A stretch of 41,652 bases of DNA from Chitinophagales bacterium (GTDB lineage Bacteria; Bacteroidota; Bacteroidia; Chitinophagales; CAIOSU01), in contig JBBDNB010000057.1 of NCBI GenBank assembly GCA_040877935.1, positions 86,151-127,802 of the forward strand, read 5' to 3'. Both the position numbers and the translations under genes were made by a program. How positions within the stretch are numbered: the first letter of the stretch is position 1; each line of letters starts with the position of its first letter. Under the pieces are notes generated by a model. That model saw only the letters and a list, made by a program, of their open reading frames with translations. It was not told where the DNA came from and searched no databases. This document shows, piece after piece, positions 1-41,652 of this stretch.

Positions 1-96
1 CCCCCCCTACTTCAAAAAACCCCAAAACCCTTAATAAAAATTGATATATTTTCATAAAACAAAATGCTTTATCAAATTTTATTCATTTCTAAATCG

Positions 97-129
97 AGTG
101 GTCAGACGACTTTGAGTTGTCTGACCACT
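97..129 (-). terminator. Hairpin after the FGE-fold gene
   Basis: An 11-bp perfect inverted repeat (97-107 with 119-129, 11-nt loop) starts three bases past the stop codon of the minus-strand gene. The sequence after it on the minus strand is A/T-rich but has no clean U-run. I read it as the probable transcription end of the riboswitch-led unit. Confidence 0.55.
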
Positions 130-132
130 GGT

Positions 133-1641
133 TTAACGCACACCTCGTCCACCCGCAGAATTTCTCCTATTGGAGGCATTTAAATTCCCATAAAAACGAT
201 CTGAAACAGCCAAATCCCGGAATTCATAATTCAAATTATTAAAGACCAAACTGAACCAACTCCCTCCGCTGAAAATGAATAAATCGGCATTGCCATTGCT
301 CCAAGCCGTTTCATTTGAATTTCCATCAGCATCTAGTTGTCCATCACCGCATTTTCCATCAAAAGAAACACCCGCCCCATAAGCTCTAACACATTGCTCC
401 CAAAGGTTTCCGCTCATTTCCATCACTCCGTAATAAGCTGCTCCTGAAGTCAATCTGTCGCTTTGAGCATTCGCTGCAAATCCACAGCGGATAGGTCCTT
501 CGATATAATATTCGCCAGAAGTAATGGGATACAAATGATTGGCAAAACCATGACCAGGCGAAATACTATCCGTACAATATTCCGCAGCAGTTCTTGATTG
601 ACTGAGATTATTGGCATTGCTCACCAAAGCATTGCCCCAGGCATATTCCTTGTAATCGAAATTTTCATTTCCCCGACAAATCTTCTCAAATTCCAACTCC
701 GTCATCGGGCGCAAACCCGACCAATCCAAATAGGCTTTTAAATCTTCCTCGTTCAAAAAATTACATGGAATATTTTGCCCATCATCGGCACTGTTGAAAG
801 CATTGTTGGTATTCAAATCATAAGCGAATTTTGCTGGCGAATTACTTATTGCATCTCCTTGATTTTCCACCACTATGCCATTGCGGTATTTCTTGAAAAT
901 AGGCACTATGGAGCTTCCAATATTTGCCCCCGATAAATCTATCCCAATTCGATTGTTTTGCTGATTGAAATCCAAAGTATTTAAAAATGCCGCAAATTGT
1001 TCCTGCGAAATTTCATATTTCATACAGTAAAATCCTTCTGTTCCTTTTGGATAATCGGCCGGAATATTTTCAGTATAAGAACAGGTATCGCACAATTCAC
1101 TCAAGCCCGTTCCCACAGAAATAGCATTTTCAGAATCTACCCAAAGCGGAGCATAATCGCTGCCATTTCTAAAAGTAAAATTGCTCAGGCTGTCGCCCAG
1201 AAAATAGCCGCCCGCAGGTATGTAAGCCATTTCAATGGCAAAGACCTTTAGGTTTACATTTTGCAAATCAATGCCCGACACTTGCTGTATTTTAAGTGAA
1301 GTCGATTGATATGGAAAAGCTCCATTGCTATTTGAATAAATAAATACGCCCACTGAATCGGCTTCTGCCCTAAGGGCTAAATCCGAATTTTGCAAATCAT
1401 GTGCCGCAGAATCGGGACTGAGCTTTAGATGCTGCCATTTCCCACCTTCTTCCTGATATTTGGCAAAAAGCCAAACCGCATCGTGATTGTAAGGCGCATT
1501 GCTGTCCAGCTTCCATGAATTTTCCCAGCTCAGCTCCAATTGAAAATGCGTAGCATCTGGCGTAGAAAGCTCAGCAATATGAACATTATTGGCCAACAAT
1601 TGGCTGAAACTGAAAAGCAATATGATGATTATGTATCTCAT
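133..1641 (-). CDS. Secreted formylglycine-generating-enzyme (SUMF1/FGE-sulfatase) fold protein
   Basis: The 502-residue product starts with a signal peptide (residues 1 to about 17). About 115 residues without a recognised domain follow, then an FGE-sulfatase fold from about residue 135 to the end. Fold signatures are the opening MAYIPAGGYFLGD, then FYCMKYEISQEQFAAFLN, GLRPMTELEFEKICRG, MSGNLWEQCV, SGGSWFS and a terminal GGRGVR. In this family the fold serves sulfatase maturation, iron-dependent oxidation or simple binding; I cannot assign a catalytic cysteine pair, so enzymatic activity is unproven. It lies 138 bp downstream of the beta-propeller gene on the same strand, with an inverted repeat between them, so read-through from the cobalamin riboswitch is possible but may be partial. 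A hairpin follows its stop codon. Confidence 0.85.
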   Translation of the reverse strand: MRYIIIILLFSFSQLLANNVHIAELSTPDATHFQLELSWENSWKLDSNAPYNHDAVWLFAKYQEEGGKWQHLKLSPDSAAHDLQNSDLALRAEADSVGVFIYSNSNGAFPYQSTSLKIQQVSGIDLQNVNLKVFAIEMAYIPAGGYFLGDSLSNFTFRNGSDYAPLWVDSENAISVGTGLSELCDTCSYTENIPADYPKGTEGFYCMKYEISQEQFAAFLNTLDFNQQNNRIGIDLSGANIGSSIVPIFKKYRNGIVVENQGDAISNSPAKFAYDLNTNNAFNSADDGQNIPCNFLNEEDLKAYLDWSGLRPMTELEFEKICRGNENFDYKEYAWGNALVSNANNLSQSRTAAEYCTDSISPGHGFANHLYPITSGEYYIEGPIRCGFAANAQSDRLTSGAAYYGVMEMSGNLWEQCVRAYGAGVSFDGKCGDGQLDADGNSNETAWSNGNADLFIFSGGSWFSLVFNNLNYEFRDLAVSDRFYGNLNASNRRNSAGGRGVR

Positions 1642-1663
1642 TCTATCTAAATATTGGAACGCA

Positions 1664-1767
1664 CCTGCCTGCCGGCAAAGGCAGGGATGACGCTGATCTT
1701 TATAATTTACACTGATATTTCAGTAAGCTGAAAACAATCAGTAAATAACTGCTAAATCAGCGTCATC
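1664..1767 (-). repeat. Inverted repeats between the two secreted-protein genes
   Basis: This intergenic stretch holds a short GC-rich hairpin (6-bp arms, 1664-1669 and 1680-1685) next to a 12-bp perfect inverted repeat whose arms lie at 1686-1697 and 1756-1767. On the minus strand it directly follows the beta-propeller gene. It could act as a terminator or attenuator, or be a REP-like palindromic element; the sequence does not decide. Confidence 0.5.
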
Positions 1768-1779
1768 AGCGTTCTACCT

Positions 1780-3333
1780 CTATTTTTTAATCAATTTCTG
1801 AACTTGCACTTTTCCTGCATTTTCCAATACTACCATATATTGGCCAGCAGCAAGATTTTGCAAGTTTAGATCGTAATTGTTATCAATAAAGACATTTTCC
1901 TTTAGGGATTGAACACGTCCGTCTAAAGCTACAATCCTCAAATTGTAATTTCCCGCTTCTTGCACATTAATCCTTGTGGAATACTGGGCCGGATTCGGAT
2001 AAATCCTAAAAGTGTTTTGCGCATCCAACTGCACAATACCAACCGACTGATCGACCCAAACATAAACCTTCGCTTGATCGCAAAGTTGAGCATAAGCGGG
2101 CAGCTCGGTATCACAAACTTCATAACTTAGAGAATCCAAGCCGTAAAAACCAGAATTGGGCGTGTATTCAATATTTTGATCAACATTAATCGAAGCTGTT
2201 CCGTTTTGCGCTTGGGTCAGAATGCTTGTTTCCAATGGATCATTATTCGGATCTGTGGCCAAAATGGTAATACTTTTTGCAGTATTTTCTTCCGTAGTGT
2301 CATTCACATCTGAGGTGGTAGGCGCAAGGTTTTCGGCATAATACAAAGCCAGTGCTTCTGGAGAAAAGCCTACTGGGAAATCATAGAGTTTTTGCCCGAG
2401 CGTGTCATATGCGCCACCTTGTTTGTAATTAGCAAAATCCGTTGCCGTAACGTAAAATACAGCTTCAATGGGATCGAATACAAAAGAAGTAACCGAATCG
2501 ATTAAATCCATTGCAACAAAAGTTTCCGTATCAAAATCAAAAGCACCGATTTGGTCATCAAATATTCCAAGCAGGACATCATCTACTAATTGAATTTTGG
2601 AACTTGAACCGCCTGATATATCCTTGCCAAAAGGAGTCAAAACATAATTCCCATTGTTGTCAAAATATCCGTAGGTATTGCTAACGGGGTTTACAAATGT
2701 CACTTCACCGTTATCTACAAAAATCCAACCTGCATCTGCCACATTGTCCAAAGGAATATTGCTAAGAAATGCTCCGTCATTGGCATCGAGCAATACGGCA
2801 TATCCAGCAGAATCAGAAAACGCACTGCTTGTGAGGTTTTGAGTTACAATTAAGGTATCATTGAGCAATGCCATGTCGCTTACCTTTTGAGTTATTTCAG
2901 GAACCGAGAATTTTAGGCTCAAATCATCGCTGTCGAAGGCGTAAAGATAATCGGGGGCAGAACCGAAATCGTACCAATTGCCCACCCACAAAATGCTGTC
3001 GTTCAGCAAAAGCTTATAGGTACTGGGAGCCGGAAAATCAGCCCTGGCAACAATGTCCATAGTTGGAATATCAATTTTGTAAATGGAATCTTCTGCCGCT
3101 AGATAGGCAAAGGAACCATCAACCAAAATATCCTGAATGGACTGGGTATTGATGGTGTCTGCAAAATTCAGGGATTGCGAATAAAGGTGAAGGTTTTGAA
3201 CTACCACATTTTGAGTGGTATCGCCATACTGTCCACCATTTGCAAGCACCAAATTTTTAGGGTAAACAATGCCTTGCGAAAAGGCGATTTTTGCAACAAA
3301 TAAAATTGCCGCCATTGAAAATAAACTTTTCAT
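1780..3333 (-). CDS. T9SS-sorted beta-propeller surface protein, probable corrinoid-binding (BtuG-like)
   Basis: The 517-residue product has a signal peptide (MKSLFSMAAILFVAKIAFSQG). A YncE/DUF5074-type propeller region spans about residues 20-330, with short repeats such as LLLNDSILWVGNW and DMALLNDTLIVTQN. An Ig/cadherin-like segment follows at about 335-430 (LATDPNNDPLE, YTPNSGFYGLDSLSYEVCD). The C-terminus is a type A T9SS sorting domain (FRIYPNPAQYSTRINV to VQVQKLIKK), predicting export and attachment to the cell surface. A cobalamin riboswitch lies directly upstream. In Bacteroides, BtuG is a surface beta-propeller lipoprotein that captures cobalamin for BtuB. Riboswitch plus propeller makes a BtuG-like role the best guess, with T9SS sorting in place of a lipid anchor. 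Fold and riboswitch are seen; ligand binding is inferred. Confidence 0.8.
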   Translation of the reverse strand: MKSLFSMAAILFVAKIAFSQGIVYPKNLVLANGGQYGDTTQNVVVQNLHLYSQSLNFADTINTQSIQDILVDGSFAYLAAEDSIYKIDIPTMDIVARADFPAPSTYKLLLNDSILWVGNWYDFGSAPDYLYAFDSDDLSLKFSVPEITQKVSDMALLNDTLIVTQNLTSSAFSDSAGYAVLLDANDGAFLSNIPLDNVADAGWIFVDNGEVTFVNPVSNTYGYFDNNGNYVLTPFGKDISGGSSSKIQLVDDVLLGIFDDQIGAFDFDTETFVAMDLIDSVTSFVFDPIEAVFYVTATDFANYKQGGAYDTLGQKLYDFPVGFSPEALALYYAENLAPTTSDVNDTTEENTAKSITILATDPNNDPLETSILTQAQNGTASINVDQNIEYTPNSGFYGLDSLSYEVCDTELPAYAQLCDQAKVYVWVDQSVGIVQLDAQNTFRIYPNPAQYSTRINVQEAGNYNLRIVALDGRVQSLKENVFIDNNYDLNLQNLAAGQYMVVLENAGKVQVQKLIKK

Positions 3334-3448
3334 GTTGTTAAAAATTTTGGGTTAAATAAAATGGTGGGAAATAAAAGGATATAGGTCGCCATCAATTTCG
3401 GAACGGCTTCGCTATTTAACTGCTCATTTCCCTGTAAGCAGAAAATAG

Positions 3449-3645
3449 ATACTGAAGGCAGGTCTTCTGACTTGTTCCACTTTTAGCGGCCTTCCCATCC
3501 CGACCCCGATAGCTATCGGGGTCGGGACAGTGGCATTTAAGAGAGCTAAAAGCTTATGGAACTCACAGCAGCAGGGACTGTCCGGGATTTACACCCGATT
3601 CCCTTTTAAGCACTTTTCAACGATTTGAAAAAAAGCACCTTCTGT
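3449..3645 (-). promoter_or_regulatory. Cobalamin riboswitch
   Basis: Reading the minus strand from about 3645, the order is an AGGTGC-type P2 strand, then AAAAGGGAATCGGGTGTAAA with TCCCGGACAGTCCCTGCTGC, then CTGTGAG, then GCCACTG and GGGAAGGC around a variable stem. It ends in the B12 box GTCAGAAGACCTGCCT at about 3456-3471. These are the conserved core blocks of AdoCbl/cobalamin riboswitches in the right order. The element ends about 115 nt before the start codon of the beta-propeller gene, so it should repress that gene when corrinoid is plentiful. Whether it acts on transcription or translation is not visible. Confidence 0.92.
3498..3527. repeat. 30-bp perfect palindrome within the riboswitch
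   Basis: A 30-bp perfect palindrome with core CCCGATAGCTATCGGG occupies the variable peripheral arm of the cobalamin riboswitch, between its GCCACTG and GGGAAGGC blocks. It would form a long extra stem in the RNA. Related GATAGCTATC palindromes are, to my knowledge, dispersed repeats in Bacteroidota genomes, so insertion of a REP-like unit into a tolerant arm is plausible. Confidence 0.7.
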
Positions 3646-3860
3646 ATCGTAATCCATTGGCGAAATTACTTTTTTTTACAGAAAATAAAAATCAGACCAA
3701 TTCAAAAACTTGTTTATAAATTACACATTCTTAAAATTACAAAGGTGTAAATTTCATTTTCTAATTTATTTTAATTAAGATTGCAAATACCATGATGTTT
3801 TAAAACTTATAATATTTTAAACAATATTTAAACTGACTTCAACTTTAACACCTCTATTCA

Positions 3861-4916
3861 ATGCAGATAACATTAATTGATCAGGAAGTACTCAAAAAAA
3901 AATATTATAAAAATTGTCCTTCAGGTTATTTTTTGGAAAGTGATAATCTGTGGGATATGGAAAAGTACCTGGACAAGCAAAATTTCTTAAAACCCAATGA
4001 ACAATTGAAATCAGTATCTGTAGCGGGTAATGGCAATATGAACTTAGTATTGCGGGTGAAAAGCAATTTAAGAAGTTTTATAGTGAAGCAATCCCGCCCC
4101 TGGGTAGAAAAATACCCACATATTGAAGCTCCCGATGAGCGCAGTATAATTGAAGGACAGTTTTATGGATTGATAAAACTTAAAAATGGAATTGAGAAAT
4201 TCTTCCCCGATCTTTTGAAACTCGATGCACCCTCAGGAGTGCTTATTCTGGAAGATCTGGGAGAAGCTGCTGATTACATGAATATTTACAGGAAGGAGTT
4301 TAGAGTGGATATAGGTGAAATCCAGAAACTGGTATTGATTCTTTCAGAATTGCACAGCAGTTATAATGTAAATACAACTAATGAGCGCATATACAACCGT
4401 TCAATGCGAAAACTTAATGCAAGGCATATTTTTGATTTCCCATTTAGTACTGATAATGATTTTGATCTGGATAAAATACAGCTTGGCTTAGCTGAAATAA
4501 CAGAAGCTTACAAAAAAAATGATTTGCTTTTAGAAAAGGTCAAAAAGCTAAAGCAGGTTTATCTTTCAGATGGTCATTTTCTTTTAATGGGAGATTATTA
4601 TCCAGGTTCCTGGCTCAATACAAATAATGGCATACGGGTAATTGACCCTGAATTTTGTTTTTTCGGCCCTGTTGAATTTGACCTTGGTGTATTGATTGCT
4701 CACCTCATTATGTCAGGCCATGAGGATACTGTTGAAATGGCATTGTCGCAATATTATGGAACAGATCAGGTAGATCGGGCTTTGCTTAATGCTTTTGCAA
4801 GTGTAGAAATTTTCAGACGTATAATGGGTATCGCTCAATTGCCTTTGCCATATACTGTTGAAGAGAAATCAAAATTATTGGCCTTTGCTTTTGAAATGCT
4901 TCAAAGCTTTAAATAA
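3861..4916 (+). CDS. Methylthioribose-kinase-like phosphotransferase (APH fold)
   Basis: The 351-residue cytoplasmic protein has the aminoglycoside phosphotransferase/choline kinase fold and looks closest to 5-methylthioribose kinase. The N-lobe has GNGNMNLVLRV (about 56-66), the lysine strand SFIVKQSRPW (Lys76) and an acidic segment ending in EGQFY. The catalytic loop is LLMGDYYPGSWL (Asp245; MTR kinases have HGDLHTGS, so the usual His is replaced). The metal-binding segment is RVIDPEFCFFGPVEFDLG (Asp262). It is shorter than typical MtnK (about 400 residues), and no other methionine-salvage gene is nearby, so the substrate is open. The start is an ATG preceded by an AT-rich leader. It stands alone on the plus strand, divergent from the riboswitch unit. 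Confidence 0.75.
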   Translation: MQITLIDQEVLKKKYYKNCPSGYFLESDNLWDMEKYLDKQNFLKPNEQLKSVSVAGNGNMNLVLRVKSNLRSFIVKQSRPWVEKYPHIEAPDERSIIEGQFYGLIKLKNGIEKFFPDLLKLDAPSGVLILEDLGEAADYMNIYRKEFRVDIGEIQKLVLILSELHSSYNVNTTNERIYNRSMRKLNARHIFDFPFSTDNDFDLDKIQLGLAEITEAYKKNDLLLEKVKKLKQVYLSDGHFLLMGDYYPGSWLNTNNGIRVIDPEFCFFGPVEFDLGVLIAHLIMSGHEDTVEMALSQYYGTDQVDRALLNAFASVEIFRRIMGIAQLPLPYTVEEKSKLLAFAFEMLQSFK

Positions 4917-5183
4917 ATAGCATGAATAGGAAGGATAGAAAAAAATAACTGAATCAATTTAAAATTTGAATGCTTAAGTTGTTGTTTTGGGAAAAATAAA
5001 AAATCAATATTTGCCTGTTGCTTATTGAATGATAAAAATCTGTTGTGATTTTTTCTGAACATTGCCTGTGAAAGCATAAATTTACGTTTACTTCACATTC
5101 GCATAACACAAGTAAAAAACATGCTTGTTCAAGCGGTCACACTAATTAAGAATTAATTTTTTCAAAAGAGGATATTATAGCAA

Positions 5184-6989
5184 ATGGATACCGATTCATT
5201 ATTAATGCCGGCACCCGAGGCTGCAAAGGAATATAAAGCTCCTGAAACAAGATATTTCAAAACCAGGGAAGAGTTTGATGAAGCTGTTGGAAAAGACTTT
5301 ATACATTATGCCAATAACGGAACCAGGAACGGGCAACCCTTTTTAGTTGGGCTTTCCCACGGACAATCGCCTTCGGGAGCCTATGATTATATATTGGAGC
5401 ATTTTGAAAAACTGGAGCACCCGGAGCTTATTCGCTATACATTTGTCAATTCAAAACTGAAAAGTCAGCGCGGACTGATGGGCATAACCGATGCGATTGG
5501 TTTTTTGAAAAAATTACTCAGCAGCAAGAAAATTACTAAGGATCAGATTTTGGGGCGTAGCCTCGACCGCGACAATATCGATGCCTATGCCGATGGGCTC
5601 AATAAAAAACTGGCCAAATACCTGAAAGACAACAACAAAGAAGGCTTGGATTATATCTTCCTCGCTACCGACCCCAAAGGTAGGGTAGCTTCTGTGACCA
5701 GGAATTCAAGCGCATTTGGTTCCGATAAAATAGGGATGGTAGTGGAAGACCGTAAAATAAAGGAACTGACGCTTACCCCTTCTTTCATCAGCAAATCCAG
5801 GCGCATTGCCTTTTTAGCTACTAAATCCGAAAAGAGAAGGCCATTGGCCTGGTTGTTCTACCGCTGGGCAAAACCCGATGAAAGCCCTGGTTTTTTGCGC
5901 TTTATTGATGATGTGGAAAAGCGTATGACGGTCTTTATTGATGATGCTGCACTTACCTGGCCACAGGTAGTGATATCAAGGGAAACCGAATACGGTTCTA
6001 CCAATATAAATCTCGATATGGCCCGCCCTTTTAATCCAAATACAAAAATCAAACGACCGGTAGTATTGATGGTACACGGTTTTCTGGGTTTGAATTCCTT
6101 TGACGGACTTCTGGCAGCTATACCCTCTAGTAGGTATGTTGCAGCAGCAATGCACTACGGAACCATTCCCCATGATCTGCCGCCCAAAGATTATTCTGAA
6201 TTTGTAATGCGCAATATCGATGCCGTGATCAAGCATTTTGGTGAGCTGGGACACTCGGTTTACCTGCTGGATCATTCCATGGGCAATATCTATTTTACCA
6301 TGATGGATGATTTCTGGGATGAACTGGAAGGCGTGAGAAAATACCTAAAGGGTAGGGTAGGTGCCAACCCATTTTTTGGAAAGGAGGCCAAACATGCCTT
6401 TCTCGGCTTCCTGGACCAGGTAGTGCTCAAATCTGATTTGGGGATTACAGAACGGTCAATGACCCTGGCGCTAAGAACAGTTATGCCACTGGATTCAAGA
6501 AATGGTGTCCGCAAAAGGGGGATCAACCTCAATAAGTGGATGATCAGTCACGATACGGGTATCCGGAACAGAATATGGAGGGCTGCAAAAAACAGAATCC
6601 TGTACCTGATGACCCGCCTCGATACGCTACCACATTTAAACCGCATCCCCTTAAAAAGAGCCCTGAACCGTTTGCCGGTTAAGATATTTGCCATACAGGT
6701 ATATTCTGCCCTTAGGGCTTCTACAAAGCTGGACAATAAAAAGCGGCTTGAGAATATTGAAAAACACAATATTCCCATTCTAATATTGAAAAGCGAGAAT
6801 GATGTGATTGCCAAATTTGTATCGGATATTTATAAAAACAGTCCAAATGTGAAGATCATAGATATTACCAATTATGGAGAGCAATCATTGTTCCGTGAAC
6901 ACCTGTACCATATGGTCAACCCGCAATCCACAAGCAATATTATAGATCGGTTTATTATGGAGGTGGAGGTGAAGCGCAATGGGAAATAG
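5184..6989 (+). CDS. Two-domain protein: NagB/6-phosphogluconolactonase-like plus alpha/beta hydrolase
   Basis: The 601-residue protein has two parts. Residues about 25-215 resemble the sugar-phosphate isomerase fold of NagB and 6-phosphogluconolactonase (LVGLSHGQSPSGAYDYILEH, FVNSKL, YIFLATDPKGRVASVT). Residues about 290-595 are an alpha/beta hydrolase: VVLMVHGFLGL (oxyanion HG at 298-299), nucleophile elbow DHSMG (Ser365; the usual first Gly is Asp), acid candidate Asp540 (LKSENDVIAKF) and histidine candidates 573 or 576 (REHLYHM). No signal peptide is visible, so it should be cytosolic. The fusion is unusual. It might act on an acylated or lactone sugar-phosphate, or the first domain may only bind. 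The start is ATG with a weak purine-rich GAGGA about 15 nt upstream. It appears to be a single-gene unit. Confidence 0.7.
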   Translation: MDTDSLLMPAPEAAKEYKAPETRYFKTREEFDEAVGKDFIHYANNGTRNGQPFLVGLSHGQSPSGAYDYILEHFEKLEHPELIRYTFVNSKLKSQRGLMGITDAIGFLKKLLSSKKITKDQILGRSLDRDNIDAYADGLNKKLAKYLKDNNKEGLDYIFLATDPKGRVASVTRNSSAFGSDKIGMVVEDRKIKELTLTPSFISKSRRIAFLATKSEKRRPLAWLFYRWAKPDESPGFLRFIDDVEKRMTVFIDDAALTWPQVVISRETEYGSTNINLDMARPFNPNTKIKRPVVLMVHGFLGLNSFDGLLAAIPSSRYVAAAMHYGTIPHDLPPKDYSEFVMRNIDAVIKHFGELGHSVYLLDHSMGNIYFTMMDDFWDELEGVRKYLKGRVGANPFFGKEAKHAFLGFLDQVVLKSDLGITERSMTLALRTVMPLDSRNGVRKRGINLNKWMISHDTGIRNRIWRAAKNRILYLMTRLDTLPHLNRIPLKRALNRLPVKIFAIQVYSALRASTKLDNKKRLENIEKHNIPILILKSENDVIAKFVSDIYKNSPNVKIIDITNYGEQSLFREHLYHMVNPQSTSNIIDRFIMEVEVKRNGK

Positions 6990-7496
6990 ATGATTGAATG
7001 GCTGGAAAAATAGCTGCTTAGATGTGTAGGTGCTATGTATAAGGCCAATAGAAGTCGTTTATTCCCTGACCTGCCTGCTTAGGTAGAGCAGAAAAGTGGG
7101 AATTCCCTTAATGTTTTGCACAGCTTTTATTTCATCAAAAACTTACCAAGTCTCAGAGACTTAGGAAGTTTTGCAAGGTGTGGTTGAGCGGTTTATGTTA
7201 TTTGCATAAGCTCGGATTTCCTGGTCTAAGACTTTGAAAGTTCAGATAGTCATCGGATGACTGTGGTAAGGAGTCCTTTTTTTGTCAGATTGTCAATCTA
7301 TGTTTATCCTGGCCAGCCGTCATTAAACCCTTAATTGCAGTATTTAAAAATGCCAAATGGAAAAGCATTGTATTTTATTTAAATTAGCACTGTGGTCATT
7401 TTTCATAAGATAGATGACCATACTTTAAACCGCAAAATATCCATTATCAGATAAATGGACTGCACTATCAGATTCCTAACCTAAAACTATAGCATT
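6990..7496. other. Non-coding stretch before the metalloprotease
   Basis: No credible gene is seen in these 507 bases. The stretch holds the left copy of the ~120-bp direct repeat (7134-7252). The remainder, including the bases just before the metalloprotease, is AT-rich and shows no clear promoter or Shine-Dalgarno match. Confidence 0.6.
7134..7252. repeat. Left copy of the ~120-bp direct repeat flanking the M43 gene
   Basis: It matches 11130-11249 in the same orientation with six substitutions and one indel, including an uninterrupted identical run of about 50 bases. It opens with a palindromic part (AAGTCTCAGAGACTT with outer AAAACTT/AAGTTTT arms) that would form a strong hairpin. The two copies bracket exactly one gene, the metalloprotease. 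It could be a terminator-containing repeat, a dispersed palindromic element or a recombination footprint. Confidence 0.9.
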
Positions 7497-10400
7497 TTGA
7501 TATTGATTTTTTTATTGCTTTTCTCGCTTTTTACCCTCAACATCAAAGCACAAAACACCTGTGGTACTGATGAATTGCATGAGCGCATGATGTTGGAGAA
7601 TACCAATTACAAAAATGCTTTTCTTCAACAGAAAGCGACAGTACAAAATAAACTGCAATACAAAAGAATGCATCCTTCCAGTCAACAGGCTGCATCACCA
7701 CAGCAATACACCATTCCTGTAGTAGTGCATGTGATCCATCTGGGCGAATCAGAAGGCCTGGGGAGCAATATTCCCGATTCACAAATTTATGGAGCCATTG
7801 ATGGTTTGAATGACAGATACTCAAATACAATAGGTTCAGGACTTGACATGGATATCAATTTTTGCCTGGCTACAACTACACCCGAGGGCTGTCCTACCAA
7901 TGGTATCAACAGAGTAGATGGTTCGGGTATTCCAAACTATGCAAGCGATGGAATGGAGAGAAGTAATTGCACAGGTGGTGATGAAGAAGACCTAAAGGAT
8001 TTAAGCAAATGGCCGGTTTCTGATTATTACAATATATGGGTGGTGCATGATATATGTGGCAGTGTGGCAGGCTTTGCCTATTATCCCTGGGGAGGGGCCT
8101 ATGATGGAACGGTTATGTACAGTCCATACATGAGATATAATCAGGAAACATTGGCGCATGAGCTGGGACACGGTTTAAATTTACCCCATACTTTTAACGG
8201 AGACAATGATGGAAATTCTTGCCCTGTAAACAATGATTGCACAAACGATGGTGATTATATATGCGACACTCCGCCCCATAAACGAGGAGATTGTGGTACC
8301 AGCAATCCCTGTACCGGAAGTGGGGTTTGGAGTAATTCCAGGAATAATTATATGAGTTATTGCTCTTCCAGAGATTTGTTTACTTCCGATCAAAAAGACC
8401 GAATGCAGGCGACCATGGAAGTATATCCCCGTGCAGACCTTGTCAATTCCTTAGGATGTACCCCATTGAATGTTGAGATTTATTCCAGTCAAGATAGTAT
8501 TTGCACAGGAGGCAGCATGGTGTTGACTGCAATTGGCGATCATATCGATACTTATGAGTGGAGCACCGGTGAAACCGCGCAAAGCATAACTGTTTCACCC
8601 ACAGTGAGTACCAATTATTCCGTTACGGCTACAAGCATTGGAGGCTGTACAGTTACCGATAGCAAAACAATAACAATATTAAGTGGAAGCTATCCACCAC
8701 AGCCGGGAAATATTTCTGGCAATACAAATCCGTGCAGCGGAAGCATTTCCTCCTATTCCATAGCTTCCGTAAATGGTGCAAATTCTTACAACTGGTATTT
8801 TACGGGAAATGGAATAATCAGCGGCAGCGGAACCAGCATAGATTTGCAGGTCAACTCATCGGGAACATTATATGTGGAAGGCGTTAATCATTGCGGCAGT
8901 GGCGATACAAGCAGTTTAAGCATCAATTTGCTTGAAAATACAGGTGCGACCATTACCCGATATGTTTGTGATGCATATACGGCACCTGATGGGCAGGTAT
9001 ATGATACTTCTGGCCTATACACCGCAGTTATGAATAATGCAGCCGGTTGTGACAGTATTATTACTATTGATCTTATTGTTGCCCCTGCTGCTGAGGGTTT
9101 GCAGTCCAACGGAGATATACTGGCCTGTTCGGAAGATGGCCTCCAGACATTAAGTGTAAATGCAGCTTCCGGTGCAATTGTTGATTGGTATGATGCACCG
9201 CTTGGAGGAAATCTACTGGCCTCAAATTCTACAACATATACTACCTCTGTTCCCGGGACATATTATGCCCAGGCAAGATCCACTTTTTTTGTTGAGCCTG
9301 GAGATACTGTTTCGGGCGGAATATTTGCCTACAAGTTTGGCCCAAATGATTTAGGGTATCATACTTCTGGTATAAAAGGATTGATAGCTGCAGCTTCTGA
9401 TCAGGCGAGTGCCGCAGTTTGGGGATGTGAGGGGACGTTTATAGGAAATACATCACAATCTGTTGGAACCGGACAACACAATACCAAAGCAATTGTGCAA
9501 AATTGTGCTGAACCGGGAATTGCCGCCCGTTTATGTGATAGTCTCATCTTAAACGGCTACGGGGACTGGTATCTCCCAAGCTTTTTGGAACTTGAACAAC
9601 TGTTTGCAAATAAAAATGAAATAGGTGGCTTCGTTACCAATAGTTTCTCAGGTTCAAGATATTTTAGTTCTACGGAGAATAATAACAATTCTATTTGGAT
9701 CCTGAATTTTAATAATGGTACGTTTTACAATGCCTGGGGCAAGGATTTGCCTGGAAATGCTCGGGCAGTTAGAACACTCGATATTCCAGATACAAGCTGT
9801 ATTAACACAAACAGAATACCTGTAACCTACTCAGTTTACGAAAATGATACTGTTATTTCCAAAGCTATTTGTCCAAATACAACATTTTTAGGATATTCCG
9901 CACCCGGCACCTATATTGATACTTTTGTTGGCTCCAATGGCTGTGACAGTCTCCGAACAATACAGCTCAGCAAGCATCCTGAAATTCCGCCAATTCCAGA
10001 TACTGAAATATGCCTTTATGATACAGCAGTTATAAATAGCAATGGAGGAGAAGATTTCCTTTGGAGTACGGGCGATACATCATCCTCTATTTCTGTTTCC
10101 CCCACTTCAAATACTAGCTACTATGTGAGTATATCAGACCAATATCAATGTAGCTATACTGACACTTTTGAAGTTGTGGTTAATCCGCTTCCAGTGGCTA
10201 ATGCCGGAAACGATACTTCCATTTGCCTGGGCGACAAAGTAAATCTAATGGGCAAAGGCGGTAGCAACTACACATGGAATACAGGGGAGCAAACAGCATC
10301 CATTGAAGTTAGTCCTATAGAAAAAACCACTTACCGTTTATCTGTCAAAGATTCCAATAATTGTGAATCCGCTGGGGCTGATTCAGTAACAATAGATGTA

Positions 10401-11114
10401 ATGCAACTGCCGGCACTAAACACAAGCCCTGATACAACTATATGTGCCGGGGATTCAACCATACTCTATGCAAATGGACCAGGTGAAATACTTTGGAACA
10501 CAGCAGACACAAGCAATGTCATAATAGTGAGTCCTGCTTCTGATTCTGCAAAATATATTGTTCAAATTACAGACAGTAATCATTGCATAAATAAGGATAC
10601 ACTTTCAGTCTTTACAAACCAGTTAACTGAACTCAATTTTGAAAATTTAAACACAGATTTATGTTTAAGTGATCAGGAAATCAATTTGATGGCATATCCC
10701 CAAGGTGGTGTTTTTAGTGGGAATGGAGTTGACAAGCAAAAATTCTCACCACAAGCAGCTGGTATTGGAAACCACGAAATCAGATACACTTACACTGATA
10801 CAAATGCCTGTGAAAACTCAATTTCAAAAACCATTGAAGTAAAAAATTGTACAGGAATAAATGATCCTGACCCGGCAGCATCTTTTAAGATTTTCCCCAA
10901 TCCCTTCAATGATAAACTGCATATCCAAAACGATGGAAGTGAAAGCTATGATTACAAAATAATTGACTTGCTCGGCAATGTAGTCGAGGAGGAATACAAC
11001 AATAGAGCGGCAGTTAAACCAATAGCTTTGCCAGCGCTAAGTTCCGGTGTTTATTTTCTCCATATACATACAAAATCAGGTTTACAGCTGAGCAAAAAAA
11101 TTGTGAAGTGGTAG
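7497..11114 (+). CDS. Secreted M43 (pappalysin-type) metalloprotease with DUF1566 and T9SS sorting domains
   Basis: The 1205-residue protein has a hydrophobic signal segment (residues 1 to about 18). The M43 catalytic domain (about 70-310) has the zinc motif LAHELGHGLNLPH (His221, Glu222, His225, His231) and a Met-turn at NNYMSYC (Met286). Cys-rich Ig/PKD-like repeats follow (IYSSQDSICTGGSMVLTA, WSTGETAQSITVSPT and similar units recurring near 860, 930 and 1000). A DUF1566/Lcl C-terminal-type domain is inserted at about 600-763 (GLIAAASDQASAAVWGCEG, GYGDWYLPSFLELEQLF, YFSSTEN, ARAVRTL). The end is a T9SS type A sorting domain (FKIFPNPFNDKLHIQN to LSKKIVKW). It should be exported and cell-surface bound or released. 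The start is doubtful: after an in-frame stop at 7482 there is no ATG, only TTG at 7497 or 7503, and the signal peptide lacks a basic N-region. Confidence 0.88.
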   Translation: MILIFLLLFSLFTLNIKAQNTCGTDELHERMMLENTNYKNAFLQQKATVQNKLQYKRMHPSSQQAASPQQYTIPVVVHVIHLGESEGLGSNIPDSQIYGAIDGLNDRYSNTIGSGLDMDINFCLATTTPEGCPTNGINRVDGSGIPNYASDGMERSNCTGGDEEDLKDLSKWPVSDYYNIWVVHDICGSVAGFAYYPWGGAYDGTVMYSPYMRYNQETLAHELGHGLNLPHTFNGDNDGNSCPVNNDCTNDGDYICDTPPHKRGDCGTSNPCTGSGVWSNSRNNYMSYCSSRDLFTSDQKDRMQATMEVYPRADLVNSLGCTPLNVEIYSSQDSICTGGSMVLTAIGDHIDTYEWSTGETAQSITVSPTVSTNYSVTATSIGGCTVTDSKTITILSGSYPPQPGNISGNTNPCSGSISSYSIASVNGANSYNWYFTGNGIISGSGTSIDLQVNSSGTLYVEGVNHCGSGDTSSLSINLLENTGATITRYVCDAYTAPDGQVYDTSGLYTAVMNNAAGCDSIITIDLIVAPAAEGLQSNGDILACSEDGLQTLSVNAASGAIVDWYDAPLGGNLLASNSTTYTTSVPGTYYAQARSTFFVEPGDTVSGGIFAYKFGPNDLGYHTSGIKGLIAAASDQASAAVWGCEGTFIGNTSQSVGTGQHNTKAIVQNCAEPGIAARLCDSLILNGYGDWYLPSFLELEQLFANKNEIGGFVTNSFSGSRYFSSTENNNNSIWILNFNNGTFYNAWGKDLPGNARAVRTLDIPDTSCINTNRIPVTYSVYENDTVISKAICPNTTFLGYSAPGTYIDTFVGSNGCDSLRTIQLSKHPEIPPIPDTEICLYDTAVINSNGGEDFLWSTGDTSSSISVSPTSNTSYYVSISDQYQCSYTDTFEVVVNPLPVANAGNDTSICLGDKVNLMGKGGSNYTWNTGEQTASIEVSPIEKTTYRLSVKDSNNCESAGADSVTIDVMQLPALNTSPDTTICAGDSTILYANGPGEILWNTADTSNVIIVSPASDSAKYIVQITDSNHCINKDTLSVFTNQLTELNFENLNTDLCLSDQEINLMAYPQGGVFSGNGVDKQKFSPQAAGIGNHEIRYTYTDTNACENSISKTIEVKNCTGINDPDPAASFKIFPNPFNDKLHIQNDGSESYDYKIIDLLGNVVEEEYNNRAAVKPIALPALSSGVYFLHIHTKSGLQLSKKIVKW

Positions 11115-11129
11115 TTTGTGATTTGATGT

Positions 11130-11249
11130 ATCAAAAACTTACCAAGCCTCTGAGACTTAGGAAGATTTGTAAGGGGTGGTTGAGCGGTTTATGTTATTTG
11201 CATAAGCTCGGATTTCCTGGTCTAAGGCTTTGAAAGTTTCAGATAGTCA
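11130..11249. repeat. Right copy of the ~120-bp direct repeat flanking the M43 gene
   Basis: It begins 15 bases after the metalloprotease stop codon and matches 7134-7252. The hairpin at its start is imperfect here (AAGCCTCTGAGACTT) but sits where a terminator for the metalloprotease would be expected. From 11250 to 11398 I see nothing coding. Confidence 0.9.
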
Positions 11250-11398
11250 AAGTGGCAATAAAAGGAAAAGCATTGACCGATCAAACATCCCCAAGAATGG
11301 ACAATTCATCTATCATCATGGAATTGCCATAAAATAGACAAATAATTAAGTCATACATCATTTAAGCGGCAAGTTTATTGTTTGATAAAAGAGGTTCA

Positions 11399-12286
11399 TT
11401 ATTTGGGAATGCTAAGTTCTGCTAACAATCCATTCTTCTTAATTATCTCACTTAATTGTGTAAAGGGAATTTCAACTTCGTATGGCAGATAATCGTATGA
11501 TGCATTACTATATATGCTAATTGTAAAAACAACTGACTTAGCTGTAAAGCAGTATGCCTTATTTACAGAAAAAGTTTTTAATTCTGTTGTGCTAAAACTA
11601 CTATTGGAGGTTTTTTGAAAGTATTCTTTTACAAAATCTTTGTAACTCGGTTTTAATATTTTGTTAAGTCCTACGGTATCTAAGTTGTGAATATTTATTG
11701 TAACGCAATGTTCGGTATAAAATGTGATTTTACCATCTGGTGGAATTGATCTGTATATTTTTGTAAAATTAATTATATGATTATTGAGGTAATTTACTCG
11801 AATGAAAGAGGCATTGTGAAATTTTAATGTTTTAGCTTTTTGGGCACTAATAGATTTTGGAAATATCCGATCTAAAGCAATTTCAGGGAATTTTACCTCT
11901 TTAACTTCATAGTTAAATCCAAGACTATTCTCCCAATCAGACTTAGCATTAATCTTGATAAGAGAATTTATTTTTTTTTGAGCAATACTGTCTTTCATTC
12001 CATGAACAGAAGGATATTGATAGATTGATCGATAAAAAAATGGCATCCCAAAATTATCTATTGTTGTGTCTTTCGAATGCATAATAAACGTATTATAATT
12101 TACATTATTTTTTGAATTAAATTGTATTGCTTGATTTTTAATTAATGTTTTATCTTCTTTTTCATCATCAAATAACAAGTAATTACTGAATTTTTTTTTA
12201 GGAAAGTACATTTTCTTAACACTCCAGAATGTCATTGTAATTACTGTAAAGATAATTAAATAAAATATATGTTGTTTTAAAACCAT
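11399..12286 (-). CDS. Membrane-anchored protein of unknown function, last gene of the operon
   Basis: The 295-residue product is not recognised. It has one N-terminal membrane segment (about residues 6-24, HIFYLIIFTVITMTFWSV) followed by a basic stretch, then a largely polar, beta-rich-looking domain of about 260 residues (for example KTLKFHNASFIRVNYLNNHIINFTKIYR as two strands), presumably outside the cytoplasmic membrane. It is 28 bp downstream of the polytopic penicillin-binding protein gene and is the last gene of the minus-strand operon. No lipobox or repeat is seen. It may be a partner of the penicillin-binding protein, but this rests on position only. Confidence 0.65.
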   Translation of the reverse strand: MVLKQHIFYLIIFTVITMTFWSVKKMYFPKKKFSNYLLFDDEKEDKTLIKNQAIQFNSKNNVNYNTFIMHSKDTTIDNFGMPFFYRSIYQYPSVHGMKDSIAQKKINSLIKINAKSDWENSLGFNYEVKEVKFPEIALDRIFPKSISAQKAKTLKFHNASFIRVNYLNNHIINFTKIYRSIPPDGKITFYTEHCVTINIHNLDTVGLNKILKPSYKDFVKEYFQKTSNSSFSTTELKTFSVNKAYCFTAKSVVFTISIYSNASYDYLPYEVEIPFTQLSEIIKKNGLLAELSIPK

Positions 12287-12314
12287 AGTGGTTTAATGTT
12301 TATGTTTTTGTTAA

Positions 12315-15300
12315 TCAGTCTTGAAGCTTATTGTAAATTAATGCAGCTAACGCACCAGCTGTTTTAGCTCCAGATCCAAATGGTATTTCAGGTGTGCCGT
12401 TACATTTTAATTGTTCATTTTCATTCTTGCAATATGAAACCCATGATACGATTAGGGTTTTTCCATCAGATAAAACTGTATAACCGTGTTTTGCTTCGTC
12501 AGATGTTCCTGTCTTAAAATAGTAAGTTTTATCAGTAGGAAGTAAGTCTTTTATGTGTATTCCAGTTCCTTCTGGTTCCATTGCATGACTTAATGCGAGT
12601 TTTATATTGTCAGCATTTGTTCGGTTGTATATCTGTCTGTGCTTTGGTGTAAATATTAAATTTTGGCCAGAAGAATTAAAATAAGAAGAAAAAACAGTTA
12701 GTTGACGATACATTCCTCCATTGAGCAGTACTTGATACATCTGAGCTATATCATACAATGTCATATTTCTAGAGCCAAGAGGGTAGTTTACTTCATATTC
12801 ACCATGCTTGGATTTATTTTTAAAATCAAGGTATGGATCTTTTGAAATATTCATTTCATAGAATTTATTTTCAACTCTTTCAAACAAATATATTGGATTT
12901 ATCAACTCCCTAATATTCACCATTGGAGCATTAAGTGATTGCCTTAATATTTGGGGTATTCCCACGTAATAATTAGAATATACTCCCCTGAAATTTTTAG
13001 GGGTGAGTTTGCCTTTCATATCGCCATCATAAAGGCGGATTTCATCAAAATTCCAACCTTCTTCAAGAAGTTGAATTAATAAGAATGGTTTTATAAGGCT
13101 GGCTATATTGTATCCAGTTCCAAACGATGTTAAGTCAGTTTCACCCCGCCCCCCATAGTGTCCTATTATATTGCCTGTTTTTATGTCAACTACAAGTACA
13201 GCTGAGTATAGGTTATGTTCTTTATTTACTATTTTATTTTCAAACAAAAATTCAAAATTACTGACCGCACCAGCAATTTGTTTCTGGTTTTTAAGAGATA
13301 AAGAACTTATGTAATTGCCTGCTGGATTATTGAAATAATTAATTTCTTTTCGAAGGAATTCATTTGTAGTTGTATGACAATAGCTGTTATATTGCTTGTT
13401 TGCAAACCTCAAATTCTGACTTTTAAGTAGAGCAATGTCTTGCTTTGATAAAAAACCTTGGTTATTCCATGACTCAGCTTTAATCAGTAATGTTTTCTTT
13501 ATTTCTTCGGGATAATATGCAACCTCTGAGTATTTGATGTACCCTTTTGTAGTCTTATATAAAGAGCCGCTTTTAAGGGTAGTAATAAGATACATCATTT
13601 CAAGTTGGTTCAATTCTTTTAATGGTTTTCCAAATGCATAATAAGCTCCATTTATTATACCACAGTGCCCTTTCCCATGAAAGCTCGCCACATTAAGGTA
13701 GAATGTTATAATTTCTTCAGGACTATATTGATTAGAAAGCTGATATGAAGTCAGTATTTCAGCAAATTTCTTTTGAATATCTTGTGGAAATTTACCAAAG
13801 CCAAAGAATCCCTTGTTTTTTATAAATTGCTGATTTAAGTTAGAACCACCACCTTTATCTAAGAAATACCTGTATAGTACTGTAAATGAAAAACCATGCC
13901 AATTTGATCTGTTTGGAAGAAAGTCATTTTGACTTAAAAACCCACGGTCTTCATTAATAATCAAACATTTTAAAAGAAATGGAGGTATCTTAGAATATTC
14001 AACTGCTATACTCGGGTATTCTTTAGAATTATCTGAAAAAAGTAAATTATCATCTTTATCGAAAACCGCATTAACTTCATTATTGTCTGTGAGATTTAAG
14101 GGAATTGGAAAATAAGTAAGCAAAGAACAAATCAGAAATATAGCGCTAATCATTATTCCAACACTTTTTAATAAAGATTTACTGGAATGGAGTAAGTAAA
14201 TAATTATCGGCTGATAAGTAACCTCAGGAGCAGAGAAATTTTTAACTTTTGCGCGTATTAAAGAGATAAATAAGAAGAAAAAATATGTTGAGACTAATAA
14301 TGTAATTAGAAATAATAATGCCATTAGCATTAAAGTCACAAAGAAAAAGAATAGCTTCATTTTAAACACAAAGAATAGCAAACTAACTAATCCCACTACA
14401 TAGTAGAATTTTTTCTCTTTCTCTGGTTTGACGATGTTCATATTTGGGCCTAATTCAGAAGGTCCTTCAACCAGCATAATGACACCTAAATAGTTGAATC
14501 CTTTGGCAAGGTGCAAGCGAAGTAAGAGATAACTAACAATACAAGCAATTATGCCAATGAAACCAATTAGCCAATTGTTTTCATGAAATTGAATACCTGT
14601 AAAAAAGGGCAAATGCAGGATTAATGCGATAATATATACAGTTAAAACTATCCGCCAGGGCGAAAAAACAATCTTTTGGACATATTGCTTCATCTCAACG
14701 TAGTTTAATATTGAGTTCCTGTATTTGTCCACTTTTAAAAGGTTTATGTGTGCCAAGGACAGATAAAAAATACCAAGAGCAATTTTGGATAGCCCCAGAA
14801 AAGTTAGGTGTGCTACCTGAGAAATCATTGGAATGCTTTGGCTGTAGAGCACCAAATCAAGCAAGATGAAAATGATAACAGCAATAAATCCAAAATAAAA
14901 CACATCACTTTCGCTATAGGAAGCCGGATTATTATACTTCTGATTTATTTCGTTCAAGAATTTTCTAACTCCCCTGTAAATAAGATGGACTGCTAAAAAT
15001 TGGATAGCGGGTGTCAATATTAAACCCGATATCAGGTGATTGAATGCGAAAGGGTTTTGAGATTCATTGGAGAAAGAGAAGACCCCTCTTAACAAAATGA
15101 AAAAAGATACCAAATCATCAGACAGAATATATGCTACTAAAGCTATACTAAACTTGTAAAATACAAATCCTGTAACAGCTATAATGGAGATAAAAAATAG
15201 TATTACTACAATAGCCCCAAAATCCACAAATTCTTTTGGGAAACTGATTTTTTTCGTTTTTGACCAGACGAATTGGGAGAGATCAGGGAGCAATTTTATT

Positions 15301-15350
15301 AACGCTGCAATCAAACCTATAAAACTGATAAATGCTAATAAAAATATCAT
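12315..15350 (-). CDS. Class A penicillin-binding protein with a large polytopic membrane domain
   Basis: The 1011-residue protein combines three parts. Residues 1 to about 415 contain roughly 10-12 hydrophobic segments. Residues about 440-600 are a GT51 peptidoglycan glycosyltransferase: INEDRGF (Glu467), GGGSNLNQQFIKNKG (canonical GGSTxTQQ) and YSPEEIITFYLN with GAYYAFGK. Residues about 715-1005 are a transpeptidase with all three motifs: SLIK (Ser751/Lys754), SLN (805-807) and KTGT (946-949). Known class A enzymes have a single membrane anchor, so the polytopic N-terminus is exceptional. The first glycosyltransferase motif lacks the usual downstream His-x-Gly, so polymerase activity is likely but not certain. 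Its ATG overlaps the stop of the upstream VWA-like lipoprotein gene by four bases (ATGA). Role inferred: dedicated, signal-controlled cell-wall synthesis. Confidence 0.88.
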   Translation of the reverse strand: MIFLLAFISFIGLIAALIKLLPDLSQFVWSKTKKISFPKEFVDFGAIVVILFFISIIAVTGFVFYKFSIALVAYILSDDLVSFFILLRGVFSFSNESQNPFAFNHLISGLILTPAIQFLAVHLIYRGVRKFLNEINQKYNNPASYSESDVFYFGFIAVIIFILLDLVLYSQSIPMISQVAHLTFLGLSKIALGIFYLSLAHINLLKVDKYRNSILNYVEMKQYVQKIVFSPWRIVLTVYIIALILHLPFFTGIQFHENNWLIGFIGIIACIVSYLLLRLHLAKGFNYLGVIMLVEGPSELGPNMNIVKPEKEKKFYYVVGLVSLLFFVFKMKLFFFFVTLMLMALLFLITLLVSTYFFFLFISLIRAKVKNFSAPEVTYQPIIIYLLHSSKSLLKSVGIMISAIFLICSLLTYFPIPLNLTDNNEVNAVFDKDDNLLFSDNSKEYPSIAVEYSKIPPFLLKCLIINEDRGFLSQNDFLPNRSNWHGFSFTVLYRYFLDKGGGSNLNQQFIKNKGFFGFGKFPQDIQKKFAEILTSYQLSNQYSPEEIITFYLNVASFHGKGHCGIINGAYYAFGKPLKELNQLEMMYLITTLKSGSLYKTTKGYIKYSEVAYYPEEIKKTLLIKAESWNNQGFLSKQDIALLKSQNLRFANKQYNSYCHTTTNEFLRKEINYFNNPAGNYISSLSLKNQKQIAGAVSNFEFLFENKIVNKEHNLYSAVLVVDIKTGNIIGHYGGRGETDLTSFGTGYNIASLIKPFLLIQLLEEGWNFDEIRLYDGDMKGKLTPKNFRGVYSNYYVGIPQILRQSLNAPMVNIRELINPIYLFERVENKFYEMNISKDPYLDFKNKSKHGEYEVNYPLGSRNMTLYDIAQMYQVLLNGGMYRQLTVFSSYFNSSGQNLIFTPKHRQIYNRTNADNIKLALSHAMEPEGTGIHIKDLLPTDKTYYFKTGTSDEAKHGYTVLSDGKTLIVSWVSYCKNENEQLKCNGTPEIPFGSGAKTAGALAALIYNKLQD

Positions 15351-16129
15351 AGTATAACTTTATTTGAAAGGTTATCAATGAATTGGTATTCAAGTTCTAG
15401 CTCTTTAAAAACACTTATCCAAAAAGCTTTTATTTTTCTGCGACTTACATTGCCTTTCGGCTCTGATTTTAAGACCATAATAATTTTTGCTTGAAGTCCT
15501 TGCTGTTGTCGTTGGCGAAACTCCCCAATAACCGATGGCTCTATAATCTCTTTATAAAGTGTTGAGACTTTCTCAGAACCAGGTATTGAGTCGTAAAGGC
15601 TTAAATGCTCATTGTACTCTACACCGTCAGAAAGGATTAAAAAATAATTTTCGGCATCAACGTCAGCTTGAATAATTGCTTTTAAAAGTATGTTAGCAAC
15701 ACTTGTGCTTGAAGTAACTACCGTATCATCCGTAAGGGCATTATACTCCACCGTCTTTTCCCTCATCAACTCCACGAGGGGTTTAGGATTGGCCAGACGT
15801 CTTTCCTCTTCTCCGCTCAAGCCTTTACGAGTGATTGAAATAGATTGAGTGGAGATATCCAATGTTTCCTGTCCGCCAAAATGAGCAAAGGACAACGAGA
15901 ATTGCTCGCAAGGAGAGATATTACCGAGGCTGGTGCGTTGCATAAAGCCTGGGAAGTTTCCTTTCAAATCTGATTCTATCTCCTTGAAAAGTTCTTTGTC
16001 TGAAAGATCCATTAGAATGAAGGCGTGTCGCTTCTCAACCTGATCACACTCAATCATTGACGAGCATGATGATAGCAGGCATATAAGGGTGGCAATGGAA
16101 AGTAAAAACAATATGGTTGAAGTTCTCAT
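15347..16129 (-). CDS. VWA-like lipoprotein
   Basis: The 260-residue product has a lipoprotein signal peptide with lipobox LLSSC (Cys22). The mature part looks like a von Willebrand factor A fold. It opens with a hydrophobic strand ending in ILMDLSDKELF (Asp41, Ser43; a partial D-x-S-x-S MIDAS motif with Asp for the second Ser). A later strand, NYFLILSDGVEY, fits the VWA LLSDG strand. TSSTSVANILLKAI lies between them and could supply the MIDAS threonine or serine. Such domains usually mediate metal-dependent protein contacts. It sits 2 bp after the coiled-coil membrane protein gene and overlaps the penicillin-binding protein gene by 4 bp, so the three are probably made and used together. The VWA assignment is by pattern only. 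Confidence 0.7.
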   Translation of the reverse strand: MRTSTILFLLSIATLICLLSSCSSMIECDQVEKRHAFILMDLSDKELFKEIESDLKGNFPGFMQRTSLGNISPCEQFSLSFAHFGGQETLDISTQSISITRKGLSGEEERRLANPKPLVELMREKTVEYNALTDDTVVTSSTSVANILLKAIIQADVDAENYFLILSDGVEYNEHLSLYDSIPGSEKVSTLYKEIIEPSVIGEFRQRQQQGLQAKIIMVLKSEPKGNVSRRKIKAFWISVFKELELEYQFIDNLSNKVIL

Positions 16130-16131
16130 AA

Positions 16132-17430
16132 TTATGAAATTTTGAAATGATTGATAATATCTTTTGTCTCAGGCCATTCAGGTTTGAGGATAGCCTGCTT
16201 TACTGAATCACCTGATAGGATATCCTCATATTCTGCCCTATACTCATCGAACTCGTCCTTTAGGGCAGTAAATAATTCCGTACGTTCGATTTCCTTTGAA
16301 GTGATACTTTGGTCTATTTCTTCTGTCTTTTTCTTTAAGGATTCCAATTTGTCGCTTAAGGGAATCAAATCCTCAGCATTTGTTTTATGATTCTGAATTT
16401 CAGCTTCGATGTTTTCCTTCTTTGTACGGAGGATCTGTACTTCCTTTTTTAACTGCTTCCATTTATTCAGAGCCCAGGCGGTGTCATCTTCTTGAACTGG
16501 GAATTCTTCATCATTCATTTCCTTTTCTACTGTATCTTCCTCCGCTGGCTTACTGAAATAGGGATTTGGTACTATAAAAAAGATGATTAGAAAAAATAGG
16601 ATACCTAGTCCAGCCGGTGCCCATTCCATCTTGCGATATAATTCGACCCATTCTGGGTTCGATATATTGGCAATATTGTCCGCTGGCGCATTGGCCTCGT
16701 CTATTGACCACATGGAAGCATCTGTAGTTTCTGTTTGTTCAGGGTAGATATAATGCAAGGTGGTGGGGGCAAACATCATGATCCCAATCATGAGCAGGAA
16801 GAATCCCATTGCTATATTGTAAATGAGTTTCTTGCTTTTACGGGCCATGTGTGCTACGATATGGAATAGGAGTATCAAAACAAACATAGCAAGTACCCTG
16901 GCACCAATTTCTTCATAGCTCTTTACGTCTCTCAAACTATCAATCTGAGTGATGTAGGTAAAGGCTTCAATTACGATATACATTAAAAATATAGCAAAGG
17001 GTAATACCCATTTTTTCTTTTTTGGCTTTGAGGGTTTTTCCTCTTCTACTTCTTTCTGAGGCTCTTCTTCCACAAGCACCACATCTCTTTTGTCCATGTG
17101 TTCCTTGTGTTGTTCCAGTTCGGATTTCTTCAGTTCCAGCTCTTCTTCAATTCGCTTTAGCTCCTTATCTAATGAGCTGCTTGTTTCATGGTGTCCCTTT
17201 TCAAGCTTTTCGTAGGAAGTGCGGTAATGTAGCATCTCCTGAAAAATGCCATCACGCTCTTCCTCCAAAGACTTAATATCATTGTTGAGCTTACGTATGG
17301 CTTTGTATTTCTCATGCCCCATGATCTTTCCAAGGCCAGGAGTAAAGTGAAATGTGCCATTCTTCCTATAAGGAGCCTGACTCATATCAATATCTTTCTT
17401 CGCAAAGCGGTATTTGTCAAGTTTCAACAT
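16132..17430 (-). CDS. Four-TM coiled-coil membrane protein, unknown
   Basis: The 432-residue protein belongs to no family I recognise. It has a cytoplasmic-looking N-terminal coiled coil (about 40-115, Glu/Lys-rich heptads) and a charged linker. A hydrophobic core of four segments follows (about 141-162, 178-198, 203-224 and 272-290), with an acidic loop between the third and fourth. A second long coiled coil spans about 320-405. The topology puts both coiled coils on the same side, probably the cytoplasm, with the acidic loop outside. It lies 3 bp after the 66-codon gene and 2 bp before the VWA-like lipoprotein gene. A role linking the cytosolic receiver proteins to the envelope enzymes is plausible but inferred. 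Confidence 0.7.
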   Translation of the reverse strand: MLKLDKYRFAKKDIDMSQAPYRKNGTFHFTPGLGKIMGHEKYKAIRKLNNDIKSLEEERDGIFQEMLHYRTSYEKLEKGHHETSSSLDKELKRIEEELELKKSELEQHKEHMDKRDVVLVEEEPQKEVEEEKPSKPKKKKWVLPFAIFLMYIVIEAFTYITQIDSLRDVKSYEEIGARVLAMFVLILLFHIVAHMARKSKKLIYNIAMGFFLLMIGIMMFAPTTLHYIYPEQTETTDASMWSIDEANAPADNIANISNPEWVELYRKMEWAPAGLGILFFLIIFFIVPNPYFSKPAEEDTVEKEMNDEEFPVQEDDTAWALNKWKQLKKEVQILRTKKENIEAEIQNHKTNAEDLIPLSDKLESLKKKTEEIDQSITSKEIERTELFTALKDEFDEYRAEYEDILSGDSVKQAILKPEWPETKDIINHFKIS

Positions 17431-17433
17431 GGT

Positions 17434-17634
17434 TTAATTATTTTGAAGATTAGGTAAAGATGTGCTAGAAGATTTCCGATAGGCGAAATCCAGCAGTGAC
17501 TCTATTCTAGCCCTGACTATATCACGGCTATCTATTCTGTTTGATTGCTGGATTCGAGTTGAGGTCGAAGTCTGCCCTGTTTTTTCTGCCTTATTGGAAT
17601 CAATTGTCTTGGTGAAGATTTCTGTAGGGATCAT
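17434..17634 (-). CDS. Small protein, 66 residues, unknown
   Basis: A short polar protein with no membrane segment. The Ser/Thr/Gln-rich middle (TGQTSTSTRIQQSNRIDSRD) precedes a helix-like stretch (IVRARIESLLDFAY) and a Ser-rich tail. It ends 3 bp before the coiled-coil membrane protein gene and follows another tiny gene by 39 bp. Its in-frame placement in a tight operon on the coding strand favours a real gene, although no family is recognised. It might be an adaptor for its membrane neighbour. Confidence 0.5.
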   Translation of the reverse strand: MIPTEIFTKTIDSNKAEKTGQTSTSTRIQQSNRIDSRDIVRARIESLLDFAYRKSSSTSLPNLQNN

Positions 17635-17673
17635 ATCTTTAGGGTTTGATTACATTTGCGAATATCTATCACA

Positions 17674-17847
17674 TTAAGTTTTCTTAACTTTTCCGTGTGG
17701 AAATTTCTTTTCAGTAAATGCTGTATCCAACAACTGTTTAAGCCCCAAATGCCGTGCACTGGCAATGCGGTTAAACCGAATAATATCAACCTCTCTATTC
17801 AGTGGTGATGGCTTTTCTCTTAAAATATGTTTTGAAGAATAGCTCAT
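17674..17847 (-). CDS. Small basic protein, 57 residues, unknown
   Basis: An ATG-to-TAA frame of 57 codons fills most of the 257-bp gap between receiver protein 2 and the 66-residue gene, leaving 44 and 39 bp on either side. The product is basic (about a dozen Lys/Arg). Its central part, EVDIIRFNRIASARHLGLKQ, looks like an amphipathic helix, and it ends HGKVKKT. It shows no membrane segment or known motif. I call it from the empty same-strand gap in an otherwise gapless operon and its coding-like composition. Homologs in the same position in related operons would settle it. Confidence 0.5.
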   Translation of the reverse strand: MSYSSKHILREKPSPLNREVDIIRFNRIASARHLGLKQLLDTAFTEKKFPHGKVKKT

Positions 17848-17891
17848 CTGAAGGGATTTGATGAGGCAAGTTGGTAAAGCTTAAGCTTTCC

Positions 17892-19874
17892 TCAGTTTTC
17901 TGGAAATTTATCCATGTTACTAATGGACTTCGATATTAGCTCTTTAATGTCGTTTGGATAAGTGTCGAATTCATCAAAAGTCCTCAATATTGATAATTCC
18001 TCAAGCACCTTCTCTCTACTTTCAGGGTGGCTTCTTAAATCTTTGGATGGCGTTTCTTTGATCAATTGTTGTAATACTGAGTTAATAAAGGGCATTTGAA
18101 CGTCTGCATCCCAAAAGTCTTGTGGTTTAGGGTATTTTCTTTTATCAAATGCTTGTCCTCCAGCCTTGCTTATAAGAACCAAGAGGTCATAAATCGTATC
18201 AAGAAGGAAGCTATTTGCTAAATCAAATGACAGGTTTTTAGTTGTTTCTTTTATTCGAATCAATTCCTCATCAAAAAACTGATTGAATTTTAATTTGTGG
18301 CCATTCCCTGTAGAGCTTTTACTGATTGAGAAACCAATTAGTGAACCATACTGACTAAATCTTTTTTTGTCAGTTGAAAACAGAAGGAACCCGCTTTCAA
18401 AATAGCCTTTGTAGTCACTAAAAGCTACTGTTTCCTCCTGAACACCACCATATAGATTTCTGATCCAAAACATACGGTTGATCAACAACTCCTTCAGATA
18501 TGCCAACGATTTCTGAAGAGGCATCTCTGCTATTTCATTTCGCTTATTGACCTGAGGAAAATGAGAATTGATCCTGCCTTTTTTATCCATGACATTTTTC
18601 AGTTTTTCATCAATCTCACTCCACATCTGATCAAATTCCTTTTTCTTATCGGGATCATTTTTCAGTCCATAATAGAACTGTTTTAATCTTCCGCCCCGAC
18701 CACCTTGACGTGAAATATTACCCCACAAAGTGTTAGATGGCCCCCGAAGTTTTTGAAATGTTTGCCTTAAATCAACTTCGTGCTGAATTTCTGTCACCAA
18801 ATCAGAAATAAAATCTGGGTTGCCTTCAAGCAACATGGATTTGTAAACCAAATCAGATACCCTGAGCATATCCCCAAACAACACTTTCAATGCTCTTTTC
18901 GGTAAATGACTTACAACTTTTAATACAATATGTGGATTGTTATCTTTGACATATTCAAGCACATCAATTCCCTGCACGTCCTGATCTAAGTTGTTTGCTT
19001 CTAAAAGTTCCATATCACACATAGCAACACTCACTTGCTCTGCATTATTTTTTAAGTATTCTTTAGCGTCAGCACCATTGGATTTCGTTACTACCTCAAA
19101 ATATGGTTCTAAAAAGCCTTCCATTTTAAAAAGCTGCTCGGTATCATCTTCCAAAAGCAGCAATCGAGGCTTCCAGGATTCAACTTTGTAAGAGTTGCCA
19201 TTTTTACTTTGTCCTTTAATCCCACTTACTTCCCGCATCCTTGAAATCAGTTGTTCATGAAGTCCCCTCCTTTTTTGATGAAAATCGGAAACATTGGTGT
19301 CCTTTAGTACTTCAAGCATTTTACCATCTAAAAGATCAGCATTTGCTCGGATATGTTGAAGTAGGTCTTCAATTTGGTCATCTGAAAGTTTTCTACCCGG
19401 TCTTATGTCATGTTCCAATTTGTCCAAAATCCCCGATTCCGTAAGGCAGTACTTTCTTAGGTACTCAAATTTCCGTTTACTTACGGGAGGCAAGCTTATC
19501 TTACTGAGACTGAAATGTGAACCTATTTTTTCATGCCTAAAGCTTTTAGCAAATACCCTGTTCCTGTTGTTAATTATTTTATACAGCGTTTCTCTTAGCA
19601 GGGTAGAAATAAACAATAAGTTGAAATAAGATTTCAGCTCAACGGCACTCAGAATTTGCTGTGCTACCTGATAGCCATAAAAATCCTGCAAATGCTTTCT
19701 TTCCCAGTCCAGTTCGGCAAGGATGATGACGGCCTCCAAGGTGGCTTTATGCTCTTCAATTTTTGAGAGTTGATCAGTAGATAAGATAAGCGCATCTCCT
19801 TCCTTGTCTGGAAATAAGAATTTTGTTTCCTCATCGAGGATGAAGAGGCGTTTGATTTCGATTCGTTTAGACAT
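17892..19874 (-). CDS. Receiver-domain protein 2 (660 residues)
   Basis: A soluble protein with a CheY-like receiver in the middle. The receiver (about 235-350) has KPRLLLLEDDTEQ (acidic pair at 243-244), the phospho-acceptor segment VAMCDMELLE (Asp287) and a conserved-type Lys345 in DLVYKSML. It is flanked by about 230 N-terminal residues (first strand LFILDEETKFLF, possibly a degenerate receiver) and about 310 C-terminal residues without a recognised output domain. No DNA-binding motif is seen, so it is not an ordinary transcription regulator. It overlaps receiver protein 1 by 8 bp. Together with the kinase-like protein it forms a predicted phosphorelay; its output could be a protein contact with the membrane genes that follow. 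Confidence 0.75.
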   Translation of the reverse strand: MSKRIEIKRLFILDEETKFLFPDKEGDALILSTDQLSKIEEHKATLEAVIILAELDWERKHLQDFYGYQVAQQILSAVELKSYFNLLFISTLLRETLYKIINNRNRVFAKSFRHEKIGSHFSLSKISLPPVSKRKFEYLRKYCLTESGILDKLEHDIRPGRKLSDDQIEDLLQHIRANADLLDGKMLEVLKDTNVSDFHQKRRGLHEQLISRMREVSGIKGQSKNGNSYKVESWKPRLLLLEDDTEQLFKMEGFLEPYFEVVTKSNGADAKEYLKNNAEQVSVAMCDMELLEANNLDQDVQGIDVLEYVKDNNPHIVLKVVSHLPKRALKVLFGDMLRVSDLVYKSMLLEGNPDFISDLVTEIQHEVDLRQTFQKLRGPSNTLWGNISRQGGRGGRLKQFYYGLKNDPDKKKEFDQMWSEIDEKLKNVMDKKGRINSHFPQVNKRNEIAEMPLQKSLAYLKELLINRMFWIRNLYGGVQEETVAFSDYKGYFESGFLLFSTDKKRFSQYGSLIGFSISKSSTGNGHKLKFNQFFDEELIRIKETTKNLSFDLANSFLLDTIYDLLVLISKAGGQAFDKRKYPKPQDFWDADVQMPFINSVLQQLIKETPSKDLRSHPESREKVLEELSILRTFDEFDTYPNDIKELISKSISNMDKFPEN

Positions 19875-22005
19875 CTTCCCTTATCTTTTGATTCTGATTG
19901 TAGATGGGTAGGTTATCAAAATATTTGACCATATTATTTATAAACTCCTTGACATTATCATATTGCAGGTTTTTAGCTTTGTTAATATGGGAAGCATCAC
20001 CTCTCTTTCTATATAAAGATTTTCCAAGTTTATCTTCTCTTTCATAAAGAACCTTTATTGTGGGTTTGACTTTCATTGCTGCCAATGATTCAAAACCGTG
20101 AATAATTTCAAGGCATTTCCCCAATTGCTGGATTATCAATGAAGGATAGAACCATTCTTCCTCTTCTTCATAGAAGCCATTTCCCATCATACTATGTTGG
20201 AGATAGGAGAAAAGTAAGAAGTAAACTTCATTAAGTATATTTTGTATATTGCTTTTAGTACCTGTTTGTGCGCCACCTCTTAAATTTTTCAGGAATTTTT
20301 TGTGCTGTTCTTTTTTTCTATTCCCGTTTATTTTAATATTGTCTATTTTATCTTGTTGGGGATATGTCCATCTACCGCTCTCCCACCAGAATACTTTTTT
20401 CTCGAATCCTTTCTTAAATTCTCCAAATTTCTTCAGAAGTCCATATTTCTGTCCGCAGAGATTATGGATGCACTCAATAAAATCAAGATAGTTGCCGGTA
20501 CTAAAATCATTACGCTGTTCATTGTTGAGATTGCCGGCTATATCCAAGCCCTCTTTACTCCAATAAGCATCAGCTCCTAAACGTTGAAGGCTGCGGTAAC
20601 TCCAAACTTTATTGGAAGCTGTTGTTATCATAACAGGAAGACCCGGGAATTCCTGCTTAATGCTTTGTAACACTTTTGCACCAGAAAGTTCCTCCACTTT
20701 GGTTTGTACGCCTCCTTCGTTTTTCAAGCGTAAATCCAGCAAAACCAAATCCGGTTTAAAATCATTGATTTTCCCAAGGATATCCATTGAGAGTTCCTCG
20801 TTTTTATTCTCCATATTACTCCAAACAGAAAAAGTTTTTTCCTCCTGCTTTTTACCATAAATAATTAACTGGAAAATTTCGGCCCAACCCTGTTGTGCCT
20901 GGTCATCAATGTGTAAAATACGAGGTTTCACATTTTCAGTCGAAATAGACCGTAGCTTTATGATTATATCCTTAAAATCGTCTTTGGTTGATTCAATAGT
21001 ACGGAAACTATAATTTCTAATATATTCCCCTAATTCTGTGGATTTATCTTTAAGTTCAGCTAAAATCTTTTTTCCATTTTCAATCTGTTCCTGGGCGGTA
21101 AACCGGGCATTGTAAAGTTCCTTTAAGGAAGGCAATTTCTCCCGTTCCCATTGATTAAAAGTGGGATAGTCTTCAATAACTTTATTCACATAACTAATGT
21201 AATCCTTCCAGTCGGCTGAGGAAGGTTCCTTTTTTCCGAATCCTTGTATGCGAGTTGATAAGGAGTCAATTTGATAATCCCACGCCTTTAGTTGGCGTTC
21301 ATAAAAGCGTACAATCTGTTGGGCCAAGCTCTTATCAATGTTAACCCGATTGTATAAATAGAGCGCCTGCCTACTTTTAAGCTGCTTTAAATGATCATTG
21401 ATCTTTGCGGGGTAAGGTTGGCTGGAATTAAAACTAATCTCCTGTGGAAAGATATGTCTGTGTACATCCACCAACTGAACTACCCCCCACCAATTCGCCC
21501 AATTGTGCCGTTCGTCTTCCGGCAGGCGGAATTCTGCAAGGAGGTATGGCTTTAGGTCTTGTTTTTCGTCAAAGGTCTTTTTTGCCAGCTCTTTAAGTTT
21601 CTCCAATGATATATCCTTCACTTCATGCAGATAGGACATAAAAGACACACCCTTAGAGGAAACGATGAGATTGCCGGGGTTTTCTTCAATGAGTTGCAGC
21701 TTTGCGTATGGCGTGATCAATACGATATGCTGCCGCACTTCCAGCATACGGAGGAACTTGATTAATGCAATACCGGCATTGTTCTGCAACCATTTGAATT
21801 CTTCATCTTCACAGTCCAGAAATTGCGGGATGAATATGATGGCATCATCTTGATCTACAATCTCTTTCTTTATTTTTACTGCCACATCGTATAGGTGTTC
21901 ATTATCAGTCAACACATGACTTTCCGAAACATCTTCCCCAGCGGTTGTGACAATTTTACCGAAACCTTTTAGTTCATCAGTGTCGTATGTAAAGATGAGT
22001 TTCAT
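19867..22005 (-). CDS. Receiver-domain protein 1 (712 residues) with N-terminal pseudo-receiver
   Basis: I place the start at the ATG at 22005, which overlaps the upstream stop codon by one base (TAATG); a 13-codon longer frame exists. Residues 1 to about 125 look like a degenerate receiver (GIALIKFLRMLEVRQHIVLIT). Then comes a long, partly coiled helical region. A canonical receiver lies at about 360-490: PRILHIDDQ (Asp367-368), DLVLLDLRL (acceptor Asp424), VMITTASN and Lys484 in AYWSKEG. The C-terminal 220 residues include a helical domain of unknown type. No DNA-binding or enzymatic output is visible. It is translationally coupled to its neighbours on both sides, so stoichiometric production with the kinase-like protein is likely. 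Confidence 0.78.
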   Translation of the reverse strand: MKLIFTYDTDELKGFGKIVTTAGEDVSESHVLTDNEHLYDVAVKIKKEIVDQDDAIIFIPQFLDCEDEEFKWLQNNAGIALIKFLRMLEVRQHIVLITPYAKLQLIEENPGNLIVSSKGVSFMSYLHEVKDISLEKLKELAKKTFDEKQDLKPYLLAEFRLPEDERHNWANWWGVVQLVDVHRHIFPQEISFNSSQPYPAKINDHLKQLKSRQALYLYNRVNIDKSLAQQIVRFYERQLKAWDYQIDSLSTRIQGFGKKEPSSADWKDYISYVNKVIEDYPTFNQWEREKLPSLKELYNARFTAQEQIENGKKILAELKDKSTELGEYIRNYSFRTIESTKDDFKDIIIKLRSISTENVKPRILHIDDQAQQGWAEIFQLIIYGKKQEEKTFSVWSNMENKNEELSMDILGKINDFKPDLVLLDLRLKNEGGVQTKVEELSGAKVLQSIKQEFPGLPVMITTASNKVWSYRSLQRLGADAYWSKEGLDIAGNLNNEQRNDFSTGNYLDFIECIHNLCGQKYGLLKKFGEFKKGFEKKVFWWESGRWTYPQQDKIDNIKINGNRKKEQHKKFLKNLRGGAQTGTKSNIQNILNEVYFLLFSYLQHSMMGNGFYEEEEEWFYPSLIIQQLGKCLEIIHGFESLAAMKVKPTIKVLYEREDKLGKSLYRKRGDASHINKAKNLQYDNVKEFINNMVKYFDNLPIYNQNQKIREDV

Positions 22006-22709
22006 TATTTTATTGAATATATGGGAATTTGTTCTGATGTCCATTCAAGGAGTGCATCTACTTCATGGTCATTGCCATTTTTATCTTTTTCCCATGACAA
22101 AAAGGCCAGTTTGTATTCATCCTTTGCTTTCAGATCATTGAAATCTGGATTTTCATTTTTTTTTAATTTGATAATGGATAGGGTTTTGTGAAGATGGATG
22201 AGGGATTCGAGATGGGGATTAGGCCAATATAATTTAAGATTTTTAAGTACATCATTGTACTTATTTTCATCCAATGGCTTCGAAGAAATAATTTCAGCTA
22301 ATTCGATTAGTTCATTCCTATAGATGCTATTGCTGCCGTGAGATTGTTCTATGAACCATTCAAAGTTCTCTCCTAATGCTTTCTTTAATGCCTTCTTCTG
22401 TTGATTTTTTCTTGTGATATCGGTATCTTCATTAACCCCACTATGAAGAAGTACAAATGCTTCTTGATCATTACCTGCAAAGGATTTTATCAGAGGAATA
22501 TAATCCTCATTTACAGCTAAATCACTTAAAAAAAGAAAGTCATAGTTATCAGTTGTAAATACAGATTTGGTTATCAGTTTACCACCGCTCTTACCTGCAA
22601 CTGCAATACCCGTGCTGCTACCAAAATTTGGAATACCCATAATTTGAAAAGGGTTTTTGTCAGGAAAGCATCCTACATTGTTATTTGTAAAAATGATGTA
22701 TTTAGCCAT
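22005..22709 (-). CDS. Unknown 234-residue protein between kinase and receivers
   Basis: No family is recognised. The N-terminal half alternates short hydrophobic strands (KYIIFTNNN, YDFLFLSDLAV, AFVLLHSGV) in a pattern suggesting a small alpha/beta, perhaps receiver-like or TIR-like, fold, but no phospho-acceptor or catalytic set can be named. The C-terminal half is helical and charged. No signal peptide or membrane segment is seen. It overlaps the kinase-like gene by 8 bp and receiver protein 1 by 1 bp, so it is a core member of the signalling part of the operon, perhaps a phosphotransfer or adaptor subunit (inferred). Confidence 0.6.
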   Translation of the reverse strand: MAKYIIFTNNNVGCFPDKNPFQIMGIPNFGSSTGIAVAGKSGGKLITKSVFTTDNYDFLFLSDLAVNEDYIPLIKSFAGNDQEAFVLLHSGVNEDTDITRKNQQKKALKKALGENFEWFIEQSHGSNSIYRNELIELAEIISSKPLDENKYNDVLKNLKLYWPNPHLESLIHLHKTLSIIKLKKNENPDFNDLKAKDEYKLAFLSWEKDKNGNDHEVDALLEWTSEQIPIYSIK

Positions 22710-25578
22710 TGTACCTTCTTGCTGCTTTTAAAAGTTTATAAATATAAAGTTTGCTCCTGTACGTAATCACATATTGATTCACTAATGAGAATGGTAAGTA
22801 GAAAATACGGTCAGGGAGGTTTGATGGTTTGCCCCTTCCGGATATTACTATAAGCTCTGCCTGACCTTTGTCTCCATCGCTGGAATAATTCTCCAGAAAG
22901 GATTGAATGTCTTCCGGCTCTGTTGATTGTTGTATCTTTTCAATAATACCCATATGAATGAGAATATAATCCATATGGACTTTTTTGTCTTCAATCCAGT
23001 CCTTTATTTTATCTGCTAACAATATTTCGTTTCTTAAAACATGAAAACTATTCGCATTAAGGTCTATATTCTGCGAGTTTGGAATATGAACATTCATGCC
23101 ATCAAGAATTATTTGATCATGATTATCGTCTTTGGAAGCATCCGCCTGTATCCGTTCATCAAGTATGCCGACTCTTAATGATGCAGCAAGATTTAATTCA
23201 TGCTTAATTGAACTATTATCTTGATCGGCAATTAATTGTTTAATTTTGGCAGTTGGAGATTGGCTGGAATAGGGTTCATAATAAAAACAATTTTTAGGAT
23301 AATCCGATAAATGCAACTCTGAGTTGTTCAATAGTCTTTCCAAGTGCAAATGGAATATAATCGAGTTTGCTAACCCACTATTTGCGCAATCCGGGAAATT
23401 CTTCTCTCCATCCTTATCTGCATCTAAGAATTTCACCTCTTTCACTTCGTTATTTAATGCATCCAACAACAACCTTAAAATCTCCTGTTCTATATCATCA
23501 TATTTAAGTAGAGATGTCAGTTTTTCTGCTTCTAACTCAAGGTAGCTTTGGTTGCTTCTTACTTTCCTGCCATTAATGATCCCTTTTTCCAATAGCAAAT
23601 AAGGATGACTCACCTCATGACGCTTCCCATCATTTAGCTTTAACTCACCATAAATGAACAAGGCGTCAATATCAGCAATTTGTTGTAGTTCGATAGTAGT
23701 AATACCCAGACTCTGCAGTCGTTCTTGTTCTGTGAACAAATCCGATGGAATGTCCTTCTCAAATATCACACAAGCAAGCTTAGGCTTCAGAAGATAAAAT
23801 TCATAACACAAGTTATTATCATCATCCAGGGTAATGTCAATCAGTTTTTTTTCGGGATTTTCTGTTAAATAATTATCCGAATGGTTCTGATCGATTTGGT
23901 CTAATGGATATTTACGAAGATATGCCGCACAGATTTTCATTTCCAGCAAGCCCCAATCCTTTTGTCTTAACTTACCATTCTCATCCAATACTTTTTTATC
24001 CAATTTTGAATTGAGCCAAGTGTCAATTCTTAAATCCTTGTTTTCTCCATAGGTTTTCTTCTCTCTCTGTTCCTGATTTGCACTTCCCAGATTGTCTTTA
24101 ATAACAACCTTATAATAATCTGGATGATTGAAATTGTTATCCGTACAAATAGTTATTTTTAAGTCCTTATACTTTTCGCCATTACTTACTTTTTCAGGGA
24201 TTGTTGCATGTTTAACTGAATTTCTAATTATGTTCTCAAGAATGACATAAAAAGCTTGTGCCCCTAAAATGTTATTGGGTAGAGCAATTTGAATATCCCT
24301 ATTCCGGAGTTCATGCTCTATTGATATGTTTTGTTGGTTTTCCCATGTCCCATAAGTTACTTCATTAGATCCACTTATATATTTTATTATGTACAATGGC
24401 CAATTACCCTTATTTTCTATTTTTCCAAAAAAGCCATCTAAAACATCCGAAACTAAATTTGCGGAGAAGGTAACCAACGGTTCAGATGTTACAATGTCCG
24501 CAATAAATTCGATGCGTGACTGCAAATAGCGTAAAAAAGAACGAATATCTTCATCGTTAAAACTGGATAGATTAACAAGATTGGCCATCACATGGGAATT
24601 GATATTGTGTGACATTTGGCGGTTCATTATTTGAGAAATAGCAGCCCGCAATGCACTTTTGTAGGCTCTCTCAGCATAAGTATATCCTACCTCAAATAAG
24701 TAATTGTATGTGATATCTTTATTGAGAATAGATAATTCAGGGATGAGAGATTTTAATATTTTGCTACCTATTTCGTTTTTTGTGACCAAATAAATAAACA
24801 GGGCACCTTGTCCGTTATACCCTTCATTAAAATCACCCATTGGGGCACCTAATAACGGGATAGAAATTAGGGTTGTACATTTACTGTCCTTAACTTCATC
24901 TGAGAGTAATTCCTGATCGTACAAATGGTGAAGCAAGAGATGGTTTGGAAGGACCTTTTGGTTTTTGAATTCACGACTCTTTTTAACCATGTAATCATAG
25001 CTGACACCAGATAGTGAAAGATTTTGAACTGAAGTATGCTTGTCTGCTACTGACTTTAGCGGTTTCTTTAAGGAATTGCTTTTTTGATTCGTTACTTCAT
25101 TATAACGGTCAAGGTAGACATTAAATTCATGCTCAACATCTTGTTTAAACACTTCTGTATCTTTAAAACTTGGCAAAACAGTGATATTGGCACTTGCTTC
25201 TTCTGGTGCGATAAAAAATTCAGGCAAATAGTATAAGGATAGTTTAGCTTTAAAAAGTTTAGCAATTATCTCCTCTAATTTATCTGCAAGAGAATCTTGA
25301 GGTAGAACACTTTTCTTTTGCCATAGACATAGGAAAGCAGACAGAGTATTGCTATCAAGGGTGGAGCATAAAGTAGAATATTCAAAGAATAAAGATTCTA
25401 TTTTGACCTCTCCAATTTGCTCTATAATAGTTTCCTTTATAGCGGATAATCCAGAATTGTTGTAAAAGTTGTCCGCAGAAATGGACTCATCGCTACCGTC
25501 AAATGTTCTTGCTTTGGAAAGGTTTACTTTCTTTAACTTTTCTTCCTTCCTCAGAAGCCCGCCTATTCTTGTATCCAT
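22702..25578 (-). CDS. Soluble histidine-kinase-like protein (958 residues)
   Basis: A long cytosolic protein with a kinase core in its middle. The H-box-like segment is QMSHNINSHVMANL (His324 or His329), followed by helices. The GHKL ATPase has an N-box at 448-458 (ENIIRNSVKHA), G1 at 493-498 (IKDNLG) and a G2-like DWGLLEMK (541-548). The N-terminal 300 residues are an unrecognised input region without membrane segments. The C-terminal 350 residues contain two receiver-like alpha/beta stretches (LACVIFEKDIP and RVGILDERIQ with YILIHMGIIEK and AELIVISGRG), apparently lacking a clear acceptor Asp. It lies 3 bp after livK, so ligand sensing through the transporter is an attractive inference. 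Confidence 0.75.
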   Translation of the reverse strand: MDTRIGGLLRKEEKLKKVNLSKARTFDGSDESISADNFYNNSGLSAIKETIIEQIGEVKIESLFFEYSTLCSTLDSNTLSAFLCLWQKKSVLPQDSLADKLEEIIAKLFKAKLSLYYLPEFFIAPEEASANITVLPSFKDTEVFKQDVEHEFNVYLDRYNEVTNQKSNSLKKPLKSVADKHTSVQNLSLSGVSYDYMVKKSREFKNQKVLPNHLLLHHLYDQELLSDEVKDSKCTTLISIPLLGAPMGDFNEGYNGQGALFIYLVTKNEIGSKILKSLIPELSILNKDITYNYLFEVGYTYAERAYKSALRAAISQIMNRQMSHNINSHVMANLVNLSSFNDEDIRSFLRYLQSRIEFIADIVTSEPLVTFSANLVSDVLDGFFGKIENKGNWPLYIIKYISGSNEVTYGTWENQQNISIEHELRNRDIQIALPNNILGAQAFYVILENIIRNSVKHATIPEKVSNGEKYKDLKITICTDNNFNHPDYYKVVIKDNLGSANQEQREKKTYGENKDLRIDTWLNSKLDKKVLDENGKLRQKDWGLLEMKICAAYLRKYPLDQIDQNHSDNYLTENPEKKLIDITLDDDNNLCYEFYLLKPKLACVIFEKDIPSDLFTEQERLQSLGITTIELQQIADIDALFIYGELKLNDGKRHEVSHPYLLLEKGIINGRKVRSNQSYLELEAEKLTSLLKYDDIEQEILRLLLDALNNEVKEVKFLDADKDGEKNFPDCANSGLANSIIFHLHLERLLNNSELHLSDYPKNCFYYEPYSSQSPTAKIKQLIADQDNSSIKHELNLAASLRVGILDERIQADASKDDNHDQIILDGMNVHIPNSQNIDLNANSFHVLRNEILLADKIKDWIEDKKVHMDYILIHMGIIEKIQQSTEPEDIQSFLENYSSDGDKGQAELIVISGRGKPSNLPDRIFYLPFSLVNQYVITYRSKLYIYKLLKAARRYNG

Positions 25579-25581
25579 GAT

Positions 25582-26715
25582 TTAAGGGAATTGAGGTTTT
25601 AAAATGCCGTTTTCATAGTATCCGATCTCGAGGTTTAGCAATAAATCACCATTTTGTTCAAACTTAAATGGTCCTGTAATCCCGTCAAATTCGGATTTTA
25701 ATAGTGCTTTTGTCATCTCATCGTAATTAAAGGGCTTATCCAAATTTTTAGACGCATAATATATTGCTAAAGTTTTATCATAAGCATAGGCATCAGTGTA
25801 GAGCGGCTCACGATTGAATTTTTCTTTAAATCTTTTTCTCCATTCTTTTATTTTCGGGTCATCTTGGTGCATTATAAAATAAGGAACAGTGTATCTAAGT
25901 CCTTCAAGCAAATCATTACTTAGCTCTGGTGCTGCGTCAAGCAAATCGTATGAACAGATCGTATTACCATTCTTAATCAAATTATATGTCCTGAAGTCTT
26001 TTATTAGCTGTATCATGTGGTCTTTAAACCCATTTAAAAGAATCAAATCAGGGTTATAGTCTTTCACTTTTGAAGCTAAAGTCTTAAAATCTGAAGTTGT
26101 GATATCATATCTTTCAATCATTATATCATTAATACCCTGAGATTTTAATCCTGGGGCAACGATTGAGTCAAATTCTGTCTGACATACCTCAATATTCACA
26201 TATACAATGGCCACTTTTTTGGGCTGACGGTGTTTGGCATATTTCAGGTAGTATTCTGTTTCCTCTTTAAAATCAAGCCAAGCCCTAAATGTATTGGGAT
26301 ATTTATCATTGATATATGGAGCATAAACCCATACAAAATGAGGAATTTTTGTTTCGCTAACTAAGTCAATGACTGCCATAGTTTGTGGAGACACTCCCGA
26401 TTCATAAATGTGAGGTTCGTTTAAAATTTGCTTTTGATATATGCTAACTGCGTTTTTAGCTAATCCTCCATTATCTTGAAAATCGAAATTCAGTACAAGT
26501 TTGTTTGTTTTTAAGGAATCAGATAAATCATCAATGGCTAAGTTACTCCCATCTCTTACAGATGTTCCATATGTAGCCAATTCTCCTGTTAATGGTAAGT
26601 TACACGCTATTTCAACTGTCAGGTTATCTGTATCCGTTTTTGAAGACTGACATCCTGAAAAAATCAGGGTAATCATCACCATCAGGCCTACAACACATGT
26701 TTTTAAGTTTTTCAT
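25582..26715 (-). CDS. livK: Liv-type substrate-binding lipoprotein
   Basis: A 377-residue periplasmic-binding-fold type I protein with lipoprotein signal MKNLKTCVVGLMVMITLI and lipobox FSGC. The mature start VEIACNLPLTGELATYGTSV is the hallmark of leucine/urea/amide-binding proteins, followed by IYQKQILNEPHIYESGVSP and VAIVYVN strands and TDAYAYDKTLA near the end. The ATG at 26715 (10 bp after livF) or 26721 is preferred over the longest frame at 26739, because it gives a clean signal peptide. In didermous bacteria it would be membrane-tethered in the periplasm. The substrate cannot be read from sequence; branched-chain amino acids, amides, urea or cell-wall-derived peptides are all possible. 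It is placed between the transporter and the kinase. Confidence 0.88.
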   Translation of the reverse strand: MKNLKTCVVGLMVMITLIFSGCQSSKTDTDNLTVEIACNLPLTGELATYGTSVRDGSNLAIDDLSDSLKTNKLVLNFDFQDNGGLAKNAVSIYQKQILNEPHIYESGVSPQTMAVIDLVSETKIPHFVWVYAPYINDKYPNTFRAWLDFKEETEYYLKYAKHRQPKKVAIVYVNIEVCQTEFDSIVAPGLKSQGINDIMIERYDITTSDFKTLASKVKDYNPDLILLNGFKDHMIQLIKDFRTYNLIKNGNTICSYDLLDAAPELSNDLLEGLRYTVPYFIMHQDDPKIKEWRKRFKEKFNREPLYTDAYAYDKTLAIYYASKNLDKPFNYDEMTKALLKSEFDGITGPFKFEQNGDLLLNLEIGYYENGILKPQFP

Positions 26716-26725
26716 TGTCATTATT

Positions 26726-27490
26726 TTAATTGTAAACAAATTTATTTAAGAAATCCTCTTTTGTATATTCTTTTCGATTTTCAAGCTCAGTAAAATACTT
26801 TTCTTCATGAAACTCTTCTCTGCAATATTTTTTAGTTAAGGTTCCTTTTTTGGTAATAACCACATTAGAAGCCAATTGAAAGGCAACATCCATATTGTGC
26901 TCTACCAATAGCATGGTGATTCCTCGTTCTAGATTGGCCTTTTTTAAAAAATCAGTTGTAAAAGCTACCATCTCAGGTGCCAATCCGGCAGTGGGTTCAT
27001 CTAATAACCAGGTACCAGTGTCCTGCATCAATAAAATGGCAAAGGAAAGCATTTGTCTTTCGCCTCCGCTTAAATTTCCCGCACGCTGTTTTTGCATACC
27101 TCGCAATTTAGGAAATTCATTAAAGGTTTTGTCAAAATGTTGAGATGTAATTTTAATACCATTATAAGAGCCTGCCAGTTCAAGGTGTTCGCGTACGCTA
27201 AGGTCGGGCATAATCAAACCGCCCTGGGCAAAGTAGGAAATATCTTTACTCGGTAGCTGATGAGGAGCAATGTTACTGAAAGATTCTCCCTTAAACTTTA
27301 TTTCCCCTGCTTTTTTTGGTAGCAACCCACACAGCGTTTTTAGCAGGGTGGATTTCCCACTGCCGTTTTGCCCAATCACCGCCAATACCTCACCCTTTGC
27401 CAATTCCAGGTTTACATTTTCAAGTACTGTCAGTTCCGGGTAACCGGCTGCCAGTCCTTGCACCTTTAATATGTTTTCTTGCTCACTCAC
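26726..27490 (-). CDS. livF: Liv-type ABC transporter ATPase LivF
   Basis: A 254-residue ATPase with Walker A GQNGSGKSTLL, ABC signature LSGGERQMLSF and Walker B WLLDEPTAGLAPE, then the H-loop (VEHNM). The order and size fit LivF. The apparent start is GTG at 27490, overlapping livG by 8 bp. The usual LivF C-terminus is extended by a few charged residues (NRKEYTKEDFLNKF). Confidence 0.92.
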   Translation of the reverse strand: MSEQENILKVQGLAAGYPELTVLENVNLELAKGEVLAVIGQNGSGKSTLLKTLCGLLPKKAGEIKFKGESFSNIAPHQLPSKDISYFAQGGLIMPDLSVREHLELAGSYNGIKITSQHFDKTFNEFPKLRGMQKQRAGNLSGGERQMLSFAILLMQDTGTWLLDEPTAGLAPEMVAFTTDFLKKANLERGITMLLVEHNMDVAFQLASNVVITKKGTLTKKYCREEFHEEKYFTELENRKEYTKEDFLNKFVYN

Positions 27491-28193
27491 TTGTCAATAC
27501 TTCTGCTTCAATATGTCCTTTAATAAGTTGAAAAACCGCATCGCTGATTTCTCTTGCTTTTTTGCGGTTGTGCTCCACAAGCAAAATGGTTTTTCCGCTT
27601 TCCTTTAATCGGAGTAGCACCTCTGAAATGCTGTCCACCATTTTGCCGTTTACCCCTGCAAAAGGTTCGTCCAGTAAGAGCAACTCCGCTTCGTTCATTA
27701 GCAACATGCCAATGGACAATAATTTTTGCTGCCCGAAAGATAATGCTCCGGCAGTTTTCTGGAGTTTTCCGGCAAGCCCTATTTCTTTCAAAACCTTTTC
27801 TGCCTTGGCTTTTCGCTCCTTTTCCTCTTGCCAGATTGTTGCTGGCTTGAACAAATAATTCAGAATTCGCTCCCCCGGATGGTTTTTGGTAGCCAACAGC
27901 AGGTTGTCTTCCACGCTGAGGTTTTTAAATACACGTGGGCTTTGCCATACCCTGCCAATTCCCAATTGATCAATTTCTATAGCTGATTTCCCATACAAAT
28001 CCTTGTCGTTAAAGAAAACCTTTCCTGTATCAGGCTTTAGGAAACCGGCTATGATGTGGAACAGGGTAGTTTTACCGGAGCCGTTACCTCCAAAAAGACT
28101 TGTAATACTTCCAGACTCAAGCTCAAATGAAATGTCCTTCAGTACTGTAAGTCCGTTAAAGGACTTGCTGATATGTTTTACGTGTAAAATCAT
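27483..28193 (-). CDS. livG: Liv-type ABC transporter ATPase LivG
   Basis: A 236-residue ATPase with Walker A FGGNGSGKTTLF, signature LSFGQQKLLSIG and Walker B LLLLDEPFAGVNG, plus the H-loop VEHNRKKA. It retains the LivG/LivF pairing expected of the HAAT family. Its ATG overlaps the livM stop by four bases (ATGA). Confidence 0.92.
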   Translation of the reverse strand: MILHVKHISKSFNGLTVLKDISFELESGSITSLFGGNGSGKTTLFHIIAGFLKPDTGKVFFNDKDLYGKSAIEIDQLGIGRVWQSPRVFKNLSVEDNLLLATKNHPGERILNYLFKPATIWQEEKERKAKAEKVLKEIGLAGKLQKTAGALSFGQQKLLSIGMLLMNEAELLLLDEPFAGVNGKMVDSISEVLLRLKESGKTILLVEHNRKKAREISDAVFQLIKGHIEAEVLTSE

Positions 28194-29059
28194 TCAAACT
28201 TGTATTTACCAAAGAAACCGTATGGCCGATACATCACCACCAAAACCAAAATACTGGCATAAATCATCATTCTCAGATTTGCAGCAACGGCATCCGGGAT
28301 ATTTAAAAAGCGGAGTAATTCTGGCAGTAAAATATAAAACAAAGCTCCAGCCAATGACCCCTTGATGGTTCCTAAACCTCCAATCAATACCATGGAAATG
28401 ATAAGAATAGATTCATCCAAAGTAAAAGAGGTTGGATCAATATAACTAAAATAAGTGGCGTAAAGCACTCCTGCAACAGCGGAAAAACCACTGGACAGCA
28501 TTATAGCGACAGTTTTATAGTAAGCTGGGCTTTTCCCAAAAGTCATCATAGCCAATTGATCATCACGCACTCCCTGGAAAAATCTCGAAAGTGGTGTGCG
28601 GTGCAAGCCAATGAAGAATAACAAAACCAATAGCGCAACCACACCACCCAAAATGGCAAAAGAAGGGAGTGAACTAAATGAAAAACCGAATAGCTCTGGT
28701 TTGGGGATGCCGGTAATTCCAAAAGGACCATTGGTAATGCTTGTCCAATTGTAGAGTACGGCAAAAACTATTATCTGCCATGCCAGGGTAGCCAGGGCAA
28801 AAAACAAATCCCTAAGCTTAATGGAAAACCAAACTACTGGCAAACAAGCAACGAGATTGAAAACTATTGCACCTAATAATGCCATAGAAAAAGAAACACC
28901 TGATTTTGTTAGCAATAAGGCTGCGGCATAAGCACCTATGCCGTAAAAGGCTGCCTGTGTTAAAGATAATAATCCTGAGTAGCCAGCCAGCAAGTTCATG
29001 GCCAGGGCAAGAATGAGGTATATCTCAACCATGATCAGTATGTGCAAAAGGTAATTCAT
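28190..29059 (-). CDS. livM: Liv-type ABC transporter permease LivM
   Basis: A 289-residue polytopic permease. Family features are LAMNLLAGYSGLLSLTQAAFYGIGAYAAA near the start, the cytoplasmic coupling segment RDDQLAMMTFGKSP (EAA-like), and VLIGGLGTIKGSLAGA followed by the C-terminal LVVMYRPYGFFGKYKFE. It overlaps livH and livG by four bases each. A decayed copy of its last about 70 bases lies at 37319-37392. Confidence 0.92.
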   Translation of the reverse strand: MNYLLHILIMVEIYLILALAMNLLAGYSGLLSLTQAAFYGIGAYAAALLLTKSGVSFSMALLGAIVFNLVACLPVVWFSIKLRDLFFALATLAWQIIVFAVLYNWTSITNGPFGITGIPKPELFGFSFSSLPSFAILGGVVALLVLLFFIGLHRTPLSRFFQGVRDDQLAMMTFGKSPAYYKTVAIMLSSGFSAVAGVLYATYFSYIDPTSFTLDESILIISMVLIGGLGTIKGSLAGALFYILLPELLRFLNIPDAVAANLRMMIYASILVLVVMYRPYGFFGKYKFE

Positions 29060-29940
29060 TTTTCCTCCACCCGCATTTTAAATGAAACAATACCTTCTGT
29101 TCGCCATAGAATTACCAAAATCAAAAGTAGGAAGGTCATACCTTCTTTCCACTGAGCAGAAATAAACCATTCCGTAGCGGTTTGTAAAAACGCTATTAAT
29201 AGTGAAGCTAGAACGGTTCCTTTTACTGAACCTTTACCACCAATTATCACGGCCACCGCTGCACTTAAGGTAATGGTCATTCCGCGGTGAGGATCCATCC
29301 CTGTGTCAAATAAATGCAGGATTGCAGCAATACCTGCTAAAATACTTCCGATAGCCATTGTCCAAATCCGAATTGCTTTTGTATTTACTCCCAAAACCGA
29401 TGCAACTGTTTCCTCACTGATCATGGCTCTAACTTTTAAAAACCATTTCGTTTTGGTGAAAAGGAGAATACTTCCAATAAGAATCACCGAAACGATTAGC
29501 TGCACCAACTGGATCGGAACAATGGTTAGTCCCACCAAGGAAAAACTGCTGCCTAGATGGGGATCAACGAATTTGGTTTCGTTTCCATAAAGCAAGGCAA
29601 TGAGATTGATAAGGAATATGTAAATGCCCACCGAACTAATCAAAGAAATAGCCTGGCTGGCTTTCTTCTTGGACAAAGGTTGGTAGATCAATTTCTCAAT
29701 CAACACAGCAATTAATGCTATAACAATCAGGCTTCCTGTTAAAGCAAGTACTACAGTTACTGTGTTGCTTACATTGAACATCTCCATAAATTGCAGCAAG
29801 GCATAAGCTCCAATCACATACAAAGCACCATGCGCCAAATGAAATACTTTGGTAGTGTTGAATATCAAGTTGAATCCAACAGCTACTAAAGCCAGCAGAA
29901 AGCCGGTGACTATGGTATTAAATAATAGTTGTCCGTACAT
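29056..29940 (-). CDS. livH: Liv-type ABC transporter permease LivH, first gene of the operon
   Basis: A 294-residue polytopic permease with the LivH hallmarks LVAVGFNLIFNTTKVFHLAHGALYVIGAY, RAMISEETVASVLGVNTKAIRI (coupling loop) and AVAVIIGGKGSVKGTVLASLL. Its ATG is the first of the long minus-strand operon. A 337-bp divergent intergenic region precedes it, so the operon promoter should lie there. Confidence 0.92.
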   Translation of the reverse strand: MYGQLLFNTIVTGFLLALVAVGFNLIFNTTKVFHLAHGALYVIGAYALLQFMEMFNVSNTVTVVLALTGSLIVIALIAVLIEKLIYQPLSKKKASQAISLISSVGIYIFLINLIALLYGNETKFVDPHLGSSFSLVGLTIVPIQLVQLIVSVILIGSILLFTKTKWFLKVRAMISEETVASVLGVNTKAIRIWTMAIGSILAGIAAILHLFDTGMDPHRGMTITLSAAVAVIIGGKGSVKGTVLASLLIAFLQTATEWFISAQWKEGMTFLLLILVILWRTEGIVSFKMRVEEK

Positions 29941-30277
29941 CAGGTGCGAAGATTAAAAAGGCATAGTTTTCTGGAGTTTTCTGAAAAAAGAAGCTTAGAA
30001 CATCTCTTTATTTTCTGACAAAAAAAGCAAAGTTTCTTTGTTTTTGAATAACAATCTACACCAAAAATATTCATGTAATAATCTCATATCTGTTATTGAA
30101 CTTGCTTTCATTTGTGATGATTAACAACTATTAAATTTGGGTTTAAGTAAAATATTTTACCTTAGCATAAGCAAAGAGTTAATACTTTTTTAAAAACAGA
30201 AAATAAAATGCAGCATATCCGGTTTTTAAAGTGTGATTATAGTAACTTTTCACTTTTAATTTAATCAACCATTACAT
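29941..30277. promoter_or_regulatory. Divergent intergenic region with presumed promoters
   Basis: This AT-rich 337-bp gap separates the minus-strand operon from the plus-strand TIGR04255 module and must hold promoters for both. On the minus strand a TATTTTTG (30062-30069) fits the Bacteroidota -7 consensus TAnnTTTG but lacks a good -33 partner. On the plus strand TTTG (30136-30139) and TACCTTAG (30158-30165) are 18 bp apart with one mismatch. Both are only candidates. No gene is seen. Confidence 0.35.
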
Positions 30278-31069
30278 ATGTTTGGATTCCCGAATGTTGA
30301 TAGAAGTGAGATTAATCATTACAGTAGTAATTACCTGAAATCTGTTGTTTTCCAAATTAAGTATGAAACTACAGATTCAATTATAAAAAACAAAGATACT
30401 TTAACAGATCAGTTTAGCGAATTATTACCTAGAATAAAAAATAGCGTACAAAAAGGATTTGAAATTGCTTTCAAATCTGATCAAACCCCTATCTTACAAC
30501 CTCTCACTGAAACCGATTCCGGTTTTGAACTGCGCTCTCAAAATGGGCATAAGGTTTTAAGATTTTCAAAAGATACAACTACATATACTATATCGGGTCA
30601 AGAATATAAAAATTTTGAAAATATAAAAAATGAACTGCACGAGATATTAAAATCTTTAGAATTGTGTGGTATTAATAAATTTACTCGAGTGGCGATCCGA
30701 AAAATAAATATTATTGAATTTCAAATTCCAGAAAAGACTGACTTGTCGCCAATGGAAGTTATGGAAATATTATTGAACCCCGATTTAATAAATAATGCTT
30801 CTTACTTCCCCAATACTCATTTAATTCAACAAAACATTCACACTATCGATTACGTTAAAGACAATAATCGACTGAAATTAAGATATGGTTTAGTGTTACC
30901 AGCCACAAATGAAAAGATTGGACATGTCTTAGTTGATATCGATAGATTTAAAGTTAGCGATATTGAACATAAAGATTTTATGGATTTAGCTACTAAAATG
31001 AATACAGAAATATTCAATATTTTTAATTGGGCAATAAGTAAAAATGCAATTGAAGAACTAAAACATTGA
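30278..31069 (+). CDS. TIGR04255-like protein
   Basis: The 263-residue soluble protein fits the sporadically distributed TIGR04255 family in length and pattern: N-terminal NYLKSVVFQIKYE, a central SGFELRSQNGHKVLRFSKDTTTYTISGQEYKNFENIKNELHEILKSL, then FTRVAIRKINIIEF, and a C-terminal helix ending in a short tail. The family function is not established; its members occur in small accessory operons. It is the first gene of a three-gene plus-strand set, transcribed away from the Liv operon, and its stop lies 2 bp before the next gene's ATG. Confidence 0.65.
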   Translation: MFGFPNVDRSEINHYSSNYLKSVVFQIKYETTDSIIKNKDTLTDQFSELLPRIKNSVQKGFEIAFKSDQTPILQPLTETDSGFELRSQNGHKVLRFSKDTTTYTISGQEYKNFENIKNELHEILKSLELCGINKFTRVAIRKINIIEFQIPEKTDLSPMEVMEILLNPDLINNASYFPNTHLIQQNIHTIDYVKDNNRLKLRYGLVLPATNEKIGHVLVDIDRFKVSDIEHKDFMDLATKMNTEIFNIFNWAISKNAIEELKH

Positions 31070-31071
31070 TT

Positions 31072-31746
31072 ATGTTGACCTTTAAGATAATATCAGATAA
31101 TAAAAATTTTGACCCAGAAGGACTTGCTATGTATTGTGATAATGTTTGGCATGATCGTGATGTTACTTATTCACCTAGTTTGCAATCTCAAGTTTCCAAA
31201 TCTTCTACTAAAATTCTGATAGTAGGCACAGCTTTAGCATTAACTTGTATAAGTGATGCTCAAGCAGCAAAAGAGGTTTTATTTCAACAGGATAAAAATG
31301 AAAATATCACACTTGAAAATTATCAAAACTTAGTAGATACCCCTTTTTCGGAATACGAATTAGAATTAAACAATCATTTTTACAAAAAAAAATCAGTTAA
31401 GGAGGAACTTATAAAAGAGATTGTATCTTTCGAATCCTTAAAAATGAACTGGGACGGTTTTAGTGCTTATCCATTAGAAGTAGAAAGTGCTGCAAATGCC
31501 ATAAACTTCATAAACCTTCTAGCAGACAAAACAATAAGTGATATAGAAGGTGTCTTGCCAAATTCAAATGGTACAGTTTCAGTATTTTGGGAGAATAGTT
31601 CTGGAGAGAGAGTGTCATTGGAAATTGGAAACAATAATTATTCTTATTATGTAAAATATAATTCTCAAAAACCAATTTTTGTAAAAGGTGATATCTTGGA
31701 TAAAAAAGAAGCTGAAAAAATTAACGAATTCGTTAAGACCTTATAA
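31072..31746 (+). CDS. Partner protein of the TIGR04255-like gene
   Basis: I use the ATG at 31072 (224 residues); the longer frame would need a TTG at 31066 inside the previous stop. A hydrophobic stretch (STKILIVGTALALTCISDAQAA) lies at about residues 45-66 and could be a membrane segment or an internal signal-like sequence. The C-terminal part has a pattern I associate with small proteins of such modules: LKMNWDGFSAYPLEVESAANAIN, then GVLPNSNGTVSVFWENSSGERVSLEIG. The function is unknown. The next gene's frame overlaps its 3' end. Confidence 0.6.
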   Translation: MLTFKIISDNKNFDPEGLAMYCDNVWHDRDVTYSPSLQSQVSKSSTKILIVGTALALTCISDAQAAKEVLFQQDKNENITLENYQNLVDTPFSEYELELNNHFYKKKSVKEELIKEIVSFESLKMNWDGFSAYPLEVESAANAINFINLLADKTISDIEGVLPNSNGTVSVFWENSSGERVSLEIGNNNYSYYVKYNSQKPIFVKGDILDKKEAEKINEFVKTL

Positions 31747-32233
31747 AAACAGCTCCAAGTCAGCTACTAAATCTGAAATTCCTAATCACATAGCTGATAT
31801 TGAGAAAATTGTTAGGGTTTTGTTATTCCCAACTCAGTTTAGAAAGAGTGACGAAATACTTAAGTGGCAGGCTTTTAGGACTAAAGCAGGAGAGGATGAA
31901 GTGTCAGTTATCAGGCTTGATTATTGTGATGAAAATTTTTGTAAAAAACATGGTAAATCAATCCAAGACCCGAATAGAAAAGCTTCATATTATGGTTTAG
32001 GAGTACTTTTTGCATCTGAGATAAGAGATTTGGAGGCTGATGTAATTTATACACCCAAACATCATGATTTCCACGCTGACATAAAAGTCGGCTATGTACC
32101 TACAAAAGGAGAAGCAATTCCACCTGAAATAAAATATAAGATGGAAGAAATGGCAAGTAAAGCCAGAATATATAAAGATTCATCACCTGATACAGATTTA
32201 TGGATTGATCCACCTATTGAGCTTCAGAAATAA
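31688..32233 (+). CDS. Third gene of the TIGR04255 module, unknown
   Basis: Up to 181 residues if the GTG at 31688 is used, which overlaps the previous gene by 59 bp; a start further downstream, nearer IADIEKIVRVLLFPTQF, is equally possible. The recognisable part is soluble: ILKWQAFRTKAGEDEVSVIRLDYCDENFCKKHGKSI, then ASYYGLGVLFASEIRD and YTPKHHDFHADIKVGY, ending DLWIDPPIELQK. The HHDFHADI segment is His/Asp-rich and could bind metal. I do not recognise a family. Same-strand tight packing ties it to the two upstream genes. Confidence 0.55.
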   Translation: MISWIKKKLKKLTNSLRPYKNSSKSATKSEIPNHIADIEKIVRVLLFPTQFRKSDEILKWQAFRTKAGEDEVSVIRLDYCDENFCKKHGKSIQDPNRKASYYGLGVLFASEIRDLEADVIYTPKHHDFHADIKVGYVPTKGEAIPPEIKYKMEEMASKARIYKDSSPDTDLWIDPPIELQK

Positions 32234-32272
32234 TAAAAAGGTGAGGGAGTGTTTCAATTATTGATAAGTGTA

Positions 32273-32389
32273 CACTCGGTCATGCCTAAAAGCTTGCGCA
32301 AAACCTGCCCACCATACAAATCCGATTTTGGCGCAATTGGCGCAATTATGGCGTAATTCAAATTTCATAGAAAGAGCCAGCTCCTTTTG
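32273..32389. repeat. Left copy of a ~100-bp direct repeat (pair of 35830-35926)
   Basis: It matches 35830-35926 in the same orientation with about six substitutions. It differs mainly by an extra ~20 bp made of further copies of GGCGCAATT (three tandem copies here, one in the partner). The two copies bracket the AAA ATPase, the isoaspartyl peptidase and the DUF433 gene. On the minus strand the partner copy reads as the end of a 35-codon frame that is broken here. Confidence 0.85.
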
Positions 32390-32496
32390 CATTATCTATT
32401 TCCCGCTATTCCCGCCACATCATAAGCTATAGGTGGTTTTTTTTCCTTTTCCGGCTTTTCTCAATATATTGAATTCAGTCAAACTTGAAAGTTTGC

Positions 32497-32574
32497 TCAA
32501 CAGATTTTTCCATTGAAAGCAGTTCGGGTGGTACAAGTGTAAGGATTCAGTTTCCGTTGGTTGAGAGGCTGTGA
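32497..32574 (+). pseudogene. Histidine kinase 3'-end remnant, left copy
   Basis: Twenty-five codons plus a TGA stop encode STDFSIESSSGGTSVRIQFP and LVERL, the last strand of a GHKL ATPase domain as in LytS/YehU-type sensor kinases. In-frame sequence upstream is unrelated and soon meets a stop. A 53-bp stretch (32503-32555) is identical to 34143-34195, so the two remnants flank the AAA ATPase gene as direct repeats. Confidence 0.75.
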
Positions 32575-32578
32575 TTTT

Positions 32579-32593
32579 AACCCTGACAGGGTT
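32579..32593 (+). terminator. Small hairpin after the kinase remnant
   Basis: AACCCTGACAGGGTT forms a 7-bp stem with a one-base centre, five bases after the remnant's stop codon. It may be the leftover terminator of the lost kinase gene. The immediate downstream sequence is G-rich and the T-run comes about 40 bases later. Confidence 0.35.
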
Positions 32594-32719
32594 GAGGCAG
32601 GGCTCCGAGCTTAGGGCTCCATTTTTTTGTACAATACGCAAACTAGATTATGTGGTTTACGCATTAAGATAAAACTATGCTTATTCGTATAAAAATACCG
32701 CTGTTTTTCTTTTCCGAAA

Positions 32720-32772
32720 CATAATACGTAAATTGCATTACGGTAATTGAATAATGTAATATACGTATTATG
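32720..32772. promoter_or_regulatory. Inverted-repeat operator overlapping the ATPase start
   Basis: CATAATACGT (32720-32729) and ACGTATTATG (32763-32772) form a perfect 10-bp inverted repeat with 33 bp between. The last three bases of the right arm are the ATPase start codon. A looser pair (AATACGCAAA, TTTACGCATT) lies just upstream at about 32633-32665. A related pair follows the ATPase at 34294-34330. This looks like a repeated operator for a dimeric DNA-binding protein, perhaps the ATPase itself. Confidence 0.6.
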
Positions 32773-33900
32773 ATAAAAAAATTAACAAACCCTTTTGTTT
32801 TACATGGGTTTAAAGGAAAAAAATATTTCTGCAACAGGGAAAGCGAATTAAAACTTTTGCGCGAACATGTTTTAAACAACAGGAATTTCACGCTTTTTGG
32901 GTGGAGGAGACTGGGAAAAACAGTTTTGCTTTACGCACTCGCAGATATACTTGAAAAGAAACACCAGGTACAAACAGTCATGATTGATATTTCTGCCTGT
33001 AGATCACAGCAGGAAATGACATTAAAAGCAGTAGATGTTGTGTATGAAAAATTCGGTGCTGGCCGGAAAGGAATAAGGCTTGGTTTTCAGAAGCTGATAG
33101 CAAGCCTTGGCATCAAAATGGGCTTTGACCCTCACTCAGGAATGCCTGAGTTTTCATTAGGGTATAACACTGACAGACCTGATAACAAACTACATTCTTT
33201 ACAGGCGGTAGCTTCATTTTTGGAAGAGCAGGATCAGCCTGTATTGCTTGTATTTGATGAATTTCAGCAAATAAATCATTTCAGGGAAAGCAATACTGAG
33301 GCAGAACTTCGTGGCCTTACTCAAAAATTTCCCTCGCTTCATTTTGCATTCTGTGGGAGCCACAAAGGGATAATACAATCTATGTTTAGCTCCTATCAAC
33401 GCCCTTTTTATAAAAGCACACAATTGTTGGATATCAAAACAATTGACGAGTCTGTATATGTGAAATTTATATTAAAAAAGTTCAGTGAACATGGTAAATC
33501 TATTTCTGAGACACTGGCAAGTGAAATCTACAGCTGGTGCAATGGAGAGACGTATAGTATTCAAGTTATTTGCAACAGGTTGTTTTTCCGGCATGATAAA
33601 CCTGAAAATGAAGATTTTATTAATATTACCAAAGAGCTTATGCAGGAGCAAAAACGGGCATATACCGAATGGCTTAATCTCTTGTCTCATGCACAGGTGC
33701 AATTATTGAAAGCAATCGCAAGAGAGGAGCCTGCTGAAAATATTACCGGAAAATCCTTTATCATGAAATATAGCCTGGGTGTGGCAAGTTCAGTTCAGTC
33801 AGCAATAAAAAGTTTACTTGATAAAGAAATCGTGTTCAAGGAAGATGGGCAATATCGCATTCATGATGTTTTATTCCAGAAATGGCTTAGGACACTATAG
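32770..33900 (+). CDS. AAA ATPase of the archaeal-type ATPase_2 family
   Basis: The 376-residue protein has the layout of this family. A short N-terminal strand with FCNRESELKLL leads to Walker A LFGWRRLGKTVLL (44-51). Walker B is VLLVFDEFQQI (158-167). The sensor strand is LHFAFCGSHKGIIQSMF, then RPFYKST. The C-terminal part is a winged-helix-like domain (SSVQSAIKSLLDKEIVFKEDGQYRIHDVLFQKWL). Members are often encoded alone in accessory DNA and have no agreed role. The gene is bracketed by inverted repeats and by two copies of a histidine kinase 3' end, which suggests it arrived as a cassette. The ATG falls in the operator, so translation and repression may be linked. Confidence 0.85.
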   Translation: MIKKLTNPFVLHGFKGKKYFCNRESELKLLREHVLNNRNFTLFGWRRLGKTVLLYALADILEKKHQVQTVMIDISACRSQQEMTLKAVDVVYEKFGAGRKGIRLGFQKLIASLGIKMGFDPHSGMPEFSLGYNTDRPDNKLHSLQAVASFLEEQDQPVLLVFDEFQQINHFRESNTEAELRGLTQKFPSLHFAFCGSHKGIIQSMFSSYQRPFYKSTQLLDIKTIDESVYVKFILKKFSEHGKSISETLASEIYSWCNGETYSIQVICNRLFFRHDKPENEDFINITKELMQEQKRAYTEWLNLLSHAQVQLLKAIAREEPAENITGKSFIMKYSLGVASSVQSAIKSLLDKEIVFKEDGQYRIHDVLFQKWLRTL

Positions 33901-33983
33901 CTCTAAAAAATTCAACAATACATCAGTTGTGATTTGCTTAAATGTACACACAAAAAAACTATATAATATTAATTATAAAATAC

Positions 33984-34062
33984 TCAAAACACTCCCACAA
34001 CACTATCCATACCACTTCCAATAGCGCTCCTGTACATGGCCGCAGTATTGGAAGCCACGGCA
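33984..34062 (-). pseudogene. Remnant of an isoaspartyl peptidase 3' end
   Basis: The minus strand encodes ASNTAAMYRSAIGSGMDSVV plus GVF and a stop. This aligns with the intact neighbour's last residues (FNTTAMYRGAVDGFGGEVVGVF). The intact gene lies about 410 bp away in the same orientation, so this is a diverged duplicate limited to the last about 75 bases. Substitutions are numerous, so the copy is old or came from a different paralog. Confidence 0.7.
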
Positions 34063-34220
34063 AAGACAACCACCAGTCCTGGTCTATGAAAGGCCTGAAA
34101 GAGAGGTTGGAAGCTTACAAGCAGTATTACAAACGCTCCACTGATTTTTCCATTGAAAGCAGTTCGGGTGGTACAAGTGTAAGGATTCAGTTTCCTTTGG
34201 TTGAAAGGGTGTCATCTTAA
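34062..34220 (+). pseudogene. Histidine kinase 3'-end remnant, right copy
   Basis: About 50 codons encode the end of a LytS-type GHKL domain: SMKGLKERLEAYKQYY (the G2-following ERL helix), then FSIESSSGGTSVRIQFPLV and a stop. The ATP-binding N- and G1-boxes are missing and the upstream in-frame codons belong to the opposite-strand peptidase remnant. It is longer at its 5' end than the left copy at 32497-32574. Confidence 0.75.
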
Positions 34221-34292
34221 CCCTGGCATGGCTCCAAAAAGTCTCTGTCAGGATTGATGCAGATCAAATAGCGAGTATTTATATTTTTTCGG

Positions 34293-34331
34293 GATAATAC
34301 GTAAAGTGAATAATGTGATAAACGTATTATG
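34293..34331. promoter_or_regulatory. Second copy of the ATACGT inverted-repeat site
   Basis: ATAATACGT (34294-34302) and ACGTATTAT (34322-34330) form a perfect 9-bp inverted repeat with 19 bp between, followed by GA as at the ATPase start. The inner sequence GAATAATGTGATA also resembles the site at 32748-32763. No gene starts here, so it may be the far end of an ATPase cassette or the leftover start region of a lost copy. Confidence 0.55.
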
Positions 34332-34395
34332 AATTATAACTCTTTAAAATCAAACTCACGCAAGTAACAAATACTTGTATGCGGGAATAATTTTT

Positions 34396-35322
34396 TCAAA
34401 ACACCCCCACCACTTCTCCACCAAAGCCATCCACAGCCCCCCTGTACATGGCCGTAGTATTGAAAGGCATTGCAATATTGCCTTTTGTGTCAACTGCAAT
34501 TAAGCCGCCACTGCCGCCTAAACCCGCAATAGTTTTTTCAATTACTTCTTTCGAAGCAGCTTGCAGGTCCAGCCCTTTGTATTCCATCAGGCAGGAAAGT
34601 CTTATTGCGGCCATGCTGCGGATAAAATATTCCCCGCTTCCGGTGCAGGAAACCGCACATGTTTTGTTGTTGGCATAAGTACCGGCTCCAATCAAGGGAG
34701 AATCGCCAATCCTGCCGTATTTTTTGTTGGTCATGCCTCCGGTGGAAGTGGCAGCAGCCAGGTTGCCATAAGCATCAAAGGCCACAGCTCCAACTGTGCC
34801 GTACTTTTCATCGGTATTTACGGAGTGGTCCAAAGCGCTTTTGTCGCTGTCTTTTATGTTTTGCAATTGGTCATAGCGCAATTGGTCAAAGAAGTAACTG
34901 TCGGCTTCAAATGGGCAATTCACCAGGCGGGCAAAATCCTCGGCACCAGCTCCGGCCAGCAGCACATGCTCTGATTTGTCCATTACCAGCCTTGCCAGCG
35001 CAATGGGGTTTTTCACATTTTTCACGTTTGCCACCGCGCCAGCTTCCAGGTTTCTGCCGTCCATTATGGCGGCATCCATTTCCTGCTTTCCCAGGTGGTT
35101 GAATACCGATCCTTTTCCCGCATTGAAAAGCGGATCGTCTTCCAGCAACATTACCGCATGTTCAACCACTTCTATGGCAGTGGCATTTTTGCGCAGCATT
35201 TGGTAGGTTGAGGAGAGCGTTTTCCGAAGCAGTTCAGTAGCTGCTTTTTCCCGGCTTTCACTGAGCTGGTTTTTGGAAATATTCCCAGCACCACCATGTA
35301 TGGCTATTGAAATTGGATTCAT
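34396..35322 (-). CDS. iaaA: Isoaspartyl peptidase / L-asparaginase (Ntn-hydrolase)
   Basis: The 308-residue protein is a plant-type asparaginase/isoaspartyl dipeptidase, which clears isoaspartyl peptides and hydrolyses L-asparagine. It has IAIHGGAG at the N-terminus, GSVFNHLGKQEMDAAIMDG, and the self-cleavage site KYGTVGAVAFD, where Thr176 becomes the N-terminal nucleophile of the beta subunit. Substrate-side GRIGDSPLIGAGTYA, CTGSGEYFIR and GLGGSGGLIAVD follow. The length is normal. The lack of an evident signal peptide suggests a cytosolic enzyme. It appears to be a single gene set among decayed accessory fragments, one of which (33984-34062) is a copy of its own 3' end. Confidence 0.93.
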   Translation of the reverse strand: MNPISIAIHGGAGNISKNQLSESREKAATELLRKTLSSTYQMLRKNATAIEVVEHAVMLLEDDPLFNAGKGSVFNHLGKQEMDAAIMDGRNLEAGAVANVKNVKNPIALARLVMDKSEHVLLAGAGAEDFARLVNCPFEADSYFFDQLRYDQLQNIKDSDKSALDHSVNTDEKYGTVGAVAFDAYGNLAAATSTGGMTNKKYGRIGDSPLIGAGTYANNKTCAVSCTGSGEYFIRSMAAIRLSCLMEYKGLDLQAASKEVIEKTIAGLGGSGGLIAVDTKGNIAMPFNTTAMYRGAVDGFGGEVVGVF

Positions 35323-35340
35323 TATTTAATCAATTGTAGA

Positions 35341-35433
35341 TTAATATCTTGAACAAACGGAAAAATTGGGGGAATTAAAAAAGCTGAAAAATTTTGGCAG
35401 ATTTACATCTACCAAAAACTGCATTTCTTTCAT
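35341..35433 (-). pseudogene. Truncated DUF5615-type (PIN-like) toxin
   Basis: A 30-codon frame begins immediately after the DUF433 stop codon (TAA then ATG, no gap). It encodes MKEMQFLVDVNLPKFFSFFN and ten more residues before a stop. The FLVDVNLP strand with its acidic residue is the start of the DUF5615 PIN-like fold, normally about 110-120 residues. Only the first about 27 residues survive, so nuclease activity should be lost. Confidence 0.7.
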
Positions 35434-35670
35434 TTAAGCTACCAGTTGAATTTCATTTTTCTGAAGTAATAAACCCTTTAAGGCAAAAGCTATACATGCT
35501 TGTATGTCTTCTTTTTCAAGAAATGGATATGCTTTTAAAATATCCTCAGGGCTAACACCGGCTGAAAGATATTGCAAAACAGTTTCAACGGTAATTCTCA
35601 TGCCTCTGATGCTTGGTTTACCGTTGCAAAGGTCTGGTACTATTGTAATGCGTTTTAATAGATCATTCAT
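35434..35670 (-). CDS. DUF433 antitoxin-like protein
   Basis: The 78-residue protein carries the DUF433 pattern: ITIVPDLCNGKPSIRGMRITVETVLQYLSAG, then SPEDILKAYPFLEKEDIQACIAFA. The domain is a helix-turn-helix-like fold that pairs with DUF5615 PIN-like toxins in predicted type II toxin-antitoxin loci. Here the downstream partner is reduced to a 30-codon stub, so it stands as an orphan antitoxin. It may still act as a repressor or protect against related toxins. Confidence 0.88.
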   Translation of the reverse strand: MNDLLKRITIVPDLCNGKPSIRGMRITVETVLQYLSAGVSPEDILKAYPFLEKEDIQACIAFALKGLLLQKNEIQLVA

Positions 35671-35999
35671 TTTTCAAGCTTTTTCTAAGTCTATTTTGGT
35701 TAAGGTAAATTATTTTATCGAAAACAATAACATTAAATCTTAAGTTTATTGTTTTGAAATAATCAAACAGAAAAACAAGCAAATGCTCAATTCAACTGTG
35801 GGTTTCCCGGGTAGTTGATCATTTCCACACACTCGGTTATACCTAAAAGTTTGAACAAAACCTGCCCACCATATAAATCCGATTTTGGCGCAATTCAAAT
35901 TTCATAGAAAGAGCCAGCTCCTTTTGTTTCTGTTGTGTTAGGTCAAACATTTCTTTATCGTTACTTTCATTACGCAATCATTACTTAACCATTACTTTG
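35671..35999. other. Gap holding a yqgE remnant and the right repeat copy
   Basis: No intact gene is seen. Bases 35784-35824 are a third, diverged copy of the yqgE 3' end. They run directly into the right copy of the direct repeat (35830-35926). A 35-codon minus-strand frame (35843-35950, starting MFDLTQQKQKELALSMKFEL) spans the repeat and may be the start of a lost gene. CATTAC-type short repeats fill 35965-35999. Confidence 0.55.
35830..35926. repeat. Right copy of the ~100-bp direct repeat (pair of 32273-32389)
   Basis: It has the same orientation as the left copy, about six substitutions, and a single GGCGCAATT unit where the left has three. It is joined on its left to the diverged yqgE 3'-end copy. 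A weak echo of the same junction (ATTATTGATAAGTG) precedes the left copy. Confidence 0.85.
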
Positions 36000-37313
36000 C
36001 TACAATTTAAGGGTATAGGAAATAGACCTCCCTTTTCCCTGGACTTTTAGAATTTGTAGATCAACAATTTCAGCTAATTCCATGTAGGCCGTTTTATTGG
36101 ATACTGAATTGATTTCCTGGTATGTTTTATTGGTAATTTTTCCAATGTTTTTTATGTGATTAACCGCCTTAACCTGCCTTTCATTTAATCCCAAATCTTT
36201 CAGGTACTTCTCTGTGTATTTGTCCTGATAAAAAATCACTTCAAATCCACCAAACGCTTCTCGAAATTCCGGTTCGGGCAATCCCGCTTCCAGACAATTC
36301 TCAGTAATCTGAACCGTACCCCTTCCCCAGCTTTCAATCAAACTCGCCTTATAAAACGCATTGCAGATCAATTCATTTCGCAACACAGACTGGTGCGATG
36401 CCCTTAGCTGCTTGATAGTGATACCTTCAAGGAGTGTGCCGGGATTCCAGAGCATAATCTTGTCTGGGTAAATCTTCATCTGTGTATGGCTGCCCGTGTA
36501 ATCCTTGTGGATTAGGGCATTGATGACCGCCTCGCGCATGGCGTCTTCGGGATACTCATATTCTTCAATCCTTTTCCAGTCTTTATATCCCTTAACCATT
36601 AATCTCAGGTATTTTACCCGCAGTACTTCAAGTATCAAATCCAGTTGGTCAAATAAGTTTCCTTCAATTACGTCATCCGTAACCAAATCGGTATCGCTCA
36701 TAAATTTGCCTATTTTGAAGTAGGCACTGTGGTAATATTTCAAAGGATCATTGCCGAAAAGAAGGATGGCAGCCCGTTTTAAATGACCTTCCGTATCAAT
36801 CAGATGTAACTTTTTCAGCACGGAGTGCGTGTCCTCATTTTCAATGCCCGGCACACGCTTTTTCGCCAGCTTTTTAAATTTTGCAAGGGTATCTTCACTT
36901 ATATCGTCTAAATTGGCCTTGTCCTCGGTAATTCCTTCCCAGGACATTTTGCTTTTTTTCAGCAAAAAACGGGTAAGCTCTTTGTCTTTCAATTCTTGAG
37001 TAGTACTTCCTGTGCGGATGTAGTATTTGCCATTAAAGGAAATTGGAACATCATACCTGTCAACGATAATGCTTAAAATGTTTTCCCCATCTTTTTCAAT
37101 TTGATGTACAAGAGCGTGAATGCCCAATTTTTGCAAAATTTTATTGGGCAAGGCTTCCAGCAATTTCCTGCTGTCGATTATGCCAGTAGAAACCCCATTA
37201 TCGTCCACACCTATCAATAACTCCCCGCCTTCTGCATTGGCGAAGCCACAGAGTGTTTTAAGGTACTCATCCCTCCAGTTCAATTTATATTCTATATGTT
37301 GGTTCTCCTGCAT
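36000..37313 (-). CDS. AlbA_2/Schlafen-type ATP-binding protein
   Basis: The 437-residue protein has the common bacterial architecture of an N-terminal AlbA_2 (Schlafen-like) domain followed by a GHKL-type ATP-binding domain. Residues 1 to about 125 contain EYKLNWRDEYLKTLCGFANAEGG and ELLIGVDDNG, then YIRTGSTTQEL. The ATPase part has EDAMREAVINALIHKDY (N-box, about 260-275) and LWNPGTLLEGITIKQLRASH with IESWGRGTVQI. A C-terminal winged helix follows (about 370-430). Such proteins are annotated as putative transcriptional regulators or helicase-like factors and are frequent in accessory regions. Its upstream flank is a livM remnant. Confidence 0.85.
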   Translation of the reverse strand: MQENQHIEYKLNWRDEYLKTLCGFANAEGGELLIGVDDNGVSTGIIDSRKLLEALPNKILQKLGIHALVHQIEKDGENILSIIVDRYDVPISFNGKYYIRTGSTTQELKDKELTRFLLKKSKMSWEGITEDKANLDDISEDTLAKFKKLAKKRVPGIENEDTHSVLKKLHLIDTEGHLKRAAILLFGNDPLKYYHSAYFKIGKFMSDTDLVTDDVIEGNLFDQLDLILEVLRVKYLRLMVKGYKDWKRIEEYEYPEDAMREAVINALIHKDYTGSHTQMKIYPDKIMLWNPGTLLEGITIKQLRASHQSVLRNELICNAFYKASLIESWGRGTVQITENCLEAGLPEPEFREAFGGFEVIFYQDKYTEKYLKDLGLNERQVKAVNHIKNIGKITNKTYQEINSVSNKTAYMELAEIVDLQILKVQGKGRSISYTLKL

Positions 37314-37318
37314 GTTTA

Positions 37319-37392
37319 TTCAAACTTGAAATTACAAAAAAACCATAAGGCTGGTACACCACTCCAAAACCAAAATGCCGGCATAATAACAT
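37319..37392 (-). pseudogene. Decayed copy of the livM 3' end
   Basis: The stretch aligns with 28194-28270, the last about 75 bases of livM, in the same orientation. Shared blocks are ATTCAAACTTG, AAACC-TA-GGC and CCAAAACCAAAAT--GGCATAA, broken by small indels that destroy the frame. It sits directly upstream of the AlbA_2 gene start. The rest of livM is absent. Confidence 0.55.
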
Positions 37393-37416
37393 ATTTTAAA
37401 GCTAAAAATATTCCAA

Positions 37417-37491
37417 CTAAGAACTGAAATCCAGGATAGCACCTATTGCATCCAGCATATCAATGATCAATATTTTGGAGCTATAAGACAT
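37417..37491 (-). pseudogene. Truncated HEPN (DUF86-like) toxin stub 1
   Basis: A 24-codon frame starts inside the end of the MNT gene (overlap of 11 bases, as in intact MNT-HEPN operons). It encodes MSYSSKI then LIIDMLDAIGAILDF and a stop. The xLxDMLDAIxxI pattern matches the first helix of DUF86 HEPN proteins (about 110 residues), whose catalytic RxxxxH comes much later and is missing. Confidence 0.65.
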
Positions 37492-37780
37492 CAACCAAAT
37501 CCTTTTTGATATGCTCCAAATAATGGGGTTTTAAAGCACGCTTTGATACCAAATCCACTTTTCTGTTTAATATTTTTTCCAGTTCCTCATGAAGATCAAA
37601 AAATTCCCAGCCGATATCGCCATTGAACTCTACCAGAATATCTATATCGCTTCTATCAGGGTCAAAATCTTTTCGGGTAACTGAGCCAAATAAAGTCAGC
37701 CGCCCAATGGGGTAGCGTTTTTTCAAGTCGGGTAGATGGGCTGCAAGTGTATTTTTTATTTGTTCCAGTATGCCGCTCAT
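37481..37780 (-). CDS. MNT-type nucleotidyltransferase, copy 1
   Basis: A 99-residue minimal nucleotidyltransferase. The active-site pattern LFGSVTRKDFDPDRSDIDILVEF (GS-x11-SDxD) is complete, so AMPylation or polyadenylylation chemistry is possible. MNT proteins are the antitoxin side of HEPN/MNT modules, in which they modify the HEPN RNase. Here the HEPN gene is only a stub. It is a tandem paralog of 37973-38272: the first 40 residues are nearly the same, the rest is diverged. Confidence 0.88.
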   Translation of the reverse strand: MSGILEQIKNTLAAHLPDLKKRYPIGRLTLFGSVTRKDFDPDRSDIDILVEFNGDIGWEFFDLHEELEKILNRKVDLVSKRALKPHYLEHIKKDLVDVL

Positions 37781-37855
37781 CTTGATCGTGAATTTAGGTA
37801 GTTTTAATTGTAACCTTCAAGATATCAATTATCGCAAACATTCTCACCGCTCAAC

Positions 37856-37925
37856 TTCTGATAAATATTCAAATAAATTAAGCAAACAATCAATTCAACT
37901 GCGGGTCTTCCGGGTAATTGATCAT
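37856..37925. repeat. 70-bp perfect copy of the yqgE 3' end and downstream flank
   Basis: It is identical base for base to 38346-38415, which spans the last 12 codons of yqgE and 34 bases beyond its stop. Copy and original are 490 bp apart, and the MNT gene copy 2 with its HEPN stub lies between them. On the minus strand the copy still encodes the YqgE tail MINYPEDPQLN and a stop. Confidence 0.95.
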
Positions 37926-37929
37926 TTGC

Positions 37930-37980
37930 TTATAATTCTTCTTTCAGTTGTTCCAGTTGTTTTTCACTTCGCTTAGACAT
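37930..37980 (-). pseudogene. HEPN toxin stub 2 (internally deleted)
   Basis: A 16-codon frame, MSKRSEKQLEQLKEEL, starts inside the MNT stop region (8-base overlap) just like stub 1. The start fits a HEPN/DUF86 N-terminus; the body is gone and the frame runs into the yqgE repeat. The assignment rests mostly on position and on the parallel with stub 1. Confidence 0.45.
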
Positions 37981-38272
37981 ATTGCAGATCCTCCTCAATA
38001 TATTCCCAATAATGCGGTTGTATGGCGTTTTGGCTTACTACATCCACCTTAAGTTCGGGAAACAGCTTATTCAATTCCCACACGAGATCAAAGTAATTCC
38101 AATCCATATCCCCGTTTAATTCCACTAGAATATCAACATCGCTTTTCCCTTCTTCAAAATCATCCCGCGTAAGTGAACCGAAAAGTGCCAGCCGCTCTAT
38201 GGGATAGCGCTTCTGCAAATCGGGCAGATGGGCAGCAAGTGTTTTTTTTATTTGTTCAAGTATGCCGTTCAT
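37973..38272 (-). CDS. MNT-type nucleotidyltransferase, copy 2
   Basis: A 99-residue minimal nucleotidyltransferase with intact LFGSLTRDDFEEGKSDVDILVEL. It shares the N-terminal ILEQIKxTLAAHLPDL block and the upstream leader (GTGAATTTAGGT) with copy 1. The C-terminal half (WNYFDLVWELNKLFPELKVDVVSQ) differs clearly. It lies between two identical yqgE 3'-end repeats, which makes it look like an inserted unit. Confidence 0.88.
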   Translation of the reverse strand: MNGILEQIKKTLAAHLPDLQKRYPIERLALFGSLTRDDFEEGKSDVDILVELNGDMDWNYFDLVWELNKLFPELKVDVVSQNAIQPHYWEYIEEDLQYV

Positions 38273-38345
38273 CTTGAAAGTGAATTTAGGTGGTTTTAAA
38301 TATAACCTTTAAGATAGCAGTATTGATACATAATTATAGCTAAAG

Positions 38346-38415
38346 TTCTGATAAATATTCAAATAAATTAAGCAAACAATCAATTCAACTGCGGGTCTTC
38401 CGGGTAATTGATCAT
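38346..38415. repeat. Original 70-bp block at the yqgE 3' end
   Basis: This block contains the last 12 codons of yqgE and 34 bases downstream and is perfectly repeated at 37856-37925. A shorter diverged third copy is at 35784-35824. It behaves like an attachment or recombination point at a conserved gene's 3' end. Confidence 0.95.
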
Positions 38416-38943
38416 CTGCTTGTATTGCCCGCCCTTTTCAAGCAATATTTGTTCCCAGAGTGAGTCTGTAGATTGTTTTTTGAAAATATGTTCGGCACGA
38501 GCAGGGTGGGTAAACCAGGATTCTTCCTGCATTTCCATTTCCAGTTGCCCGGGCGCCCATCCACTATAACCAATGAAAAAACGGATATCATCAGGGGATA
38601 CAGCACCAAGATCGATCATGATTTTCAAGCGCTCGAAATTGCCGCCCCACCACAGTCCTTCACACACTTCATTGCTGCCATCCAGCTCTTCGCCAAAATT
38701 GTGCAGAAAATGCAAAGTGTCATTGGCAACAGGGCCACCGAGGTAAAGTGGGTATTTATGTTTTTTCAGATCGGGAATGGCATCTCCCAGGGTCATGTTC
38801 ATTTTTTTTCCCAATACCAGTCCGGCACTGCCTTCCTCTGGACTGTGTTCACAGATCAATGTCACGCTGCGCTTGAAATTGGGATCCTGTAAAAAAGGCT
38901 CTGCAACCAGTAGGTTTCCTTTGCTGTAATCTTTATTTTCCAT
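38380..38943 (-). CDS. yqgE: YqgE/AlgH (DUF179) family protein
   Basis: The 187-residue protein has all family marks: KGNLLVAEPFLQDPNFKRSV, then TLICEHSPEEGSAGLVLGKKM, YLGGPVANDTLHFLH, and FIGYSGWAPGQLEMEM. The fold is conserved across many bacteria; the molecular role is unsettled, although AlgH was linked to alginate control in Pseudomonas. It is soluble and cytosolic. A strong Shine-Dalgarno (AAGGAGG, 4 bp before ATG) is notable because Bacteroidota genes rarely use one. A well-formed Bacteroidota promoter lies upstream. Its 3' end is the source of the repeats downstream. Confidence 0.95.
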   Translation of the reverse strand: MENKDYSKGNLLVAEPFLQDPNFKRSVTLICEHSPEEGSAGLVLGKKMNMTLGDAIPDLKKHKYPLYLGGPVANDTLHFLHNFGEELDGSNEVCEGLWWGGNFERLKIMIDLGAVSPDDIRFFIGYSGWAPGQLEMEMQEESWFTHPARAEHIFKKQSTDSLWEQILLEKGGQYKQMINYPEDPQLN

Positions 38944-39032
38944 ATAGCCTCCTTGCGATTTTCACTGTGTATAATGGGTATAACAGCATTTTGTTTCTGA
39001 CAAATATGTGATAATCGTTTAGGGCTACAAAA
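38944..39032 (-). promoter_or_regulatory. yqgE promoter and ribosome binding site
   Basis: On the minus strand TTTTG (39028-39032), a 19-bp spacer and CATATTTG (39001-39008) match the Bacteroidota primary sigma consensus (TTTG, N19, TAnnTTTG) with one mismatch. AAGGAGG at 38948-38954 is a full Shine-Dalgarno. Confidence 0.6.
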
Positions 39033-39223
39033 TTAATTTGACCAAATGTTAATTTGAATTATACTTTTTGATATATCGGCTGAACTTAAAATTTCCAAAG
39101 TAATGAAGGCATGGGAAGTTTTTCAAAAAGGTAATTTCTTAATGACTTTCTGTTAATATTTTATTGTGTTTTAAATATTTACAGAATAAAGAAACTATTT
39201 AGCAACCATGAATAACTTTACAA

Positions 39224-39418
39224 TCAGGCGGCTACATACTTTATATCCGAAGGATCATTTAAATTTTTTGAAGCATTTAAAATTTCAATTCCTACAATAC
39301 TTCCGTCATCAGCATAATCTATAATGACGCCTTTTTTGTCTTCGTCACTTTCGGCAATGGGTGCTTCACTGAGTTGAATATAAACAATGTCGTTTTCCTT
39401 GTTATATTTAATTTGCAT
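39224..39418 (-). CDS. DUF2283 protein, antitoxin-like
   Basis: The 64-residue protein matches DUF2283 along its whole length: MQIKYNKENDIVYIQLS, then GVIIDYADDGSIVGIEILNAS. DUF2283 genes commonly follow DUF4258 genes and the pair is thought to be toxin-antitoxin-like. Its ATG overlaps the 3' end of a DUF4258 remnant by 11 bases, as in intact pairs. The yqgE promoter region is about 190 bp further downstream, and nothing coding is seen between. Confidence 0.85.
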   Translation of the reverse strand: MQIKYNKENDIVYIQLSEAPIAESDEDKKGVIIDYADDGSIVGIEILNASKNLNDPSDIKYVAA

Positions 39419-39485
39419 GGTACTTATTTATTTTAGAAGTTTTATAAACAGTAACGATTTTCCAAGGAGTTGCACTTTCGTTTAC
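39408..39485 (-). pseudogene. DUF4258 3'-end remnant
   Basis: After an in-frame TGA at 39486-39488, 25 codons encode VNESATPWKIVTVYKTSKIN and KYHAN before the stop. The WKIVTVYKTSKINKY string is the usual C-terminal strand and tail of DUF4258 proteins (about 80-100 residues). The upstream three quarters are missing; the next gene upstream is the helicase. The remaining piece cannot fold alone. Confidence 0.7.
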
Positions 39486-39518
39486 TCAAACTTCTTTCAT
39501 CCATTAATTAATATAACA

Positions 39519-41258
39519 TTATTTAGTGTATTTCCGCTTTCTTTTGCGCTCAAAACCTTCAGATTTATTGAATGATTTCTTTTTAAAACCCTTCCTCTTA
39601 TTTCTGCCTCCTCCACTATTTCTGTTTCCTCCTCCTCTTGACTGACTTCTTTCAGCCACTTCAACTTTTACAGGACGGTTTTTCATTTTTGCTCCGCGCA
39701 ATTGTCCAATAATATCATCGGCCAATTCTTTTTGCACATCCACGAAACTGAATTCGCGTTTCACATCAATTTTACCAACAGCAGATCCTTCTGCATTTGA
39801 ATTCTCGCAAATAAAGCGCAGCATACCTCCTTTGTCTAATTTATCCATTTCACCGAGGTTGATAAAAAGAGTGGCGAATTTATCGCGATCGCTGCCATAA
39901 GATGATCCGCCATCTCTACTACCTCTACCTGCCTTTCGGTTGAGGTCGGGTGCATTGCTGTGTTCTGTTACGATATCTTTCAGCTTAAGTGCCAGGATTT
40001 TTTCGATCAGTTCTTCTTTGGAAATAGCTGCCAATTCTTTTTCAGCCATAGCCCTCCATTCTGTAAAAGATTTATTGTCAACAGGTGCTTCAATCAATTC
40101 CTTGAGATAACCGGCCAATTGGTTTTTCACCACTTCATCACCGGCAGGAACTTGTGAATGTTCCATTTTCTTGCCGATTTTCCGCTCAATATCTTTGATT
40201 TTTCTTTGTTCTGCCGGGGTGATCAATGCAATGGAAATCCCCGATTTACCGGCACGTGCTGTTCTTCCACTTCTGTGGGTATAGTTTTCAATTTCATTGG
40301 GTAAATTGAAGTGGATCACATGTGTGATATCATCCACATCAATACCTCGTGCTGCTACATCGGTTGCTACGAGCACGCTAATGGATTTTTCCCTGAATTT
40401 TTTCATCACGGCATCTCTTTGCGGCTGCGAAAGTTCACCGTGCAGGGCATCTACCGGATAGCCCGATTTGGCCAACTTTTCGGCCACTTCAATGACCTGC
40501 CTGCGGGTCTGGCAAAAAACCAGGCCGTACATATCGGGCCAGAAATCCAGTGTTCTTTTTAAAACGGCAAAGCGCTGGCGACCATCTACTATAAAGTAAT
40601 GGTGTTCCAGGTTTTCCGCACTTGAGTTTTTTGTTCCGGCAGTTACTTCCACCGGATTGTGCATATAAGTCTTACTGATACGGGCGATTTCAGGTGGCAT
40701 GGTGGCAGAAAACAACCACACTTTTTTGTCGGCATTGGTATCAGCCAAAATACTGTCAATATCTTCCTTAAAGCCCATATTGAGCATTTCATCGGCTTCG
40801 TCAAGCACACAGTATTGCACTTTGCTCAGGTCTATTTTTTTGCGCCTCATCATATCCATCAGGCGACCAGGGGTGGCCACAATGATCTGTGGTTTCTGAT
40901 CGAGTTCTTTCAATTGTCCCCCAAAACTGGCTCCGCCATAAATGGCTACTGTTTTGGCTTTGGGAATGAATTTCAGAAAATCCTTAAAATCAGCGTGTAT
41001 CTGATTGCAAAGTTCGCGTGTGGGGCAAATTATAACTGCCTGTACTTGTTTTTTGCTAAAATCCAGCAAATGCGCCAGTGGCAGGCCGAAAGCTGCTGTT
41101 TTTCCGGTGCCGGTTTGTGCCAGTCCTACGAGGTCTTGTGGTTTTTCAAGAAGGGGAGGAATGGCTTTTTCCTGGATTTCAGAAGGTTTTTCGAATCCGA
41201 GGGCTTCTACGGCTTGAACTATTTCGGGTTTTAATCCAAGCGATTTGAATGATGTCAT
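39519..41258 (-). CDS. deaD: DEAD-box RNA helicase (DeaD/CsdA type)
   Basis: The start is the ATG at 41258 (579 residues); a longer frame would need TTG. All helicase motifs are present: Q-motif GFEKPSEIQ, motif I AQTGTGKT, Ia PTRELCNQ, II DEADEML, III SATMP, V ATDVAARGIDVD and VI HRSGRTARAG. After the two RecA-like domains, a DbpA-type RNA-binding domain lies at about 455-530 (FATLFINLGEMDKLDKGGMLRFI to RPVKVEVAE). An Arg/Gly/Lys-rich tail that should bind RNA follows. It unwinds structured RNA, probably in ribosome assembly or the cold response. No operon partner is seen. Confidence 0.93.
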   Translation of the reverse strand: MTSFKSLGLKPEIVQAVEALGFEKPSEIQEKAIPPLLEKPQDLVGLAQTGTGKTAAFGLPLAHLLDFSKKQVQAVIICPTRELCNQIHADFKDFLKFIPKAKTVAIYGGASFGGQLKELDQKPQIIVATPGRLMDMMRRKKIDLSKVQYCVLDEADEMLNMGFKEDIDSILADTNADKKVWLFSATMPPEIARISKTYMHNPVEVTAGTKNSSAENLEHHYFIVDGRQRFAVLKRTLDFWPDMYGLVFCQTRRQVIEVAEKLAKSGYPVDALHGELSQPQRDAVMKKFREKSISVLVATDVAARGIDVDDITHVIHFNLPNEIENYTHRSGRTARAGKSGISIALITPAEQRKIKDIERKIGKKMEHSQVPAGDEVVKNQLAGYLKELIEAPVDNKSFTEWRAMAEKELAAISKEELIEKILALKLKDIVTEHSNAPDLNRKAGRGSRDGGSSYGSDRDKFATLFINLGEMDKLDKGGMLRFICENSNAEGSAVGKIDVKREFSFVDVQKELADDIIGQLRGAKMKNRPVKVEVAERSQSRGGGNRNSGGGRNKRKGFKKKSFNKSEGFERKRKRKYTK

Positions 41259-41652
41259 TGGTTGATTTTTATGCAATTTATTGGGGCTTCTAAAACCTGA
41301 CGGGTTTTTACCTTTGGTATCTGTACATTTTACCGAGACTTGACACTTAAGATGTGCTGCTTTGTTAAACTGCTATTTATTGAATAGAATATTTATGAAT
41401 AAACCATCATAAGCAGTCAACTTCTGATAAAGTTCATTCAGGGTGCAAAAGTACGCAAAGATTTGCTGATAATCAGTTTTGTTTTAAAATGCTTGCTCCT
41501 AACCTGGACAAGCCAGAACCAAAGAGGTAAAATCAAAAGAATTGTCAACCACAACCACGCAGTAGCACAATCTCGCAGTAGCCACAAGGCATGCCTTGTG
41601 GCTACTGCGAGATGTCTTTGTCTTGTCTTGTCCTAAAAAAAAAGTGTAGGGG
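41259..41652. other. Non-coding right end of the window
   Basis: I see no gene in the 394 bases upstream of the helicase. It must contain the helicase promoter and leader, although no convincing -33/-7 pair was found. A 44-bp perfect palindrome lies near the end. Confidence 0.5.
41570..41613. repeat. 44-bp perfect palindrome
   Basis: Two 22-base arms with no loop meet at GGCATGCC. The outer arms read ATCTCGCAGTAGCC and its complement. The related words CACGCAGTAGCAC occur just before it. It resembles a REP/BIME-like dispersed element; no transposase is adjacent in the window. Confidence 0.85.

What the first reader, a model, noticed from the sequence alone, without database searches (positions are those of the whole stretch)
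11399..29940. Fifteen-gene operon joining a Liv ABC transporter, a soluble phosphorelay and a cell-wall synthase
All 15 genes run on the minus strand, and ten of the fourteen junctions overlap or are only 2-10 nt apart. The order is permeases, ATPases, binding lipoprotein, kinase-like protein, unknown, two receiver proteins, two tiny proteins, membrane coiled coil, VWA-like lipoprotein, polytopic penicillin-binding protein, membrane-anchored unknown. A substrate-binding transporter linked to a kinase with no membrane segments suggests that transporter state is the signal. Receivers without DNA-binding domains followed by envelope proteins suggest a direct protein output at the cell wall. I know of no described system with this composition. 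It could serve nutrient-gated wall growth, wall repair or defence.
Basis: partly seen in the sequence, partly recalled or inferred. Interest (0 to 1): 0.87.

Follow-up and report, generated by a model that had tools for sequence, protein, structure and literature searches.

The report
Modular importer-coupled phosphorelay with toxin-like outputs
This stretch of a Bacteroidota genome carries a rare, apparently undescribed signalling cassette in which a nutrient-type importer with an interchangeable binding protein is linked to a soluble sensor kinase, two response regulators (one ending in an RNA-cutting-like region) and a cell-wall-building enzyme; the same core with swapped parts recurs in unrelated bacteria, sometimes beside anti-phage genes.

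Summary
The 15-gene minus-strand cluster is real and not a one-off. Its kinase family was found at 18 other loci in several phyla, and one more locus (G049) has the cassette with an unrelated protein in the kinase slot. The core is a divergent soluble histidine kinase, a small protein and two paralogous tandem-receiver proteins. An importer lies upstream in 16 of 17 loci with enough sequence, but its class varies (Liv 9, SBP_bac_3 3, NMT1 2, SBP_bac_8 1, MFS 1); 13 of the 16 have a small-molecule enzyme nearby, the window none. Sister kinases carry different importers. LivM proteins 60-82% identical go with binding proteins only 26-34% identical; plasmid control operons keep both in step, but a second variable Liv arrangement does not. 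RR1 ends in a HEPN-like R-x4-H region (7 loci) or PIN-like region (2). A VWA-like lipoprotein plus polytopic peptidoglycan synthase recurs at one other locus, and a different polytopic transpeptidase-like protein at two.
Best reading: a polymorphic importer-coupled two-component stress or defence system with direct protein outputs. Shown: composition, recurrence, kinase and receiver folds. Inferred: ligand, phosphotransfer, RNase activity, defence role.

The parts
29056..29940 (-). LivH-type permease
   Evidence: PF02653 3.2e-33; 80% identical to L013, 62% to locus B
28190..29059 (-). LivM-type permease
   Evidence: PF02653 2.4e-35; 82% to L013, 73% to B; the only match in its own genome at E<=1e-20
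27483..28193 (-). LivG-type ATPase
   Evidence: PF00005 5e-31
26726..27490 (-). LivF-type ATPase
   Evidence: PF00005 9.8e-31
25582..26739 (-). substrate-binding lipoprotein (Peripla_BP_6), proposed polymorphic receptor
   Evidence: PF13458 2.2e-33; 24-31% identical to the binding proteins of the other eight Liv-type loci, even where LivM is 73-82% identical
22702..25578 (-). soluble histidine kinase: variable N-terminal region, DHp with H324 (MSHNI), CA domain, C-terminal DER/IHxG/SGRG domain of unknown role
   Evidence: AlphaFold model residues 310-599 match DHp-CA kinases, Z 11.7 to 4u7o_B; best Pfam E-value among 16 family members 0.012
22005..22709 (-). small soluble protein of unknown fold in a conserved position (S7)
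   Evidence: L011 counterpart by phmmer 5e-24; the S7 profile finds proteins from 11 loci but 10 of these were seeds picked by position; no Pfam
19867..22044 (-). RR1: degenerate N-terminal receiver, canonical receiver (D380, D381, D437, T475, K497), C-terminal HEPN-like helical region with R681-x4-H686
   Evidence: receiver by fold, Z 15.4 to 1m5t over 373-533; residues invariant in three rows; R-x4-H motif
17892..19874 (-). RR2: tandem receiver paralogue of RR1 with a different C-terminal region
   Evidence: RR1-RR2 profile comparison probability 97.8 over 360 columns
17674..17847 (-). tiny ORF, doubtful gene
   Evidence: 57 aa, no Pfam match
17434..17634 (-). tiny ORF, doubtful gene
   Evidence: 66 aa, no Pfam match
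16132..17430 (-). membrane coiled-coil protein, in the place held by DUF4407-type proteins at B and G049
   Evidence: four hydrophobic segments; coiled coil by eye; kinship to the others rests on position only (they were seeds of the profile); B member DUF4407 2.8e-11; 1 of 60 relatives, the own genome
15347..16129 (-). VWA-like lipoprotein (metal-site motif degenerate in the window)
   Evidence: homologue L037:12631-13395, phmmer 1.6e-24; alignment with A, B, L036, L035 proteins keeps one Asp, D41
12315..15350 (-). polytopic class A penicillin-binding protein: ten hydrophobic segments, then GT51 and transpeptidase
   Evidence: motifs EDR467, GGS501, SLIK751, SLN805, KTGT946; 32% identical over 1007 columns to L037:9648-12638
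11399..12286 (-). last gene, unknown function; N-terminal hydrophobic stretch by eye only
   Evidence: sub-threshold DUF3298 0.16; no membrane segment at the scan threshold; no counterpart identified at L037 (E 0.055)
11142..11160 (-). terminator-like hairpin after the last gene
   Evidence: such hits are not above chance

Best explanation
A polymorphic, importer-coupled two-component system. Step 1 (inferred): the lipoprotein binding protein, delivering its ligand to the Liv permease, is the outermost sensor; in most relatives a linked enzyme (PLP enzyme, methyltransferase, SDR, radical SAM and so on) makes or modifies that ligand. Step 2 (inferred): import, or its product, changes the variable N-terminal region of the soluble kinase. 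Step 3 (folds shown, transfer inferred): the kinase autophosphorylates at H324 and passes phosphate to the receivers of RR1 (D437) and RR2. Step 4 (inferred): phospho-RR1 switches on a C-terminal HEPN-like RNase, stopping growth, while the receivers act on the membrane coiled-coil protein, VWA-like lipoprotein and polytopic peptidoglycan synthase to halt or remodel the wall. The role is probably stress or defence (competitor, lysis or phage alarm), not routine nutrition.
For: Recurrence of importer, kinase and receivers in unrelated genomes. Kinase and receiver folds. Importer differs between well-supported sister kinases: W(Liv)/L011(SBP_bac_8) 100/100, L013(Liv)/L017(SBP_bac_3) 100/99, L015(none seen)/L018(MFS) 100/100. 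Binding protein decoupled from permease: 26-34% in all 6 system pairs with LivM >=60%, against 56-98% in the 5 plasmid control pairs with LivM >=62% and 81 and 96% in two chromosomal pairs. In one case the binding protein follows the enzyme: G049 and B share a PLP enzyme (44%) and have binding proteins 50% identical with LivM 51%, while B and W have LivM 73% and binding proteins 29%. Effector-like outputs: R and H of R-x4-H are two of only three invariant columns in six RR1 C-termini, again in G049; receiver-adenosine deaminase fusion in L024 (1.1e-36) and receiver-HerA/TrwB-like fusion in L021. VWA-like lipoprotein and polytopic PBP in the same order in W and L037. Known defence genes beside A, L018 and L022.
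Against: HEPN is motif-level: only locus A gets sub-threshold HEPN-type hits (DUF4145 6.1e-4, RiboL-PSP 0.0056); W's own C-terminus has none, a PDB profile search gave nothing convincing and an hhalign test against three DUF4145 ORFs failed. W lacks a linked enzyme; L012's importer is about 6 kb from the kinase with other genes between; no importer was seen in 23 kb upstream of the L015 kinase. Decoupling of binding protein and permease is not unique: of five chromosomal control pairs with LivM >=60%, three (L078-L079 99/34, L078-L080 66/37, L079-L080 67/34) are also decoupled; they come from a second variable Liv arrangement without a kinase match. Kinase N-termini of W and L012 are related although importers differ. 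The protein in the kinase slot of G049 has no match to the kinase profile. Kinship of the small protein and the membrane coiled-coil protein across loci rests mostly on position. Defence neighbours were picked by eye, without a background control. No expression or biochemical data.
Confidence: 0.48

Rival explanations
1. Cell-to-cell (kin or quorum) signalling: the linked enzyme makes a strain-specific amino-acid-like signal, the matching binding protein and importer take it up, and the phosphorelay gates growth arrest or wall changes by density or kinship.
For: Enzyme and binding protein go together in B and G049; several enzyme classes suited to small-molecule making lie beside different importer classes; binding protein diversification.
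Against: W, L012 and L024 have no enzyme that I recognised; I noticed no linked exporter (not searched for); toxin-like receivers are more than quorum sensing needs.
Confidence: 0.25
2. Nutrient-gated wall growth: Liv flux reports amino-acid supply and the relay tunes a dedicated peptidoglycan synthase.
For: Transporter-linked kinases are known in principle (Pst-PhoR, BceAB-BceS, recalled; 8g3a BceAB-S is among the kinase fold matches, Z 8.1); PBP motifs intact; two different polytopic wall-enzyme types (W/L037 and B/G049) end the clusters.
Against: The kinase is absent from the 59 relatives compared (one of them, G049, has the cassette with another protein in the kinase slot) and present in 4 of 395 genomes of the phylum, unlike a housekeeping circuit; importer class interchangeable; wall enzyme seen at 4 of 20 loci.
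Confidence: 0.15
3. The cluster is two or more independent islands placed side by side: a Liv-kinase-receiver unit and a separate envelope unit.
For: Gaps of 44 and 39 nt and two doubtful ORFs separate the halves; no wall enzyme was seen near most relatives; at L015/L037 the PBP cassette is on the opposite strand to the kinase, about 11 kb away.
Against: A membrane coiled-coil and/or VWA-like protein follows RR2 in W, A, B, L018, L023 and G049; the window-type PBP N-terminus was found in no searched genome lacking the kinase (1 of 395, 1 of 295).
Confidence: 0.15

Closest known systems
Transporter-coupled two-component systems (Pst-PhoU-PhoR, BceAB-BceS; recalled)
   Same: An ABC transporter is encoded with and may inform a histidine kinase.
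   Different: Kinase is soluble and matches no Pfam model, receivers have no DNA-binding match, binding protein and importer class are swapped between relatives, toxin-like and wall-synthase parts are included.
VWA/MoxR/VMAP ternary and related conflict systems (Kaur et al. 2020, PMC7159879; 2021, PMC8195603; passages seen)
   Same: VWA proteins, receiver domains and peptidoglycan-linked domains in modular operons with swapped effectors.
   Different: [quoted passage not shown] here a kinase is the core, and Pfam scans of the window genes list no MoxR or VMAP.
RADAR RdrB and other deaminase effectors (recalled)
   Same: L024 has an adenosine deaminase fused to a receiver.
   Different: Fusion to a receiver downstream of a kinase; I did not search that locus for RdrA.
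Class A penicillin-binding proteins
   Same: GT51 plus transpeptidase with intact motifs.
   Different: About ten membrane segments precede the enzyme in place of the usual single anchor (usual form recalled).

Membership tests
Two-component histidine kinase | DHp-CA fold | tested here: met
   Z 11.7, rmsd 4.2, 203 residues aligned to 4u7o_B; the listed rows are histidine kinases, phytochrome and PDHK-type relatives
Two-component histidine kinase | phosphoacceptor His and N-box Asn | tested here: met
   M-[SM]-H-N-[IM] found in all 13 kinases scanned and in 3 of 5 split upstream halves, the other two carrying it in the downstream half; N449 and R452 invariant in 16 rows
Two-component histidine kinase | autophosphorylation and phosphotransfer | not testable with these tools
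   needs protein assays
Response regulator receiver | CheY-like fold with DD/D/T/K residues | tested here: met
   RR1 Z 15.4 to 1m5t, 120 residues; D380, D381, D437, T475, K497 invariant in 3 rows
HEPN ribonuclease | R-x4-6-H motif | tested here: met
   six aligned RR1 C-termini and G049 RNQASH; not in L012, L018, L013
HEPN ribonuclease | significant match to a HEPN profile or fold | tested here: inconclusive
   A: DUF4145 6.1e-4, below cut-off; W, B, L017, L021, L023: none; PDB profile none convincing; helical C-terminus in the model
PIN nuclease (L012, L018 RR1) | significant match to a PIN profile | tested here: inconclusive
   hhalign vs 12 PIN_3 proteins probability 11, E 0.0028, controls E 0.15-0.7; Pfam and PDB none
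Class A PBP | GT51 and transpeptidase with catalytic motifs | tested here: met
Class A PBP | single N-terminal membrane anchor | tested here: not met
   ten hydrophobic segments by Kyte-Doolittle
Liv-type ABC importer | two permeases, two ATPases, Peripla_BP_6 binding protein | tested here: met
Known anti-phage system (PADLOC-DB 2.0.0) | profile match of operon proteins | tested here: not met
   8 operon proteins: best SduA 2.1e-05, on the receiver part of RR1 only
VWA domain | DxSxS metal site | tested here: not met
   present in the A, B, L036 and L035 proteins; degenerate in W and L037

The most novel reading that the evidence does not exclude
A previously undescribed class of bacterial immune or kin-recognition receptors: extracellular small-molecule sensing by interchangeable importer/binding-protein/enzyme sets, transduced by a dedicated soluble histidine kinase family to receiver-gated RNases (HEPN, PIN), nucleotide deaminases and a private peptidoglycan synthase. 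It would be an immune-type system whose sensor is a transporter and whose specificity evolves by swapping the binding protein on a conserved permease.
Probability: 0.33. Interest if true: 0.92.

Novelty: new variant of a known kind. Interest (0 to 1): 0.78.

Why it matters
If right, it joins two fields: transporter-coupled two-component signalling and modular conflict systems. It predicts RNase and deaminase effectors switched by aspartate phosphorylation, gives a natural set of binding proteins whose ligands can be found by mass spectrometry, and offers a rare case where a peptidoglycan synthase may be under direct phosphorelay control. Binding-protein swapping on a conserved permease would be a readable record of changing ligands.

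Tried and rejected
Rejected or uninformative: plasmid tblastn of the kinase gave no match; plasmid tblastn of the PBP matched 16 records, the five listed covering only the enzyme part at 23-24% identity; viral-contig scans with the PBP and kinase alignments gave no relatives, so I have no evidence of phage carriage. Rfam: only a cobalamin riboswitch outside the cluster. hhalign of the HEPN-like set against three DUF4145 ORFs, two of them fragments, failed (probability 0.1); S7 against the kinase C-terminal domain or receivers gave nothing, so I dropped the idea that S7 is a receiver relative. Locus B's 1156-aa protein: Pfam sub-threshold only (Peptidase_S11 0.0023, Transpeptidase 0.038) and no relevant PDB match; with G049 it keeps SxxK, KTGT, SD(F/Y)...FG and PLTGQS(I/L)P, which I recall as transpeptidase- and SEDS-like motifs, so 'SEDS-PBP fusion' is motif-level. 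VWA profile against PDB gave no VWA chain. Prevalence by the kinase profile is a lower limit: it missed the G049 locus, found only through its LivM, and the large scan used one peptide pattern. The literature term 'iREC' returned unrelated papers.

Controls: of 12 chromosomal Liv stretches fetched, seven had a binding protein (21 pairs); L076, L077, L081, L084, L086 had none. L078-L080 proved to be a second variable Liv arrangement and L076 carries a VWA-type lipoprotein beside Liv on a short contig. Of 13 plasmid stretches 11 were used, 55 pairs; L089 and L099 were dropped (no annotation and no usable pair); the 49 pairs with LivM <=41% have binding proteins at 23-31%. On recount three control pairs, not one, are decoupled, and kinship of S7 and the coiled-coil protein rests on position; I lowered the best explanation from 0.50 to 0.48 and the novel case from 0.35 to 0.33.
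Full report
Observation. The fifteen minus-strand ORFs exist at the stated coordinates. Eleven of fourteen junctions overlap or lie within 3 nt. The importer is a complete Liv-type set; the 1011-aa protein is a GT51-transpeptidase enzyme with about ten membrane segments. The kinase-like and receiver proteins have no membrane segment by hydropathy. The two tiny ORFs are doubtful.

Kinase and receivers. AlphaFold models (mean pLDDT 60 and 62, better in the cores) place kinase residues 310-599 on DHp-CA histidine kinases (Z 11.7) and RR1 residues 373-533 on receivers (Z 15.4). Among 16 kinase members the best Pfam E-value is 0.012, so the family is not catalogued there. RR1 and RR2 are paralogues with tandem receiver-like halves; iREC (inactive receiver) profiles touch the N-terminal half in two RR1 members, A at 3.4e-05 and L018 at 5.4e-04, both under Pfam's score cut-off.

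Recurrence. The kinase was found in 1 of 60 relatives (the own genome), 3 of 395 genomes of the phylum with the single protein and 4 of 395 with the profile. One scan of 84,980 genomes gave 16 loci, L026 being the already known B: Bacteroidota, Chitinivibrionales, KSB1, Nitrospira, Clostridia, Cloacimonadota, Brocadia and an archaeal MAG by record title. I count 20 loci: the window (W), A (G094), B (G337), L011-L025, G281 and G049. G049 was found through its LivM, and the protein in its kinase slot does not match the kinase profile. Pairwise searches tie RR1 in 10 loci (W, A, B, L012, L016, L017, L018, L021, L023, L025) and RR2 in 12 (W, A, B, L011-L015, L017, L018, L021, L023); G049 has both. 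The small protein S7 is mostly assigned by position.

Inputs. L014, L016 and L025 are too short upstream to judge. Of the other 17, 16 have an importer upstream: Liv 9 (W, A, B, L013, L019, L020, L024, G281, G049), SBP_bac_3 type 3 (L017, L021, L022), NMT1 type 2 (L012, L023), SBP_bac_8 with an ATPase 1 (L011; its membrane protein has no Pfam match), MFS 1 (L018); none was seen at L015. L022 is placed by 57% identity of its permease to L021's; in L012 about 6 kb of other genes separate importer and kinase. Thirteen of the 16 have a small-molecule enzyme beside the importer: PLP (A, B, G049), SAM methyltransferase (A, L017, L021, L022, L023), N6-methylase-like (L019), SDR (B; L011 by a 5e-06 match), radical SAM (L013, L020; G281 by eye only), AlaRS-like (L020), KAS III (L018); W, L012 and L024 have none that I recognised.

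Swapping. In the kinase tree three sister pairs with 99-100 support carry different inputs; none of the six rows is among those flagged as long branches. Liv parts do not travel as one: W and L013 have LivH/M/G/F 80/82/76/66% identical but binding proteins 26%; W and B 62/73/59/59 and 29%. All six system pairs with LivM >=60% have binding proteins at 26-34%. Plasmid Liv operons keep step: LivM 99/90/84/82/62/47 with binding protein 98/89/87/84/56/43. Chromosomal controls are mixed: two pairs keep step (81/81, 95/96) and three, all among L078, L079 and L080, do not (99/34, 66/37, 67/34). Those three belong to a second variable Liv arrangement, with different binding-protein and membrane-protein genes beside near-identical permeases in L078 and L079 and no kinase match. 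So decoupling marks variable Liv loci, of which this system is one. B and G049 share a PLP enzyme (44%) and a polytopic transpeptidase-like protein (37%) and have binding proteins 50% identical: in this one case the binding protein follows the enzyme more than the permease, hence the inferred enzyme-ligand-receptor set. Kinase N-termini are related within the SBP_bac_3 group (E 7e-51 to 1e-21) and between W and L012 (4.5e-13); no other pair scores below 0.1.

Outputs. In six RR1 C-termini only three columns are invariant, R, H and I, and R and H form R-x4-H; G049 adds RNQASH. L012 and L018 have instead a region with IDTN and other PIN-like features; profile support is weak. L024 has a receiver fused to adenosine deaminase (1.1e-36) and L021 a receiver fused to a HerA/TrwB-like ATPase. 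Such domains are known from conflict systems (established knowledge). HEPN and PIN are motif-level here.

Envelope part. The VWA-like lipoprotein and polytopic PBP recur in the same order at L037, about 11 kb from the L015 kinase and on the other strand; the membrane protein before them is like W12 only in position (E 0.049). The polytopic N-terminus was found in 1 of 395 genomes of the phylum and 1 of 295 of the order of G450, each time with this kinase nearby. B and G049 have at the end of the cluster a different polytopic protein with a transpeptidase-like end. VWA-like proteins also occur at A, B, L036 (L021) and L035 (L024); tubulin-like proteins (Tubulin_2) at L035 and G281. The wall synthase is an optional but repeated output.

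Neighbourhood. Of ten neighbours chosen by eye from seven loci, strong PADLOC matches came from A (type I REase 1.1e-83), L018 (HmaB 4.8e-121, HmaC 1.7e-120, PDC-S68 6.1e-277), L022 (pAgo 1.6e-234, 87 bases before the binding protein) and L017 (PDC-S01 1.1e-186); the L012 and B neighbours gave none; the window's 32.8-kb gene gave 9.8e-06 and its Schlafen-HATPase gene at 36.0 kb 2.7e-16 to an Argonaute-associated model. A BREX survey reports Schlafen RNases fused to a minimal histidine kinase as widespread in such loci (PMC12839542, passage seen). There was no random control, so this is suggestive. None of eight operon proteins is a catalogued defence protein.

Literature. Eight searches found no description. 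I saw search listings and passages of PMC13092281, PMC7159879, PMC12839542 and PMC8195603, no whole paper. Kaur et al. describe receivers in VWA conflict systems without histidine kinases, the nearest published theme.

Verdict. The cluster is a recurring, modular importer-coupled phosphorelay with toxin-like and wall-synthesis outputs. It belongs to two-component signalling by tested folds but differs from described systems in composition. A role in defence, kin sensing or wall control is inference; I put defence or stress alarm first.

Noticed in passing
window 36000-37313: Schlafen AlbA_2 plus HATPase_c_4 gene on the minus strand, a type linked to defence loci, about 6 kb beyond the cluster; PADLOC 2.7e-16 to an Argonaute-associated model.
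   Followed up: partly
window 3440-3657: Cobalamin riboswitch (RF00174, 105 bits) on the minus strand.
   Followed up: no
window 30278-32233: Three plus-strand genes without Pfam match next to livH, divergent from the cluster.
   Followed up: no
L078, L079, L080, L103: A second variable Liv arrangement (binding protein, other genes including a membrane protein, then LivH and LivM) without a kinase match; L078 and L079 have LivM 99% identical but different binding and membrane proteins.
   Followed up: partly
L035:5103-8219 and L032:1386-4334: Tubulin-like (Tubulin_2) proteins near the L024 and G281 kinase loci, at L035 beside a VWA protein.
   Followed up: no
L024:18230-21099: Receiver fused to adenosine deaminase (A_deaminase 1.1e-36).
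   Followed up: partly
L015:7620-9137: BspA-type leucine-rich-repeat protein directly upstream of a kinase of this family, where others have an importer or enzyme.
   Followed up: no
L020:6196-8829: AlaRS-like class II synthetase gene followed by a B12-binding radical SAM gene between Liv importer and kinase.
   Followed up: no
L022:86-2104: Prokaryotic Argonaute directly upstream of an importer-kinase cassette on the same strand.
   Followed up: no
L102:r13744-15525 (reverse-complement coordinates): 593-aa protein without kinase-profile match in the kinase slot of an otherwise typical cassette in the window's own order.
   Followed up: partly
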